Shown here: piece by piece, positions 1 through 64,000 of the stretch
How the letters are laid out: each line of letters opens with the position of its first letter
Position numbering within the stretch: the first letter of the stretch is position 1
From: Bacteroidaceae bacterium
GTDB taxonomy: Bacteria > Bacteroidota > Bacteroidia > Bacteroidales > Bacteroidaceae
DNA length: 64,000 nucleotides
NCBI GenBank assembly: GCA_017461605.1
Contig: JAFTXN010000009.1
Coordinates: forward strand, 62,001-126,000
Direction of reading: 5' to 3'
Program-made: the position numbers and the translations under genes
Notes under the pieces: model-generated
Databases searched by the model: none
The model's input: only the letters and a program-made list of their open reading frames with translations
What the model was told of the DNA's origin: nothing

Positions 1-863
1 AGCAATTTCATCCTTTGTTTAATAAATGTCATAGTTAGTTTCCTAATATAAACCCACCCTATTATATAGAATAATGTTATCAAAAGGATAATAACATATG
101 GTTTACTACCTTGATTGTTTTCATAATAACTTCCATCGCTATAACCAGAGTAGACTTCGTTACTTCCAACTAATAACTGAGCTATCGTTTCAGGAAACAT
201 TAAAGTAACTATAAATGGAAGCAATATGCACTTGTATACTTTTTGAATATTTTTTAAATATAGAATTGGGATTAATACTAAGACTATTAAAGCAGTCTTA
301 TGAAACGTAGCTCCAACTACAATTAAACAAACCCCCTTAAAGATTTTTTTATTACAAAGAAATAAATATGCCCATAGAATAAAAGATAACGCTAAAGATT
401 GACGAATAGCACTATTGGGAAGATAACCATAAAACAACGTTAGATAAAAGCCAAAAGCAAATAAAACTGTTTTTAGATTTTTAGAATTTTGATATGTAAA
501 AATTCCAAATGGAACTATGGTTAACGTTGCTATAATGAACAAGAAGATTCTTTTATTAATGTGAAATGTGTGTAACAATTTCAAAAAAACAAAATATCCT
601 GGATCTTTACTATTATCTACTGAGGGAAAAAAGAAACGTGTAAAGAAATTATCAAAAACATCCGCCCAAGAAAGATTTGCATTATTCTCAAAATTTCTCA
701 AATAAGCTAATGTATCTATTCCTACTCCCTCATGTCTTAGTCCTGATAACAATATTAATACAATACACATAATTGTAATAAATACTCTCGAACCTAGCTC
801 ATATTTCTTGTTGCATAATTTATAATAAAGCAACAACATAAAGATTAATACTATAAAAGTCAT
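1..863 (-). CDS. EpsG-like O-antigen/capsule polymerase (Wzy), partial
   Basis: The frame opens with ATG at 861-863 and stays open to the window edge (at least 287 codons), so the C-terminus is missing. The translation is very hydrophobic with several membrane segments. It carries the EpsG-family signatures: RHEGVGIDTLAYL after the first helices, and NSAIRQSLALSFILWAY followed by HKTALIVL. EpsG/Wzy proteins polymerise lipid-linked repeat units in the membrane, which fits its place just downstream of a flippase and pyruvyl transferase. The start lies 22 bases after the previous stop, so it is co-transcribed. The DNA is strongly AT-rich compared with the rest of the window, suggesting recent acquisition. 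A polymerase role is inferred from family resemblance and context. Confidence 0.8.
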   Translation of the reverse strand, partial: MTFIVLIFMLLLYYKLCNKKYELGSRVFITIMCIVLILLSGLRHEGVGIDTLAYLRNFENNANLSWADVFDNFFTRFFFPSVDNSKDPGYFVFLKLLHTFHINKRIFLFIIATLTIVPFGIFTYQNSKNLKTVLFAFGFYLTLFYGYLPNSAIRQSLALSFILWAYLFLCNKKIFKGVCLIVVGATFHKTALIVLVLIPILYLKNIQKVYKCILLPFIVTLMFPETIAQLLVGSNEVYSGYSDGSYYENNQGSKPYVIILLITLFYIIGWVYIRKLTMTFIKQRMKL

Positions 864-885
864 TTTTTCTTCTTAGCAATATTTA

Positions 886-1947
886 TTAAATGCGAGATAA
901 AAAGGTCCCTCCTATTTTGCTATAGTTTTCTAAAATATCATCTATTTTATCCCAATTATAAATTTCATCAAAGAATTTTGAAAAGCAATTAATGTTTTTC
1001 TTGTTGATTAAGACCTTATCTAATAACATTTTTTCTAAAAGAGTATAAAATCGGTCATTCATCCCTACATTACCTTCTTTTTCTGTCACTACCACAAAAG
1101 GTTTATGAAGTTTAAGACACATTACCATACAGTGAAACGAATCAGTTATTACAAATTGAGAATTCTTTATTTTTGATAGCCATCCTTGCATTGTGTAATC
1201 ACCATCTTCGTTATTCCAAAGTATGTTTTTTTTAGTTAATTGTTCATTGATTGCAAGTTTACGTTCTTTGACATTTCTAATAAAGAAACTATAAATATAA
1301 CTATCATTCTTATTAGGACATTCATCTGCTAAGTGATGATAAAAAGAGGGTGTCATCAAAAGTGTTGGGTCTGGCACCACAACTGCATCGTCCCTCCCCA
1401 TTGATTTTACAATATCAACTCCAGACTCCTCTCGAACGCTAATTGCATCAAAATGTTTTATATATTTTGACGCAACAGGTAGTGCCTTTTGAGGATATTC
1501 CACGCAACCAAAGCTAAGTGCATAACCGATTTTCCTACCTTTAAAGTCAAAACCTAAAAAATAGGTAGGCGCTTCAGTTCCTCTACCTTCACCACTTAAT
1601 AAGAACGAAGGATTCACAACTTGATCACTTCCTGAGATGATTGCATCAAATTCATCTAAGTTACCTGACATATCCTTAAACGAATAGAATCTCTGGATCT
1701 TCTTTAGTTTTTGATTCCTAAATATCGAAAGTGACGCCTCTTTTTTCTTATTTTCTAAATAATTTCCTACATTTAGAAATTTTCGAAACCTAAAAAAAGC
1801 ATAGAGAGTGTCATCATATTGTTTCGGCTTATAGTCAATAACCTTAACATCATGTCCTAAACTTTCTAAATATGTTTGTAACGCATAGCATTGTAAGATT
1901 GCACCATAATTAGTTGCCCAATGAAAAGTTAGAATTCCTATTTTCAT
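886..1947 (-). CDS. polysaccharide pyruvyl transferase family protein
   Basis: 353 residues beginning MKIGILTFHWATNYGAILQ, the classic N-terminus of the PS_pyruv_trans family (CsaB/WcaK-like). The C-terminal half has the family's ITDSFHCMVMCL and KPFVVV stretches. Members transfer a pyruvyl (ketal) group from phosphoenolpyruvate to a sugar, adding negative charge to capsule or exopolysaccharide; some relatives have other transferase roles. It starts 3 bases after the stop of the ferredoxin-like gene, so the two are translationally linked. This pair is a recurrent combination in Bacteroidales capsule loci. The DNA is AT-rich like the EpsG gene. The acceptor sugar cannot be read from sequence. 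Confidence 0.88.
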   Translation of the reverse strand: MKIGILTFHWATNYGAILQCYALQTYLESLGHDVKVIDYKPKQYDDTLYAFFRFRKFLNVGNYLENKKKEASLSIFRNQKLKKIQRFYSFKDMSGNLDEFDAIISGSDQVVNPSFLLSGEGRGTEAPTYFLGFDFKGRKIGYALSFGCVEYPQKALPVASKYIKHFDAISVREESGVDIVKSMGRDDAVVVPDPTLLMTPSFYHHLADECPNKNDSYIYSFFIRNVKERKLAINEQLTKKNILWNNEDGDYTMQGWLSKIKNSQFVITDSFHCMVMCLKLHKPFVVVTEKEGNVGMNDRFYTLLEKMLLDKVLINKKNINCFSKFFDEIYNWDKIDDILENYSKIGGTFLSRI

Positions 1948-1950
1948 GTC

Positions 1951-3240
1951 TTATCGTCTTATTATTTGTTTGATGAATTGTTTTGTTTGTCGATTCAGCA
2001 CTTTGCGAAGCAATAATATTACTTTTTGTTTCATTGGAATACAACACAAATGGTTTATTCGTTGGTGGAATGTTTCATTTGTTTTTGCGAAGAATGGTGC
2101 TCTTTTAGCAGGTATTCTGCCAGAGTGAAATAAGGAGGGATTTTTAGCACAGAGGTCCTTGTAAGGCGCTTCATGCAATTCTGCAGTTGTAGCATGCAAC
2201 ACATGTTTACCTTTCTCGGAATTTATGGTAAGTGCTGAAACTCCGCGGTCGTCATCCAATTCTGGCATAAGTGATTGAATACCCCAATAATCACCTAAAG
2301 TTATATCTGAACCACTCTTACTAGATTTAGCAGGGCAAGCATGACAACTTGGACGGAGATAAAGGTCTTTTAGGAACCCTCGCATAAAGGCATGCTTGTC
2401 GAGTGTATAGGAGAGAGAAACTGAATTTTTCTCTCCTGCGGTTGTCACCTTGGAGAGCAATTTTAAGGAGAGAACGAAACTGAATTTTTTCCAGCCTACA
2501 CGCTTATCACGAAAACGGATGTCCTCTATTTCAAATCCCTGCTCACGAGCAAGGACATCAGCTTTCGCGATGGAGGGAATAGGTAAGGAAGAACGAAACT
2601 GTATTTTTTCGCCGCTCTGACGAGCGGCTTCCTTTGCAAATTCTTCACTCAAATACCAGCGGAAAACACCAGGAGAAGGCGTGCCATGGCAAATAAAATC
2701 AACCGTTAAGAGATTTTCATATTCCTTACGCAAAAAGAGTTTTAATGCTGCAATCTGACAAGGAGTTCCCGAATATAGCACTTGACGTCCTTGCTTCAAG
2801 AAAATCTCTGCTTGTTTGAAGGTTTCTCCTACTCGACTTTGCACATATTTGCTTCCACGAAATGCTGCAAGTCCTTCTTTGGACTCTGTATAAGCATGAA
2901 CTGCCTCAAAATGTTCATTCCATTTAACACCGAATACAACACCACCTGCATCAATGATTAGTTCTGCCAATTGTGTAAAAACCCCACCAGAACTACTTTG
3001 CATACGAATATCCTCATCAGGATTCTTTGCAGCAAAGACTTCTAATGGAATACGTTCTTCTGCTTGATGTAGTACGGGGCACACCTTTTCACAAAGTCCA
3101 CAATCAATACACATATCAAGATTTACCTTAGGATAGAGAAAACCTTCTTCATCCTCGTGCATTGAAATACATTGTTTTGGACACCGTTGCACACAAGCAG
3201 AGCAACCGCAACAGTCAGATCTATACTGGATGTTAATCAT
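1951..3240 (-). CDS. coenzyme F420 hydrogenase/dehydrogenase beta-subunit family protein with 2x[4Fe-4S] ferredoxin domain
   Basis: 429 residues. The N-terminus carries two ferredoxin motifs: CCGCSACVQRCP near residues 10-21 and CIDCGLCEKVCP near 43-54. The FrhB_FdhB N- and C-terminal domains follow (SSSGGVFTQLAELI; SGTPCQIAALKLFL; CHGTPSPGVFRWYL; SGSDITLGDYWG). In Bacteroidales this family is found in capsule loci next to pyruvyl transferases and is thought to act in redox modification of sugars, but no precise reaction is established. F420 itself is not expected in this lineage, so the family name should not be taken as the cofactor. It follows the flippase after 2 bases and precedes the pyruvyl transferase by 3. 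Confidence 0.85.
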   Translation of the reverse strand: MINIQYRSDCCGCSACVQRCPKQCISMHEDEEGFLYPKVNLDMCIDCGLCEKVCPVLHQAEERIPLEVFAAKNPDEDIRMQSSSGGVFTQLAELIIDAGGVVFGVKWNEHFEAVHAYTESKEGLAAFRGSKYVQSRVGETFKQAEIFLKQGRQVLYSGTPCQIAALKLFLRKEYENLLTVDFICHGTPSPGVFRWYLSEEFAKEAARQSGEKIQFRSSLPIPSIAKADVLAREQGFEIEDIRFRDKRVGWKKFSFVLSLKLLSKVTTAGEKNSVSLSYTLDKHAFMRGFLKDLYLRPSCHACPAKSSKSGSDITLGDYWGIQSLMPELDDDRGVSALTINSEKGKHVLHATTAELHEAPYKDLCAKNPSLFHSGRIPAKRAPFFAKTNETFHQRINHLCCIPMKQKVILLLRKVLNRQTKQFIKQIIRR

Positions 3241-3242
3241 GA

Positions 3243-4760
3243 TTATTTTTTGAATCTTGATGTCACCATTTTGAATGGTTTAATAAATAAATTTCTTTCA
3301 CTAGTATTCATGCTAAAATTAAAGAAGAATACAAGATATATAAAACTAAATAATAATGTTGCTATAGCGAAAGTTCCCCACGATATAATAGGATAATACT
3401 GTAATACATGATAACAAGCGAAGGTAATAATGATGGGCGTAATCGACATCTTAATAATCTCTTTCCAAAAATGAAGAATATTTAAACCTTGTTTGCATTG
3501 ATAGTATATATTCATAACGATGATCTGCCCTAAAATCAAGGCAGTGGCAGTACCGATAGCACAACCAATACCTCCATAATATTTCGTTAGTGGGATTGTA
3601 ATACCTAAACTGCCAATGGCGACAAATATATAGAGAGAGGAACGAAATTTCATTTGATTACGAGCTTGAAGAATTGTGATTCCCAAGTTTTGAATCAACG
3701 GAACTGTTAAAGGAATAAAGAATATCAACGAAATAATATAAGCATCTTCATATCCTGGTCCTGCCCAAAGTGCTATAAATTGTTTACCCAAAACAATAAA
3801 AGCAGAAAGTATAAATGCCATAACAATATACTGAATACGACCAGTGCGGACGAAGAGATCCGATATCGTTTTGGGATTGTTTTCCGTTGTTACCATCGCT
3901 GTTACCTTTGGCAAGAATACCCCACTAATCGCAGTTGAAAACATCATATACATGCTCTGCAACTGAATGGCCACCGCATAAACGGCTATAGCTGCAGCAC
4001 CACGATAAATTCCCAAAACGAATTGACCTGTGCTCCAATAGATGCGGTCCATGATGACATTAAGGAAAATCCAGAAACTATAAATCGAAACTTCCTTCAA
4101 GAAAGCCCACTTAAATTTTCCATGGCGAACTTTAATGGATAGTTTGTACTTGCAGTACCACCAATTAATTAGGAGTGTCACCACGTTGAATATTGTGGTA
4201 ACCACAACCATAGCTACAGCTTTATAACCTACAGCTAAAAGCAACACCATTACAATGGGATTCAAAACGCCTCGAATGATACTTACCACTCGTTGGAACA
4301 CAAAACGTTCGTAAGCCGTCATTATGCTCCCCCAAATACTCATCGGAAAGGTAAATGCCAAATTAAAAGTCATCAGCCACAACATGATGCGCGTGCGCTC
4401 GACTTCTGTAGTTGTCATCTTGGCAGAGAACAAACTTTCTACATTCCATGCCAATACACCACCAGCGGCCATGGCAATAAGTCCAATACCTATATAAAGA
4501 ACAAGAAACATTCCAAACATCTCTTCTTGCTCCCGCTGTTTGCCTTCTGCACGAAATTTAGCGGTGTAGCGAACAATGGCATTGCCAAAACCAAGGTCAA
4601 GTACAGTCAAATACGCAATAATAGACGCAGCTAAAGAATACAATCCATATTCGGACTGCCCCAATGTACGCAACATATAAGGGGTATATACCAATCCTAC
4701 AACCATGTGTAAGATGATAGATACATAATTCAAGGCAGCGCCAGCTTTAAGTTGATTCAT
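3243..4760 (-). CDS. Wzx-type lipopolysaccharide/capsule repeat-unit flippase (MOP superfamily)
   Basis: 505 residues with about 12-14 predicted membrane helices. It opens MNQLKAGAALNYVSIILHMVVG and continues YTPYMLRTLGQSEYGLYSLA, the typical start of polysaccharide biosynthesis (PF01943/PF13440) flippases. Such proteins translocate undecaprenyl-linked oligosaccharide units across the inner membrane for a Wzy polymerase. The EpsG-like polymerase three genes downstream completes the Wzx/Wzy pair. It ends 2 bases before the ferredoxin-like gene. A 177-base gap separates it from the epimerase gene upstream. Confidence 0.92.
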   Translation of the reverse strand: MNQLKAGAALNYVSIILHMVVGLVYTPYMLRTLGQSEYGLYSLAASIIAYLTVLDLGFGNAIVRYTAKFRAEGKQREQEEMFGMFLVLYIGIGLIAMAAGGVLAWNVESLFSAKMTTTEVERTRIMLWLMTFNLAFTFPMSIWGSIMTAYERFVFQRVVSIIRGVLNPIVMVLLLAVGYKAVAMVVVTTIFNVVTLLINWWYCKYKLSIKVRHGKFKWAFLKEVSIYSFWIFLNVIMDRIYWSTGQFVLGIYRGAAAIAVYAVAIQLQSMYMMFSTAISGVFLPKVTAMVTTENNPKTISDLFVRTGRIQYIVMAFILSAFIVLGKQFIALWAGPGYEDAYIISLIFFIPLTVPLIQNLGITILQARNQMKFRSSLYIFVAIGSLGITIPLTKYYGGIGCAIGTATALILGQIIVMNIYYQCKQGLNILHFWKEIIKMSITPIIITFACYHVLQYYPIISWGTFAIATLLFSFIYLVFFFNFSMNTSERNLFIKPFKMVTSRFKK

Positions 4761-4937
4761 TTAATTAATATAAAAGATACTATAACTATTGATTATAAAC
4801 GAATTATTGATGATTGTCAAATATCTTTTATTTGCGATGTTATTGACTAGTAGTAGTAACAAATGGGTTCACTATATAGGCATCTTTTTCTCCGTCCTAG
4901 TGATATTTACCCAATAGTAGATAGAGGCCCCGTTAGA
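4761..4937. other. intergenic gap between capG-like gene and flippase
   Basis: 177 AT-rich bases between two leftward genes. No convincing promoter, terminator hairpin or coding frame was seen, so transcription from the capsule promoter probably runs through. Confidence 0.4.
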
Positions 4938-6092
4938 TTACTCTTTCCTCCAAACCATACGATTAATTATTCCCGTGTAGCTCTGAATCAGTTTCACAAT
5001 CTTGGTGCTTACGTTCTCGTCAACGTAGTTGGGCACGGGAAGACCATTATCACCATTCTTGCACATTTCGACCGCTACATCCACAGCTTGCAACAAGTCG
5101 TGCTCATTAATGCCGGCCAAGACGAAGCACCCCTTATCCAAGGCCTCCGGACGCTCGGTTGAAGTACGGATACATACTGCAGGGAAAGGATGTCCTATAG
5201 AGGTAAAGAAGGAACTCTCTTCTGGAAGCGTTCCGGAGTCTGACACTACAGCAAAGGCATTCATCTGAAGACAATTGTAGTCGTGAAAGCCGAGAGGTTC
5301 CTGACGAATCACACGGGCATCCAGTTTGAAGCCAGATGCTTCCAATCTGTTACGACTTCTGGGGTGGCAGCTATAAAGGATAGGCATGTCATACTTTTCT
5401 GCCATCTTATTGATTGCGGTAAAGAGCGACACAAAATTCTTTTCGGTGTCAATGTTCTCTTCGCGGTGTGCGCTGAGCAAAATATATTTGCCTTTCTCCA
5501 AGCCTAAGCGTATATGTACATCGCTGGCCTCGATATCAGCAAGGTTTTCATGCAACACTTCTGCCATGGGTGAACCACTGACGTATGTACGTTGTGGAGC
5601 AACACTGCTTGCATTCAAATAGCGACGGGCATGCTCAGAGTAGCAAATGTTCACATCAGAGATGATGTCAACGATACGACGATTGGTTTCTTCCGGCAGG
5701 CATTCATCAAAGCAACGATTACCCGCTTCCATGTGGAAAATGGGAATGTGCAGACGTTTTGCACCAATTACACTCAAACATGAATTAGTATCACCCAAAA
5801 CTAATACTGCATCAGGTTTAATCTGCACCATCAGCTTATAGCTCTTGTCAATAATGTTCCCCATGGTAGCACCAAGGTCATCACCTACAGCATCCAAGTA
5901 TACCTCCGGATCTGCTAACTTCAAGTCCTTGAAGAACACACCATTCAGGTTATAATCATAGTTTTGGCCTGTATGTGCCAAAACTGTATCAAAATACTTA
6001 CGGCACTTATTTATTACTGCTGCTAAGCGGATGATTTCAGGTCTTGTACCTACTATTATGAGCAGTTTGAGTTTTCCATTATTTTTGAACAT
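4938..6092 (-). CDS. capG: UDP-N-acetylglucosamine 2-epimerase family protein (CapG/FnlC/WecB-type)
   Basis: 384 residues of the non-hydrolysing UDP-HexNAc 2-epimerase family: LLIIVGTRPEIIRLAAVI at the N-terminus, GQNYD, LVLGDTNSCLSVIGAK, HMEAGNRCFDECLPEE, and SDSGTLPEESSF near the C-terminus. Because CapE and CapF homologues lie just upstream, the best reading is CapG/FnlC, which converts UDP-N-acetyl-L-talosamine (6-deoxy) to UDP-N-acetyl-L-fucosamine rather than UDP-GlcNAc to UDP-ManNAc (WecB). A GxxExxY gene is inserted between it and capF. Its choice of substrate is inferred from context. Confidence 0.88.
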   Translation of the reverse strand: MFKNNGKLKLLIIVGTRPEIIRLAAVINKCRKYFDTVLAHTGQNYDYNLNGVFFKDLKLADPEVYLDAVGDDLGATMGNIIDKSYKLMVQIKPDAVLVLGDTNSCLSVIGAKRLHIPIFHMEAGNRCFDECLPEETNRRIVDIISDVNICYSEHARRYLNASSVAPQRTYVSGSPMAEVLHENLADIEASDVHIRLGLEKGKYILLSAHREENIDTEKNFVSLFTAINKMAEKYDMPILYSCHPRSRNRLEASGFKLDARVIRQEPLGFHDYNCLQMNAFAVVSDSGTLPEESSFFTSIGHPFPAVCIRTSTERPEALDKGCFVLAGINEHDLLQAVDVAVEMCKNGDNGLPVPNYVDENVSTKIVKLIQSYTGIINRMVWRKE

Positions 6093-6139
6093 AGTTTATT
6101 CCTTTTTTCCACGTATCTCTCGTATTGACACGTATATTT

Positions 6140-6508
6140 TTATTTAATCACTTTATAACCTTGTTTAAAATCGCTTACATTAAAATTTATCAAGACCCCT
6201 GCAGGTACGTCAAATAACTTCATGTAGGTGCGTATCTGCTTAAAGTGTACTGGCATAAGCGTTTCAACAGATTTTAACTCTATAATAACTTTGTCCTCCA
6301 CTAAAATATCTAAACGTAAGTCAGAACCAAGTGTAGTATTCTTATACTTTATCTCTACTGGCATCTGTGAAGTAACTCTTAAACCTCTTAATTGAAGTTC
6401 GTACATCATTGCTTTCTCATAGACGCTTTCAAGCAATCCTGGGCCTAGATGGTTGTACACCTCCATTGCTGCACCAACAGATTGGTATATAAGATTGTCG
6501 ATGTTCAT
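6140..6508 (-). CDS. GxxExxY protein (PD-(D/E)XK-like), first copy
   Basis: 122 residues with the naming motif GPGLLESVYEKAM (G-x-x-E-x-x-Y). It also has a nuclease-like DILVEDKVIIELKSVE (D...E-x-K) and the QIRTYMKLF...GVLINF ending. The family is very widespread in Bacteroidetes and has the PD-(D/E)XK fold signature, but its biological role is unknown. It sits between capF (39 bases upstream) and capG (47 bases downstream), breaking a three-gene sugar pathway. Short spacers with ACGTGAGATACGTGG-like words lie on both sides. A diverged relative is at 12803-13180. Confidence 0.9.
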   Translation of the reverse strand: MNIDNLIYQSVGAAMEVYNHLGPGLLESVYEKAMMYELQLRGLRVTSQMPVEIKYKNTTLGSDLRLDILVEDKVIIELKSVETLMPVHFKQIRTYMKLFDVPAGVLINFNVSDFKQGYKVIK

Positions 6509-6546
6509 CTATTATCCGTGACTATACGTGAGATACGTGGAGAAAA

Positions 6547-7746
6547 TTATACAGGATCAAAGAATGTATCAGGACGTTCAGGATTGAAAATCTCGTTGCA
6601 ATACATCACCGTGACGAGGTCTTCTGTATCGGAGAGATTGATAATGTTGTGCGTATACCCGGGAAGCATGATGACAGACTGAATGTTTTCACCACTCACT
6701 TCGTATTCACGAATTTCGTCTGTTCCCTCCTTACGCATTTGAATCAATCCATGTCCACTCACCACAATAAACTGTTCCCACTTGGTGTTGTGCCAATGTT
6801 GTCCTTTGGTTACTCCTGGCTTGGAGATATTGATACTCACTTGTCCACATTTCAAAGTGTGCACCAACTCCGTGAACGAACCACGATCATCTTTATTCAT
6901 CTTTAAGTCAAACACGGCCTTTTCCTGTGGTAGATAACTGAGGTATGTGCTATATAATCGTTTGGCAAAGCTATCCGCAGGGATTTCAGGAATCATCAAC
7001 GTACGAGGCATTTCTTCAAACTGATGAAGAAAATCCACAATCTGTCCTAAAGTTGCTTTGTGCGTCACGGGACAATAGCAATAGCGGCCATCGGCTTGTG
7101 GAATCACGTCCAGTCCTTCAAATTCACAGTGATGCTCCTTTCCCTGCAATGCAGCAACCATTTCCTCCACCAAATCATCGATATAGAGCAGTTCCAACTC
7201 CACACTTGGATCGTTCACCTGTATTGGTAGATTATTAGCTATGTTATTACAAAAAGTAGCTACCGCCGAGTTATAATTGGGGCGACACCATTTGCCATAC
7301 AAATTGGGGAAACGATATATCAGAACTTTAGCTCCGGCATCTTTACCATAGTCAAGAAAGAGATCTTCACCGGCTTTCTTGCTGCGGCCATACTCACTGT
7401 TACCGAAACGACCGGTCAGCGATGCCTGCGCCGAACTTGAAAGCATCACAGGGCAATTATTGCCATGCTTCTTTAAGGTTTCAAGCAACTGAGAAGCAAA
7501 CCCAAAGTTGCCCTGCATGAACTCCTCCGGATTTTGAGGACGATTAACTCCTGCCAGATTGAATACAAAGTTACAATCATGACAATAGTTTTCCAAATCC
7601 TCAATGGTGGAGTCTATATCATATTCATAGACCTCACTCACTGTGAGATTGCCGTAGCAACGTGCCTTGCCGTCCTTTATATTTCTCAATTGTGCGCAAA
7701 GGTTCTTACCCACGAAGCCTTTGGCACCTGTGACTAGTATTTTCAT
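6547..7746 (-). CDS. capF: CapF-type bifunctional epimerase/reductase with C-terminal cupin
   Basis: 399 residues. Residues 1-280 form a short-chain dehydrogenase with the NAD(P) loop TGAKGFVGKNL and SxnYxxxK-type GNSEYGRSKKAGE. Residues 285-395 form a cupin (GQHWHNTKWEQFIVVSG, PGYTHNIINL) with metal-binding histidines. This two-domain layout is that of Staphylococcus CapF and E. coli FnlB. The cupin epimerises C3 and the SDR domain reduces C4 of the CapE product to give UDP-6-deoxy-N-acetyl-L-talosamine. It lies between capE and capG homologues in the leftward capsule operon. Confidence 0.92.
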   Translation of the reverse strand: MKILVTGAKGFVGKNLCAQLRNIKDGKARCYGNLTVSEVYEYDIDSTIEDLENYCHDCNFVFNLAGVNRPQNPEEFMQGNFGFASQLLETLKKHGNNCPVMLSSSAQASLTGRFGNSEYGRSKKAGEDLFLDYGKDAGAKVLIYRFPNLYGKWCRPNYNSAVATFCNNIANNLPIQVNDPSVELELLYIDDLVEEMVAALQGKEHHCEFEGLDVIPQADGRYCYCPVTHKATLGQIVDFLHQFEEMPRTLMIPEIPADSFAKRLYSTYLSYLPQEKAVFDLKMNKDDRGSFTELVHTLKCGQVSINISKPGVTKGQHWHNTKWEQFIVVSGHGLIQMRKEGTDEIREYEVSGENIQSVIMLPGYTHNIINLSDTEDLVTVMYCNEIFNPERPDTFFDPV

Positions 7747-7823
7747 TGCATATTTTTTTGTTTACACGAATCTCACGGATTAACAAGTAAAATATACATG
7801 CGATACGCGTGATACGTGGAGCA

Positions 7824-8915
7824 TTACTCAGAGCGAATCTCCTTACCCTTACTACGAGGTATCAAGCCTAAGTCCTCACGAATAAAGCGAAGTTTCAGGA
7901 GTAACTCTTTCATTCCTTCCACATCTAGACGACCGGTATTATGACTATGGTAGTCTTCAATTTTCGACACTTCTTCGCTACCGTCCGTAAAGAACTTGTC
8001 GTAATTCAAATCTCGGTTATCACAAGGAATGCGATAGTAGTCACCCATGTCAATAGCCTTAGCCATTTCTTCACGGGTCACGAGGGTTTCATATAGTTTT
8101 TCGCCATGACGTGTGCCAATTACACGCACCTCCGTTTCACCATACTTCGGATTAATCTGAGCGTAAGTTTGTTTCAAAGCCTCAGCAAGAACATCTAAGG
8201 TTGCTGCAGGTGCCTTCTGCACGAAGAGATCACCATTTTCACCATGTGTAAAGGCATAGATAACAAGATCCACGGCATCGTCAAGCGTCATCATGAAGCG
8301 CGTCATGTTGGGGTCGGTGATGGTGATGGGTTTACCTTGTTCGATTTGTTCCACCCAAAGAGGAATTACCGAACCACGACTGGCCATCACATTACCATAA
8401 CGCGTACAGCAGATGGTTGTCTTTGCACCTTGACCTAATTCACGTCCTTTCGCGATAGCCACTTTTTCCATCAATGCTTTTGAAATGCCCATAGCATTGA
8501 TAGGATAAGCAGCCTTATCTGTAGAGAGTACCACGACATTCTTTACTTCATGTTCAATAGCAGAAAGCAACACATTGTGCGTACCAATCACATTGGTCAT
8601 AGTTGCTTCCATCGGAAAGAACTCGCAAGAAGGAACCTGTTTCAAGGCTGCAGCAGCAAACACATAGTCCACTCCACGCATCGCCACATCTACAGACTCG
8701 CGGTTACGTACGTTTCCTATATAAAACTTTACTTTACTCGCCACCTCAGGATGCTGCGCCTGAAGATGATGACGCATATCATCCTGCTTCTTCTCATCAC
8801 GCGAAAGAATACGAATTTCACGGATATCGCTTGTCAAGAAGCGACGAAGTACTGCGTTACCAAACGAACCTGTACCACCTGTTATCAACAGGACTCTGTC
8901 TTTAAATACTGACAT
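7824..8915 (-). CDS. capE: CapE/FnlA-type UDP-GlcNAc 4,6-dehydratase/5-epimerase
   Basis: 363 residues starting at ATG 8913-8915 (MSVFKDRVLLITGGTGSFG). The open frame continues upstream to 9011 but that extension is basic, low-complexity and would overlap the neighbour, so the internal start is preferred. The SDR cofactor loop GGTGSFG is followed by STDKAAYPINAMGISKALMEK, in which the usual catalytic Tyr of YxxxK is Met. This is characteristic of inverting CapE/PglF dehydratases. It starts the UDP-N-acetyl-L-fucosamine pathway completed by CapF and CapG. The C-terminus ends with IPRSKGKEIRSE. Confidence 0.93.
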   Translation of the reverse strand: MSVFKDRVLLITGGTGSFGNAVLRRFLTSDIREIRILSRDEKKQDDMRHHLQAQHPEVASKVKFYIGNVRNRESVDVAMRGVDYVFAAAALKQVPSCEFFPMEATMTNVIGTHNVLLSAIEHEVKNVVVLSTDKAAYPINAMGISKALMEKVAIAKGRELGQGAKTTICCTRYGNVMASRGSVIPLWVEQIEQGKPITITDPNMTRFMMTLDDAVDLVIYAFTHGENGDLFVQKAPAATLDVLAEALKQTYAQINPKYGETEVRVIGTRHGEKLYETLVTREEMAKAIDMGDYYRIPCDNRDLNYDKFFTDGSEEVSKIEDYHSHNTGRLDVEGMKELLLKLRFIREDLGLIPRSKGKEIRSE

Positions 8916-8989
8916 ATATTTTAAATTTTTATTTACAATAGTTATATAGTTTTGTTTATTACGTTTTACTTTGACAATAAATCTAGATT

Positions 8990-10177
8990 TCACTTTTTTT
9001 CCTCTACACAATCTTCAACACTCTCCGTTCCTAACAAATCGTCGTCTTCTCTAGTGTCATATTCGTATTTAGGATTGACGTGGATTGTAAACTCCCCTTC
9101 CTCTGCGTGTTGTCTTGAACTCAACTTCCAATGCAACGTGAAAGTATCTATATCATGGGGAGCATGGACATAGACTGCATCAAAAGAGAATGCATCTTGA
9201 GGATTAAGCGTTTGTTTGCTTTGAGAAATCTGTTTATCGTCAATGGAAGTGTCGTATATACGACGAAACGACGGGGACGAATGGATTTGCTTTTCATTGG
9301 TGTCGGCAAAGCTTACTCGGTCGTCGTCGGCCGTTACCCATATCTTAATGTTATCAAGTGCCTCTGTTCCTTGATTGATAAAAACTATCTGCAACGGAAC
9401 ATAACTATAATTGATGGTTTTTTGAACGATTCTCGCAGTAGCAATAGGAAGTGCAGGCATACTTAGGCTTTCGGACAGTGCCTGCTGCTGTCTCAATACA
9501 TTATTTATGCCATCAAGCCAATTCACCGGTGTTGCAGTACCTGTATGCCGGTAACATTGGTTACAATTACTTGATGTATAATATATCCGCTTGTAACGTG
9601 GATTGATCGTGATTTCGTCTGTAAGGCCTTCTTCGGATTGGAAGAGCAAGGTACAAGCATATTGCGGAACGTATGCTGCTCGCTCTTTATCCACGTCCTC
9701 AATGATTTTCTTAATCCATCCGCTGAGTCCACTCAAACTGTTCTCATCCGTGAAAAGCGTGATGGTGTCGTGATTGATGTCAAACGGCATATACTCGATA
9801 TGCTCATCTGCCTCCTTATCAATGGAGGCCAAGGCTATCATTCGATTCTCGCCTTTAGCTCGCAATGCATAACCGTATTCATACATCACGTTACTATTGG
9901 GCATGTGCTTCGGTAAGCTGTGGGTCTCTTTCGGTGGATAATAGGTGGTAACCGGTGTGAGGTCCGCCACAAAAATGTCGCAGTTGTTTATCTTCTCCAA
10001 CACTTCTGTTGCAATGTTTCGCTTGCCTACACGCTCACGTGTGTCTTGATCGATGAAGAGTTCTATTCCCTCCGTTGCCAAATGCTTCGCGGCTTTTCTC
10101 AGTGCGGAGCTAACGATGCTCTTGGTGTCCTTACGATCATTTTGCCAGGAGAAGAACAATCTGTACCTGTTCATCAT
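8990..10177 (-). CDS. TIR-like domain protein with C-terminal beta-sandwich-like region
   Basis: 395 residues. The N-terminal ~150 residues match the TIR-like nucleotide-binding family seen in anti-phage effectors: RLFFSWQNDRKDTKSIVSSAL (8-26), IDQDTRERVGKRNIATEVLEKI (42-63), CDIFVADLTPV (66-76) and PNSNVMYEYGYAL (93-105). Glu100 in the last motif is in the position of the conserved NADase glutamate. Residues ~230-370 look all-beta (QIVFINQGTEALDNIKIWV), resembling a CARDB/Ig-like sensor, but this is unassigned. It lies inside the capsule operon between VirE and CapE genes and shares their strand. Defence function is inferred; no partner nucleotidyltransferase is visible. Two start ATGs are adjacent (10177, 10174). 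Confidence 0.72.
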   Translation of the reverse strand: MMNRYRLFFSWQNDRKDTKSIVSSALRKAAKHLATEGIELFIDQDTRERVGKRNIATEVLEKINNCDIFVADLTPVTTYYPPKETHSLPKHMPNSNVMYEYGYALRAKGENRMIALASIDKEADEHIEYMPFDINHDTITLFTDENSLSGLSGWIKKIIEDVDKERAAYVPQYACTLLFQSEEGLTDEITINPRYKRIYYTSSNCNQCYRHTGTATPVNWLDGINNVLRQQQALSESLSMPALPIATARIVQKTINYSYVPLQIVFINQGTEALDNIKIWVTADDDRVSFADTNEKQIHSSPSFRRIYDTSIDDKQISQSKQTLNPQDAFSFDAVYVHAPHDIDTFTLHWKLSSRQHAEEGEFTIHVNPKYEYDTREDDDLLGTESVEDCVEEKK

Positions 10178-10808
10178 GTTTTTGTTTCTTCAAATCTTTA
10201 TCTGCTTCTTGTCTGTTATTTGCTCAAGAGAGCTTTGTGGTTTATTGAGTTCTATTGTCTTAATAATACACCTCGTTGATAAATCAAAATCAACAGATTA
10301 AACATGATTACATGGTAGCCATCCGACTACAAGAGCTCTGATAAACTATGAGCAATCAACAGATGAAACAGATGACACTCGTTGGAGTGGTAAAAGCTGT
10401 ATCATCTGTATAATCTCGTTGATAAATAATCAGTGATGAGACGGACAACAGATTGGATAACTTCTCAAAATGAGAACCCCATCCCTGTTTTTCTACAAGC
10501 ACTGCAGATTTTTCTACAAAGCCTGTATAATCTATAGCCTGCCCAGACTATTGCTCTCCATTAATTTTTTTATACCGTTTTTGCTGCCCTACTGTCATCT
10601 TTTATGCTAATCCCCTGTTATATAGCAATGTATCTTATGGCAACAACTATGGCAGTAAAAGTTCTTACTGCATCTTCTGCCATACTACTGCCATAGTTGC
10701 TGCCATAACATAAATGGCTGAATTATACACTTTTGTATGAAAATATGGCAGCAGGACAGTAAAAGTCGCACATAAATCTATAGAGAGGAGAATGTGTGCG
10801 TTCTTATA
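10178..10808. other. 631-base intergenic region with short repeats between VirE and TIR-like genes
   Basis: No credible gene. The right half (10636-10750) holds a long inverted repeat and six TATGGCA words, listed separately. The left half contains degenerate CAACAGAT/ACAGATGA words and a 13-base direct repeat CTCGTTGATAAAT at 10272-10284 and 10415-10427. A relic of the dispersed repeat family (word CAAGCACTGCAGA) lies at 10490-10524. Nothing resembling a TAnnTTTG promoter was found for the TIR-like gene. Confidence 0.6.
10636..10707. repeat. 22-bp near-perfect inverted repeat with TATGGCA iteron-like words
   Basis: Left arm 10636-10657 and right arm 10686-10707 pair over 22 bases with a single mismatch and a 28-base loop. 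The heptamer TATGGCA or its complement occurs six times in 115 bases: 10636, 10648 and 10744 on the plus strand; 10678, 10689 and 10701 on the minus strand. It lies just downstream of the VirE stop (10809). It could be a termination structure, but there is no T-run. It could also be a protein-binding or replication-type site. Confidence 0.75.
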
Positions 10809-12647
10809 TCAGGCGACGTCTATGCGACGAAGCCAATAAACACTACCGCATGTGCGACGAAGTCTTATGATATTAGGCTGATTCATCAAAAAGCGACCGA
10901 AATGGGTAAGACTGCCCAAACGGAGTTGTGAACCGGCCTTGCGGCGGATGATATCAAATATCTCTGTCGTGGTGTAGTATTTGGCCTGTTTATCGTCGCT
11001 GTCGGCTATCCGGAAGGTGTTGTGGAAATACTGTTCCAACGGTGTCCGAACTTCATACTGACGATTGTGCTGCATCACACGCTCTGTTTCGGCCTCATCA
11101 AACCAGCTTCGCTCACCGGCAGAGAGGGCTGCCATCACTTGGGCGTAGAGCTGGAAATGGTTGATGGAATGGGCAATTTTGATGGGTGCCGTGAGTTCCA
11201 CTCCGATGAATCGACGACTGCCGGATGGGTCAGTCAGAATATCGCTCATGTTGGTAGTGGCTATGAAGGAGGCTCGTCGTGGCAGGTCTTCCATCGTGCT
11301 GCCATAGGGTCGCTTGGTCTTGACTTGCGACAATTGTATCACATTCTTGAGAAAACCTTGCTGTATGCCCGGTGATATCTTGTTGAACTCATCCAAATTG
11401 ATGAGCAGCAGAGAACTCATGGCATAATAGACTTCCTTTTTGTTCTCCAACAGGAGGTTGTCGGTATACCCCCAACGCAACTCGGGCGGCAACAGGTTTT
11501 TGCAGAAGGTGGACTTTCGATATCCCTGCGGAGAAATGAGCAGTGGGGCGATGCTGTTACCGAACTTCTTATTGCCACCCAGCCATTGCGCCACTGTAGC
11601 CAAGAGCCATGTGCGAAACCACTTTGGCCACTCGGGGGTATCGGTGGGGACGGTTGCCGCCAATTCACCGATGTAATCGTGACCATCCCAATGTCCAATG
11701 GTGTCTTGCAAATAGTTGAAGACAGGATCGTAACGATTGATTTTGTTGGAATACAAATAGCGTTTTAGGTCGGCATCCCAAGCCTCAATCCCCACACGAT
11801 GCAAGTCGATGACAAAACCTCGCTGTACTCGTTCGTCCACTACACGCCATCCATAGGCCCATTGATCGTACGCGCGATACTCTGTTACGCCTCGCACCTC
11901 GTCATGCCGAAATGCATAAAGGTGCTCCAAATGGTGTATCATCCGTTCTGTGAGGGATTGCGATTTTTCGTCGGTTTCATCGGAACTTTTTACACTTCTC
12001 CGAAGAGATTCCAACATCGAGAGTTGGCCGACCTTCAGCGAGCAGGCCCCAGCATCGTAATAGGCGGCATCGTCGTATGATAGCGGACTACTTACACGCA
12101 ACACATTTTGTGACTCTGCAGAGAATACCGGGCGCAAGTCGTTTCCCAGAATGGGAGAATACAACGAGAGTGCCCATGGATAGGCTTCTTGACAGAAACG
12201 AAGAGCGGAAACTTCATCTTTCGGCAAATTGCCATCCGGCAGACAGACTTTCACCCACACAATGACATGATCACCCGTTGCACCGATGAAAGCGGCCAAA
12301 GTGAACGGGAGAAGTGACGCTCCATATTTAGCAGCCGCCAATGCTTCGGCATGATGCAGGCCGGAGAGTTCTAAAGCAATGATACCGTTAAAGCGGTTCA
12401 TACTGACACCTCCATCAGGAGTTTTCTCCCACTCTGCTGTTGGGCAAATAGCAGGTAAGTTCCGAACCAACTGTGTGCCATCGCCACCGGCACGTGTCAG
12501 ATCTCGCAAGCGCTGCAAAGACTTCTTAGTGGTCTCAGCCCGAAGGCGCTCAAGAAAATCTTCAATGGTTACCAACGCATAACGGACTGCACGGTGCTTG
12601 TCCGTCATAGTGCGCGTAAGGCGCAATGTCTCTTTTTCTTTTCTCAT
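10809..12647 (-). CDS. VirE/BT4734-family primase-helicase-like protein
   Basis: 612 residues. The N-terminal ~200 residues match the BT4734/BF3469 (VirE N-terminal, primase-like) domain. Residues ~310-520 are the VirE P-loop domain with a degenerate Walker A ISPQGYRKST (371-380), Walker B LLLINLDE (413-420), and FIATTNMSDILTDPSGSRRFIGVEL (sensor/arginine-finger region). The family is linked to mobile-element replication and often sits near Bacteroides capsule loci, with unknown role. Here it is inside the locus, on the same strand, between a GxxExxY gene and the TIR-like gene. Length is full for the family. No integrase or mobilisation gene accompanies it. Confidence 0.85.
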   Translation of the reverse strand: MRKEKETLRLTRTMTDKHRAVRYALVTIEDFLERLRAETTKKSLQRLRDLTRAGGDGTQLVRNLPAICPTAEWEKTPDGGVSMNRFNGIIALELSGLHHAEALAAAKYGASLLPFTLAAFIGATGDHVIVWVKVCLPDGNLPKDEVSALRFCQEAYPWALSLYSPILGNDLRPVFSAESQNVLRVSSPLSYDDAAYYDAGACSLKVGQLSMLESLRRSVKSSDETDEKSQSLTERMIHHLEHLYAFRHDEVRGVTEYRAYDQWAYGWRVVDERVQRGFVIDLHRVGIEAWDADLKRYLYSNKINRYDPVFNYLQDTIGHWDGHDYIGELAATVPTDTPEWPKWFRTWLLATVAQWLGGNKKFGNSIAPLLISPQGYRKSTFCKNLLPPELRWGYTDNLLLENKKEVYYAMSSLLLINLDEFNKISPGIQQGFLKNVIQLSQVKTKRPYGSTMEDLPRRASFIATTNMSDILTDPSGSRRFIGVELTAPIKIAHSINHFQLYAQVMAALSAGERSWFDEAETERVMQHNRQYEVRTPLEQYFHNTFRIADSDDKQAKYYTTTEIFDIIRRKAGSQLRLGSLTHFGRFLMNQPNIIRLRRTCGSVYWLRRIDVA

Positions 12648-12802
12648 CTCTAATATAATTTAATGTTCTAGTCTTCATTCTTTCTACTCTTGATTTGGTT
12701 GTCAACTGATTGGGGTATCAACAAGATTACACAGATCATACGGACGGGGCATACCCGAATGTCAACCATGTAATCTATTGATTTTTCTTCAATACCAGAG
12801 AT

Positions 12803-13180
12803 TTAGTAGATATTAGCTGCTAACCTTTTAACTTGCAAGCTGCTTTGACCGAAGTTAATCAATAGCCCAACCTGCATTCCGGTGACCTTTAAGTAATTGA
12901 TTACCTGAGATTGAAAAACAGGTAACATTTCCTGCACGGCTTTCAGTTCTAATATAACTTTACCCTCAACAACAAAATCTGCTATATAGTCACACCCCAA
13001 AGTGTTACCATGAAACTTAATTTGCAAATGCTTTTCTCGCTCGAATGGAATTCCCTCTTCCTGCAGAACTATTGCAACTGCTTCTTGATATACTTTTTCC
13101 AAAAAGCCACAACCTAATTCATTGTGCACTTTATAACAGGCATTGACAATCTTTCCGGTTAATTCTTGATACAAGTACAT
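12803..13180 (-). CDS. GxxExxY protein (PD-(D/E)XK-like), second copy
   Basis: 125 residues with GCGFLEKVYQEAV (G-x-x-E-x-x-Y), DFVVEGKVILELKAVQE (nuclease-like D...E-x-K) and a final QVINYLKVTGMQVGLLINFG. It is clearly related to the 6140-6508 protein but diverged throughout, so they are not a recent duplication. Both flanks (12660-12800 and 13190-13315) contain ACAGATT/ACACAGAT-type words and no promoter. The function is unknown; the recurring position inside the capsule operon is the main clue. Confidence 0.9.
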   Translation of the reverse strand: MYLYQELTGKIVNACYKVHNELGCGFLEKVYQEAVAIVLQEEGIPFEREKHLQIKFHGNTLGCDYIADFVVEGKVILELKAVQEMLPVFQSQVINYLKVTGMQVGLLINFGQSSLQVKRLAANIY

Positions 13181-13321
13181 TACAGCATTTATGTTTCAAC
13201 AGACTACGCAAACACGTAGAAAACAGAACATGAATCATCCAGATTAAACTGGATAGTTTCCTTAAAACATACCTAAACAAAAACTGTACAATCTGTGAAA
13301 TCTGTTGAATAACACTAAGAG

Positions 13322-15247
13322 CTACGCCTTTACGTCATACACCTCATACACCGAATTTTTGGAGATAAACTCGGGAACGGTGTTTTTCATGAGGCGTACC
13401 ATGTCGGGGATTTCCACTTCACGACTCAAGCGTTCGAGTTCATCGACCACAGCAAGGGCTTCAGCATACGCGTATTCACGTACTTTGGCTACATGGATGC
13501 GCTTATGCGATGTAGGAATGGTATTCTCGGCATTGGAGAGAACTTCCTCATAGAGCTTTTCGCCGGGGCGAAGGCCTGTGTATTCGATTTTAATGTCCTT
13601 ATCCGGTACCAATCCGGCTAATTCTATCATGCGTCGGGCCAAATGCCGAATTTTAACGCTTTCACCCATATCGAAGACGAAGATTCGATTGTTTTCCCCC
13701 ATTGTAGCTGCTTCCATCACCAAGCGACAGGCCTCGGGAATGGTCATAAAGAAACGGGTAATTTCAGGATGCGTAACGGTTACCGGACCTCCTTTGGCTA
13801 TCTGTGCGGAGAAACGAGGGATAACCGAGCCGTTGCTACCCAGCACATTGCCAAAACGCGTGGTCACAAAGCGTGTCCTCCCTTGTTTCTCTCCTTTCTC
13901 TATGGCGAGACCGAGACTCTGCACATAGATTTCGGCCAAACGCTTGGTACAGCCCATGATATTGGTAGGATTGACGGCCTTGTCCGTGCTGACCATCACC
14001 ATCTTCTCGATGCCATATTCCAGACACTTGTCTGCCACATTACGACTGCCGGCCACATTCACCAATACAGCCTCGCAGGGATTTTCTTCCATCAAGGGTA
14101 CATGCTTGTAGGCTGCAGCGTGGAACACCACTTGGGGATGGTACTTGCGGAACACAAAATCCAATCGGGGCAACTGACGCACATCACCAATGACGGGCAC
14201 AAATTTGAGATCGGGAAAACGTTCTTCAAACTCTAGACGCAAATTATGCAACGGGGTTTCGGCATTGTCGAACAATATCAGTTCCTTCACGCCGAAACCG
14301 GCCAACTGCCGACAGAGTTCGGAACCGATGCTGCCGGCCGCACCGGTCACCAGCACCTCTTTTCCGCGGAAGTTTGCCATGATTTCATCCATCGAAATCT
14401 TAATCTCCGGACGTCCCAGCAAGTCTTCGATCTTCACTTCGCGCACATTCTGCTTCATCACAACACCCTCGGACACTTCGTCCAACGGAGGCGCGATGAG
14501 AACTTTCACCTTTGCTTCGGTCAGATAATGCACCAAGCGATTTTTCTCTTCTTTCACTCCCTCCTGCGTAGCAAAAAGAACAGCCCCTATATCATACCGC
14601 TCACACAAATGCTCGATTTCCTCCGCTGTCTCAAAATAGTAGACATGAAGACCTGACACCGAGGAATTTTTCATCCGATGACCGGGAGTCAGCAATCCGT
14701 GGATGGCATAATGGGTGGATTCCTTAAAACGCATGGCAAGCGCCACACTCTTGCTATCAACTCCGTAGACCAACACGCGAGTCTTGCGATGCGCATTGCG
14801 CACACTCTTTCTGACAAGGTCATACACCAACACCATCACGATGCGCAACAAGATGAGAGCACTGATAGTCAGGAGAAAATCCAACAACACCACCGCCACA
14901 ATCTGACGCAACGACATGGTAAACATCGGCAACAGCAGCAAAGCTGCAGCCAGCAGCACATCCTTCCCCATCACAGCCGTGACAATACGTCCCAAATCAC
15001 GCAGCGAAGAATGTCGTACTATAATGCGATAGGTACGGAACAGCAAGAAGAATATGCCCGCAAACAACAAGGCAAAACCCATCCACCATCCATGCTGGGG
15101 CGCCAATATGGTCTTTCCTCCGATAAACACCCACAACAAGAACATGGATAAAAACGAAGAAAAGGTGGACACCACCAAATCGGACAACAGAATAACCCAA
15201 GCACTCAGATAGCGTTCTGAGCGCAACTTAGACAGCAAATTTGACAT
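13322..15247 (-). CDS. membrane-anchored nucleoside-diphosphate-sugar 4,6-dehydratase (CapD/WbpM/PglF type)
   Basis: 641 residues. The first ~150 residues hold four hydrophobic helices (VILLSDLVVSTFSSFLSMFL and following). A Rossmann-like domain comes next (RVLVYGVDSKSVALAM). The catalytic SDR domain starts near residue 285 with VLVTGAAGSIGSELCRQL, continues VSTDKAVNPTNIMGCTKRLAE (Met in place of the catalytic Tyr) and ends with GLRPGEKLYEEVL. Members dehydrate UDP-GlcNAc at the inner face of the membrane to start synthesis of rare amino sugars. It is the first sugar gene after UpxY, about 145 bases downstream. Confidence 0.92.
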   Translation of the reverse strand: MSNLLSKLRSERYLSAWVILLSDLVVSTFSSFLSMFLLWVFIGGKTILAPQHGWWMGFALLFAGIFFLLFRTYRIIVRHSSLRDLGRIVTAVMGKDVLLAAALLLLPMFTMSLRQIVAVVLLDFLLTISALILLRIVMVLVYDLVRKSVRNAHRKTRVLVYGVDSKSVALAMRFKESTHYAIHGLLTPGHRMKNSSVSGLHVYYFETAEEIEHLCERYDIGAVLFATQEGVKEEKNRLVHYLTEAKVKVLIAPPLDEVSEGVVMKQNVREVKIEDLLGRPEIKISMDEIMANFRGKEVLVTGAAGSIGSELCRQLAGFGVKELILFDNAETPLHNLRLEFEERFPDLKFVPVIGDVRQLPRLDFVFRKYHPQVVFHAAAYKHVPLMEENPCEAVLVNVAGSRNVADKCLEYGIEKMVMVSTDKAVNPTNIMGCTKRLAEIYVQSLGLAIEKGEKQGRTRFVTTRFGNVLGSNGSVIPRFSAQIAKGGPVTVTHPEITRFFMTIPEACRLVMEAATMGENNRIFVFDMGESVKIRHLARRMIELAGLVPDKDIKIEYTGLRPGEKLYEEVLSNAENTIPTSHKRIHVAKVREYAYAEALAVVDELERLSREVEIPDMVRLMKNTVPEFISKNSVYEVYDVKA

Positions 15248-15393
15248 GTTTATTTTTTATTTTTAAACACTGGCAATCCCCAACAGGGAATTACATAGAA
15301 ATAAGAATCGATCAAAAAGAATTGCAGTATACACCACTTGGAGAAACCCCAAAGGATTTCACCGATCTAAAGAAACCTGCAGCACAACTGCTA

Positions 15394-15927
15394 TCAGTTC
15401 CCTATTTTCTCAAGAAAACAAGCCGGAACATAAGTGGTAGCCACGGCAATCACTCCGGGTATCACCACCAGCACACGACGATCACGACGAATACGTTTCA
15501 CAAAACCTTCAGTCCCGGCAAAAGGACCTTCAACAACACGAACGCGTTCCCCCTTGTTGTAATTAACCATAGCCTCATCACTGAAATATTCCAAACCTTG
15601 CGCTATGGCTGATGTCACCAAACGGAAGACATTGAATTCACGATCGGGAATTACGGCAGCCGCCGTCTTTTCAGCATTCATATAAAAACAAAACTCATGA
15701 AAGTGCTTCCGTTGTAATTCCCTAAGCGCCGGCCATGAGGCTCGCACAAACATCAAGGAATTTACCACGGGACGACGAACTTTCTTCTGATGATCGCCAC
15801 GCTGCACCACAACTTCTTCCAAAGGGATGTAACTCTCAAGAGAATGCTGATGAAGCAGTTCTTCCACAACAAAGACTTTGTTATAGAAAACTTTCAAAGC
15901 ATACCAATGTAACGCTTCCTCTTTCAT
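15394..15927 (-). CDS. UpxY-family capsule transcription antiterminator (NusG-like)
   Basis: 177 residues from ATG 15925-15927 (MKEEALHWYALKVF). The open frame can be extended four codons to a TTG at 15939, which is less likely. The N-terminal NusG-NGN domain (WYALKVFYNKVFVVEELL, PVVNSLMFVRA) is followed by a KOW motif (GERVRVVEGPFAGTEGFVKRI). UpxY proteins bind the leader of their own polysaccharide operon and prevent early termination. It is the first gene of the leftward locus, which fits. No UpxZ inhibitor gene is beside it, unlike the usual Bacteroides UpxY-UpxZ pair. Confidence 0.93.
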   Translation of the reverse strand: MKEEALHWYALKVFYNKVFVVEELLHQHSLESYIPLEEVVVQRGDHQKKVRRPVVNSLMFVRASWPALRELQRKHFHEFCFYMNAEKTAAAVIPDREFNVFRLVTSAIAQGLEYFSDEAMVNYNKGERVRVVEGPFAGTEGFVKRIRRDRRVLVVIPGVIAVATTYVPACFLEKIGN

Positions 15928-15956
15928 AGTCACATTCAAGCATAGTCATTACTCCC

Positions 15957-15972
15957 CGAAGCATCCGCTTCG
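15957..15972 (-). promoter_or_regulatory. leader hairpin upstream of UpxY gene
   Basis: CGAAGC/GCTTCG arms with a four-base loop, 30 bases before the UpxY ATG and within the untranslated leader. In Bacteroides fragilis, 5' leader sequences of capsule operons are needed for UpxY action, so this is a candidate recognition hairpin. The function is inferred. Confidence 0.4.
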
Positions 15973-16110
15973 AGCACCCTTAAGATTTAGCTGCGATCTG
16001 CAATCTTCACAGAAATCACAACAAGCGAGGCTCACCTATCCAGGAATTTTGCCATCGAAATCTTGACGCGAATACATGCGACAATATTTAGTACACGCAC
16101 ACGCGACACC

Positions 16111-16119
16111 GCAAAGATA
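16111..16119 (-). promoter_or_regulatory. capsule operon promoter, -7 box TATCTTTGC
   Basis: The reverse complement of 16111-16119 reads TATCTTTGC, a perfect Bacteroidetes -7 element, giving a leader of about 175 bases before UpxY. No clear -33 TTTG was found. I looked for inverted repeats flanking it, as in phase-variable capsule promoters, and saw none, so the promoter appears fixed. Confidence 0.6.
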
Positions 16120-16457
16120 AACATCTTTTATGATATAGCACCTTTTATTGTTATTTTTATTTCCTTTATTTACCCCCCCTATTTACTAAAGCGCTATACC
16201 ACAGCAATTTACAAAGAGAGCACAAAAGCTTAAAAAATAATTCAACAACATTCATACTTACAAAGCAAGACTCTGCCTCCCCTATGTCGGTATCGCAAGA
16301 TTCTTCACCTGTCACAACAAACCCAACCTCTATGGGTATGAGGAGAACCATGAAGCTGACACGTTGTTACAGACCATCGTCACTTTTCGCATAAAGAATT
16401 GACTCGCCTCTAAAAAGAGATTTTCACCTCACTCTCTTGCGAATAAAAAAAATGTTG
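16120..16457. other. intergenic region between the capsule promoter and tRNA-Ser
   Basis: 338 AT-rich bases separating divergent transcription units. A short minus-strand open frame (16166-16351) lacks a ribosome-binding context and family resemblance. Nothing else was identified. Confidence 0.4.
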
Positions 16458-16465
16458 TATCTTTG
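16458..16465 (+). promoter_or_regulatory. tRNA-Ser promoter, -7 box TATCTTTG
   Basis: A perfect TAnnTTTG box lies 17 bases before the tRNA 5' end, so the primary transcript would start a few bases upstream of it. Confidence 0.7.
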
Positions 16466-16482
16466 CCCTCGCTTATAACTAA

Positions 16483-16570
16483 GGAGAGGTGCTCGAGTGG
16501 TTGAAGAGGCACGCCTGGAAAGCGTGTAAACCCCAAAAGGGTTTCGCAGGTTCGAATCCTGTTCTCTCCG
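16483..16570 (+). tRNA. tRNA-Ser (anticodon GGA)
   Basis: 88-base class II tRNA. The acceptor stem GGAGAGG pairs with the 3' CTCTCC. The D-arm contains GCTCGAGTGGTTGAAGAGGC. The anticodon loop CTGGAAA lies in the stem ACGCC/AGCGT region. A long variable arm (CCCCAAAAGGG) and T-arm GGTTCGAATCC follow, with discriminator G at 16570. CCA is not encoded. It decodes UCC/UCU serine codons. It marks the boundary between the capsule locus and core genes. Confidence 0.95.
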
Positions 16571-16590
16571 CAAATTATTCCCCACGACTT

Positions 16591-16638
16591 AACATGTTTC
16601 TATGTTGTTTTTCCGTCAACATAGAAACATGTTTTTTA
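16591..16638 (+). terminator. terminator after tRNA-Ser
   Basis: Perfect 17-base arms, 16591-16607 and 16618-16634, with a ten-base loop, followed by a run of T. It also lies between convergent units (tRNA-Ser and the 5'-nucleotidase operon) and could serve both. Confidence 0.85.
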
Positions 16639-16797
16639 TTCTTGAGTTTCTTTAGCGAATCACATAAATTATCAACATATTACACAGACAGCGCGTACTT
16701 CGTATTTTTAGAAACATTCGTGTTCAACTTAACTTTCGAACGACATACCTACTTGCAGATTGCGCCATTGCAAAAGGCGTTACGCATCAAATATATT

Positions 16798-18534
16798 TCA
16801 CTCTGCACCAAAAAGCACCATTTCATCGCGCTTTTTAGCCTTTTCTACCCACGTCTCCGGCACGAATCTCCAGTGATTCAACGGTTGTGGGTGCAGCACA
16901 CCCAGTTTGCGAATTTCTTGCATGAGATAATAACGCAAATCCTTGTCCGTGCTCCAGTCTATACGACCTTTCAATTCCTCACGTGGAATTCCGGCACCTC
17001 GTGTCAGCAAGTCGCCACCACCATTGCCTCGATAAGAATTTACAGCTACCCTGTAAACCGCATCCGGATGAAAAGGCCGACCATCAGCCATTCCGGTTAT
17101 TATAATACGTTGCCCCTTGGGACGCCTCACATCAACCGTATAGAGTATTCCGGCCGCTGAATCAAAATTATATCCGGGATTGCGCAACCGTTCCCAAGAA
17201 GCACCATAACGCTCCGGATGGGGGCGAAAATTCAACAAAGTGTCTTCCTCGCTGCGCATGGTGCGTATCCAGCCATCATAGCTTTCTTCTAAATAGTTTT
17301 TGAGTTCTCTTCCCGTCAGGCGCATCACATACAGCATGTTCTCATACTTATAGAGCGTAAACATATCTGCCATACGGATGGGGCCTTTCCTTATTATCGC
17401 ATCCATTGAAAGCGGAGCGGTCAAAGAAACATCAGCAACACTGATTTTCAACTGCAATGTGTGTATAAAATCAACAAAAGCCGACGGGCCGAAAAAAGCC
17501 TCTCGAACACCCATCGTCTGCTCACATTGCCCAATCACCTCTTCCGTAAAATGTGATATTGCTTCGCTTTCTGCTGCGAAACAAGACATATATGTGCTGT
17601 CGGGGACAAAATCGTTCAAATCCACAATTCGCGCCAGCACATCCACTTCTTGAGCATTTCCCTGCTTCAACCGCAACCTAACATCGGCCTCAGCCACAGA
17701 CATTGCATTCGCCCCGGGGTTAAGTATCGCCACCAACTTTTCATCCTTGCTTTTCACCATACGACAAAGTGGCCGATGATCGTGCCCGCACAAAATAAGG
17801 TCAAAGCCCGGGACGCTTTGCGCCACCTGCAAGGCTGCATGTTCATTCATTATTCCATGCGCATTTTCAGCCCCGGTACCCGAATGCAACAAGCCTATCA
17901 CTACATCTGCCCGCTCCTGCTGTTGCAACACCGGCATCCAGCGTCGTGCTGTGGCAACCATATCTTCAAAGCGCATACCCGACCACAAATTTTCGGGCAA
18001 CCATTGTGGCACAGCCGGCGTGGTCAAGCCCAACACTGCCACACGAATTCCGGCACGTTCCAACACCACATAGGGTTTCCAATAAGGTTGTCCGTCGGTC
18101 ACCTTTACAGCATTGGCACACAGTATCGGAAAGTGGCATTGCCGAGTCCAACGGTCATAAACCGGATGACCGGTTTCTATGTCATGGTTGCCTATGGTAG
18201 CTGCATCGTATTTCAAATGATTGAGCACATCAGCACATACATGGGTGGATGTTGTGTCTATGAAATTATAATAATAGGCTGAAGGTTGTCCTTGCAAGAT
18301 GTCCCCATTATCCAATAGGATTACGTGGTTTTTCCCCATTTCATCGCGCAAACCACGGACATAAGTAGCCAAACGGGAAAGACTCCCCTGTCCCTCGCCA
18401 CCGGTAAGAAAATCGCGAGGGAAATAGTTGCCGTGCACATCACTGGTGCAAAGTATCTTCAAACGAACCTCTCCGGTTTGGGCAAATACTGTCATAGCAA
18501 CACTCGACAACAAGAGAAGAAGAAACCGCAACAT
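16798..18534 (-). CDS. secreted bifunctional metallophosphatase/5'-nucleotidase
   Basis: 578 residues from ATG 18532-18534 (MLRFLLLLLSSVAMTVFAQ, a signal peptide). The frame can start six bases earlier at GTG. The N-terminal calcineurin-like domain has the metal motifs CTSDVHGNYFP, LLDNGDILQGQP, TIGNHDIETG and LCGHDHRP. The 5'-nucleotidase C-terminal domain follows (SAFVDFIHTLQL, MFTLYKYENMLYVMRLTGREL, VAVNSYRGNGGGDLLTRG). It hydrolyses nucleotides outside the inner membrane. It is the last gene of an operon with thyA and folA, 14 bases or fewer after folA's end. Confidence 0.92.
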   Translation of the reverse strand: MLRFLLLLLSSVAMTVFAQTGEVRLKILCTSDVHGNYFPRDFLTGGEGQGSLSRLATYVRGLRDEMGKNHVILLDNGDILQGQPSAYYYNFIDTTSTHVCADVLNHLKYDAATIGNHDIETGHPVYDRWTRQCHFPILCANAVKVTDGQPYWKPYVVLERAGIRVAVLGLTTPAVPQWLPENLWSGMRFEDMVATARRWMPVLQQQERADVVIGLLHSGTGAENAHGIMNEHAALQVAQSVPGFDLILCGHDHRPLCRMVKSKDEKLVAILNPGANAMSVAEADVRLRLKQGNAQEVDVLARIVDLNDFVPDSTYMSCFAAESEAISHFTEEVIGQCEQTMGVREAFFGPSAFVDFIHTLQLKISVADVSLTAPLSMDAIIRKGPIRMADMFTLYKYENMLYVMRLTGRELKNYLEESYDGWIRTMRSEEDTLLNFRPHPERYGASWERLRNPGYNFDSAAGILYTVDVRRPKGQRIIITGMADGRPFHPDAVYRVAVNSYRGNGGGDLLTRGAGIPREELKGRIDWSTDKDLRYYLMQEIRKLGVLHPQPLNHWRFVPETWVEKAKKRDEMVLFGAE

Positions 18535-18554
18535 AAACACTCCACAAAAGCAAC

Positions 18555-19052
18555 CTAAATCTTTCTGCGCTCGTAGTCAGCAAAGGTATAAGGCACTACA
18601 TTACGTTCGTCCGCCTCATGCGATTCCTCAAACACCTTGCACCATTCCTCAGCATCATATTCAGGAAAGTAAGCATCGGCTTCATCGGGCACTGCATGCA
18701 CATGGGTGAGGCACAAACGGTCAGCCAAAGGCATGGCTTCTGCATAAACACTTTCACCACCGATAATAAACACCTGTTCTTCGGGCGAACAAGCAGACAA
18801 CGCGTCTTGTAAAGACCCAAACACCTCTGCTCCGGGGAAGGCATCAGCAGCCTGATGTCGTGAAAGCACGATGTTTCGTCTGTTAGGCAACGCTCCTTTG
18901 GGCAATGACTCAAATGTTTTTCGTCCCATCACTACGGTATGCCCCGTGGTCAGCGCCTTAAAGCGTCGAAGGTCCGCTGAAAGATGATATAGCAATTGGC
19001 CACGCAGACCGATGGCTCGATTGGGAGTTATGGCTGAAATAATGGTTAACAT
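18555..19052 (-). CDS. folA: dihydrofolate reductase
   Basis: 165 residues with the DHFR pattern: ISAITPNRAIGLRGQLLYHLSADLRRF (substrate and cofactor loops, with Ala-Ile-Gly and acidic Asp27-type D in SADLRRF), VVMGRKTFESLP, NIVLSR and FIIGGESVYAEAMPLADRL. It reduces dihydrofolate to tetrahydrofolate, regenerating what ThyA oxidises. The start is 63 bases after thyA in the same direction; thyA-folA pairing is conserved in many bacteria. Confidence 0.97.
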   Translation of the reverse strand: MLTIISAITPNRAIGLRGQLLYHLSADLRRFKALTTGHTVVMGRKTFESLPKGALPNRRNIVLSRHQAADAFPGAEVFGSLQDALSACSPEEQVFIIGGESVYAEAMPLADRLCLTHVHAVPDEADAYFPEYDAEEWCKVFEESHEADERNVVPYTFADYERRKI

Positions 19053-19115
19053 AAACGGATTATATTTGTTTTTGGTTGACTTCTAACACCATCGATGAAT
19101 TACAAAAGAGCTCCA

Positions 19116-19910
19116 TTACACCGATACTTTTCCGGGGATATGGGGCCACGGATCATAGTCAGAGAGTTGGAAATCCTCATAACGGAATTCAAAGATATTC
19201 TTTACATCGGGATTCAGCTTCATCGACGGCAGAGAGCGCGGAGTTCGCGACAGCTGCAACTGCACTTGTTCCAGATGATTGAGATACAAATGCGTATCAC
19301 CTGTGGTATGCACAAACTCACCGGCCTCAAGCCCACATACCTGTGCCATCATCTGAAGCAACAATGCATAACTGGCAATGTTGAACGGAACGCCCAAGAA
19401 GGTATCTGCCGATCGCTGATAGAGTTGTAGAGAGAGTTTCCCCTCAGCCACATAGAACTGGAACAACAAATGACATGGCGGCAGATGCATATCGTTCAGT
19501 GCTGCCACATTCCAGGCAGATACGATGATGCGGCGCGAGTCCGGAGTCTCACATATCTGTCGCACCACTTCTGATATTTGATCGATATGCCCTCCATGAT
19601 AATCAGGCCACGAACGCCATTGATAACCATATATAGGACCTAATTCGCCATCCTCATCGGCCCACTCGTTCCATATACGCACCCCATTGTCCTGCAGATA
19701 CTTCACATTGGTATTGCCCTGAAGAAACCACAGTAATTCGTGAATAATACTCTTGAGGTGTAGCTTTTTTGTAGTCAAAAGAGGAAATCCTTCTGCCAAA
19801 TTAAAACGCATCTGATGTCCGAACACACTCTTGGTACCTGTCCCGGTACGGTCAGTCTTCACCACACCTTCATCCATGATGCGTTGCAATAATTCCAAAT
19901 ACTGTTTCAT
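19116..19910 (-). CDS. thyA: thymidylate synthase
   Basis: 264 residues, standard length for ThyA. It begins [26 protein letters not shown]. The nucleophile cysteine is in [12 protein letters not shown], followed by [33 protein letters not shown] and a C-terminal HIPGKVSV. It makes dTMP from dUMP and methylene-tetrahydrofolate. It lies second in the leftward operon between a membrane protein and folA. Confidence 0.98.
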
Positions 19911-19931
19911 AACTTTTTCATTAGTGCCATG

Positions 19932-20570
19932 TTACGAACGCCCCATAAAAGGATTGTTCGAAGTATCTTGTAAATAATTTCGTTTCTTACTCGACAAATG
20001 CCATAAGGCTCGCAGCAAAATCAATACACCACAGAGCAATATGCCCCAACCAGACAGTATCAGTCCGGCAATCATCAACAAAAAGCTCCACCTCAGCGAA
20101 GAATGAGCGGATTTCAGTGAAGCATACGATGAAACGGCGATATTTTTCGTCCATCGATGGTAGCATTGCTCTAACTGCCACCACGCAAAAGCAAGTGTCA
20201 ACACGAGCAGCAAGCGACCCACTCCCCATAAGGAACAGAAATCTGTCCAATGCGGTACCCCTAAAACCATCCAACCACCAATCGGGCCAACAGATGCGAA
20301 CAGCCATCCGAAAACGGTAAATAGAGCACGCACACTTTCGGGCAGGCCGAACCAATCAGATAGTTCATCCCATGTCAACTCATACACATACCCATTGTTG
20401 CCCGAGGTAACAAGCGGAGACACCGACAAAGGTTCCGACGTCCCGGAAGTATCACTCATAACAATCTGAGCCTCCGAAGAATCTGTAACCGCCGGCAATT
20501 GAGCTGTAGACGGGGCAGCACAAGCTCCCCCTAGGAACAGACACAACAATAATAGAACTTTTCGCATCAT
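19932..20570 (-). CDS. hypothetical membrane protein upstream of thyA
   Basis: 212 residues from ATG 20568-20570 (MMRKVLLLLCLFLGGACAAP). The open frame extends to 20678, but a perfect -7 box (20600-20608) lies inside that extension, so translation must start downstream of it. The N-terminus is a signal peptide ending GGACAAP, possibly a weak lipobox. A Ser/Thr-rich linker follows, then a conserved-looking WDELSDWFGLPESV, and four hydrophobic segments (ALFTVFGWLFASVGPIGGWM, LLLVLTLAFAWW, FLLMIAGLILSGWGILLCG, VLILLRALWHL). No known family was recognised. It probably shares the thyA-folA transcript. Confidence 0.7.
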   Translation of the reverse strand: MMRKVLLLLCLFLGGACAAPSTAQLPAVTDSSEAQIVMSDTSGTSEPLSVSPLVTSGNNGYVYELTWDELSDWFGLPESVRALFTVFGWLFASVGPIGGWMVLGVPHWTDFCSLWGVGRLLLVLTLAFAWWQLEQCYHRWTKNIAVSSYASLKSAHSSLRWSFLLMIAGLILSGWGILLCGVLILLRALWHLSSKKRNYLQDTSNNPFMGRS

Positions 20571-20599
20571 TTCACGGCCAATCTCACTTTTCAAGCACC

Positions 20600-20608
20600 G
20601 CAAAGATA
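20600..20608 (-). promoter_or_regulatory. promoter of membrane protein-thyA-folA-nucleotidase operon
   Basis: The reverse complement reads TATCTTTGC, 30 bases upstream of the chosen ATG. It decides the start of the first gene. Confidence 0.65.
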
Positions 20609-20736
20609 GTGAAAGACAAGAGAATTTTAATACGAAAAGCCTTGGATTTTCACTTGAACGCAATTGAACCACATTCACAGATGTAAGTTATCAACAAAAT
20701 ACCCTTTGATCATGGATATACTTATAAGGAAAATAC

Positions 20737-20744
20737 TAACTTTG
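20737..20744 (+). promoter_or_regulatory. promoter of rsmF-like gene, TAACTTTG
   Basis: -7 box 58 bases before the ATG at 20802. It lies within the longer open frame (20664 start), which argues for the internal start. Confidence 0.6.
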
Positions 20745-20801
20745 CGCAGCACAAACGCCTTACAGTGCGTTTTCATTCAGACTATTAATAACCAAAAACG
20801 C

Positions 20802-22241
20802 ATGAATGAGGATTTTTCGACCGGCATTCCTTTGCCTGAAGATTTTATCGCACAAATGACATCCTTATTAGGGACGAATTCGGCCGAGTGCTTGCAACAG
20901 GCTCTCGAAGAAGTGCCTCCCACAAGCATTCGCTTGAATCCGGCCTATTCACAGTCGGAGACCATTGACGCCCAACCCATTCCTTGGTGCTCGTATGGCT
21001 ATTACCTCACCGACCGTCCAACTTTCACATTCGACCCTCTGCTTCATGCCGGTGTATACTATGTTCAAGAGGCGGCCTCCATGTTTATAGAACAGGCTTA
21101 CATCGCTTGCGAGAATACCGGTCCGAGAAGAGTGTTGGACTTATGCGCGGCTCCCGGTGGGAAAAGCACTTTGTGGCGTAGCCTACTTCCCAAAGGTACA
21201 TTACTTGTTGCCAATGAGCCACTGATACAACGGGCACACATTTTAGCCGAAAACATGCAAAAATGGGGACATCCCGATGTGGTAGTAACCAATGCCTATC
21301 CGGAAGACTTTGCTCCATTAAAAGGTTTCTTTGATATCGTGGCTGCTGATGTGCCTTGCTCCGGAGAAGGCATGTTTCGCAAAGACCCGAATTCCCGCAT
21401 GGAATGGAGTATTTCTGCCGTTGATACGTGCGCCATGCGACAACGCAAAATCATCACAGACATTTGGCCAACATTGCGCGAGGGTGGTTTCCTGATTTAC
21501 AGCACCTGCACTTACAACGCACAAGAGGACGAAGAGAATGTAGATTTCATCTGCCGAGAATTGGGCGCCAAGCTCATTCCTATCCCCCACCCCGACTCAT
21601 GGGGTATCAGTGGAAGTACGAATGGCAACGATGAGCCTGTGTATCATTTCTTCCCACACAAAAGCAAAGGCGAAGGCTTTTTCCTGGCCTTACTGCAGAA
21701 GACTGAAGCTGCACCTCCTTTCAAAGAGAAAAAGAAACGCAACTCAAAAAAAGCACAAGCCGTGAGTGGTGCCGGAAAGGCGGCAGCTTGGTTGCAGAAT
21801 GGGGATGAGTTCAAAATCTGTTCGACAGACAATGACGAATTGTATGCCTGCCGACACACCTTGGCCGATGACGTCGAACGGATTGCCAACACGGTGCGCA
21901 CTCTTTCTATCGGCATTCCGCTGGCTACCATCAAGGGAGGAAAGCTCGTGCCACAACACGCTTTGGCCTTGTCTAACGAATTGGCAACACATGCGTTCCC
22001 AAAAGCAGAACTTGGTTATGACGAAGCCATCGCCTACCTGCGTCGTGACGCCTTGCGTCTTGAAAGCTCGGTACCCAGAGGTTATATTCTGGCCTGCTAT
22101 CAAGGCATTCCTTTGGGCTTTCTCAATAATTTGGGCAACAGAGCCAACAATATGTATCCTGCCGAATGGCGCATCCGCACCACCCATACGCCAGAGCGCC
22201 CGCAAGTGATAAAAATCACCGATTCCATCGAGAATAAATAA
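20802..22241 (+). CDS. RsmF/NOL1-NOP2-Sun family rRNA cytosine-5 methyltransferase
   Basis: 479 residues from ATG 20802 (MNEDFSTGIPLPEDF). The upstream extension precedes the promoter. It has the SAM motif LDLCAAPGGKST (112-123), the catalytic motif DVPCSGEGMF (Cys186) and the second cysteine motif STCTYNAQEDEENV (Cys236). The C-terminal ~150 residues form the PUA-like RNA-binding region of RsmF (IPLGFLNNLGNRANNMYPAEWRI). It is predicted to make m5C in 16S rRNA. It is followed 38 bases later by prmA, another modifier of the translation apparatus. Confidence 0.9.
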   Translation: MNEDFSTGIPLPEDFIAQMTSLLGTNSAECLQQALEEVPPTSIRLNPAYSQSETIDAQPIPWCSYGYYLTDRPTFTFDPLLHAGVYYVQEAASMFIEQAYIACENTGPRRVLDLCAAPGGKSTLWRSLLPKGTLLVANEPLIQRAHILAENMQKWGHPDVVVTNAYPEDFAPLKGFFDIVAADVPCSGEGMFRKDPNSRMEWSISAVDTCAMRQRKIITDIWPTLREGGFLIYSTCTYNAQEDEENVDFICRELGAKLIPIPHPDSWGISGSTNGNDEPVYHFFPHKSKGEGFFLALLQKTEAAPPFKEKKKRNSKKAQAVSGAGKAAAWLQNGDEFKICSTDNDELYACRHTLADDVERIANTVRTLSIGIPLATIKGGKLVPQHALALSNELATHAFPKAELGYDEAIAYLRRDALRLESSVPRGYILACYQGIPLGFLNNLGNRANNMYPAEWRIRTTHTPERPQVIKITDSIENK

Positions 22242-22279
22242 TCGTTTTTACCCATAAATCAAACAATACCCTTTGTCAC

Positions 22280-23134
22280 ATGAAATACATTGAATACACT
22301 TTTACCACCCAACCCTCTAACGGCATTGTGCATGATGTGCTTTCCGGAGTTCTGGCTGAAATAGGTTTTGACAGTTTTGTGCAATCCGAAGATGGCAGCG
22401 AACCACTGAAAGCATATATCAAGAAAGATGCAGACAGCATTGAGGCGGTGCAGCAAGTCATCGCAGAATTCCCCCTGCCGGATACCGAGATTTCTTTCAC
22501 CCATGCAGAAGCAGAAGACCGCGACTGGAACGAGGTGTGGGAGCAAAACTATTTTCAACCGCTCGTTATCGGTAATCGCTGCGTCATTGCCAGCACCTTC
22601 CACAAGGACGTGCCCGATGCCGAATACCACATCACCATTGATCCTCGGATGGCTTTCGGCACGGGACATCATGCCACAACTTCGCAAATGATAGGTCAAA
22701 TTCTCGACAATAACATGGAGGGACTTGACGTGCTTGACATGGGATGCGGCACCGGTATTTTGGCAATCCTGGCCCGTATGCGAGGAGCCAAACATTGCGT
22801 AGCCATTGACAACGACGAATGGTGCGTCAGCAATACCTTGGAGAACATTTCACTGAACGATGTTAACAACATCGACGTCGTTGAAGGAGATGCTTCAGCT
22901 CTGGAGAAATATGGTCATTTCCATGTAGTTATCGCCAACATCAACCGCAACATCCTTTTGGCTGACATGCACCATTATGTGGACCACATGACTTCCGGAA
23001 GTTTGCTTTTCATGAGCGGATTCTACACCGAGGACGTACCGGCCATCCGTCAGGAAGCCGAACGCCTGGGATTAGTTTTCATCGAATGCCGCGACCAGGA
23101 CAACTGGGCTTGCGTCAAGTTTGAAAAACGCTGA
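22280..23134 (+). CDS. prmA: ribosomal protein L11 methyltransferase
   Basis: 284 residues with the PrmA pattern: N-terminal alpha/beta domain, DRDWNEVWEQNYFQPLVIGNR, DPRMAFGTGHHATTSQM, SAM motif LDMGCGTGILAILA, and VIANINRNILL (the N-I-N catalytic-pocket motif). It trimethylates L11. It is co-directional with the rRNA methyltransferase, 38 bases apart, with no promoter box between. Confidence 0.95.
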   Translation: MKYIEYTFTTQPSNGIVHDVLSGVLAEIGFDSFVQSEDGSEPLKAYIKKDADSIEAVQQVIAEFPLPDTEISFTHAEAEDRDWNEVWEQNYFQPLVIGNRCVIASTFHKDVPDAEYHITIDPRMAFGTGHHATTSQMIGQILDNNMEGLDVLDMGCGTGILAILARMRGAKHCVAIDNDEWCVSNTLENISLNDVNNIDVVEGDASALEKYGHFHVVIANINRNILLADMHHYVDHMTSGSLLFMSGFYTEDVPAIRQEAERLGLVFIECRDQDNWACVKFEKR

Positions 23135-23173
23135 AAACTTTTTCGACGTAATGCGTTTCCCGAGAAAAAGAAT

Positions 23174-23181
23174 TAACTTTG
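23174..23181 (+). promoter_or_regulatory. promoter of amidase gene, TAACTTTG
   Basis: Perfect -7 box, 20 bases before the ATG at 23202 and downstream of the prmA stop. The open frame from 23121 is therefore not the translated one. Confidence 0.65.
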
Positions 23182-23201
23182 CCACGCGAAAGCCACTGAA
23201 T

Positions 23202-24401
23202 ATGAAGAATAATTTTCTGAAGCTACTTTACATCTTTTTGGCATCATTACTCTGTATAGATGCCTCCGCTGCCGACGAACGCCGATTCAAGTTGGTCATC
23301 GATGCCGGCCACGGAGGAAGGGATGCCGGTGCTGTAGGCGCTTTTTCAAAGGAAAAGGATATCAACCTGAAGGTAGCCTTGGCTTTCGGGCGCTTAGTAG
23401 AGACGCGCTGTCCCGACGTCAAAGTGATTTACACTCGCAAGACGGATGTATTCATACCCTTGCAGAAACGCGCAGCCATTGCCAACAAGAACAAAGCCAA
23501 CCTCTTCATTTCCATCCATACCAATGCTGTTCCCAAAGGCCGCTTGGCCTACGGCACCGAAACCTACACCTTAGGTATGGCTCGCGCTGCAGCCAATTTG
23601 GAAGTGGCCAAGCGCGAAAACTCCGTGATTACGTACGAAGATAATTACAAGCTGACGTACGAAGGATTTGATCCCGACAAAGCAGAAAGCTATATCATCT
23701 TCGAATTCATGCAGGACCGATATATGAAGCAGAGTGTGGACCTGGCCAGTTGCATACAGAAACAATATAAGCAACACGGGCGACGCGACAAGGGCGTTCA
23801 CCAAGCCGGTTTCCTGGTATTGCGACAAACCTCGATGCCTGCCGTGCTTACCGAGTTGGGCTTCATCTCCACACCGGAGGAGGAGCAATATCTCAACACG
23901 GACAAGGGTGTGAGCGAGCTGGCACAAAGTCTGTTCAACGGCTTTGTCACCTACCGCAAAAAGTATGACACACCGGCCGCCCTGCTGGCAGCAGCAGGCA
24001 CTCCTCCTGCCGAAGTGAAGCCCGTCCCCGGCACACCGGCTGCGCCCCCATCTCCGGCCAAGCCTGCTCAGGCACAACCTGCGGCTCCCACCCATGCCGG
24101 AAGTTCGTCAAGCACTCCGGAAACTCCGCAACCGGATGCCAAGAAGCCCATCTTCAAGATACAGCTCTTCGTCTGCAACAGCAAGCTAAAAACCGGCGAC
24201 GCCCGTTTCAAAGGACTGAAGAACGTGGAATTCTACAAGGAAGGAGGCATGTTCAAATACACCTACGGAGCTTCCAACAACTATCAAGAAATACGGCAAC
24301 TGCAGCGCGACATTGCCAACAAGTTCCCTCAGACATTCATCGTGGCTTTTGTCAATGGTCAACGCACAGACCTGAACAAGGCCCGACAATCAGCCAAATA
24401 A
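23202..24401 (+). CDS. N-acetylmuramoyl-L-alanine amidase (AmiC-like, Amidase_3) with SPOR-like C-terminus
   Basis: 399 residues from MKNNFLKLLYIFLASLL, a signal peptide. The zinc amidase domain has VIDAGHGGRDAGAVG (His), E in KEKDINLKVAL, ISIHTNAV and LTELGFISTPEE (catalytic Glu). A Pro/Ala-rich linker (~265-310) leads to a C-terminal SPOR-like domain (FKIQLFVCNSKL...QTFIVAFVNG). It strips stem peptides from peptidoglycan at division sites; SPOR domains bind the resulting denuded glycans. The MCE gene follows after 16 bases, an arrangement common in Bacteroidetes. Confidence 0.93.
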   Translation: MKNNFLKLLYIFLASLLCIDASAADERRFKLVIDAGHGGRDAGAVGAFSKEKDINLKVALAFGRLVETRCPDVKVIYTRKTDVFIPLQKRAAIANKNKANLFISIHTNAVPKGRLAYGTETYTLGMARAAANLEVAKRENSVITYEDNYKLTYEGFDPDKAESYIIFEFMQDRYMKQSVDLASCIQKQYKQHGRRDKGVHQAGFLVLRQTSMPAVLTELGFISTPEEEQYLNTDKGVSELAQSLFNGFVTYRKKYDTPAALLAAAGTPPAEVKPVPGTPAAPPSPAKPAQAQPAAPTHAGSSSSTPETPQPDAKKPIFKIQLFVCNSKLKTGDARFKGLKNVEFYKEGGMFKYTYGASNNYQEIRQLQRDIANKFPQTFIVAFVNGQRTDLNKARQSAK

Positions 24402-24417
24402 AGAAACACCAACACAA

Positions 24418-25347
24418 ATGAACAAGTTCTTTACCAAAGAAGTCAAGATTGCACTCATGGCCATCGTAGCCGTGATACTGCTTTTTGTAGGTATCAACTT
24501 CCTGAAAGGCATCAACGTTTTCAAAGCAGGGAATACCTACATCGTAAAATTCGACAATATCAGCGGTTTGGCCGTATCGAACGCCGTTTTTGCCAACGGC
24601 TATCCTGTAGGTATTGTTCGCAACATCGAATACGACTACCAGAAGTCGGAAAACGTCCTGGTGGAGGTTGAACTCGACGATGCCATGCGTGTGCCCGCCG
24701 GCACAACGGCCGAACTTGAGCCCGAACTCATGGGAGGCGTAAAGATGAACCTGAAACTTGGGGCTAATCCGGCCGATGTCATCCAGCCTGGTGACACCAT
24801 CGTCGGGGGCATGTACTATGGTGCCATGGCGCAGCTGAGCGAGATGATTCCCACAGTGACAAAGATGCTCCCCAAGCTCGACTCTATCTTGCACAATCTG
24901 AACCAACTCACGGGCGATCCGGCATTGGCACAAACCGTGCAGAATGCTGCAGTCATCACCGGCAACCTGAAGAGCACCACGTCGCATCTCGACCACCTCA
25001 TGGCCAACGACATCCCACAGCTCACGGCACGCCTCAACCGCATCGGAGCAAACATGGAGAAAGTGTCCAGTGAATTGGCCGCCATTGACGTGGAAGCCAC
25101 CATGCGCGATGTAAATGCCACACTGGCCAACGCAAAGACCTTCAGCGCACAGATGGGCGACATTGCCACACAGCTCAACACCAAGATGGGCAGCAGCGAT
25201 AACACGCTCGGCTTGATGCTAAACGATCGCTCACTCTACGACAATCTCAATCACACCGTCATGAGCGCCGACTCGCTGATGCTCGACCTGAAAGCACATC
25301 CCAAACGCTACGTTCACTTCTCCATCTTCGGCAAGAAGGACAAATAA
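24418..25347 (+). CDS. MCE/MlaD family periplasmic lipid-transport protein
   Basis: 309 residues. An N-terminal anchor (VKIALMAIVAVILLFVGINFLKG) is followed by the MCE domain (YIVKFDNISGLAVSNAVFANGYPVGIV) and a long helical C-terminus (~140-300). MCE proteins form hexameric lipid shuttles between membranes with an ABC transporter; no mlaE/mlaF lies here. Co-transcription with the amidase is likely (16-base gap). Confidence 0.9.
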   Translation: MNKFFTKEVKIALMAIVAVILLFVGINFLKGINVFKAGNTYIVKFDNISGLAVSNAVFANGYPVGIVRNIEYDYQKSENVLVEVELDDAMRVPAGTTAELEPELMGGVKMNLKLGANPADVIQPGDTIVGGMYYGAMAQLSEMIPTVTKMLPKLDSILHNLNQLTGDPALAQTVQNAAVITGNLKSTTSHLDHLMANDIPQLTARLNRIGANMEKVSSELAAIDVEATMRDVNATLANAKTFSAQMGDIATQLNTKMGSSDNTLGLMLNDRSLYDNLNHTVMSADSLMLDLKAHPKRYVHFSIFGKKDK

Positions 25348-25418
25348 AATTCGTCGTCCCGGCGGTCTATTGCTGACACATTGCCAGCAATACGGCCCTA
25401 CCACAGACAAAAATCTAC

Positions 25419-25467
25419 ACGCCTTGCAGAATTTTCAGAAAGCACTGCCGAAAATTCTGCAAGGCGT
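25419..25467. repeat. modular inverted repeat (ACGCCTTGC-type arms)
   Basis: Perfect 17-base arms 25419-25435 and 25451-25467; the loop contains AAGCACTGCC. It sits in the 306-base gap between the MCE and GHL10 genes. It is a member of the dispersed family also at 34931, 37023, 45384 and 50750. The rest of the gap shows only a weak -7 box (25611-25618). Confidence 0.85.
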
Positions 25468-25610
25468 TTTCATTTTTCCCAAAAGCACTGCCACATTTCC
25501 GACACGCTTGTCAGGCAATGGCGAAAGCCGCCTCCCGCCCCCTCACAGCACAAAGTGTCGGTGGCGACCAACTTTTGAGAACCTTCCGTCAAGCGTTAAG
25601 AAAAAAAGTG

Positions 25611-25618
25611 TAACTTTA
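25611..25618 (+). promoter_or_regulatory. likely promoter of GHL10 gene, TAACTTTA
   Basis: Seven of eight matches to TAnnTTTG, 36 bases upstream of the ATG at 25654. Confidence 0.45.
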
Positions 25619-25653
25619 CGGCCATTATTTACACCTTATAGATATATCGGCAC

Positions 25654-27153
25654 ATGAAGAAAACTTTACTGCTCCTGACATGGCTATGCGCCCTCTCCAC
25701 TCTCGCACAAGTGCTCCCACAGCCCAAACGCGAATTCCGAGGTGCTTGGATTCAAATGATTAACGGCCAATTTCAAGGCATGAGCCGCGATGCCATGCAA
25801 GCCAATCTCACACGTCAGCTCGACGAGATGAAAGCCTGCGGCGTGAATGCCATTATGTTTCAGGTGCGCGGTGAAGCCGATGCCCTCTATGCCAGCCCTT
25901 ACGAGCCCTGGAGTCGTTTCCTCACAGGCAAGCAAGGCACTCCCCCGTCCCCTTATTGGGACCCTTTGGCTTGGATGGTGAACGAATGCCACAAGCGCGG
26001 AATGGAGCTACATGCTTGGATCAACCCCTTCCGTGCCAAGACAAAAGGTACCACCCAGCTATCGACTGCGCATCCTTATGTTAAGAATCCGAAGAACTTC
26101 TTTGAATATGACGGACTCTACATCTTCGATCCCGGACTGCACGAGAACCGTCGCTACATTTGCTCCGTGGCTGCCGACATCGTACGCCGCTACGACGTGG
26201 ACGGCCTGCACATCGACGACTACTTCTACCCCTACCCTGCCAAAGGGCTTCCCATCCCCGACGACGCCACTTATGCAGCCCACCGCAACGGTTTCAACGA
26301 TCGGGGTGACTGGCGCAGATACAACGTAAACCTATTCATCGAAATGCTGCACGACTCGGTGAGAGCAGCCAAGCCTTGGGTGAAATTCGGCGTCTCGCCT
26401 TTCGGCATCTATCACAACAACAAGGCCGGCAGCAATCTGCCGGGAAGCGACACCAACGGCTTGCAGAACTATGACGACTTGTATGCCGATGTGCTCTACT
26501 GGATTCACAAGGGTTGGGTGGACTACACCATTCCTCAGATCTATTGGGAAATAGGTCACAAAGCCGCCGACTACGACCGCCTGGTGCGTTGGTGGGCACG
26601 CTATGCCGGACAACGACCGCTCTTCATCGGGCAAGACGTGGAACGCACGGTGCGTGCAGCCTCACCCACCCAGGCCGGAACAGACCAGATGCACGCCAAA
26701 CTTCATCTGCAGCGCACCCTGAACGGCATCGATGGCAGTTGCCTATGGTACAGTGCCGCCGTGGTGCGCAACGAGGGAGGGTATGCCTCTCGCCTCAAGC
26801 AGCAGTACCACAGCCTACCAGCTCTGCAGCCGCTCATGCCATTCATTGACGACAAAGCACCGGGGAAAGTAAGAAAAGTCAAGGACCTCTGGATGCCCGA
26901 CGGCTATTACCTGTTCTGGACTGCACCGAAAGCAAAGACCGAGATGGACCGTGCCATTGCCTATGTGGTATACCGATTTAACCACAAGGAGAAGATTGAC
27001 CTTGAAAATCCGTCACGCATTGTTACCATCACCGGCAACACCATGCTGAAATTGCCCTACGAAAACGGTGCCACCAAATATGTTTACGTCATCACCGCCC
27101 TCGACCGCTTGCACAACGAATCGAAACCGGTCAAGAGGAAAGTAAAACTCTAA
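25654..27153 (+). CDS. GHL10 (DUF187) family glycosyl hydrolase, DigH-like
   Basis: 499 residues. Signal peptide MKKTLLLLTWLCALSTLAQ. The GHL10 TIM barrel begins REFRGAWIQMINGQF and has FQVRGEADALY, CHKRGMELHAWINPF, VDGLHIDDYFYPYP (catalytic-type Asp residues), FGVSPFGIYHN and IPQIYWEIG. A fibronectin-like C-terminal domain follows. E. coli DigH of this family cleaves denuded peptidoglycan glycans, the product of amidases like the one encoded 1.2 kb upstream. Peptidoglycan as substrate is inferred. A second family member is at 37120-38850. Confidence 0.88.
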   Translation: MKKTLLLLTWLCALSTLAQVLPQPKREFRGAWIQMINGQFQGMSRDAMQANLTRQLDEMKACGVNAIMFQVRGEADALYASPYEPWSRFLTGKQGTPPSPYWDPLAWMVNECHKRGMELHAWINPFRAKTKGTTQLSTAHPYVKNPKNFFEYDGLYIFDPGLHENRRYICSVAADIVRRYDVDGLHIDDYFYPYPAKGLPIPDDATYAAHRNGFNDRGDWRRYNVNLFIEMLHDSVRAAKPWVKFGVSPFGIYHNNKAGSNLPGSDTNGLQNYDDLYADVLYWIHKGWVDYTIPQIYWEIGHKAADYDRLVRWWARYAGQRPLFIGQDVERTVRAASPTQAGTDQMHAKLHLQRTLNGIDGSCLWYSAAVVRNEGGYASRLKQQYHSLPALQPLMPFIDDKAPGKVRKVKDLWMPDGYYLFWTAPKAKTEMDRAIAYVVYRFNHKEKIDLENPSRIVTITGNTMLKLPYENGATKYVYVITALDRLHNESKPVKRKVKL

Positions 27154-27258
27154 AATCGGCAAACGGAGTTTTTATGCACCCTGCAAAAATCGCCGATTTC
27201 ATCGCAGAAAACAGGGGCTATACTCACCATCTTCACGCTAACCTATTATAATAAATAT

Positions 27259-29685
27259 ATGAAGGTTTTGAAATTTGGAGGTTCCTCCGTAGGAACCGCA
27301 CAAAGCATTGTCAACGTAAAGCAAATCGTTGAAGCCACGCCTCAACCTGCTGTCATTGTTGTTTCTGCACTTGGGGGCGTTACCGACCAGCTCTTGACGC
27401 TTTCGCAAAAAGCCGCTGCCGGTGATGAGACATACCGCGCCATCACCGAAGCCCTGGCCGAACGACACCACAACATGGTGGCAGATGTCATTGTGCCCTC
27501 CAAGCAAGCACACGCCCATGCACAGATTGAGACACTCATGAACGAGCTACGCAGCATCCTGCATGGCGTATTCCTCATACAAGACCTGACCACCAAGACC
27601 TCGGATGCCATCGTTTCCTATGGTGAGCGGCTGTCGTCCGTCATCGTCACAGCTCTCCTCAACGAGGCCCAACATTTCGATGCACGGCAACTCATCAAAA
27701 CCACAAGGCCGGCCGACAAGCATGTGGTGGATTTCGAAATCACCAACACCCTCGTACGCAAAGCTTTCGACCAATTCAGCGGATGCGCCGTGCTTGACGG
27801 ATTTATAGCATCCGATGCCCAAACCGGCGTAACCACTCACCTGGGTCGGGGAGGCTCCGACTATACCGCCTCCATCATTGCTGCTGCACTGGAGGCCGAA
27901 GCCCTGGAAATCTGGACAGACGTCGACGGCTTCATGACAGCCGACCCACGCATTATCCCCACGGCTTATACCATCGACGAACTGAGCTACGACGAAGCGA
28001 TGGAGCTTTGCAACTTTGGCGCCAAGGTGATATATCCTCCGACGATTTATCCCGTCTGCGTCAAGAACATTCCGATTTTTGTCCGAAACACCTTTAAGCC
28101 TTCCGGACGCGGCAGCGTAATTCGCAAGGACATCGCACCGGCCACACGCCCCATTCGCGGTATTTCCTCTGTGAACAGCATGAGTCTCGTCACTGTGAGC
28201 GGTCTCTCCATGGTGGGAGTCATCGGTGTCAACCGTCGCATCTTCACGACTTTGGCTGCCGGTGAAATCAGCGTTTTCATGGTTGCACAGACATCTTCGG
28301 AGACAAGCACCAGCATGTGCGTTACACCCGAAGACGGTCCACGTGCTTGCCGCCTCCTGGATGCCGAGTTTGCCAAGGAAATAGAGGATGGAGCCATGTT
28401 CCCGGCACAATTGCAGGAGGGGCTGGCCAGCGTCGGTGTAGTGGGCGAACGCATGAAGCACACTCCGGGCATCGCCGGAAAACTGTTCAGCGTGCTCGGG
28501 CGAAACGGTATCAGCATTTGCGCCGTAGCACTCGGGGCACTGGAGATGAACATAAGCCTTGTCATCGAGCAGGCACAGCTGCGCAAAGCGCTGAATGTGC
28601 TTCACGATAGTTTCTTCCTCAGCGAATACCAAGAGCTCAACCTGTTTGTCTGCGGCACAGGTACCGTGGGAAACAAACTGATCGAGCAAATCGCAGCGCA
28701 ACGCGAACTGCTAATGCGCGAACGCGGCTTGAAGATAAATCTGCTGGGAGTTTCCGGCCGCAGCAAAGCCATCTACGACCGTTCCGGCATCGACCCGACC
28801 AATTATAAAGAGGCTATGAAGATCGGAGGTAGCGGAGGTATCGACCGCATGGTGCAGGAGATCATCGACATGAACCCCTTCAACAGCGTGTTCGTTGACT
28901 GTACGGCCTCGCCCGAGGTGGCAGAAAAATACGAAACACTGCTTCGACACAATATATCCGTGGTGGCCGCCAACAAAATTGCAGCTTCCGGCTCGTTCGA
29001 ATCCTATCAGCAACTTAAGCAGACGGCACGCGAACGCGGTGTGAAGTACCTCTTCGAAACCAACGTAGGAGCCGGACTTCCCGTCATCAACACCATCAAC
29101 GACCTCACCGGTTCGGGCGACCGCATACTGCGGATCCAGGCCGTTCTGAGCGGCACGCTCAACTATGTGTTCAACACTTTGTCGGCCGACATCTCCCTGA
29201 GCCAAGCCGTACGCATGGCACAAGAGAATGGATACAGCGAACCCGACCCACGTATCGACTTGTCGGGAAAAGACGTGATACGCAAGCTTACCATTTTGGC
29301 GAGAGAGAGCGGCTACCGCGTTGAGACCGACGAAGTGGAAGCACGCCTGTTCATTCCCGAAGAACTTTTTGCCGGAACGCTGGAAGAATTCTGGGAAAAG
29401 CTGCCGTCACTGGATGCCGAGTTTGAGGCGGCCCGCCAACGCCTGGCAGCCGAGGACAAATGTTGGCGTTTTGTGGCAGAGTGGAACAACGGACACGGCA
29501 GCGTCGGGCTACGCGAAATCGAGCGCGGACACCCCTTCTACGCCCTCGAAGGCAGCAACAACATTGTTTGTCTCACCACCGAACGATACAAGGAATACCC
29601 CATGCTCATTCAGGGATATGGTGCCGGTGCCGACGTAACCGCCGCAGGTGTTTTCGCAGACATTATGCGCGTTGCAAACATTTAG
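27259..29685 (+). CDS. thrA: bifunctional aspartokinase I/homoserine dehydrogenase
   Basis: 808 residues. The N-terminal aspartokinase starts MKVLKFGGSSVGTAQSI and has VSYGERLSS and LGRGGSDYTASIIAAAL. Two ACT regulatory domains (~315-460) are followed by homoserine dehydrogenase from LNLFVCGTGTVGNKLIEQ, through VAANKIAASGS and TNVGAGLPVINTINDLTGSGD, to LSGTLNYVFNTL. It catalyses the first and third steps of threonine/methionine synthesis. No attenuator peptide rich in Thr/Ile was found in the 105 bases upstream. Confidence 0.97.
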   Translation: MKVLKFGGSSVGTAQSIVNVKQIVEATPQPAVIVVSALGGVTDQLLTLSQKAAAGDETYRAITEALAERHHNMVADVIVPSKQAHAHAQIETLMNELRSILHGVFLIQDLTTKTSDAIVSYGERLSSVIVTALLNEAQHFDARQLIKTTRPADKHVVDFEITNTLVRKAFDQFSGCAVLDGFIASDAQTGVTTHLGRGGSDYTASIIAAALEAEALEIWTDVDGFMTADPRIIPTAYTIDELSYDEAMELCNFGAKVIYPPTIYPVCVKNIPIFVRNTFKPSGRGSVIRKDIAPATRPIRGISSVNSMSLVTVSGLSMVGVIGVNRRIFTTLAAGEISVFMVAQTSSETSTSMCVTPEDGPRACRLLDAEFAKEIEDGAMFPAQLQEGLASVGVVGERMKHTPGIAGKLFSVLGRNGISICAVALGALEMNISLVIEQAQLRKALNVLHDSFFLSEYQELNLFVCGTGTVGNKLIEQIAAQRELLMRERGLKINLLGVSGRSKAIYDRSGIDPTNYKEAMKIGGSGGIDRMVQEIIDMNPFNSVFVDCTASPEVAEKYETLLRHNISVVAANKIAASGSFESYQQLKQTARERGVKYLFETNVGAGLPVINTINDLTGSGDRILRIQAVLSGTLNYVFNTLSADISLSQAVRMAQENGYSEPDPRIDLSGKDVIRKLTILARESGYRVETDEVEARLFIPEELFAGTLEEFWEKLPSLDAEFEAARQRLAAEDKCWRFVAEWNNGHGSVGLREIERGHPFYALEGSNNIVCLTTERYKEYPMLIQGYGAGADVTAAGVFADIMRVANI

Positions 29686-29730
29686 AAACATTTTTTTACA
29701 AAAACCATACGCAGCTTCCTCCTTTTTTCG

Positions 29731-29738
29731 TAAGTTTG
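29731..29738 (+). promoter_or_regulatory. promoter of nucleotidyltransferase gene, TAAGTTTG
   Basis: Perfect TAnnTTTG box 46 bases after thrA ends and 119 bases before the next ATG, implying separate transcription with a leader of about 110 bases. Confidence 0.5.
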
Positions 29739-29856
29739 CTACGTCTACAGACTTTTATCGAGAATGCCGATGGGAGTCTGTGGCCACTTGATGCACAAAC
29801 ATATGAGCAAGCGGCAACCATGAAAAGCAATTCTAACCATTTTAAAACCTAATAAA

Positions 29857-30768
29857 ATGAAACCTACACTTTTTCTCCTCGCAGCAGGAATGGGTAGCCG
29901 TTATGGCGGTCTGAAACAATTGGATGGCGTAGGCCCTCACGGCGAAACCATCATGGACTATTCAATTTATGATGCTATCAATGCAGGCTTCGGCAAGCTT
30001 GTTTTCGTAATCCGCAAGGATTTCGAAGAGGATTTCCGTCGCATTGTGCTCTCCAAGTATGAAGGCCACATTCCTTGCGAACTCGTGTTCCAAGCGCTGG
30101 ATGCGCTTCCCGAAGGATTTACTTGCCCTGCAGAACGCACCAAGCCCTGGGGTACCAATCACGCCGTAATGATGGGAAAGAACGTCATCAACGAACCGTT
30201 CGCCGTTATCAACTGCGACGACTTCTACGATCGCGACGCCTTCAAAGTGATGGGTAAATTCCTTTCCGAACTTCCCGATGGTAGCACCGGAAAATATGCT
30301 ATGGTGGGCTTCCGTGTGGACAACACACTCTCTGAAAGCGGTACCGTGAGCCGCGGAGTGTGCGAAAACGATGAGAACCACCATTTGAAGAGCGTTGTAG
30401 AGCGCACCAAAATTCAGCGCATGGATGGCCAGGTGAAATACCTCGACGAAAACGACGAATGGGTGGCTATCCCCGACACCACTCCCGTGTCCATGAACTT
30501 CTGGGGCTTCACCCCCGACTACTTCGCCCACAGCGATGAATTCTTCAAGAGCTTCTTGAGCGATCCCAAGAACATGGAAAACCTCAAGAGCGAGTTCTTC
30601 ATTCCTCTCATGGTAGACAAACTCATCAACGACGGAACTGCCACTTGCGAAGTACTTGACACAACCTCCAAGTGGTTTGGTGTAACCTATCCCGAAGACC
30701 GTCCGGATGTTGTTGCCAAACTCAAGAAACTCTCTGAGGATGGTGTATATCCCGAAAAGATGTTCTAA
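29857..30768 (+). CDS. NTP-transferase (sugar-phosphate nucleotidyltransferase-like) family protein
   Basis: 303 residues starting MKPTLFLLAAGMGSRYGGLKQLDG, the G-x-G-x-R...K nucleotide-binding signature of sugar-1-phosphate nucleotidyltransferases. Other motifs are WGTNHAVMMGKN, VINCDDFYDRDAF (metal-binding Asp pair) and MNFWGFTPD. The exact sugar and nucleotide are not identifiable. It has its own promoter and terminator. Confidence 0.85.
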   Translation: MKPTLFLLAAGMGSRYGGLKQLDGVGPHGETIMDYSIYDAINAGFGKLVFVIRKDFEEDFRRIVLSKYEGHIPCELVFQALDALPEGFTCPAERTKPWGTNHAVMMGKNVINEPFAVINCDDFYDRDAFKVMGKFLSELPDGSTGKYAMVGFRVDNTLSESGTVSRGVCENDENHHLKSVVERTKIQRMDGQVKYLDENDEWVAIPDTTPVSMNFWGFTPDYFAHSDEFFKSFLSDPKNMENLKSEFFIPLMVDKLINDGTATCEVLDTTSKWFGVTYPEDRPDVVAKLKKLSEDGVYPEKMF

Positions 30769-30814
30769 AATCCCTGAACCCATCGTTCAAAGCTTTTAAT
30801 AGAACACACAAATA

Positions 30815-30862
30815 AAGCACCGCCCTGCACACATTCACATGTTGCAGGGCGGTGCTTGTTTA
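30815..30862 (+). terminator. terminator after nucleotidyltransferase gene
   Basis: Perfect 15-base GC-rich arms 30815-30829 and 30843-30857 with a 13-base loop, followed by TTGTTT, 47 bases after the stop. Confidence 0.88.
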
Positions 30863-31005
30863 TACAAAGAAAAAGAAAAGCGAAACGATAAACTCATCTA
30901 CGCCTGATTGGAAGCGCAAGACATCAAGCCTGGCGAAACGAACCGGTGTGCTACCTCAAAAATCTATTACCACCATAGAAAATTGCAAACTTTTACTTTA
31001 ACTTC

Positions 31006-31036
31006 TTGCACTTGTGATACAAGTGTTATACATTTG
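31006..31036 (+). promoter_or_regulatory. toxin-antitoxin promoter with embedded palindromic operator
   Basis: TTG at 31006-31008, a 20-base spacer, then TACATTTG at 31029-31036. The spacer is filled by the perfect palindrome CACTTGT-GAT-ACAAGTG (31009-31025). A repressor bound there would block the promoter, the usual way ribbon-helix-helix antitoxins autoregulate. Confidence 0.65.
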
Positions 31037-31062
31037 CATACAGAAATATAACAACAAGGATT

Positions 31063-31311
31063 ATGGAAGCTGTAATTGATAGAAAAAAACAGACAGCATT
31101 TCGTTTGAGTTGTGATTTACTCACTAAACTGAAAGAGGCTGCAACAAGAGAAAATCGCAGTTTGAACAATTATGTGGAAAGTGTGCTTATGGATGTTATT
31201 TATAACAACCCCAATAAGCTCACTATTAAAGCGATGAAAGAAGCAAGGGAGAACCACGAACTGGAAACCCTCAACAGCGATGACATCGAGACTATGATTA
31301 ACTCTTCGTAG
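31063..31311 (+). CDS. ribbon-helix-helix-type antitoxin
   Basis: 82 residues. The first half (QTAFRLSCDLLTKLKEAATRENRSLNNYVESVL) has the strand-helix-helix pattern of MetJ/Arc-type DNA-binding proteins. The C-terminal tail is charged (ENHELETLNSDDIETMI), as in toxin-neutralising segments. It ends one base before the toxin ATG. It likely represses its own operon through the palindrome at 31009-31025. Confidence 0.82.
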   Translation: MEAVIDRKKQTAFRLSCDLLTKLKEAATRENRSLNNYVESVLMDVIYNNPNKLTIKAMKEARENHELETLNSDDIETMINSS

Positions 31312-31312
31312 A

Positions 31313-31585
31313 ATGTTTACACTCAAAATCACAAGTCAATTCAAGAAAGACTTGAAACGAATACAAAACCGACCCGACAAAATCAAACATCTTAAAGAGG
31401 TTCTTAATCTGCTAGAGGAATTCGGCTCTTTGCCGGAGAAATACAAGCCGCATAGATTGGTTGGCGATTATGCAGGGTTTATGGAATGCCATATTGAAAA
31501 TGACTTGTTACTTATATGGCTTGACCCTGAAGAAAACATCATCAAATTGGTTCGTTTGGGAAGCCACTCTGAATTATTCAAATAG
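31313..31585 (+). CDS. YafQ/RelE-family mRNA interferase toxin
   Basis: 90 residues, full length for YafQ. Motifs: ITSQFKKDLKRIQNR, LPEKYKPHRLVGDYAGFMECHI and DLLLIWLDPEENIIKLVRLGSHSELF. The family's catalytic histidines (H in KPHRL, ECHIEND and the C-terminal SHSELF) are present, so the toxin is probably active. It cleaves mRNA on the ribosome. Confidence 0.9.
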   Translation: MFTLKITSQFKKDLKRIQNRPDKIKHLKEVLNLLEEFGSLPEKYKPHRLVGDYAGFMECHIENDLLLIWLDPEENIIKLVRLGSHSELFK

Positions 31586-31733
31586 CAACCCTTTCTGTTG
31601 TAAATGGCTGCTTCGTTTTTTATACCCCATTATTTTAATATATACCTTCGTGGCAAAGAAAACGATAAGGGCACCACACAAAATTCCTTGCTGATACCAA
31701 TCTCAACCAACGCACTGCCAATTAATAAACAAT

Positions 31734-31766
31734 ATAGGGAAAAGCTTTTTGAGCTTTTCCCTATTA
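31734..31766 (-). terminator. terminator after tRNA-Lys
   Basis: Imperfect hairpin ATAGGGAAAAAGCT / AGCTTTTCCCTAT with one bulged base, just downstream of the leftward tRNA-Lys gene. Confidence 0.65.
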
Positions 31767-31771
31767 TTTTT

Positions 31772-31847
31772 GGTGATTCGCTTGGGGTTCGAACCCAAGA
31801 CCCCAACATTAAAAGTGTTGTGCTCTACCAGCTGAGCTAGCGAATCA
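31772..31847 (-). tRNA. tRNA-Lys (anticodon TTT), CCA encoded
   Basis: 76 bases. Acceptor GATTCGC pairs with GCGAATC. D-arm GCTCAGCTGGTAGAGC, anticodon loop CTTTTAA, T-arm GGGTTCGAACCCC. The gene-encoded 3' end is ACCA. A TACCTTTG box (31873-31880) lies upstream. Confidence 0.96.
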
Positions 31848-31872
31848 AACCTTTTTTACCGTTAAGCGAGTG

Positions 31873-31880
31873 CAAAGGTA
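31873..31880 (-). promoter_or_regulatory. tRNA-Lys promoter, TACCTTTG
   Basis: The reverse complement of CAAAGGTA is a perfect TAnnTTTG box 25 bases before the tRNA 5' end. The remainder of the 359-base gap to alaS holds only the alaS promoter. Confidence 0.65.
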
Positions 31881-32148
31881 GGCATATTCGTTTTTACAGC
31901 CAAACTTTTCGGCATTTTTTTTGTGCTTGTACACTTTTTTAGGCACCAATTCTGATACTACGCTCGCACTCTTCGTTGATGAGTAATGGTTTCCTATAAC
32001 GATGGGAAATGGTTTACGATAACTCAGAATCTGATGAAAATAAGACCGGAGTCCGTCCGCACAACGACACTTCCGGTTCGCACAGCGCCAACTTTTGTGC
32101 AGCTTTGTCCATATTCGTTGTTTCGCAACTCGGAAAAGCTCTCACAAG

Positions 32149-32180
32149 TTTGGCTTTTCACGCGCCTTGCACTAACTTTG
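32149..32180 (+). promoter_or_regulatory. alaS promoter (TTTG, 20-base spacer, TAACTTTG)
   Basis: TTTG at 32149-32152 and TAACTTTG at 32173-32180 match the Bacteroidetes -33/-7 consensus. A 20-base stretch (CGCCTTGCACTAACTTTGCC) is identical to the promoter of the radical SAM gene at 59548-59567. Confidence 0.75.
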
Positions 32181-32206
32181 CCCACAAATTTTAATCACAC
32201 CATTAT

Positions 32207-34837
32207 ATGATGACAGCTAACGAAATACGCGATTCTTACAAAAAGTTCTTCGAATCGCAAGGGCACTTGGTAGTTCCCTCAGCGCCAATGGTAATCAAGG
32301 ACGACCCGACGCTGATGTTTACCAATGCCGGCATGAACCAATTCAAAGATATTATCCTCGGCAACCGCGAGCCTAAGAGCCGTCGCCAAGCCGATTCGCA
32401 AAAATGCCTTCGCGTGAGCGGAAAGCACAACGACCTGGAGGAAGTTGGCCACGACACTTACCACCACACCATGTTCGAGATGTTGGGCAACTGGAGCTTT
32501 GGCGATTACTTCAAGAAGGAAGCCATCAGATGGGCATACCAGTACCTGGTGGACGTGCTGGGCATCAATCCCAAGGACCTCTATGTAACCGTTTTCGAAG
32601 GCTCTCCCGAAGAAGGTATCGGCCGCGACGACGAAGCCGCAGGCTATTGGGCTGAATTCTTCCCCGCCGACCATATCATCAACGGCAACAAGCACGACAA
32701 CTTCTGGGAAATGGGCGACACAGGTCCCTGCGGCCCTTGTTCGGAGATACACATCGACAGTCGCTCCGACGAGGAGAAAGCTGCCGTTCCGGGAGCTTCG
32801 CTTGTCAACAAGGACAACCCGCAAGTCATCGAGATTTGGAACCTCGTGTTCATGCAATACAACCGTAAGGCCGACGGTTCACTGGAACCACTGCCTGCCA
32901 AGGTCATCGACACTGGTATGGGCTTCGAACGCCTGGTGCGCGTCATGCAAGGCAAAAACTCCAACTACGACACCGACGTGTTCCAACCCATCATTCGTAA
33001 AATCGGAGAATTGTCGGGCTACACCTATGGTAAGGACGAAAAGGTGGACATCGCCATGCGCGTCATCGCCGACCACCTGCGTGCCATTGCCTTCAGCATT
33101 GCTGACGGACAGCTTCCCGGCAACGCCAAAGCCGGTTATGTGATTCGACGCATCCTGCGCCGCGCCGTGCGATACGCTTACACATTCCTCGACCGTCGCG
33201 AGGCATTCATGTACCTGCTCATCCCTACCCTCGTCAGCGAGATGGGAGGCGCTTACCCCGAACTCCCGGCACAGGAGAAACTCATCTCTCGCGTAATGCA
33301 AGAGGAAGAAGAATCGTTCCTCCGCACACTGGCCACCGGCATATCGTTGCTCGAAAGCGTGATTGCCGAGACCAAAGCCGCCGGAAGTACTACCGTGAAC
33401 GGTCAGAAGGCTTTCACACTCTTCGACACCTACGGCTTCCCGCTCGACCTCACACAGCTCATTTGCAGCGAACAAGGTCTCACGGTTGACGAAGAAGGTT
33501 TCAACACCGAGATGCAGAAGCAGAAAGAGCGTGCTCGCAATGCCGCATCTGTGGAGACCGGCGACTGGGTGGTACTGGCCGAGGGCGAAACCGAATTCAA
33601 GGGCTGGGACTACACCGAACACACTTGCCACATTTTGCGCTACCGCCAGGTGCAGCAGAAGAAGCAGACCTACTTCGAACTGGTGCTCGACACCACTCCT
33701 TTCTACGGTGAGATGGGTGGTCAGGTCGGCGACAAGGGCGTTTTGGTCAACGAGCAGGACACCGTGGAAATCTTTGACACGAAACACGAGAACAATCTGC
33801 CTATTCACCTCACGAAGAAATTGCCCACCGACCCGGCAGCCGAGTTCATGGCTTGTGTTGACGTAGAGGCACGCCGTGCTTGCGAAGCCAACCACACAGC
33901 CACTCACTTGCTCGACCAAGCACTGCGCGAAGTGCTGGGCACACACGTAGAACAGAAAGGCTCGCTCGTAACACCCGAATACCTGCGCTTCGACTTCTCC
34001 CACTTCCAGAAGGTAACTCCCGAGGAGCTTCGTGAAGTGACACGCATTGTGAATAGCCGCATCCGCGAAGACCTGCCCATGCAGGATCACCGCGACATCC
34101 CCATCGAGGAAGCCAAGAAGCTCGGCGCCATCGCCCTGTTTGGCGAGAAATACGGCGACCGTGTGCGTGTGGTTCAGTTCGGCGACAGCGTAGAGTTCTG
34201 TGGCGGTTGCCACGCTCGCAGCACCGGCCGCATCGGCTTCATCCGCATCTTGTCCGAAAGCAGTGTAGCCGCCGGCGTACGCCGTATCGAAGCCATCACC
34301 GGCAAGGCAGCCGAAGAGAGCATCTATTTGCAAGAAGACATGGTGCAGACCATCAAGGACTTCTTCAACAATTCGAAAGACCTCACCGCAGCCGTGCGCC
34401 GCTCCATCGAAGAGAGCGAAACGCTCAAGAAGCAGGTGGAAGGCTTCGTCAAGGAGCGCGTTCGCAGCCTGCGAGACCGCCTCGTGCAAGCCGCTGTCAC
34501 CGTGGGCGAAACAAAGCTCGTAAAGGGTGTTATCCCCGTGGACATCACTCCCGAAGCCGTCAAGGACCTCTCGTTCCAGATTGCCAACAGTCTGCCCGAG
34601 CACATGGTGTGCGTCCTCGGAAGCCACAACGACGACAAGCCCCTGCTCACCGTCATGCTCAGCAAGGACATGGTGGAGACCGGCGGTCTGCATGCCGGCA
34701 ACATGGTGCGCGAAGCCGCCAAGCTCATCAAGGGCGGCGGTGGTGGTGCTCCCCACTTTGCCACAGCCGGCGGTAAGGATTGCGGCGGATTGGAAGCAGC
34801 CGTTGAAAAGCTTGTAGAACTGGCCGGACTGGCATAA
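32207..34837 (+). CDS. alaS: alanyl-tRNA synthetase
   Basis: 876 residues, normal length. Class II catalytic core at the N-terminus ([46 protein letters not shown]). The editing domain has zinc ligands NHTATHLL and FCGGCHA, and the C-terminal oligomerisation/DHHA1 domain ends [16 protein letters not shown]. Two ATGs occur in tandem (32207, 32210). It is followed by a terminator. Confidence 0.98.
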
Positions 34838-34876
34838 CAATTCTGAAAACACACTCTCAACCCTCTAAAATAGGAA

Positions 34877-34907
34877 AGGCGACCCCCCTCGTAGGTCGCT
34901 TTTTTTA
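34877..34907 (+). terminator. terminator after alaS
   Basis: AGGCGACC / GGTCGCTT arms around CCCCTCGTA, followed by seven T. Confidence 0.88.
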
Positions 34908-34930
34908 TGTATTCGGCATATACAAAAATT

Positions 34931-34985
34931 CGCAAGGCGTTCAGAAAATTCTGCAGTGCTTGTAGAAAATTCTGAACGCCTTGCG
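34931..34985. repeat. modular inverted repeat (CGCAAGGCGTT outer arms, GCAGTGCTTG inside)
   Basis: Perfect 16-base arms 34931-34946 and 34970-34985. The loop carries the second family word GCAGTGCTTG and the linker AGAAAATTCT. It is followed by TTTTTG, so it might also back up the alaS terminator. Confidence 0.85.
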
Positions 34986-35022
34986 GATTTTTGCACAGAG
35001 CATGCACAAAACAAAAGATAGT

Positions 35023-35055
35023 TTTGTTTAATTTTCAGATAAAAGACTAAATTTG
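35023..35055 (+). promoter_or_regulatory. promoter of BACON lipoprotein gene (TTTG, 21-base spacer, TAAATTTG)
   Basis: TTTG at 35023-35026 and TAAATTTG at 35048-35055. It predicts a leader of about 300 bases before the ATG at 35367. Confidence 0.65.
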
Positions 35056-35159
35056 CAGCAAGCCAAGAAAACAAATGCCTATGGTATAAACAAATAGACC
35101 CAACAAGACATACAAACTGAGCGTTAGCTTTTGTTTCTATTACCCGAAATCTGGAAAAT

Positions 35160-35345
35160 TTCATAGCCTAATAGGAAACTTAAGTCATAACGCCCGCGCT
35201 ACATCGGCGTGGGCTTGACTGTATTCCATTAGGCAGGTATTCCAGAACCTCGGGTAAGGAATGTGAAAGTCGGCTTCGCGCCCTTTTTGTATCCCTCTTC
35301 CGCGTTTCATCTACCATTACCCAAGCCTATGAAGCCGAGGCAAAA
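35160..35345 (+). promoter_or_regulatory. apparently structured 5' leader RNA
   Basis: Complementary segments seen by eye: GCCTAAT (35166-35172) with ATTAGGC (35228-35234); GCCCGCGC (35192-35199) with GCGTGGGC (35207-35214), one G-U pair; TCGGCTTC (35270-35277) with GAAGCCGA (35331-35338). CCTCGG (35248-35253) can instead pair with CCGAGG (35335-35340), and GGGTAA (35252-35257) with TTACCC (35317-35322). GTATTCCA is repeated at 35221 and 35237. The last pairings compete close to the start codon, as in a switching leader. No ligand class was recognised. Confidence 0.5.
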
Positions 35346-35366
35346 CTTTCTAAAACTTTTTATCTT

Positions 35367-36812
35367 ATGAGAAACTCATTCCTTAGAAAATGGCTACCCA
35401 CACTGTTCGCATTAGCCATCCTCACCTGCTTCTACGCTTGCTCAGAAGACACCTCAGACGGCATCAGTGTCGACCCCGACAAAAAAGTACCCGATCCTGC
35501 CGGCACTATACAACTTTCGATGCGTAATTCCGATAATGGACAAACAGAATTAGACAACATATACATCGAGAATGAGAACTTCCGTGGTCATGAAGGAGTT
35601 CACTATTTCACTTCTCTTGGACCGGTAAACGGATTAGGAAATGTGGCTCACATCCCTACGAGCGGATGGGCTTCGAGTGTTGCCGTCATCCCCGGACATG
35701 GATATGTTGCTTATTCCGCCGGCGATTCTTATTGGGGCACACCCCAAAGATGGTATCGCATATATGTAACCGACTATATCGTTAGTACATCCGGCGGCAT
35801 CATCGGAGCAAAAGTGAAATACCAAGCCCCATTTAAAGGAAGCGACGAAGTCATCGACCTCGGCATGAAGGAAATAACCTTGAATGCGAAGGGCGACACT
35901 ATCGCCCTGCCTTTCAAAAACAGCGGAGTCTTCTTGTTTCATGCCTCCACAGACTGTCCACAACTCAGCGTAGCGAAGATGTCTACCTACGATCATTCTT
36001 TCCTTACCAACGGCATAGTCATCACTTCCGAAGCCAACAACTCAGACACGCCGATAGAGGGCACGGTAACACTGACCACACTGCACGGAAAGAAAACTAC
36101 GCTTAAAGTTAGCATTGCCGGCGCGAAGCCTTTTATTGATGTATCCCAAAACAAAATAGGTCTTGATAAAGAAATCAACACTCGCACCATTACCATCAGC
36201 ACAAATACTAAAGAATGGGAAGCCGAGAGTTCGGAAAATTGGTGTACCATTTCCCAAAATGGGAATCAACTAACCATTCGCACTTCTGCTTCAACCGTTG
36301 ACCGTACCGCCGTTATCCGTTTTAAGGGATTTGACACTAAAATCACCGTACATCAAAGCAAATATGCCGTAGGCGATGAATTCAATGAAGATGGAGTGAA
36401 TGGAGTCGTAGGCTACATTGGAGATAGTCTCCGCTTTGTATTTTGTACTACCATCTCAAAAGAAATTTGGAGCACCGAATATATTTCTACGGGGGCCACA
36501 AGTAGAACAGACGGGGAATACAATATGGCGCAAATTAAGAAGCTCCCTTATTGGGAAGTACTCTACCCTGCTTTCTATTATTGCGAACAACTTAACACAA
36601 ATGGCGTTAGCGGTTGGTATCTACCAGCTATAGATGAGTTAGAAAAACTAATGCCTAGGTTCATATCTAGTTCGTGGTTCTGGTCTTCCACCGAAGATGA
36701 TAAATCCCCCGAAAACAACGCACATCAAATCTACTACAGCTATGGATATGTATATAACTATCCCATTAGCAAAAACAATGCATTAGACGTCATTGCTATT
36801 CACAAATTTTGA
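35367..36812 (+). CDS. BACON-type surface lipoprotein with DUF1566-like C-terminus
   Basis: 481 residues. A lipoprotein signal (LFALAILTCFYACSED) has its lipidated cysteine near residue 26. The middle holds a BACON-like repeat (WEAESSENWCTISQNGNQLTIRTSAS...TAVIRFKG, ~295-335). The C-terminal ~150 residues have GWYLPAIDELEKLM and WFWSSTEDD, typical of the DUF1566/Fibrobacter paralogous domain. BACON domains are thought to bind carbohydrate or mucin. It is transcribed alone with a long leader and terminator. The function is unknown. Confidence 0.8.
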   Translation: MRNSFLRKWLPTLFALAILTCFYACSEDTSDGISVDPDKKVPDPAGTIQLSMRNSDNGQTELDNIYIENENFRGHEGVHYFTSLGPVNGLGNVAHIPTSGWASSVAVIPGHGYVAYSAGDSYWGTPQRWYRIYVTDYIVSTSGGIIGAKVKYQAPFKGSDEVIDLGMKEITLNAKGDTIALPFKNSGVFLFHASTDCPQLSVAKMSTYDHSFLTNGIVITSEANNSDTPIEGTVTLTTLHGKKTTLKVSIAGAKPFIDVSQNKIGLDKEINTRTITISTNTKEWEAESSENWCTISQNGNQLTIRTSASTVDRTAVIRFKGFDTKITVHQSKYAVGDEFNEDGVNGVVGYIGDSLRFVFCTTISKEIWSTEYISTGATSRTDGEYNMAQIKKLPYWEVLYPAFYYCEQLNTNGVSGWYLPAIDELEKLMPRFISSSWFWSSTEDDKSPENNAHQIYYSYGYVYNYPISKNNALDVIAIHKF

Positions 36813-36870
36813 TTTTTGGGGAAACACCATAAAAATCTGACAGTGTTTTCCGAATAATTGGATATTGATT

Positions 36871-36902
36871 AAAGACGATCCTCTTCAGATCGTCTTTTTT
36901 GT
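36871..36902 (+). terminator. terminator after BACON lipoprotein gene
   Basis: AAAGACGATC (36871-36880) and GATCGTCTTT (36888-36897) with a seven-base loop and six T. Confidence 0.9.
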
Positions 36903-37022
36903 TCGCCGCTTTTACAACCTCCTATATGGCAATAATCAATTTCGTAACGATAGGGACTCCCCTGTAGTTACCGTCCATCATTGTGTGTTTCGGATATTCG
37001 AAAATCCGGACTGCTTCCAACT

Positions 37023-37089
37023 AAAATCCGCAAGGCGTTTAGATATTTCTGCAGTGCTTGTAGAAAATTCTGAACGCCTTGCGGATTTT
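37023..37089. repeat. modular inverted repeat (CGCAAGGCGTT outer arms, GCAGTGCTTG inside)
   Basis: Perfect 17-base arms 37023-37039 and 37073-37089; the loop again contains GCAGTGCTTGTAGAAAATTC. It lies between convergent genes, 30 bases beyond the GHL10 stop, so it may end that leftward transcript. Confidence 0.85.
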
Positions 37090-37119
37090 TGTAAATCGAG
37101 TGTAAGTTTTTATAGCGGC

Positions 37120-38850
37120 TTATCGCTTGCGGAAAGCTGCGATGCGGTGACTCACGCCACGACGCCCCAGGGTGCGCACCACATAGAAGCCGGGAGCCAG
37201 GTGCGACACCGAAAGCGCAGCCTGCATGGGGCAGGTCATCACGTGGCGTTCCTGCACATCGGTCAGCAACAGAAATTCCGCATCACTCGGTGTTTCGGGC
37301 AGGCGGAAAGTGTCTGCCACTTCGGGATAAGCCTCTGCAAGGGCTGTAGGTGCCACCATGGTCCATTGCGGTGCACTCTCGTTGCCATAGGCATCGACGG
37401 CCGTCACGGCATAGGCACTGTGCAGCAAAGCCGGCAGGGCGGGTGCATAGCGAAATTCCGTTGCGGTGAGACGTTCGGCCACCGTCACATAGCAGGGAGT
37501 GCCGTCATCGCAGACACCGGTCTGTCGGTAGAGGTTGTAATGCACCGGCGTATCGTCGTTGTCGCGGGCATCCGTCCAGTGCAGGCGCAGGCTGTTTTTC
37601 TCAAATGCGATAGTGAGTTGGGGAGTCGTGGGGGCAATGCTGTCCAACCACATCATGGGCGGCACGCGCGAGGGGTGAGCGTAGAAGTCGGCTGCCACAT
37701 AGTCGTAAAGTCCCTTCACGTTGTCCGTCAGGAAGCGGCTGCGAAAGAAAGCCTCACCCCCGATGCCCGTAGCACGGACAAAGTTGAGCTGTCGTTGTAC
37801 TACAGAGAGCGGCCAGTCCTTCTCGCGTTTGTGCAAGAAGTAGATGCCCAGCCCCGGCACCACGGGCTTTCCTGCGGAGCGCTCCTGCCAATCGAGCACA
37901 AAGGGGTAGAAATGCTTTCCGTCGAAATACATCATCGGGAAGAGCATGTCCATCAGCCCACGCTGCAACCATCCGGCAGCATCCTGGTGCACAGCATCGC
38001 GTGCATTCCATCCGTAGCTGCTCTGACGCGGTGTGTCGGCATATTTTCCCACCGGCGAACAGCTCAACTTCACCCATGGACGCACGGCACGCACCGCGTC
38101 GTGGATGGCTTGCACGCAGCGCGTCACGTTGTCGCGTCGCCATTCGGCCTTGTTGCGACCGGCACCATACTTGCGGTATGTCTTGCTGTCGTTAAAGGGG
38201 ATACCGCTCTCGGGATAGCGGATATAGTCCAGATGGATGCCATCCACAGCATAGCGTTCCACGATTTCGCGACAGATGGAAGCGATGTAAGCATCCGTAC
38301 CCGGCACACCGGGGTCCATCATCCACTGGTCGCCGCAGCGCTGACAGAGTTCGGGACGCAGACGCGGCAGTGCCTTGCTTCCGAGTCGCTTCTCCACATT
38401 CACCTTGCAGATGGGGAAAGCCACCACCCAGGCATGCACCTCCATGCCACGCTTGTGGCCCTCCTCCACCACAAGAGCCAAGGGGTCGTAAGCCGGCGCC
38501 ACGCCGGGGGTACCGGTGAAAGCGCCGTCCCAAGGCTCGATGGCCGACGGGTATGCCGTGGTGGAGCGCACACGGGCTTGGAAGAGCACCGTGTTGACAC
38601 CGGCCGCTTGCAAGCGGTCGAGGATGTCACATAGTTCCGCCTTCTGCTGACGTGCTCCGGCCTCTCCGCCTTGCGGTTTCGAGGGCCAGTCGAGCCCATT
38701 GAGCGTGGTGAGCCACACAGCCCGCACTTCATGGCGCGGAGCTTCGGAGGGGTAAATCGGCGTGGCGCAAAAGGTGGTCTGCGCCGGCAGGGCCGAAAAG
38801 ACGTTCCACAACAGGGAGAGTAACAAGAGTCGGAGGAGGATATTCTTCAT
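37120..38850 (-). CDS. GHL10 (DUF187) family glycosyl hydrolase, second copy
   Basis: 576 residues from ATG 38848-38850 (MKNILLRLLLLSLLWNVFSALPAQ, a signal peptide). An alternative ATG at 38880 would overlap the TPR stop by ATGA but adds a poor signal N-terminus. Barrel motifs: HEVRAVWLTTLNGLDWPS, VLFQARVRSTTAYPS, GHKRGMEVHAWV, VDGIHLDYIRYP, KLSCSPVGKYAD, MLFPMMYFDGKHFYP. A fibronectin-like domain (VHYNLYRQTGV) and a C-terminal PorSS-like sorting-type segment follow. It differs widely from the 25654 homologue. It is the last gene of the SSS-TPR-GHL10 operon. Confidence 0.88.
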   Translation of the reverse strand: MKNILLRLLLLSLLWNVFSALPAQTTFCATPIYPSEAPRHEVRAVWLTTLNGLDWPSKPQGGEAGARQQKAELCDILDRLQAAGVNTVLFQARVRSTTAYPSAIEPWDGAFTGTPGVAPAYDPLALVVEEGHKRGMEVHAWVVAFPICKVNVEKRLGSKALPRLRPELCQRCGDQWMMDPGVPGTDAYIASICREIVERYAVDGIHLDYIRYPESGIPFNDSKTYRKYGAGRNKAEWRRDNVTRCVQAIHDAVRAVRPWVKLSCSPVGKYADTPRQSSYGWNARDAVHQDAAGWLQRGLMDMLFPMMYFDGKHFYPFVLDWQERSAGKPVVPGLGIYFLHKREKDWPLSVVQRQLNFVRATGIGGEAFFRSRFLTDNVKGLYDYVAADFYAHPSRVPPMMWLDSIAPTTPQLTIAFEKNSLRLHWTDARDNDDTPVHYNLYRQTGVCDDGTPCYVTVAERLTATEFRYAPALPALLHSAYAVTAVDAYGNESAPQWTMVAPTALAEAYPEVADTFRLPETPSDAEFLLLTDVQERHVMTCPMQAALSVSHLAPGFYVVRTLGRRGVSHRIAAFRKR

Positions 38851-38876
38851 GAGTCGGGGAAAAAGATGCAACGTTA

Positions 38877-39818
38877 TCATAATTCTTCGTAGAGTGAGCG
38901 CAAGGTGGCACGCGGGATGCCGCGACGCACAGCCTCGTCCAGGTCCTTTCGGGCAGCCCCTTTCGCGCCACAGCGCAGCAACACGGAAGCCCGGCGAACA
39001 TAGAGCTCGGCCTGATGAGGCGCAAGGCGAATGGCTGTGTCGTAGTCGATTCTGGCAGCCTCGAAGCGGCCAAATCCGGCCTCGATGTCTGCACGCAGCA
39101 ACAGCGCCTGCACCTCGTCGGGGTACGCCTGCAGCAGCACGTTGAGCCTGTCGAGAGCCTCCTGCGGCCGGCCGTCCTTTTCGTCTGCAATGGCAATGAG
39201 CAAGGAGGCATTGACGTTCTCGGGCGAAAGCCTCAGCACTTCTGCCAAGTCCGTCTTCGCATCCTTATAAAGCCTCTCTTTCATACTGATGGCAGCTCGC
39301 AGGAACAGGAGTTCCTTGCGGTCGATGTCGCATTGCGTGGCCGTCATCAGCGCTTCGATGTCGACACGCGCCAACCGAGTGTTCGATTGTTCCAGATAGC
39401 ACGTAGCGCGGTCAAAACGCACATCGTGACGCTCGGGATGCAGTTTCAGGATGTCAGAAAACTGCTTCACGGCTTCCCGATAGTCGCCACGCGCCATGGA
39501 GATGCGCCCCAGATTGTGCTGCACCACTACAGCCGATTGTGCATCGGGGAAAAGGGTCAAGGCACGGCGAAACAGTTTTTCGGCCTCGGCCAGCGAGTCA
39601 CGGCTCAAGGCGTTGAAACCACGCACCATGCAGTCGCGCCACTCGGCAGAGTCGGCCGAAGTGCGCCAAACGGGAGGGGTGTTCTCCACCTCGTCAGCCC
39701 CCCTTGCCCGCACGCCTCCACCGGCCCCCAGGTCGATGACGGTCTGCGCCGAGAGTCCACAGGCAAAAGCGAGAGCCGCGGACAAAAAAACGTATCTCAA
39801 GAGTATTTGTCTATACAT
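38877..39818 (-). CDS. periplasmic tetratricopeptide-repeat protein
   Basis: 313 residues from ATG 39816-39818 (MYRQILLRYVFLSAALAFACGLSAQ, a signal peptide). The open frame continues upstream into the transporter gene, but that part is a shadow. At least six TPR units follow (SLAEAEKLFRRALTLFPDAQ, DYREAVKQFSDILKLHPER, YKDAKTDLAEVLRLSPEN, PQEALDRLNVLLQAYPDE, FEAARIDYDTAIRLAPHQ, AKGAARKDLDEAVRRG). It is probably a scaffold for a cell-envelope complex. It starts 5 bases after the transporter stop. Confidence 0.88.
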   Translation of the reverse strand: MYRQILLRYVFLSAALAFACGLSAQTVIDLGAGGGVRARGADEVENTPPVWRTSADSAEWRDCMVRGFNALSRDSLAEAEKLFRRALTLFPDAQSAVVVQHNLGRISMARGDYREAVKQFSDILKLHPERHDVRFDRATCYLEQSNTRLARVDIEALMTATQCDIDRKELLFLRAAISMKERLYKDAKTDLAEVLRLSPENVNASLLIAIADEKDGRPQEALDRLNVLLQAYPDEVQALLLRADIEAGFGRFEAARIDYDTAIRLAPHQAELYVRRASVLLRCGAKGAARKDLDEAVRRGIPRATLRSLYEEL

Positions 39819-39823
39819 ACCAT

Positions 39824-41305
39824 TTATCTTTCTTCGAGGGCTGTCCGGCATTTTACGCTCCCCTGCCCCATCGACAAGCACCAAAGTCCCAACATCGTAA
39901 GCCCTCCGTTGAGCATCAGCAGTTCGTAGCCGAAAGTATAGCCCCAAAGTCGCGGACTCACATAGTCCAACACGGCACATACCAATGGGGCTGCCAATGC
40001 CACCCACGGCACGTAGGCATCGCGCACGGCACGCCGCGACAGCAGACCATAGGCGTAGAGTCCCAGCAACGGGCCATAGGTGTAGGAAACCATGACGTAG
40101 ATGGTGTCGATCAGGCTTCCGTCGGAGGCTGCATGGAATGCCAGGATGCACAGATAGAACACCAGGAACACCAACCCGTGCATCCGTCGGCGCAGACGCT
40201 CTGCCACAGCAGCCGGATTGCGCCGCTCAATGTCAAGAACATCGATGCAGGCCGTGGTCGTGAGACTTGTGATGGCGGAGTCGGCACTCGAAAAAGCCGC
40301 TGCCACCACTCCAAGCGTGAACGGCACAACCACCATCGTGCCCAGGGCACCCGAAGACACCAACGTCGGTATCAGCGCATCGCCCGAAGCCGGTGGAGTG
40401 ATGCCGTGTGCTGAGCAAAAAACATAGAGCAAGATGCCCAACACCAACAACAAGAGGTTGACCGGCAGGAAGCACGCGCCGTATGCGCACATATCCTTTT
40501 GAGCATCGCGCAGGCTTCGGCAGGTGAGATTCTTTTGCATCATGTCTTGGTCCAAGCCGGTCATCACAATGACCACGAAGATGCCACTCACGAACTGTCG
40601 CCAAAAGTTTTGCGGCGAAGCCACGTCCCATTCGAACACGCGACTCATCTCGCTGTGGCGCACCGTCCGAACGATGCCGGCCGCATCCAGCTGCATGGCA
40701 TCGGCCACGACCCACAGCATGGTGCCCAGCGACAAGAGCAGGCAGAGCGTTTGCATCACGTCGGTACGCACCAACACGTGCATGCCTCCCCTATGCGTAT
40801 ATCCCCAAATGAGGAGCAGCACGACGGCTGCCGTCAGGGAAAACGGGATGCCCAATTGCGCACCTACAAAATGGTGCAGCACGGCACAGACGAGGGACAG
40901 CCGAGCGGCTGCACCCAACAATTTTCCCACCAAAAAGCAGGCTGCTCCGGTGCGTCGGCTCACAGAACCGTAGCGCAGGCCGAGGTAGGAATAGATACTG
41001 GTCAGCCCCAACTTGTAATACAACGGCAACAACACGAAAGCCACTGCCAAATATCCCACAAAGAAGCCGGCACACATCTGCAGGTAGGTCATCTGCGTGG
41101 AAGCCGCCCACCCGGGCACCGACACAAAGGATACGCCTGACACGCTTGCCCCCACCATGCCGATAGCCACCATGGGCCAAGGCGAGCAACGGCCGGCACG
41201 AAAGAAGGCTTCGTTGTCCGAACGTCGGCTCCAACGACGGGAGAACACCAGCAGCAACACGAAATAGGCCGCCAGCGTGACAAGCATCAGAAGGGCTGTT
41301 GACAT
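39824..41305 (-). CDS. sodium:solute symporter family transporter
   Basis: 493 residues with ~13 membrane helices and SSS-family motifs (ARCSPWPMVAIGMVGASVSGVSFVS near the N-terminus; ISYTYGPLLGLYAYGLLS-like VSYTYGPLLGLYAYGLLS; AAAFSSADSAITSLTTT near the sodium site). The solute is unknown; sialic acid, sugars and amino acids are typical for the family. It is the first gene of a three-gene operon with a TPR protein and a GHL10 hydrolase, suggesting uptake of a product released by that hydrolase. Confidence 0.92.
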   Translation of the reverse strand: MSTALLMLVTLAAYFVLLLVFSRRWSRRSDNEAFFRAGRCSPWPMVAIGMVGASVSGVSFVSVPGWAASTQMTYLQMCAGFFVGYLAVAFVLLPLYYKLGLTSIYSYLGLRYGSVSRRTGAACFLVGKLLGAAARLSLVCAVLHHFVGAQLGIPFSLTAAVVLLLIWGYTHRGGMHVLVRTDVMQTLCLLLSLGTMLWVVADAMQLDAAGIVRTVRHSEMSRVFEWDVASPQNFWRQFVSGIFVVIVMTGLDQDMMQKNLTCRSLRDAQKDMCAYGACFLPVNLLLLVLGILLYVFCSAHGITPPASGDALIPTLVSSGALGTMVVVPFTLGVVAAAFSSADSAITSLTTTACIDVLDIERRNPAAVAERLRRRMHGLVFLVFYLCILAFHAASDGSLIDTIYVMVSYTYGPLLGLYAYGLLSRRAVRDAYVPWVALAAPLVCAVLDYVSPRLWGYTFGYELLMLNGGLTMLGLWCLSMGQGSVKCRTALEER

Positions 41306-41350
41306 CTTTCTAAACCGAATGGACAGACTTGCGTCCGCCTTTTATGGCTG

Positions 41351-41358
41351 CAAAGATA
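41351..41358 (-). promoter_or_regulatory. promoter of SSS-TPR-GHL10 operon, TATCTTTG
   Basis: Reverse complement of CAAAGATA, 45 bases before the transporter ATG. Confidence 0.6.
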
Positions 41359-41422
41359 GCACTTTGAAGCGGCTCCAAGCACTGCCCGTCAGCGTTTAAC
41401 CTTTGTTTGAAAGCCCAAGTTG

Positions 41423-42643
41423 CTACCGCTTTCCCGATAACAGCCTGTGCAAAAACGGACAAAACCGGCGCAGCATCTCATTAAGCAACACGCAAAGCGC
41501 AATGGCGATGACCACCACCAGCAGATAGCGCAGTGTGAGCCAACCCGGCGTGTCGACCACCCAACAGCGCTTCAGCCACTCGTCACAAGCACGCAGTATT
41601 TCCACGGTGTGCGCCGCATAAATCACAAACACACTGCCCGACAACACGGCAGGGAAGCACCAACGTCGACGCGCCGAGAGCGAAGCGGCAACATTGACGG
41701 CCAACACAATCTCCACAAGGAGGAACATCAGTTGCCAAGTGCCCGAAATCGGGGCCGGCATGCTAAAAAACTGATTGACCGTCAGCATCACCGGCAACAA
41801 CACGGCCGAAAGACGATAATGGGGGCGGCATAGTTCCACAAGGTTTCGGTCTGTCATCGACACCCATGCACCAAGACTGAAGAACAAAGCGGCAGTGGTC
41901 GAAAGCCCATGTACAGGATGCCATACCGATAGCACATAGCAAAGCATCAGCAACAAGAGGAAACGCCATCGCAGCCGGCGTAACAGCCACCCAATGACAG
42001 GAGAGAGCAATGCCAGCACCATGAGTTCGCGCACGAACCACAACGGCACATCTACGGGGGCTGTGAGGCCCTCTACGGGGAAGCCGAACCAATTGTGCGT
42101 GTCGCGACCGATGGACTGACTGTCCCAAAAGACACTCCAACCTCCTTTCTGCCGGACATAGAAGCTGAATTTCTCGAAAGCACTGTCCCAAGTCAGCACA
42201 TCCCACCGCAAACGCAGGAATTGCACGACGAGGGCTATGACATTCCATAAGAAGTATGGGATGGCCAGGGAGAAAAACCGCCGTCGCAGTTTGGTGAAAT
42301 AAACTTCGCGTGAGAGATGCCGCACTCCCTTGAAAAACAATCGGCCCGAAATCAGAAAAAATGCAGGTACAGCCACGGCCGGCAGCCATTGCGAAAGCAA
42401 TGATCTGAAGCACTTGCAGCACTCCACCCACAGGGGATGAGCCCCCTCCATCGCCGCAGGAGTCAGCGCACTCACACCATAGGCATGTATCAGCACCACT
42501 CCGACAGCCAATGGGAAGCGCAACCAATCGATGGCACGCGACTCCACCCTTTGCCACCGGCGCGAGCGTTGTGCCGGATGCCGTTCCGATTTTTCCGACC
42601 GGTCTGTTTCGACTACGCACCCGGCTGTTTCCTTTTCCTTCAC
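41423..42643 (-). CDS. acyltransferase family 3 membrane protein
   Basis: 406 residues. The start is GTG (42641-42643), because an in-frame TGA lies two codons upstream and no nearby ATG exists. The acyltransferase-3 pattern begins IDWLRFPLAVGVVLIHAYG (catalytic-type His) and continues VPAFFLISGRLFFKG, SLAIPYFLWNVIALV and PLWFVRELMVLALLSPVIG, with about ten helices. Members O-acetylate sugars of surface polymers. It is monocistronic between the transporter operon and the biotin carrier gene. Confidence 0.87.
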   Translation of the reverse strand: MKEKETAGCVVETDRSEKSERHPAQRSRRWQRVESRAIDWLRFPLAVGVVLIHAYGVSALTPAAMEGAHPLWVECCKCFRSLLSQWLPAVAVPAFFLISGRLFFKGVRHLSREVYFTKLRRRFFSLAIPYFLWNVIALVVQFLRLRWDVLTWDSAFEKFSFYVRQKGGWSVFWDSQSIGRDTHNWFGFPVEGLTAPVDVPLWFVRELMVLALLSPVIGWLLRRLRWRFLLLLMLCYVLSVWHPVHGLSTTAALFFSLGAWVSMTDRNLVELCRPHYRLSAVLLPVMLTVNQFFSMPAPISGTWQLMFLLVEIVLAVNVAASLSARRRWCFPAVLSGSVFVIYAAHTVEILRACDEWLKRCWVVDTPGWLTLRYLLVVVIAIALCVLLNEMLRRFCPFLHRLLSGKR

Positions 42644-42745
42644 GCTTCAAAAGACAATGGGGAAGTTCGTTCCAAAAATTCGGCACCGAACCTCCCCTTA
42701 TTTATATTATATGTACTCACGCGCGCGAGGCGCTATTGATGCTCC

Positions 42746-43201
42746 TTAACCGATGGTGAGCAACACGGTTCCCTCCATCACGCTGTCGCCGGGGGCTACA
42801 CAGATGCCTGTAACGCTTCCGTCGGCTTCGGCCGTGATGTTGTTCTCCATCTTCATGGCTTCGAGCACGAGCACCGTCTCGCCCTTCTTCACAGCCTGGC
42901 CGGCTGCAACGAGCACCTTCGTTACCACGCCGGGCAGAGGAGCCTTGACAGGATTGCCCTTGCCGGGACCGGCCACCGGAGCGGCAGGTGCAGCTGCGGG
43001 TGCCGGAGTTGCTGCTGCAGGAGCTGCCGGTGCACCTTCGGCCGGTGCTTGTGTGGGAAGATCGGCCTCAACCAGCGAAGAGCCCTGCATTTCCACCTCA
43101 AAGGGAATGCCGTTCACCTCCACCTTGGCCTTATTGCCAACGATGCTGTCGATGGTTACGTCATACTGCGCACCGTTTACTTTATACTTGTATTGTTTCA
43201 T
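42746..43201 (-). CDS. biotin carboxyl carrier protein of the MmdA complex
   Basis: 151 residues. The N-terminal ~50 residues form a beta-rich module (MKQYKYKVNGAQYDVTI), followed by an Ala/Pro-rich hinge (PAAPAAATPAPAAAPAAP). The biotinyl domain has VLEAMKMENNI, where Lys in AMKM is biotinylated. It carries CO2 between carboxyltransferase and its partner. It is third in the leftward cluster, 50 bases after the small protein gene. Confidence 0.92.
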   Translation of the reverse strand: MKQYKYKVNGAQYDVTIDSIVGNKAKVEVNGIPFEVEMQGSSLVEADLPTQAPAEGAPAAPAAATPAPAAAPAAPVAGPGKGNPVKAPLPGVVTKVLVAAGQAVKKGETVLVLEAMKMENNITAEADGSVTGICVAPGDSVMEGTVLLTIG

Positions 43202-43251
43202 GATTTCTTAGCGTTGTTTCTGATAAATTTCAAGTCGTTTTAGCCGATCTC

Positions 43252-43515
43252 TTAGAGGCGATTCATGAGGTCGGCAGGAGTGGCCCAAACGTTGGACTGC
43301 GGTGCCAGAGTGATGACACCGGGTTCGTCGTCGTGCACCACCTCTACCTCGCGTTCGATCAGCGCCAGCGCGATGACTGCGGCATAGATAGGCATTTCTG
43401 CTTCCGTCACCTCGGGATGGCTGCCGTCGATAGCAATGTCGGCAATGGTTCCGAGCTTTTCGTCGAGGCGGATGCTGAGTTCCTTACCGTCGATGGTATA
43501 TTTGAATGTCTTCAT
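43252..43515 (-). CDS. small conserved protein of the mmd cluster
   Basis: 87 residues (MKTFKYTIDGKELSIRLDEKLG...YAAVIALALIEREVEVVHDDEPGVITL...TPADLMNRL). It is soluble, with no membrane helix, so it is not a classical OadG/MmdD delta subunit even though it occupies that slot. The N-terminus MKTFKYTIDGKE echoes the carrier's MKQYKYKVNGAQ, hinting at a shared beta module that docks on MmdA. It is 12 bases from mmdA. The function is unproven. Confidence 0.75.
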   Translation of the reverse strand: MKTFKYTIDGKELSIRLDEKLGTIADIAIDGSHPEVTEAEMPIYAAVIALALIEREVEVVHDDEPGVITLAPQSNVWATPADLMNRL

Positions 43516-43527
43516 AGGCTTATCGGC

Positions 43528-45081
43528 TTAGAGGGGCACATTACCGTGTTTCTTCGCAGGACGTGTTTCGCGCTTGTTCTCAAGTTGAGCAAGGGCACGA
43601 CAGATGCGGAAACGCGTGTTGCGCGGTTCGATAACGTCGTCGATGTAACCATACTCGGCGGCCTTGTAAGGATTGGTGAAGAGATCGTTGTACTCCTTCT
43701 CTTTCTGAGCGAGGAAAGCCTTAGGATCGGCTTGCTCCTTGGCCTCCTTGGCACTGAGAATGGCTACTGCACCACTGGCGCCCATCACTGCGATTTCGGC
43801 AGAGGGCCATGCATAATTGAGGTCGGCCTTGAGCTGCTTGCATCCCATCACGATGTGGCTTCCGCCGTAACTCTTGCGGAGCGTAACCGTGACCTTGGGA
43901 ACTGTGGCTTCGCCGTAGGCATAGAGGAGCTTGGCACCGTGACTGATCACCGCGTTGTACTCCTGTCCGGTGCCCGGCAAGAATCCCGGCACATCGACGA
44001 GGCTCACGATGGGAATGTTGAAGGCATCGCAGAAACGCACGAAGCGAGCGGCCTTGCGGCTTGCATTGCAATCGAGCACGCCGGCGTAAACACTGGGCTG
44101 GTTGGCCACGATACCAACGCTCTGTCCGTTGAAACGGGCAAAGCCGATGATGATGTTACGGGCAAAGTTGCGCTGCACCTCAAGGAACTCTCCGTTGTCG
44201 ACAACGGCAGAGATGACCTTGTACATATCGTAGGCCATGTTGGGGTTGTCGGGGATGATTTCGTTCAGGCTGTCCTCCTTACGGTCGATGGGGTCGGTGC
44301 AAACCAAACGGGGAGCCTGCTCGCGGTTGTTCTGAGGCATGAAGCCGAGGAGTTTACGGATGAGTCCGGCAAACTCTTCTTCGGTTTTGGCCGTGAAGTG
44401 ACAAACACCACTCTTCGAGCTGTGAACACCGGCTCCGCCGAGTTCTTCCTGGCTCACGTCCTCACCGGTAACGGTCTTTACCACCTTGGGACCTGTGAGG
44501 AACATGTAGCTGATTCCTTCCAGCATCACCACGAAGTCGGTAAGGGCGGGCGAATAGACAGCTCCACCGGCGCAAGGTCCGCATATACCGCTGATCTGCG
44601 GCACTACACCGGAGGCTTCGATGTTGCGTTGGAAGATGTTTCCAAATCCGGCAAGGGAATTGATACCCTCCTGAATGCGTGCTCCGCCTGAGTCGTTCAG
44701 ACCGATGCAAGGCGCACCCATCTTCATGCTCTGGTCCATCACCTTGCAAATCTTCTCGGCCATAGTTTCAGAGAGCGAGCCGCCATTCACGGTAAAGTCC
44801 TGGGCAAACACATACACCAGGCGACCATCGATGGTGCCGCTTCCGCACACCACGCCATCGCCAAGAAATTGTTTCTTCTCCATGCCGAAATTGTGGCAGC
44901 GGTGGAGTTTGAACATGTCCATCTCCTCGAAAGAACCTTTGTCCAAAAGGAGGTCGATGCGCTCGCGTGCCGTGGCTTTGCCCTTGGCATGCTGTTTCTC
45001 GATAGCCACTTCGCCACCACCCAGACGGGCCTTGGCGCGAAGTTCTACGAGTTGCTTGATTTTCTTAAGTTGTTCACTCAT
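43528..45081 (-). CDS. mmdA: methylmalonyl-CoA decarboxylase alpha/acyl-CoA carboxytransferase
   Basis: 517 residues of the carboxyltransferase family: ARERIDLLLDKGSFEEMD, LVYVFAQDFTVNGGSLSE, GLNDSGGARIQEGI, ISGICGPCAGGAVYSPALTDFV, VDVPGFLPGTGQEY and KSYGGSHIVMG. It moves carboxyl from (S)-methylmalonyl-CoA to biotin, or in reverse. It fits succinate-to-propionate metabolism. It heads the cluster mmdA-small protein-biotin carrier. Confidence 0.94.
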   Translation of the reverse strand: MSEQLKKIKQLVELRAKARLGGGEVAIEKQHAKGKATARERIDLLLDKGSFEEMDMFKLHRCHNFGMEKKQFLGDGVVCGSGTIDGRLVYVFAQDFTVNGGSLSETMAEKICKVMDQSMKMGAPCIGLNDSGGARIQEGINSLAGFGNIFQRNIEASGVVPQISGICGPCAGGAVYSPALTDFVVMLEGISYMFLTGPKVVKTVTGEDVSQEELGGAGVHSSKSGVCHFTAKTEEEFAGLIRKLLGFMPQNNREQAPRLVCTDPIDRKEDSLNEIIPDNPNMAYDMYKVISAVVDNGEFLEVQRNFARNIIIGFARFNGQSVGIVANQPSVYAGVLDCNASRKAARFVRFCDAFNIPIVSLVDVPGFLPGTGQEYNAVISHGAKLLYAYGEATVPKVTVTLRKSYGGSHIVMGCKQLKADLNYAWPSAEIAVMGASGAVAILSAKEAKEQADPKAFLAQKEKEYNDLFTNPYKAAEYGYIDDVIEPRNTRFRICRALAQLENKRETRPAKKHGNVPL

Positions 45082-45136
45082 AGCGTATAAGTGTTTTTAT
45101 GATAATGCGTAAAGAGTTTACATAGTTTGGAAAGGC

Positions 45137-45168
45137 CAAAGATAGTGCATGAGGACGTATTCACCAAA
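45137..45168 (-). promoter_or_regulatory. mmdA promoter (TTTG, 20-base spacer, TATCTTTG)
   Basis: On the minus strand TATCTTTG (45137-45144) is preceded by TTTG at the expected distance, 56 bases before the ATG. Two more -7 boxes on the same strand lie at 45223-45230 and 45290-45297, without obvious -33 elements. Confidence 0.65.
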
Positions 45169-45383
45169 TTTGCACACAACTTTTGATTGCGCAACAGAGC
45201 CTTTTTATCCGTTCGGATGGTGCAAAGATACAAATTATATGCACACCGAGGCTACTTCTGTGCAGCTTTTGGTTTTCCAGGCCGAATCGCAAAGATAACA
45301 GAGCGTGTTATGAACACCGGGAACAGCCGGTGCTTTTCCACCCATTCCCCGCCAAAAGATGCTGTGAGGGATGGCAAAAATCT

Positions 45384-45436
45384 GCAGTGCTTGCAGAATT
45401 TTCTGCAGTGCTTGTAGAAAATTCTGCAAGCACTGC
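45384..45436. repeat. modular inverted repeat (GCAGTGCTTG arms)
   Basis: Perfect 19-base arms 45384-45402 and 45418-45436, with a further GCAGTGCTTG in the loop. It lies in the 500-base gap upstream of mmdA and downstream of nothing rightward; the leftward OMP gene ends at 45581. Confidence 0.85.
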
Positions 45437-45580
45437 GGAAAAACCATGGAGGCCTTTCGAAATTTGTACCCTCGCTGCAGTCCTCCGGCAATCGGACAAA
45501 AAAATTCCCGACACGCCGTATCACTACGACCCGTCGGGGTTACGATTATAAAAAGAGAAGGTTTGTTTCTATCGAAGCCA

Positions 45581-48500
45581 TCAGAACATCATGGGACGGC
45601 CACCGCCGGAACGCATTCCGCCTCCCTGAGGACCGCGACCGCCTCCGCCACCGGCTGAAGCGCTGCCCGACTTTCCGCCGGGGAAGATGTTCAACTTATA
45701 GATGAAGTGCAGCATGATGTAAGAGTTGATGGCGTTGTTCCAAGAGTCGCGGCGCATTTGCGCGTTAATGGTGCGGCTCACGTTGCTCTGCTTATGCAGA
45801 ATATCGTAGAATTGGAGGCTGACGGTGGCCGCGTTGTTCTTGAGGAAGCTCTGTGATATCTGAGCATTCCAGAGCAACTCGTTGGTGTTCATCGAGGCTT
45901 CCGAATAACCACGGCGTGAGCTCATGCGAATGTCGGTCGAGATGCTCATGTTCCAAGCAAAGTTGAAGTTGGCATTGGCCCCGTAGGAGAAATTCCACGT
46001 GTCCATGTTGGCATTTTCCTGCAGCTTGCTGCGTGCATGCTGATAGTTGAGCGAACCGAACACACCCACGTCAAACCATGAGCCACGGTAGGCAGCATTC
46101 AGGTTCTCGCCCAGCGTGAATGTGCGCGTGGTGCTCTTCTGCACATCGGCTGCCGCAAAGATTGCGTCGTATTCGGTGGCCGAAGCTCTAAATACGGAGG
46201 GCAAACGACGTAAGTTCACATTTTTGCCACCTCGATCGAACACCGAAACATATCCCACGGAGTTGTCATAATTCAGATTGGTAAAGGTAGAAATCGTGAA
46301 GAGCTTGTCATAACCCAAACCGGTGTTGAACATGAAGTGGCCTCGCGTGTTCCAATTTCCATCTATGTTCTCGGGACGCGTGTATCGCACACCCGTTGTT
46401 TCATCATAGACCATCATGTTGCTAATCGAATTGGAAGTTTGCGAGAATTCGAGTCCACCACCGATTCCCTGCTGTCTGTCGGGATTGTAACCGTTGTAGC
46501 GAGCGCGGAAAGAGTTTGTCCACGAAGGCTCAAGGCCCGGATTACCCATCGAAACGCTCAGCGGATCGCTGTCGTCCACCACGGCGAGAAGGTTCGTCAT
46601 GGACGGCTGTGAAGACGAACCGCGGTAGCGAAGATCCAGCTGGCTGGTCTTGGAGAAGCGGAAGCGCAGCCGAACTTGGGGCGACACCTTGAAGACATCG
46701 CGCACCACAACCGTATCAATCTGGTCGGGACGCAGATACTCCATCTCGGTGCGCTGCGGATTGAAGTCGAGACCGGCATTGAAGCGTATCAACTCCGTAT
46801 TGTAGCGAACACCAATGTTGGCTTTGTGGTCCTGATAGCGATAAGTGGCATACTGACTGTTGCGTTCGTCGCGTACGGCGGCCAGAACGTCGGCCTCGGT
46901 GGGGATGGTTCCGATGGGGGGATAGTTATATTGGTCGCCCCATGTGCCATATTGGGCATCCACTTCGTCGAGATTGTAGAGCGAGCGATTGCTGTCGGTA
47001 TACCGGTAAGCATATTCGTAGCGCACTTCAGCAAACCAGTTCTTGGCAAACGGTTCGGCATAACTCAAGCGCAAACTATAGTTCCAGTTCGTAGAAGGAT
47101 TGTTGCTGTATTGGTTGATATAGTCGGATGCTTTTCCGTTTGTGTTCTGGAAGTATGTAATGTCCGAAATGGTGAACGAAGTGCTTCTGCTGTCGGTGTA
47201 GCCGGCCGATGCCCGGAATGAAAGATTTCGGCCCAGGCTTCCGAAGCGTCGCATCACCATCAAGTTACCGCTCACACCGTTGCTACGGCTTTCGCCAAGC
47301 GTTGTGCGTTCGTTGCGGTTCACAGCGATATCCTCCACATAGGAGTTGAGCGTTTCGGCAAAGATGCTGTCCAGCGGATCGACCATGCCTTCGATGGCAT
47401 ACGGGTCGTCATCAAATGTTCCCGTGCGACTCCGGCCGTTGTTGTGGCTGTCGCTGTGCGTGAAACGTGGACGGAACATGATGGTCGTCATGCTGTCAGG
47501 ATTCCACGACAGACGCAGATTGGCGCTCACATTGGTGGACGAAGAGCGGCTCTTGTTGTAGCTGTTGCTGAACGAACTTCGCGTATTTCCACCCGTGAGG
47601 AAGGTTTCCGAAGAACTTGTGCTGACAAGGTCTGTGCTGCTATGCGAATACCACACATTGCCTCCCAATTCCAGGCGACCGCCTTCGCGTTTTTTCTTCC
47701 CGTTTTCCCAAGAGAAGTCAAGGCCTGCGGCTTTGCTCGAAACCAGTCCGCCACCGCCTCCCCAGCCTCGGGGACTTCCGAAACCGCGGTCGCCGGTGTT
47801 GTTGGCCGAGCCGAAAGCTGTGATACGGCTGCGGTCGGTGAAGCGCGAGGCAAACACACGTCCAGTGTAGCGGTCGTGCGTTCCGTATCCCAAGTCTACA
47901 TTCGAGATCCACGACTCATTGAGTTCGCGCTTGGTAGCGATGTCGAGCACCGTTGTTTCCTCACCATCGTCAATGCCGGTCATCTCTGTGTAGTCGCTTT
48001 TCTTGTCGTACGCCTTTATTCGCGAAACCAGGTCCGTGGGAAGGTTCTTCATGGCCGTCTTGGTGTCGCCTTTGAAGAAGTCTTTGCCGTTGATGAGAAA
48101 TTCGGTGACGGTTTTGCCGTTCCACTTGATGGTTCCGTCGTCCGCCACTTCCACTCCCGGAAGTTGTTTCACAAGAGCCTCCAATGTAGAGCCAACCGGC
48201 ACGCGGTAGGCCGCAGCATTGAACACGGTAGTGTCCTCCTTCTGCTCCACTTTCGAGGCTGTGGCCGTTACCACCGCCGAACCCAAGGCTATGTCGGTGG
48301 ATTTCAGCAAAAGCTTTCCGACGTTCAGGGTGTCGGGAGTGGTTTCCGAAAGTTGCACGATGAGATTTGTGGGCTTATAGCTGACACACGACACGCGCAA
48401 GGTGAGTTTCCCCTGCTGCGACGTGCGAAGCGTGAAGCGTCCTTTTTCATCGGTATTTACCCCCGTGAGCATCGTGGTGTCGCGCATCAGGCGAACCGTA

Positions 48501-48622
48501 GCAAATTCTATGGCCTCGCCATTGCGCTCGTTGGCCACCGTACCGGTGATCAGCTTTGTCTGAGCCTGAAGGCCCGTGATGGTTGCCAAAATCAGAAAGA
48601 TGAGAACACTGATTCGTTTCAT
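45581..48622 (-). CDS. TonB-type outer-membrane beta-barrel protein
   Basis: 1013 residues. Signal peptide MKRISVLIFLILATITGLQA. Carboxypeptidase-regulatory-like domain (LITGTVANERNGEAIEFATV). Plug-like region (STLEALVKQLPGVEVADDG, TVTEFLINGKDFFKGD). A ~750-residue barrel (OMP_b-brl family) follows, with aromatic-rich strands. The C-terminus is Gly/Arg-rich (GGGGRGPQGGGMRSGGGRP) and ends MMF, typical of this family. No SusD partner gene is present. Its cargo is unknown. Confidence 0.88.
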   Translation of the reverse strand: MKRISVLIFLILATITGLQAQTKLITGTVANERNGEAIEFATVRLMRDTTMLTGVNTDEKGRFTLRTSQQGKLTLRVSCVSYKPTNLIVQLSETTPDTLNVGKLLLKSTDIALGSAVVTATASKVEQKEDTTVFNAAAYRVPVGSTLEALVKQLPGVEVADDGTIKWNGKTVTEFLINGKDFFKGDTKTAMKNLPTDLVSRIKAYDKKSDYTEMTGIDDGEETTVLDIATKRELNESWISNVDLGYGTHDRYTGRVFASRFTDRSRITAFGSANNTGDRGFGSPRGWGGGGGLVSSKAAGLDFSWENGKKKREGGRLELGGNVWYSHSSTDLVSTSSSETFLTGGNTRSSFSNSYNKSRSSSTNVSANLRLSWNPDSMTTIMFRPRFTHSDSHNNGRSRTGTFDDDPYAIEGMVDPLDSIFAETLNSYVEDIAVNRNERTTLGESRSNGVSGNLMVMRRFGSLGRNLSFRASAGYTDSRSTSFTISDITYFQNTNGKASDYINQYSNNPSTNWNYSLRLSYAEPFAKNWFAEVRYEYAYRYTDSNRSLYNLDEVDAQYGTWGDQYNYPPIGTIPTEADVLAAVRDERNSQYATYRYQDHKANIGVRYNTELIRFNAGLDFNPQRTEMEYLRPDQIDTVVVRDVFKVSPQVRLRFRFSKTSQLDLRYRGSSSQPSMTNLLAVVDDSDPLSVSMGNPGLEPSWTNSFRARYNGYNPDRQQGIGGGLEFSQTSNSISNMMVYDETTGVRYTRPENIDGNWNTRGHFMFNTGLGYDKLFTISTFTNLNYDNSVGYVSVFDRGGKNVNLRRLPSVFRASATEYDAIFAAADVQKSTTRTFTLGENLNAAYRGSWFDVGVFGSLNYQHARSKLQENANMDTWNFSYGANANFNFAWNMSISTDIRMSSRRGYSEASMNTNELLWNAQISQSFLKNNAATVSLQFYDILHKQSNVSRTINAQMRRDSWNNAINSYIMLHFIYKLNIFPGGKSGSASAGGGGGRGPQGGGMRSGGGRPMMF

Positions 48623-48781
48623 TTTAACTGCTTATATATATTTATGATGTGTTGGTTGCTTTCGCTTTTCTTATGACGCAAATTTCCGCATAAGGTTTAA
48701 TGCGCCCATCATTACAATGCAGGAAATCGACAAAGCATTATTTTTTCATGATAAACGCCGAGGGCAAAAGAAAAAACTCTG

Positions 48782-48789
48782 TATATTTG
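48782..48789 (+). promoter_or_regulatory. promoter of AAA-DUF4435 pair, TATATTTG
   Basis: -7 box 70 bases before the ATG at 48859. It lies inside the longer open frame beginning at 48700, so the internal ATG is the start. Confidence 0.6.
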
Positions 48790-48858
48790 CCTTGTAGCCT
48801 TACCTCCGGGAAGACACCGGACCTTATACATTATTATATATACAACACACGCATCACT

Positions 48859-49683
48859 ATGACGAAGTTGGCAAATCGCATCGCGAAGATTGAAATCAGC
48901 AGCTTGTGGAGCGGACACAAACACATTGTTTGGGAGTTGCGCCCCGGTGTAAATGTGCTCAGCGGAAAGAACGGCGAGGGAAAGAGCACCATCCTCAACA
49001 AACTTGTGCAGTTCCTCGAGACAGCTCCCTCTACCGGCGAAATTCGTGGCACGCGCCTCGGTGTTCAGATCGACTTCGAGCCAAGCGATGCCACCGGCAT
49101 CCGCTATGACATCATCCGCAGCTTCGACCGCCAGCTGGTGCGCGGTGATGGTCTCGACAAGCTCACCGATGTCCGCGTCAACACCGAGCTCGATTGGCAG
49201 CTCTATCTGCTGCAACGCCGATACCTCGACTATCAGGTCAACGTGGGCAACCGAATGATAGCCCTGCTCACCGGCGGCGACCCGTTGGCCGGCGACCGTG
49301 CCAGAGAGGCTGCGCAAGCGAAGACACGCTTTCAAGACCTTGTGGACGAACTGTTCAGCGAAACGGGAAAGCGCATCGACCGCACTTGCAACGAAATCAG
49401 ATTTGAGCAATACGGAGAGAAACTTTCGCCCTACCTGCTCTCGAGTGGCGAGAAGCAGATTCTGCTAATCCTCCTCACAGCCCTGACCGAGGACATGCAG
49501 CCCTACGTCATCTTCATGGATGAGCCGGAAGCCAGCCTGCACTTTGAGTGGCAGCAGAAACTCATCCGAATGGTGTGCGAGCTCAACCCGAACGCTCAGA
49601 TAATACTCACCACGCACTCGCCGGCCGTCATCATGGACGGATGGACCGACGTCGTAACCGAAGTTTCGGAGATAACATTCTAA
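48859..49683 (+). CDS. ABC/SMC-type AAA ATPase (AriA-like)
   Basis: 274 residues from MTKLANRIAKIEISSLW. Walker A GKNGEGKST (36-44), signature LSSGEKQ (194-200), Walker B VIFMDEPE (217-224) and switch His253 (TTHSP) are all present, so it should be active. The insert between A and signature is short, as in AAA_15/OLD-like ATPases. The DUF4435 gene starts 6 bases after its stop. AAA_15 plus DUF4435 is the composition of the PARIS system (AriA-AriB), but in Bacteroidales such pairs may also be housekeeping. Confidence 0.85.
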   Translation: MTKLANRIAKIEISSLWSGHKHIVWELRPGVNVLSGKNGEGKSTILNKLVQFLETAPSTGEIRGTRLGVQIDFEPSDATGIRYDIIRSFDRQLVRGDGLDKLTDVRVNTELDWQLYLLQRRYLDYQVNVGNRMIALLTGGDPLAGDRAREAAQAKTRFQDLVDELFSETGKRIDRTCNEIRFEQYGEKLSPYLLSSGEKQILLILLTALTEDMQPYVIFMDEPEASLHFEWQQKLIRMVCELNPNAQIILTTHSPAVIMDGWTDVVTEVSEITF

Positions 49684-49689
49684 CAAACC

Positions 49690-50724
49690 ATGGCCAGGAG
49701 GCTCTCCAAGAATCTCAATTCCGCCTATATCGAGGCGGCCAACGCGCTCCGAGGGAAGAAAGCGCGGCGACGCATTGTGGCTTATGTCGAGAGCTACGAT
49801 GACGTCTACTTCTGGAGTCACGTACTTCGCCCCTTGGAGACGGAACATTTCTACTTCGAGGTGATGCTTCCCTCCCGCAGCACGCTCACTCGGGGCAAGA
49901 AGCAGGCACTCTCGCAAAACCTCGGGCCATACATGATCGCCTGCGTCGATGCCGACTACGACTACGCCATGCAAGGGGCTACCGCAACGTCGCTTCAGGT
50001 GTGCCAATCGGAATTTGTGTTCCACACCTACGCTTACGCCATCGAGAACTACGAATGCTACGCTCCCTCCCTGCAAAATGCGTGTGTGGCGGCCACACTC
50101 AACGACAAGCGTCTGTTCGACTTTGAAGACTTCCTACAGAAATTCTCACGCATCGTATGGCCGTTGCTGGTGTGGAACCTGTGGTGCTATCGCTACGGGG
50201 AATATCGCCACTTCACCATGCAGAATTTCTGCGACATCGTGGCTCTCACCGAGATGAACTACTATCATCCGGAACAAACGTTGGAGAAATTGCAACGGCG
50301 TGTCAATGCCAAAATCAGCCGCCTGCAACGGCAGTTTCCGCAAGGGCGAAAGACCTACAAGCCCTTCATGAACGAGCTGGTGCAGCAGCTGGGTTTCAGC
50401 CCGGAGACAGCCTATCTCTACATGCGTGGCCACGATCTGCAGGACGCCGTCGTATTGCCCCTCATGGGAGGCATCTGCGAGACACTGCGACGCGACCGCG
50501 AACGAGAGATACGCCGGTTGGCCGAACACCACACCCAAATGCAGAACGAGCTGTCGGCATATCAGCATGCCGCAGCATCGATTGCCGACATCCTGCGCAA
50601 GCAGACGACCTACGACACCGCCCCCACCTACCTGCGTATCCGCGACAATATCCGCCGACACATCGAGCGGCTCGAAGCACGCATCGCGCCCCCACCGGCC
50701 GGGGCGGGCGACACAACTCCATAG
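49690..50724 (+). CDS. DUF4435/Toprim-like protein (AriB-like)
   Basis: 344 residues. The N-terminal domain shows the Toprim pattern: RRIVAYVESYDDVYFW with Glu34, and YMIACVDADYDYA with the D-x-D pair 87/89. DUF4435 features follow (FVFHTYAYAIENYECY). The C-terminal half is helical (ERYAGW-type charged repeats, 260-330). In PARIS, AriB is released by AriA on sensing a phage anti-restriction protein and cleaves a host tRNA. The equivalent residues are kept here; the function is inferred. Confidence 0.82.
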   Translation: MARRLSKNLNSAYIEAANALRGKKARRRIVAYVESYDDVYFWSHVLRPLETEHFYFEVMLPSRSTLTRGKKQALSQNLGPYMIACVDADYDYAMQGATATSLQVCQSEFVFHTYAYAIENYECYAPSLQNACVAATLNDKRLFDFEDFLQKFSRIVWPLLVWNLWCYRYGEYRHFTMQNFCDIVALTEMNYYHPEQTLEKLQRRVNAKISRLQRQFPQGRKTYKPFMNELVQQLGFSPETAYLYMRGHDLQDAVVLPLMGGICETLRRDREREIRRLAEHHTQMQNELSAYQHAAASIADILRKQTTYDTAPTYLRIRDNIRRHIERLEARIAPPPAGAGDTTP

Positions 50725-50749
50725 ACTTCTTTTCACACACCCTATCCTG

Positions 50750-50797
50750 AAAAATCCGCAGTGCTTGTAGAATTTTCTGCAAGCACTGCGGATTTTT
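50750..50797. repeat. modular inverted repeat (GCAGTGCTTG arms) after DUF4435 gene
   Basis: Perfect 18-base arms 50750-50767 and 50780-50797 with a 12-base loop, followed by AGAACGCCTTG, the second family word. It begins 26 bases past the stop and ends in a T-run (ATTTTT), so it may terminate the pair's transcript. The rest of the gap to 51002 shows only a weak -7 box TACCTTTA at 50956-50963. Confidence 0.85.
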
Positions 50798-50890
50798 CAG
50801 AACGCCTTGTAAATTTTTGCTCTCCTCATCCCCATTTTCCCGACAAAGAGTCACAGTTTCCGACATCGCACGACCATTATCCTCTTTTAG

Positions 50891-55027
<4,137 letters not shown>

Positions 55028-55063
55028 CGACAAGATTCGCAACACGCATCTTTATCTCATGAA

Positions 55064-55101
55064 ACGGCCTCGACACTCAGCGGTGTCGAGGCCGCTTTTT
55101 T
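55064..55101 (+). terminator. terminator after GH2 gene
   Basis: CGGCCTCGACAC (55065-55076) and GTGTCGAGGCCG (55083-55094), six-base loop, then CTTTTTT. Confidence 0.92.
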
Positions 55102-55200
55102 CATCTCCCTATTTTCCGGAGGTTTCATCGGCACTGAAACCGAAACGCACTCCTTTCGTAATTGCCCGAACGGCTTCAAAAGTTCTCGAACGTGCTCATA

Positions 55201-55315
55201 AAGTATATTGCACGCCTTGCAATATTAATCTCACGTCTTGCAATATTAATCTCACGTCTTGCAATATATATTTCACGCCTTGCAATATATATTTCACGGC
55301 GTGAGATATACTTTA
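55201..55315. repeat. 21-bp tandem array derived from ACGCCTTGC word
   Basis: Units of exactly 21 bases start at 55211, 55232, 55253 and 55274 (CACG[C/T]CTTGCAATAT followed by TAATCT or ATATTT). A degenerate fifth (CACGGCGTGAGATATACTTT) starts at 55295. The ends are complementary: AAGTATATTGCACGCC (55201-55216) pairs 14 of 16 with 55298-55313. GAAGCACTGCAGA follows. It lies in the gap between GH2 and the TetR gene. No promoter or gene is associated. Confidence 0.85.
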
Positions 55316-55433
55316 GAAGCACTGCAGACAACTTCTCCGTGCTTCTCTGCCATTTCACACGGGAGCAAAAAGAAAGAGTGCCCCACGTGGGAGCACTCTC
55401 ATGGTGTGTATCACTTGCTGTTAGGGGGATGAA

Positions 55434-56081
55434 TTAAGGCGTGATGCCTCTGATTTTCTGCTTCTTGAAGAACTCATCCATCAATGCCGCCCCCTTAGGT
55501 GTGGCGCAGCCGCGCAGGTAAACGAGCACGAAGTTGTAGAATATCGCCGGCAAGGGATATTTCTTCAGGAAGTCCTCCGCACGTGTCATGTCTACGTGCG
55601 AGGAAAAGATATCGTACACTATCTCGTAGTTGACGTCCTCGCGCAACAACCCTTCCTGCACGCAGCGATGTAAGAACTCGCGAGCCTGCTGTGCCGTAGC
55701 CGCCCTGCGCTCCTCCACCAGCCTGACGATACCCGGATATCGCGGAACGTCCAGGACGAATTGCGGTGAGACGTTTTGCAAACGCTGCAGCTTAAACGCA
55801 AAGTCTGTCAAGATAATCTCCAGCAGATTGCCGGCCTCGGCCATGGCCTTCTGCATGCGCTGCGTGTGCTGCCTGTCCATTTCAGCAAAGCATGCCCCGA
55901 GCAGCGCTTCCTTGTCGGCAAAGAGTTGATACAGGGTACGCTTGCTCATGCTCAGTTCGTGAGCGATGTCGTCCATCGTAACAGCCTTGATACCACGTGT
56001 CATAAAAGCCTTGAGCGCCACTTCGGTGATGTGGCGGCACACTTCGTCGTGGCGATTGGCGAGGGGAGTATTATCTTTCAT
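55434..56081 (-). CDS. TetR/AcrR-family transcriptional regulator
   Basis: 215 residues from ATG 56079-56081 (MKDNTPLANRHDEVCRHIT). The open frame begins earlier, but that extension lacks family resemblance. The helix-turn-helix has FMTRGIKAVTMDDIAHELSMSKRTLYQLFADKEALL. The C-terminal ligand domain is variable. The target is unknown; a palindrome in its upstream region is a candidate operator, and the divergent outer-membrane protein gene a candidate target. Confidence 0.9.
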   Translation of the reverse strand: MKDNTPLANRHDEVCRHITEVALKAFMTRGIKAVTMDDIAHELSMSKRTLYQLFADKEALLGACFAEMDRQHTQRMQKAMAEAGNLLEIILTDFAFKLQRLQNVSPQFVLDVPRYPGIVRLVEERRAATAQQAREFLHRCVQEGLLREDVNYEIVYDIFSSHVDMTRAEDFLKKYPLPAIFYNFVLVYLRGCATPKGAALMDEFFKKQKIRGITP

Positions 56082-56123
56082 GCAAAGATGTGTTTGTGAA
56101 CCTTTCTGATTTTCCTTTCCTGC

Positions 56124-56140
56124 GTAGCGAAATACGCTAC
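56124..56140. promoter_or_regulatory. candidate TetR-family operator palindrome
   Basis: GTAGCG-AAATA-CGCTAC, perfect six-base arms, 43 bases upstream of the TetR start in the 266-base divergent region. Confidence 0.35.
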
Positions 56141-56293
56141 ACGCAAGCAAATTTAATAAGAAAAACTTTCTGTCAGCCTAAAGTTTTATTAAAAACCTCC
56201 CAAATCACCGCATTTATCGGCCGAAGCCTCTAAAAAACATTAACGTACCGGCATTTTTCAGTCAGGATGCGTGGCAAGGGCGTTGCGAAAGCC

Positions 56294-56301
56294 TATATTT
56301 G
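56294..56301 (+). promoter_or_regulatory. promoter of small outer-membrane protein, TATATTTG
   Basis: Perfect -7 box 47 bases before the ATG at 56348; it excludes the earlier in-frame ATG at 56267. Confidence 0.55.
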
Positions 56302-56347
56302 CGATGCAACCCAAAGCACATTTATTCACAAACAACACACAAAAACA

Positions 56348-56833
56348 ATGAAACGATGGATGATGGCAGCTGTCCTGCTGCTCACTGCGCTCAGCGCAAA
56401 CGCACAACGCACCAAGCACGCCATTGGTGCACACTTCGGAGGTTCCACCATGGACCTCGAGTATCAATGTCACTTCACGGAGCGCAACTTTCTTGACGTC
56501 ACGGCCGGTGTCTTCGACCTGGGCGACGGCCTGACCGCACAAGCCACTTACAACTGGAACATTCGCCAATGGAGCGACTGGACTCCCCGCTTCGCCGACT
56601 GGAAACTGTGGGGCGGCTTTGGTGGCGGCGTCGGCTTCTACGACCACGGCGAACACGACGGCATGATGCTCGGGCCGGTGGGTGTACTCGGCTTCGGCTT
56701 TACGCTGAACGACCTACCGCTGACCATAGGTTTGGACTATCGCCCCATGGTAGCCATCGTGCTGGGTGACAACTCCGACCTCATCAATTCCGGCTTCAAG
56801 AACCTGGGCGTAACCCTGACTTACCGATTCTGA
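56348..56833 (+). CDS. small outer-membrane/porin-like conserved protein
   Basis: 161 residues from MKRWMMAAVLLLTALSANAQ, a signal peptide cleaved after AQ. Alternating strands with Gly and aromatic residues (AIGAHFGGSTMDLEYQCHF, LWGGFGGGVGFYDHG, VLGFGFTLNDLPLTIGLDYRP) end in a barrel-like terminal LTYRF. This resembles eight-stranded outer-membrane proteins. The substrate or function is unknown. Confidence 0.75.
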   Translation: MKRWMMAAVLLLTALSANAQRTKHAIGAHFGGSTMDLEYQCHFTERNFLDVTAGVFDLGDGLTAQATYNWNIRQWSDWTPRFADWKLWGGFGGGVGFYDHGEHDGMMLGPVGVLGFGFTLNDLPLTIGLDYRPMVAIVLGDNSDLINSGFKNLGVTLTYRF

Positions 56834-56917
56834 CACGCACTTTCCACAAGATGCCAAAGCACCTGCAGTGACAAAAAAGCTCGCCTCGCACATGGGCATT
56901 GTGTGGCGAAATAACTA

Positions 56918-56925
56918 ATTTTGCA
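56918..56925 (+). promoter_or_regulatory. malic enzyme promoter, TAATTTTG
   Basis: -7 box 34 bases before the ATG at 56960; the earlier in-frame ATG (56921) lies inside it. Confidence 0.6.
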
Positions 56926-56959
56926 CTGCATTTTTACAACAAAAACACATCATTTCCTC

Positions 56960-59260
56960 ATGGTAAAGATAACGAAAGAGGCCGCCCTCCTATATCACTC
57001 GCAGGGCAAGCCGGGAAAAATCGAAGTTGTTCCCACCAAACCATATCGCACGCAGACCGACCTGAGCTTGGCCTACTCGCCCGGAGTGGCCGAGCCGTGT
57101 CTCGAAATCCAGAAGAACCCGCACGATGCCTACAAGTATACCAACAAAGGAAACCTTGTGGCCGTGATCAGCAACGGCACAGCAGTGCTCGGACTGGGCG
57201 ACATCGGCGCCATGAGCGGCAAACCGGTGATGGAAGGCAAGTCGCTGCTCTTCAAGATCTATGCCGGAGTGGACGCCTTTGACATCGAAGTGGACGAAAA
57301 GGACCCCGAAAAGTTTATCCAGGCCGTCAAAGCCATTGCACCCACTTTCGGAGGCATCAACCTCGAAGACATCAAGGCACCCGAGTGTTTCGAGATAGAA
57401 CGCAGGCTCAAGGCAGAACTCGACATCCCCGTGATGCACGACGACCAGCACGGCACAGCCATCATCTCCGCAGCCGGACTTATCAATGCCCTGCAGGTGG
57501 CCGGCAAGAAGATAGAAGAAGCTCGCATCGTGGTGAACGGAGCCGGTGCTGCCGCCATTTCGTGCACCCGCCTATACTGCTCGTTTGGTGCCCGGCACGA
57601 GAACATCGTGATGCTCGACTCACGAGGCGTCATCACCAAAGACAGGCCTAACCTCACCGAGCAGAAAGCAGAATTTGCCACCGACCGCACAGACATCCAC
57701 ACACTGGAGGAAGCCGTGCGCGACGCTGACGTATTCGTAGGTTTGTCCAAAGGCAACATACTCACACAGGAAATGGTTCGTTCCATGGCCGACCACCCCA
57801 TTATTTTCGCGTTGGCCAACCCTATCCCTGAGATATCCTATGAGGATGCCATGGCTGCCCGTCCGGACGTACTGATGAGCACCGGCCGCACCGACTATCC
57901 CAACCAAATCAACAACGTAATTGGTTTCCCCTACATCTTCCGTGGTGCTCTCGACACGGCAGCATCTGCCATCAACGAGGAGATGAAGATGGCCGCCGTA
58001 CGCGCCATTGCCGACCTGGCACGCCGACCGGTGCCCGACATTGTGAACCGCGCCTACCACGTGCGCAACTTCACTTTCGGTCCCGACTACTTCATCCCCA
58101 AACCTGTCGATCCGCGCCTCATCACCGAGGTAAGTATGGCTGTTGCCAAGGCTGCCATCGAGAGCGGCGTGGCGCGTAAACAGATTACGGACTGGAAGAC
58201 CTATCGACAGCACCTGCGCGAACTCATGGGGCAAGAGAGCAAATTCACACAAAACCTCTACGAAACGGCACGCACTGCGCCCAAGCGTGTGGTCTTTGCC
58301 GAAGGCACACACCCCAATATGCTTCAAGCCGCCATCCGCGCCAAAGACGAAGGCATCTGTCACCCGATTCTCCTGGGCAACGACGAACAGATCAGACGCA
58401 TGGCACAAGAGATGAAACTCAGTCTGGAAGGTGTGGAAGTGCTCAACCTGCGCAACGACAACCAGAACGCCACGCGCCGTCGCTATGCTGAAATCTTGGC
58501 AAAGAAGAAACAGCGCGAGGGATACACGCTGCAGGAAGCCATCGACAAGATGTACGAACGCAACTACTTCGGCATGATGATGGTGGAGACCGGCGACGCC
58601 GACGCATTCATCACGGGTCTTTACACCAAGTATTCCAACACCATCAAGGTGGCCAAGGAGGTGATCGGCATACGTTCGGAATACAAGCATTTCGGCACGA
58701 TGCACCTCATCAACTCGAAGAAAGGCATCTTCTTCATCGCCGACACACTCATCAACCGCCATCCCAATCGTGAGGCCTTGCTCGACATCGCCAAGCTCTC
58801 GGCTTCCACAGTGCGCTTCTTCAACCGCACACCGGTCATCGCCATGCTATCGTACTCTAACTTCGGCACCGACCCTCAGGGAAGCCCCGCCGTGGTACAC
58901 GAGGTGGTGGAAGAGATGCAGAACCAGTATCCCGACCTTGCCATCGACGGTGAGATGCAGGTGAACTTCGCCCTCGACCGCGACTTGCGTGACGACAAAT
59001 ATCCCTTCACACGTCTGAAAGGAATGGACGTGAACACGCTGATCTTCCCAAACCTGACTTCGGCCAACTCAAGTTACAAGATGTTCAAGGCCATGGTAGG
59101 CGAAGGCGACGTGCTCGGACCTATACAGATGGGACTCAACAAGCCGATTCACTTCACCGACTTCGAAAGTTCTGTCCGCGACATCGTAAACATCACGGCT
59201 GTAGCTGTGATCGACGCCATTGTGGAAGAGAAGAAGCGCGAAGGACAATCGTTCTTCTGA
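56960..59260 (+). CDS. maeB: NADP-dependent malic enzyme with phosphotransacetylase-like domain
   Basis: 766 residues from [20 protein letters not shown]. Malic enzyme N-terminal domain ([57 protein letters not shown]) and NAD-binding domain ([27 protein letters not shown]). Residues ~430-760 form the phosphate acetyltransferase-like regulatory domain ([15 protein letters not shown]). It decarboxylates malate to pyruvate, making NADPH. The fusion is the normal MaeB layout. Confidence 0.96.
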
Positions 59261-59286
59261 TCATCGCAAAAAGAATACAAAAAGCA

Positions 59287-59332
59287 CATTCGCCCGACCA
59301 AACACAGATTTCGGCCGGGCGAATGATTTTTC
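59287..59332 (+). terminator. terminator after malic enzyme gene
   Basis: CATTCGCCCGACC (59287-59299) pairs with GGCCGGGCGAATG (59313-59325), one mismatch, then ATTTTT. Confidence 0.85.
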
Positions 59333-59370
59333 TCGCCTCGGCACAATATAACTCCGAAGTTTGGCTCTAC

Positions 59371-59564
59371 ACTCGCCTTGTACACTTTGGCGAAAGCCCA
59401 AGTTAAGCGGTGGCTCGGGAGAAAAAGCCGAAAACGCGGTTTTCGCTTTGTTCTCCACTCGCCTTGCACACTTTGGCGAAAGCCCAAGTTAGGCGGCGGC
59501 TCGGGAGAAAAAGCCGAAAACGCGGTTTTCGCTTTGTTCTCCACTCGCCTTGCACTAACTTTGC
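59371..59564. repeat. 86-bp tandem duplication ending in a promoter
   Basis: ACTCGCCTTG recurs at 59371, 59457 and 59543, exactly 86 bases apart. Two complete units and the start of a third are present, nearly identical. In units 1 and 2 the promoter position reads ACACTTTGGCG; in the third it reads ACTAACTTTGCCG, a functional-looking box. Each unit holds a hairpin (AAGCCGAAAAC / GTTTTCGCTT). Confidence 0.88.
59534..59564 (+). promoter_or_regulatory. promoter of radical SAM gene (TTTG, 19-base spacer, TAACTTTG)
   Basis: TTTG from the end of repeat unit 2 and TAACTTTG in the partial third unit give a consensus promoter about 30 bases upstream of the ATG at 59593. The 20 bases CGCCTTGCACTAACTTTGCC also form the alaS promoter core. 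Confidence 0.7.
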
Positions 59565-59592
59565 CGACAAGAAAATGTAAAAGCAACAACAC

Positions 59593-60369
59593 ATGGCCAC
59601 AATTCTGTTTCCATCGCCCATCTTCGGGCCCGTGCGAAGCCGACGGCTGGGCATTTCACTCGGCATCAACCTTATGCCTGCCGACGGCAAGCTCTGCACC
59701 TTCGACTGCGTGTATTGTGAATGCGGCTTCAACGCCGACCACCGTCCCCGACTGCCCCGCCCCACTCGCACGGAGGTGGCACAGGCCCTCGAAGCCAAAC
59801 TACAACAGATGAAGCAAGCCGGCGAATTGCCCGACGTTCTGACCTTTGCCGGCAACGGAGAACCAACTGCGCACCCGCAATTCGCAGAAATCATTGATGA
59901 CACACTGCGCTTGCGTGATGCTTTCTGTCCTTCAGCCAAAGTCAGCGTGCTCAGCAATGCTACGATGGCGGCACGCCCTCAGGTGAGAGAGGCCCTGCTG
60001 AGAGTAGACAACAACATACTGAAACTTGACACCGTCAATCCCGAATACATTGCCATCGTCAACCGCCCCACCGGAAGATATTCGGTGGACGAAGTGGTGA
60101 AAAGCATCGGTGAATTCGGCAAAAACTGCATCGTACAGACCATGTTCATGAAAGGCGAAAGCGATGGGCAGAGTGTCGACAATACCGGCGACGAATATGT
60201 GCAGCCATGGCTGGAAGCCGTGAAGAGCATCGGGCCACGACAGGTGATGATCTACACCATCGACCGTGAGACCCCCGACCAGGGGTTGCGCAAAGCCTCA
60301 CCAGAAGAACTCAACCGCATTGTGGCAATGATTGAAGCTGCCGGCATTCCGGCATCGGCTTCCTACTAA
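59593..60369 (+). CDS. radical SAM protein
   Basis: 258 residues. The cluster-binding motif is CTFDCVYCECG (C-x3-C-x2-C), followed by LTFAGNGEPTAHPQF (GGE-like SAM-binding GNGEPT), SNATMAA and KLDTVNPE. The C-terminus is short, with no SPASM cysteines. The family resembles short Elp3/YfkA-like radical SAM proteins; the substrate is unknown. It precedes tilS by 30 bases, which may hint at RNA modification, but this is weak. Confidence 0.85.
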   Translation: MATILFPSPIFGPVRSRRLGISLGINLMPADGKLCTFDCVYCECGFNADHRPRLPRPTRTEVAQALEAKLQQMKQAGELPDVLTFAGNGEPTAHPQFAEIIDDTLRLRDAFCPSAKVSVLSNATMAARPQVREALLRVDNNILKLDTVNPEYIAIVNRPTGRYSVDEVVKSIGEFGKNCIVQTMFMKGESDGQSVDNTGDEYVQPWLEAVKSIGPRQVMIYTIDRETPDQGLRKASPEELNRIVAMIEAAGIPASASY

Positions 60370-60399
60370 ATTGACCATTCCGCAACCATACCGCACCCC

Positions 60400-61776
60400 A
60401 TGCACAAAGATTGTCCCATCACACAGAAAGTGTTAAGCGTCATCCGAAACGCCATGCCCGAAACGGGAAATGGGCGCGTGCTTGTGGCTCTAAGTGGCGG
60501 TGCAGACTCCATGTGCCTGCTCACAGCGCTCCTCCGTTTGGGCTATCAGGTGGAAGCAGCCCACTGCAATTTTCATTTGCGCGGCATTCACTCGGACAAC
60601 GATGCCCGCTTCGTGCAGCAACACTGCGAACTGCAGAATGTGAAGCTACACCTCACAGACTTCAACACGACTCACGAAGCCGAGCTACATGGCGAAAGCA
60701 TTGAGATGGCGGCACGCCGACTGCGCTACGCCTGGTTTGAGGATGTGATGCAGACCACCGGCATACGTATCCTGTGCGTAGCGCACCACCTCAACGATAA
60801 CACTGAGACCATGCTGCTGAACCTGACACGCGGCACCGGCATTCGTGGACTGACCGGTATGTCGCAGCAACACAAACACATCGTACGGCCCATGCTGATG
60901 CTGACCCGTCAGGAGGTGGAGAATTTTCTGAAAGAAGAAGGCATCGACTTTGTTACGGACCACACCAATACGGATACCCGCTTCCGACGCAACAAGATAC
61001 GCCACGAAGTGTTACCCTTGCTGCGCAGCCTCAACCCTTCGGTGGACCAAGCCATCGCCGACACCATGCGACATCTCTCGGGCACAGCCGCCCTGGCCGA
61101 CTATGCAGTGCACCAACTGCGCGACAGAATTTGTCAAAAAGCCGGGACCGGCATCGACATTGACCAAACAGCATGGCAACACCTGCCGCTTCCGGCAGAA
61201 GGGCGCGAAGCCCTCTTGCACGAGCTGCTCGCCCCCTATCGGTTTTCTCCCATTTTATCGGACATTCTGAAGAGCTTCGACAGAGAGCCGGGAGCCGTTT
61301 TTGAAAACGACGAATATATTGCCACCCATACCCACAAGGGATTGAGCATTCGCCGAAAGCCGACAAGGTTTGCTGCAATGCCTCTCCCGGAAAGCGGCAC
61401 AGTGATCCTCCCCGATGGGACACGACTACGGTTGCTAAGCCTGGAACGCAATGAATTGCAAGACATCCCACGCAGCGCAAACACGGCATGCATTGATGCC
61501 GAAAAGGTGACAAGCGAATTGTTGTGTCGTAGCACCACCAAGGGCGACCGCTTCAGACCTTTCGGTATGCACGGCACCAAACTCGTCAGCGACTATCTCA
61601 CCGACCGCAAACGTTCGCGCATAGAAAAAATGGCTGCCCAAGTGGTGTGCGACGGGGCGCACATTGCATGGCTGATAGGCGAACGCATTGACGACCGTTA
61701 TGCCATCACTGCCGACACCCGGAGAGTGATTATCATAAGGGCTGAAAATCCCGATGAAATGGAACAAACACAATGA
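60400..61776 (+). CDS. tilS: tRNA(Ile)-lysidine synthase
   Basis: 458 residues. PP-loop VLVALSGGADSMCLLTALL and the family motifs EAAHCNFHLRG, ARRLRYAWFE, VAHHLNDNTETMLLNLTRGTGIRGL and DHTNTDTRFRRNKIRHEVLP. The C-terminal substrate-binding domain includes GDRFRPFGMHGTKLVSDYLTDRK. It puts lysidine at C34 of tRNA-Ile2, essential for AUA decoding. The lipoprotein gene overlaps its end. Confidence 0.96.
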   Translation: MHKDCPITQKVLSVIRNAMPETGNGRVLVALSGGADSMCLLTALLRLGYQVEAAHCNFHLRGIHSDNDARFVQQHCELQNVKLHLTDFNTTHEAELHGESIEMAARRLRYAWFEDVMQTTGIRILCVAHHLNDNTETMLLNLTRGTGIRGLTGMSQQHKHIVRPMLMLTRQEVENFLKEEGIDFVTDHTNTDTRFRRNKIRHEVLPLLRSLNPSVDQAIADTMRHLSGTAALADYAVHQLRDRICQKAGTGIDIDQTAWQHLPLPAEGREALLHELLAPYRFSPILSDILKSFDREPGAVFENDEYIATHTHKGLSIRRKPTRFAAMPLPESGTVILPDGTRLRLLSLERNELQDIPRSANTACIDAEKVTSELLCRSTTKGDRFRPFGMHGTKLVSDYLTDRKRSRIEKMAAQVVCDGAHIAWLIGERIDDRYAITADTRRVIIIRAENPDEMEQTQ

Positions 61777-61811
61777 ACAGAAGCATATACAATTACAGCA
61801 AAACCTTTCGC

Positions 61812-62174
61812 ATGAAACTAACACGCATACTCCTCTTAGCAAGTATCACATGGTGGCTTGCAGCCTGTTCGCCCGACGATCGTTCTGACGAGCAGCCATT
61901 TCCCCCAACAGTAGAAACCCTCTCATCCATAGTACAGGGAGATGCAGTAACATTGCAGGGCCACATCACCGCATCACCCAATAGCAGCATCACACGTCGC
62001 GGTTTTCGCTATGGTAGCGAGAATTTACAGAACAATGCCGAATCTACCGACAGCACCGAGGTTTTTGCCGCTACCATCGACTCTTTGGAACCCGGAAACT
62101 ACCACGTTACGGCCTATGCCACCAACGGAATGGGCACAAGCTATGGCGACACGCTGACTTTCGTTATTGAATAG
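61812..62174 (+). CDS. small lipoprotein with fibronectin-like domain
   Basis: 120 residues from ATG 61812 (MKLTRILLLASITWWLAACSPDD), a lipoprotein signal with lipobox LAAC. An upstream ATG at 61773 overlaps the tilS stop (ATGA) but would give a long hydrophilic leader. The remaining ~95 residues form one beta domain ending NYHVTAYATNGMGTSYGDTLTF, a motif common in Bacteroidales surface lipoproteins. The function is unknown. Confidence 0.78.
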   Translation: MKLTRILLLASITWWLAACSPDDRSDEQPFPPTVETLSSIVQGDAVTLQGHITASPNSSITRRGFRYGSENLQNNAESTDSTEVFAATIDSLEPGNYHVTAYATNGMGTSYGDTLTFVIE

Positions 62175-62242
62175 ATGAAAAGCAGAGAGAAGACTTCGCC
62201 ACCAACGGATTATAAACATACAAACAATAAATAAGCACAAAG

Positions 62243-62740
62243 ATGACACAGTATTATTACTTAGACGCGAACGGCCAACAGTGCGGCCCGGTGCCTCAAA
62301 GCAGTCTTCTGCAGGTAGGAATCACTCAAGACACCATGGTATGGACCAACGGCATGCCCGGATGGGCCAAGGCCGGTAATGTGATGGAACTGCAAACACT
62401 GTTTGCGCCTCCACAGCCTCCACGCGAAGAGACCATAGTGCCACCCCAAGCACCCACCTACAACGAGCCTACCACTCCGGTCTATGAGCCGTGCCCCAGT
62501 AGCAACTTGGTATGGGCCATTCTGACCACCCTGTTTTGCTGTCTTCCCTTCGGTATTGTTGCCATTGTGCATGCAGCCAAAGTGGAAGGGCTGTGGAACG
62601 CCGGACAGAAGGAACTCGCCAGAGCAAAAGCATCAGAGGCAAAAAAATGGTGCTGGATTTCTGCCGGCGTGGGTTTGGCATGGGGATTCCTGTATTTCAT
62701 CTACATCCTGATTGTCGGAATAGCAGCCGCAGGTTTCTGA
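62243..62740 (+). CDS. GYF_2 (DUF4339) plus CD225/dispanin membrane protein
   Basis: 165 residues. N-terminal GYF_2 domain (YYYLDANGQQCGPVPQSSLLQ...DTMVWTNGMPGWAKA). Pro-rich linker. C-terminal CD225 region with two membrane helices (LVWAILTTLFCCLPFGIVAIVHAAKV and WCWISAGVGLAWGFLYFIYIL) and the Ala-rich ARAKASEAKKW between them. Bacterial members are of unknown role and may sense or shape membranes. Confidence 0.9.
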   Translation: MTQYYYLDANGQQCGPVPQSSLLQVGITQDTMVWTNGMPGWAKAGNVMELQTLFAPPQPPREETIVPPQAPTYNEPTTPVYEPCPSSNLVWAILTTLFCCLPFGIVAIVHAAKVEGLWNAGQKELARAKASEAKKWCWISAGVGLAWGFLYFIYILIVGIAAAGF

Positions 62741-62761
62741 TGAATAGATGGAGCACACGGT

Positions 62762-62950
62762 GCTCACCTTTCACTATCTTTGAATAAGATAGGAGGCGGT
62801 TCGGAAGCAGGAAATGAAAATCAGGGCTTTTCATTTCTTACACTTCGCTCACCTTTCACTATCTTTGAATAAGATAGGAGGCGGTTCGGAAGCAGGAAAT
62901 GAAAATCAGGGCTTTTCATTTCCTGCTTCGCTCACCTTTCACTATCTTTG
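62762..62950. repeat. 83-85 bp tandem duplication carrying promoter boxes and hairpins
   Basis: GCTCACCTTTCACTATCTTT starts at 62762, 62847 and 62930. Two full units (85 and 83 bases) and a partial third. Each copy has the promoter box TATCTTTG (62775, 62860, 62943). In copies 1 and 2 that box is locked in CTATCTT-TGAAT-AAGATAG; in copy 3 the sequence changes to TATCTTTGCAACC. Unit 2 also holds a perfect 17-base inverted repeat, 62889-62905 with 62913-62929. Confidence 0.88.
62943..62950 (+). promoter_or_regulatory. promoter of CNNM-family gene, TATCTTTG
   Basis: The last copy of the box in the tandem array, 115 bases before the ATG at 63066, followed by C as in most boxes here. Confidence 0.55.
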
Positions 62951-63065
62951 CAACCAAGTATTGCCGAAATGCACATCGTTGCATCATCGGCACCTTGCAG
63001 GAACAACGACACAGCATTCATGAAATGCTACTCCGCAAGGCATTGTCTAACTAAATTATTACAGA

Positions 63066-64000
63066 ATGGGGCTTTTACTCCTCTTTTTTTTCACAGCTTT
63101 AAGTGTATCATTCCTGTGCTCAATCCTCGAAGCTGTTCTCCTATCTACCCCAATGTCTTTCATTACGATGAAAGAAATGGAAGGTAGCAAAACAGCCATC
63201 TTACTGAAGAAGTATAAGATGGAGAATGAGAAGCCGCTGGCAGCCATCCTGTCGCTCAACACCATTGCCCACACCATCGGTGCTGCCGGTGTTGGTGCAC
63301 AGAGCAACATCGTGTTTGGTGAGGAATTCTTTGCCATCACATCTGCAGTACTGACACTGCTCATCTTGGTACTCACTGAGATCATCCCCAAGAACATCGG
63401 TGCCAATTGTTGGCGTCAGTTGGCCCTCCCGGCTACTCGCATCATACACTCTCTGGTGCTCATCACCTATCCGCTGGTCGTCATGTCCGAGTGGATCACA
63501 CGCCTCATCTCCCCTCGCAAACAGCCCGTGTCGGTAAGCCGCGAGGAGGTTTCGGCCATGGTAACGGTGGGAGCTGAAGAGGGAGTGCTGGAAAAAGAAG
63601 AGAACAGCATGATTCAAAATCTGCTGAAACTGGATAACATCACGGCACGCGACATCATGACCCCCAGTTCGGTAGTGGAAATGGCAGAGGAGAGCATGAC
63701 GCTGAAAGAATTCTACCAAGAGGAGTCGTATCGCACCTACTCGCGCATCCCCATATACAACGAAGAAAACGATGACTACATCAAGGGATATGTGCTGAAA
63801 CAAACCATCTTGGAAAAACTCTCGGAAGACAAATTCAATATGCGCCTGTCGGACATCGCTCGCCCCATCCTCACATTCCAGGAGAACGACTCCGTATCCG
63901 ACATTTGGGAGACACTCCTCGCCAAAAAAGAGCATATCTCCATCATCATCGACGAATATGGTTGTTTCCGCGGCATCGTGACCATGGAGGACGTTATCGA
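63066..64000 (+). CDS. CNNM/CorC (hemolysin-C-like) family membrane protein, partial
   Basis: ATG at 63066 is the first after an in-frame TAA at 63048. The frame is open to the window end (311 codons). It begins MGLLLLFFFTALSVSFLCSILEA. The DUF21 membrane domain contains SLNTIAHTIGAAGVGAQ and VLTEIIPKNIGA, and the CBS pair begins with ARDIMTPSSVV and YSRIPIYNEE, ending EYGCFRGIVTMEDVI. Family members mediate or regulate magnesium or cobalt transport. The C-terminal CorC domain is beyond the window. Confidence 0.92.
   Translation, partial: MGLLLLFFFTALSVSFLCSILEAVLLSTPMSFITMKEMEGSKTAILLKKYKMENEKPLAAILSLNTIAHTIGAAGVGAQSNIVFGEEFFAITSAVLTLLILVLTEIIPKNIGANCWRQLALPATRIIHSLVLITYPLVVMSEWITRLISPRKQPVSVSREEVSAMVTVGAEEGVLEKEENSMIQNLLKLDNITARDIMTPSSVVEMAEESMTLKEFYQEESYRTYSRIPIYNEENDDYIKGYVLKQTILEKLSEDKFNMRLSDIARPILTFQENDSVSDIWETLLAKKEHISIIIDEYGCFRGIVTMEDVI

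Follow-up and report, generated by a model that had tools for sequence, protein, structure and literature searches.

The chromosome of a Prevotella-like bacterium (genome G000) carries a family of short arrays which, as judged from sequence, combine a 21-bp register (two helical turns), A-tract joints, inherited sites, even spacing and turnover of the words that fill them. Intergenic repeats in bacteria are commonly taken for mobile debris. In the present case two sister species have inherited the place and the register of the arrays while the words have been rewritten, and in this way selection on DNA shape can be distinguished from selection on its sequence. The evidence suggests that DNA shape may matter more than spelling. 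The preferred reading, put forward tentatively and at somewhat less than even probability, is that the arrays are phased-bend architectural sites whose words are shuffled by inversion between inverted repeats and by copying between loci; the architectural job is inferred.

For the window (the whole stretch of 64 kb that was analysed), a sequence-only reading had proposed a dispersed, modular, intergenic family of inverted repeats with an unusual grammar of two words, A and B, and this description holds. The words are not restricted to the window and are found mostly in arrays between genes: genome-wide, B was counted 249 times and the 10-bp core of A 100 times, compared to 3 and 7 counts, respectively, for the reversed controls. 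Within the window, allowing up to one mismatch, A was matched 10 times and B 22 times (means of 1.4 and 5.9 in shuffles), both counts exceeding those of all 100 shuffles of the window. Over 856 kb, arrays account for 59 of the 68 A cores and 126 of the 139 B words that match exactly, while six exact copies of each lie inside genes and outside arrays (one and two, respectively, for the reversed controls). Taken together, these in-gene words are slightly above the reversed controls (12 vs 3).

The natural repeat unit spans 21 bp and consists of an 11-bp word, which may face either way, and a 10-bp joint, AGAAWWTTCT, where WW is AA, AT or TT; three or four words are present in the majority of arrays. 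TpA centres were absent from 199 AAWWTT joints and any TpA step occurred in 2 of 227 all-AT joint centres, compared to 74% of intergenic all-AT 6-mers. Period 21 is the peak among intergenic tandem repeats (TRF rows) in G000 (63/132), in its sister species G019 (37/78) and in G015 (19/40). Expressed per Mb, period-21 rows amount to 23 in G048, 14 in G004, 50 in G042 and 43 in G053, compared to 27 for a set of 79 other Bacteroidales loci in which genes were counted too; period 21 is no universal mark, as G048 and G004 fall below these other loci.

With regard to the grammar, the modularity of the words was confirmed and their free shuffling was not. The middle slot of G000 triplets is B or B' in 77 of 83 cases and the outer words mostly point outward (slot 1 forward in 69/83, slot 3 reverse in 68/83). 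The two outer words complement each other in 48 of 83 triplets of G000 (29.8 expected) and in 27 of 44 of G019 (17.4 expected). Complementarity of any slot pair in G000 is not above expectation (58/83 vs 54.8, P 0.25), and that of spacer centres is weak (37/80 vs 28.2, P 0.024).

All five hairpins claimed for the window are in place between predicted genes, and their RNA folding gave z-scores of -7.4 to -12.7; given this high RNA stability, they may possibly act as RNA or as cruciforms. Writing a and b for A' and B', the first is an a-b-A-b array (an A'-B'-A core with an extra B') at 25417..25491, between co-directional genes and 70 bp downstream of the stop codon at 25347, with an identical abA core at the orthologous G019 site. 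An A-B-a array (34932..34984) follows alaS at a distance of 95 bp from the stop codon, in a region with 122/123 bp identity to G019; by eye it is preceded by a separate terminator-like hairpin with a T run, for which the terminator listing gives the minus strand only. Behind alaS, arrays with other words occur in G048, G015 and G030, and no array was found there in G047, G057 and G005, i.e., in three of six array-bearing relatives. An array is present at the alaS locus of a cultured relative, Alloprevotella sp. OH1205. A second A-B-a array (37030..37082) is located between convergent genes, with a separate terminator-like hairpin before it at 36871, and the orthologous gap of G019 contains a type II 21-bp array in its place. 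The B-B-b array at 45384..45436 follows the minus-strand gene 45581-48622, 145 bp beyond its stop codon, the matching G019 gap holding BBb and a second array, Abb. The B-b-a array at 50758..50810, flanked by a DUF4435 gene, which stops at 50724, and by one for beta-galactosidase, is accompanied by a tail-like word (one mismatch, offset 31) and corresponds to B-b in G019.

Two relics had also been proposed. That at 10490 turned out to be a single B' word (10495..10505) with AT-rich flanks, of the same kind as the words of the hairpins, and the matching G019 gap likewise has a single b word. That at 55211 is not a remnant of A or B: it belongs to a 21-bp array of about five copies (55204..55310), here called type III, with other joints (mainly AATATATATT), CACGYCTTGC-like words and one B-like word adjoining its end; no array was found in its G019 ortholog. 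Two tRNAs were the only Rfam families above gathering score in the window, the arrays being unmatched.

The comparison of G000 with G019 provides the evidence for inheritance of the sites, and it concerns a pair whose words are common to both. Of 37 mapped elements, representing 35 gaps (two gaps hold two elements each), 35 correspond to occupied sites, as do 34 of 37 in the other direction; over 102 orthologous intergenic regions (table 59/6/2/35) the association gave a Fisher p of ~1e-18. Words were compared in 29 ortholog pairs, one G019 array entering twice and 8 of the 37 elements being omitted because an array was missing, because three-word arrays were not present on both sides or because there were two candidate arrays. 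Ten pairs are identical and the rest have flipped or swapped words. Identity of the middle slot equals random dealing (16 vs 15.4) and the orientation of the middle word is randomised, whereas the outer slots retain ancestry (34/58 vs 22.3, P 0.0014). At one inherited site the whole array type has been replaced, I in one species and II in the other. Among 51 conserved gene neighbours of G000 and G015, two have an array in G000 only and, under a strict array criterion, none has arrays in both or in G015 only.

Array sites are more evenly spaced than expected by chance, with median gaps of 6.1 kb in G000 and 5.4 kb in G019. The coefficient of variation (CV) was 0.69 in G000 (null 0.91, P 0.0013), where 6% of gaps are below 3 kb compared to 25% under the null, and 0.50 in G019 (null 0.81, 0/3000 draws); stricter nulls gave P values of 0.0013-0.033 and 0-0.002, respectively. 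The spacing is patchy: C9 includes stretches of 18-34 kb between sites, which fall partly in core genes. In G053 the gap CV, a figure without a null, was 0.60 (14 gaps, mixed 21- and 22-bp arrays).

Curvature was predicted as the end/contour ratio from a wedge model. The ratio was 0.857 for arrays (n=113), compared to 0.934 for other intergenic DNA (n=233) and 0.96 for shuffles, and 0.911 for G015 arrays (n=21, p 0.002). In a scan of periods from 15 to 27 bp the strongest bend was predicted at 21 (0.916), with 0.922 at 22. For six 21-bp arrays of G053, unrelated in sequence, the predicted values were 0.78-0.85, compared to 0.96 in random windows. By contrast, the one type III array examined (55204..55310) was predicted to be straight (0.986), which weakens an account of all arrays by shape only.

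According to the preferred reading of phased-bend sites, each array would probably bend or wrap DNA for a putative nucleoid organiser of the HU, condensin or gyrase kind, at a density of roughly one site per 6-8 kb. Selection would keep place, register and bend, and many words would be tolerated. The inverted arms would flip the middle word and match the outer words, by loop inversion or template switching, and copying between loci would homogenise the word set within a species, leading to dialects. A broader proposal, which we regard as somewhat unlikely, is that the shape of the DNA, and not its sequence, encodes a system that organises the chromosome: the arrays would be evenly spaced between genes, their two-turn register and bend would be selected, and the words would be copied between loci and change as a species dialect. 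In that case type I and type II arrays and those of G053 with GTTTG...CAAAC would all serve one function, different as their sequences are.

Among the alternatives, the one that survives best, although rather unlikely, is a non-autonomous mobile repeat (REP/MITE-like), spread by a transposase and now mostly fixed, with words homogenised by gene conversion and with positions that reflect how genes and promoters are avoided. The high copy number, the sequences peculiar to each species and the mostly intergenic location agree with it, and the resemblance to REP/BIME elements that had been pointed out is real in appearance, the arrays being dispersed, high-copy intergenic palindromes. There is also one clearly empty site in G000 (C2 40676-40729) opposite a G019 array, but no target duplication was recognisable there, the flanks being too diverged to define one. 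Likewise, a one-sided tail word, CAAAGTGTCAGC (up to two mismatches allowed), recurs at one fixed offset, in 27 flanks among 116 counted arrays, but the search for its partner was no better than the control and paired terminal inverted repeats were not found; the end word GACAAAGTGTC at offset 31, considered as a terminal inverted repeat, was rejected as one-sided. Inheritance of the sites between G000 and G019 with turnover of words inside them, and a regular spacing in which gaps below 3 kb are rare, also argue against mobility. The suggestion that a RAYT-like enzyme moves the element found no support: PF01797 (Y1, the one transposase family searched) was present in 10 of 18 genomes, including genomes without the joint pattern, with counts of one in G000, G019 and G057 and two in G047, and was not found in the array-bearing drafts G048, G015, G005 and G030 (85-95% complete), a distribution on which a Y1 transposase was rejected as a requirement. 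No GTAG- or CGTC-type tag at the foot of the palindrome was prominent by eye in G000 words, and element 34905-35020, the one searched for carriage by plasmids or phages, was unmatched in two collections. Some of the placement could also be accounted for if the repeats evolve passively and selection acts only to remove insertions in genes and promoters.

It is less probable still that the arrays are transcript 3'-end elements, acting as terminators or mRNA stabilisers. The hairpins are very stable in RNA form, parts of two window arrays (45381 and 50776) are listed as terminator-like, and arrays lie at a median of 77 bp from gene 3' ends vs ~240 bp from 5' ends. Nevertheless, 27 of 95 classified G000 arrays are between divergent genes, and complementary outer words are missing in 35/83 (G000) and 17/44 (G019) triplets. 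Moreover, a separate terminator-like hairpin precedes the array in 44 of 149 array-bearing 3' ends, which is no rarer than expected from length-matched array-free 3' ends (18.7%); over the full 140 nt, array-free 3' ends gave 99/291. The 3'-end structure anticipated by the sequence-only reading is thus weakened as a general role by the divergent arrays and the separate terminators, the two partly terminator-like arrays standing in its favour. In G000, 8 of 104 array calls are in genes, seven of them two-word hits.

Very unlikely, in our estimation, are DNA uptake (transformation) words, in which species dialects would mark self DNA and be kept at intervals by uptake bias. Uptake sequences vary by lineage and occur about once per kb. 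In line with this, each species has words of its own that recur along the genome at intervals, partly in inverted pairs, and there is the small in-gene excess given above; on the other side, arrays contain 185 of the 207 exact words in the 856 kb, a single array contains two words, the joint and not the word is common to species, and the density of arrays is far below that of known uptake sequences. Functionless minisatellites produced by slippage are the least probable source, since tandem 21-bp units of variable copy number, also seen as period-21 repeats in other Bacteroidales loci, leave unexplained the three-slot grammar, the same few words at ~100 loci, the conservation of sites and the spacing.

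In other species of the genus the joint and the register are kept and the words are different, so that, on comparison of the sequences, the words form species-specific sets, or dialects, and the joint is what species have in common. The dialects of the genus form a natural series with which a factor that reads the arrays might be found, if one exists, and the arrays a handle on the concerted evolution of short repeats across a bacterial chromosome.

A description of these arrays was not found in the openly licensed PubMed Central literature. BOX elements of pneumococcus and neisserial mosaic elements (NIME) are likewise modular, mosaic intergenic repeats, and we know of no 21-bp register of swapped words in either. 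REP/BIME elements and REPINs with RAYT transposases (cf. PMC3733652) are also dispersed, intergenic, palindromic, high-copy, species-specific and mosaic; the present arrays differ in their 21-bp register, interchangeable 11-bp words, conserved joint and even spacing. Closer in taxonomy are BrickBuilt and other MITEs of Porphyromonas gingivalis, which are also intergenic in Bacteroidales, with short tandem units inside a larger element and some locations common to P. gulae. According to PMC4596501, BrickBuilt has 23-nt units, 19 copies, a leader and a tail, and IS5-like terminal repeats; here the units are of 21 bp, words swap and flip, about 100 arrays occur in 41% of the genome, paired ends were not found, and BrickBuilt-type period 23 reaches 1.2 per Mb in G000 and 0 in G019. 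The uptake sequences of Neisseriaceae and Pasteurellaceae share short species-specific words, dialects and intergenic inverted pairs (cf. PMC2397512 and PMC7811141), whereas the arrays have few in-gene copies, several words each and a joint conserved between species. Finally, phased A-tract curved DNA and sites of the gyrase or HU type (cf. PMC3940949) have in common with the arrays A-tracts without TpA placed at whole helical turns, to which the arrays described here add species-specific words and a turnover of words site by site.

The five intergenic hairpins built from two words, A and B, that the sequence-only reading had reported in the window (25419, 34931, 37023, 45384 and 50750) were confirmed, and arrays of these words are abundant in the genome that holds it (G000; 2.06 Mb, 10 contigs, 81% complete). 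This genome is probably that of a Prevotellaceae-type bacterium, because the window's AlaRS matches that of one uncultured Bacteroidales MAG at 81%, and at 78% those of Alloprevotella sp. OH1205_COT-284 and Prevotellamassilia timonensis. The 10-bp core of A occurs in 100 copies in G000 and B in 249 (7 and 3 for the reversed control words), and a pattern of B plus joint (up to 3 mismatches) found 255 matches in G000, 366 in another species of its genus (G019; median protein identity 91%) and at most six per genome in 148 other relatives searched. A word-and-register search detected 104 arrays in an 856-kb sample of G000 (41% of the genome: the window and 40 stretches), with three in the reversed sequence, and 56 arrays in 400 kb (about a sixth) of G019, both being draft genomes, one per species. 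Exact A and B words in genes outside arrays numbered 12 in the G000 sample vs 3 for reversed words.

The arrays follow a fixed register and grammar, in which each 21-bp unit consists of an 11-bp word, in either orientation, and the 10-bp joint AGAAWWTTCT (type I). Over the well-scored triplets (83 in G000, 44 in G019), the middle word was B or its reverse in 77/83 and 42/44, respectively, and the outer words pointed mostly outwards, slot 1 being forward in 69/83 and 39/44 and slot 3 reverse in 68/83 and 38/44. These outer words were complementary in 48/83 and 27/44 triplets (29.8 and 17.4 expected from shuffles); complementarity of any slot pair did not exceed expectation among the 83 G000 triplets (58 vs 54.8). 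The core is flanked by T/A-rich stretches in the same register and by a degenerate slot, and in some arrays a tail word, CAAAGTGTCAGC, lies on one side at a constant distance from it, as in the left flank at window 25416; it was found with up to 2 mismatches in 27 flanks among 116 arrays, and its exact copies (11 in each species' sample) are only intergenic. Other G000 arrays keep the register with different joints, such as CAGAAAAGTG with words such as GCAAGGCCTGC and reversed B (type II), or AATATATATT (type III).

The array sites are inherited between the two species and their words turn over. Based on orthology that derives mostly from one contig pair, 37 G000 elements, which occupy 35 gaps, have their two neighbouring genes together at a single G019 location; a G019 element matched 35 of these 37, and type II arrays occupy the G019 sites of the other two. 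The reverse comparison gave 34/37, the exceptions being one empty site, one diverged inverted repeat and one site without a clear array. Considering all 21-bp arrays, 102 orthologous intergenic regions carried one in both species (35), in neither (59), in G019 only (6) or in G000 only (2; Fisher p about 1e-18). The 40-bp flanks showed an ungapped identity of 0.21-0.99 (median 0.52). Among 29 comparable ortholog pairs the triplet was identical in 10, differed solely by a flip of the middle in 5, fitted whole-triplet inversion, with or without middle flip, in 3, differed otherwise with equal composition in 4 and had unequal composition in 7. Middle-slot agreement was that of random dealing (16 vs 15.4 expected) and outer slots retained ancestry (34/58 alike vs 22.3 expected, P 0.0014), a combination that appears to match the prediction of inverted-repeat loop flipping. 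On G019 contig C32 (about 53457-56412) the orthologs of window 36812 and 37120 enclose a gap that exceeds its window counterpart by 2.6 kb and includes, by eye, a DNA cytosine methyltransferase-like stretch adjoining a type II array.

The arrays are also distributed along the chromosome more regularly than expected by chance. Only 4.6% of the 87 gaps among the 97 type I loci of G000 measure <3 kb, vs 23-26% for sites drawn from intergenic gaps, and for all 21-bp arrays the CV was 0.69 vs 0.91 under the null in G000 (106 loci, P 0.0013, median gap 6.1 kb) and 0.50 vs 0.81 in G019 (62 loci, 0/3000 draws, median 5.4 kb). Under a stricter null (eligible gaps of at least 250 bp) the P values for CV were 0.033 and 0.002, respectively, and the observed share of gaps <3 kb was reached in 0/3000 draws in either genome. 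On G000 contig C2 (25-179 kb) 22 of the 28 gaps measure 4-7 kb; this contig is orthologous to G019 C26, and the two are not independent. Contig C9 of G000 contains sparse stretches of 18-34 kb which, judging from ten proteins sampled, take in core genes (e.g., HSP90, DnaG, galactokinase), one of them carrying PglZ and WYL genes.

Period 21 is the commonest intergenic tandem repeat in G000 (63/132 TRF rows), G019 (37/78) and the relative G015 (19/40), overlapping rows being counted separately. Genes included, these genomes have 84, 108 and 75 such rows per Mb, vs 23, 14, 43 and 50 in the relatives G048, G004, G053 and G042 and 27 in 79 other Bacteroidales loci; thus, exceptional density is limited to three of the genomes compared. 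The centres of AAWWTT joints are AA, AT or TT; TA is a single step away, yet absent (0/199), and it occurs in 24/568 intergenic AAWWTT overall, arrays included. A TpA step was found in 2/227 all-AT joint centres. Curvature predicted by a wedge model with assumed parameters exceeds that of other intergenic DNA (p 3e-31 for G000 and G019 together, 0.002 for G015), and across a range of periods the predicted bend is strongest at 21 bp; no curvature is predicted for the one type III array examined. G053 (L292-L298) has unrelated four-unit 21-bp arrays (84 bp) of GTTTG-N7-CAAAC linked by NATN (e.g., joined positions 11908, 18195, 30171 and 36687), and six of its 21-bp arrays are predicted to be still more curved (0.78-0.85).

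Other repeats were observed as well. G053 also has 22-bp arrays of other sequence, many of the gaps among its 21- and 22-bp arrays measuring 4-9 kb, and G000 has palindromic intergenic arrays of 22-bp period, e.g., GTATCAAGCGCTTGATAC (C2 14797-14881; C9_200k 245174 and 250421), perhaps another phased family. G004, which belongs to the genus but lacks the AGAAWWTTCT joint, carries many 9-bp-period arrays of GTTAACTTC/GAAGTTAAC (C1 900001-1040000, L285-L291; 63 TRF rows in 140 kb), and G048 C1 (L255, L256, L275-L283) a several-hundred-bp repeat of GCGAAGGCAAA/GTGAAGGCAAAA words in both orientations (e.g., 13355, 23939 and 43781; 12 clusters in 220 kb, some single-word).

Further genus members use the joint with words of their own. 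A free-word search for joint-N11-joint (up to 1 mismatch) in 399 family genomes, a draw outside which G019 falls, found it in 25, with 97 matches in G000, 55 each in G048 and G015, 19 in G005, 9 in G030 and 7 each in G047 and G082; the reversed control gave one match in each of three genomes. The words are AGTGTAGTCCC / AGTACTACGAY either side of near-palindromic RTCGCWGCGAY in G015, ACCTAACGAGT and ACCTCWGAGST in G048, words beginning ACGTGGGA in G005 and RTCAGTACGYY in G030. Downstream of alaS, a locus picked because the window carries an array there, G048, G015 and G030 have other-word arrays, and no array was found in G047, G057 or G005. Over 400 kb of G015, 21 arrays were detected, vs 0 when the sequence was reversed, and the flanking words were complementary in 13/21. 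Among 51 gene neighbours conserved between G015 and G000, two had an array in G000 alone and no array was shared, which counts against wider site conservation.

Word turnover would be driven by inversion inside the inverted arms and by copying of words from one locus to another, and the sites may be retained for architecture, as DNA that bends or wraps for a putative nucleoid protein. A mobile origin of the arrays is possible and compatible with such later use. Transcript 3'-end structures had also been proposed: the arrays lie near gene 3' ends (median 77 bp; about 240 bp from 5' ends), and parts of two window arrays fit a terminator pattern. Nevertheless, arrays are generally no substitute for terminators, since a terminator-like hairpin precedes the array in 44/149 array-bearing 3' ends (both species pooled) vs 18.7% of length-matched array-free ends (99/291 when the full 140 nt are scanned). 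According to a simple custom gene caller, G000 arrays occupy 52 tandem, 27 divergent and 16 convergent gaps (207, 67 and 59 among all gaps of at least 100 bp); a further 8 fall inside predicted genes and one lies at an edge. A further inverted repeat, at window 10624-10719, bears no relation to these words; it is long and imperfect, and its 34-bp arms are 88% complementary. Movement by the suggested RAYT-like transposase is not supported: a Y1 transposase (PF01797) was detected in G000, G019, G047 and G057, but in none of four other draft genomes with arrays (G048, G015, G005 and G030; 85-95% complete).

In appearance the arrays resemble REP/BIME elements. No description of them was found in the openly licensed PubMed Central papers searched, and the nearest Bacteroidales case found there is BrickBuilt of P. 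gingivalis, described with units of 23 nt, a copy number of 19 and IS5-like ends (PMC4596501); the tail word is similar to the IS5-type ends listed there. Dialects are common to these arrays and uptake sequences, but here 185 of the 207 exact A/B words in the 856-kb sample are confined to arrays.
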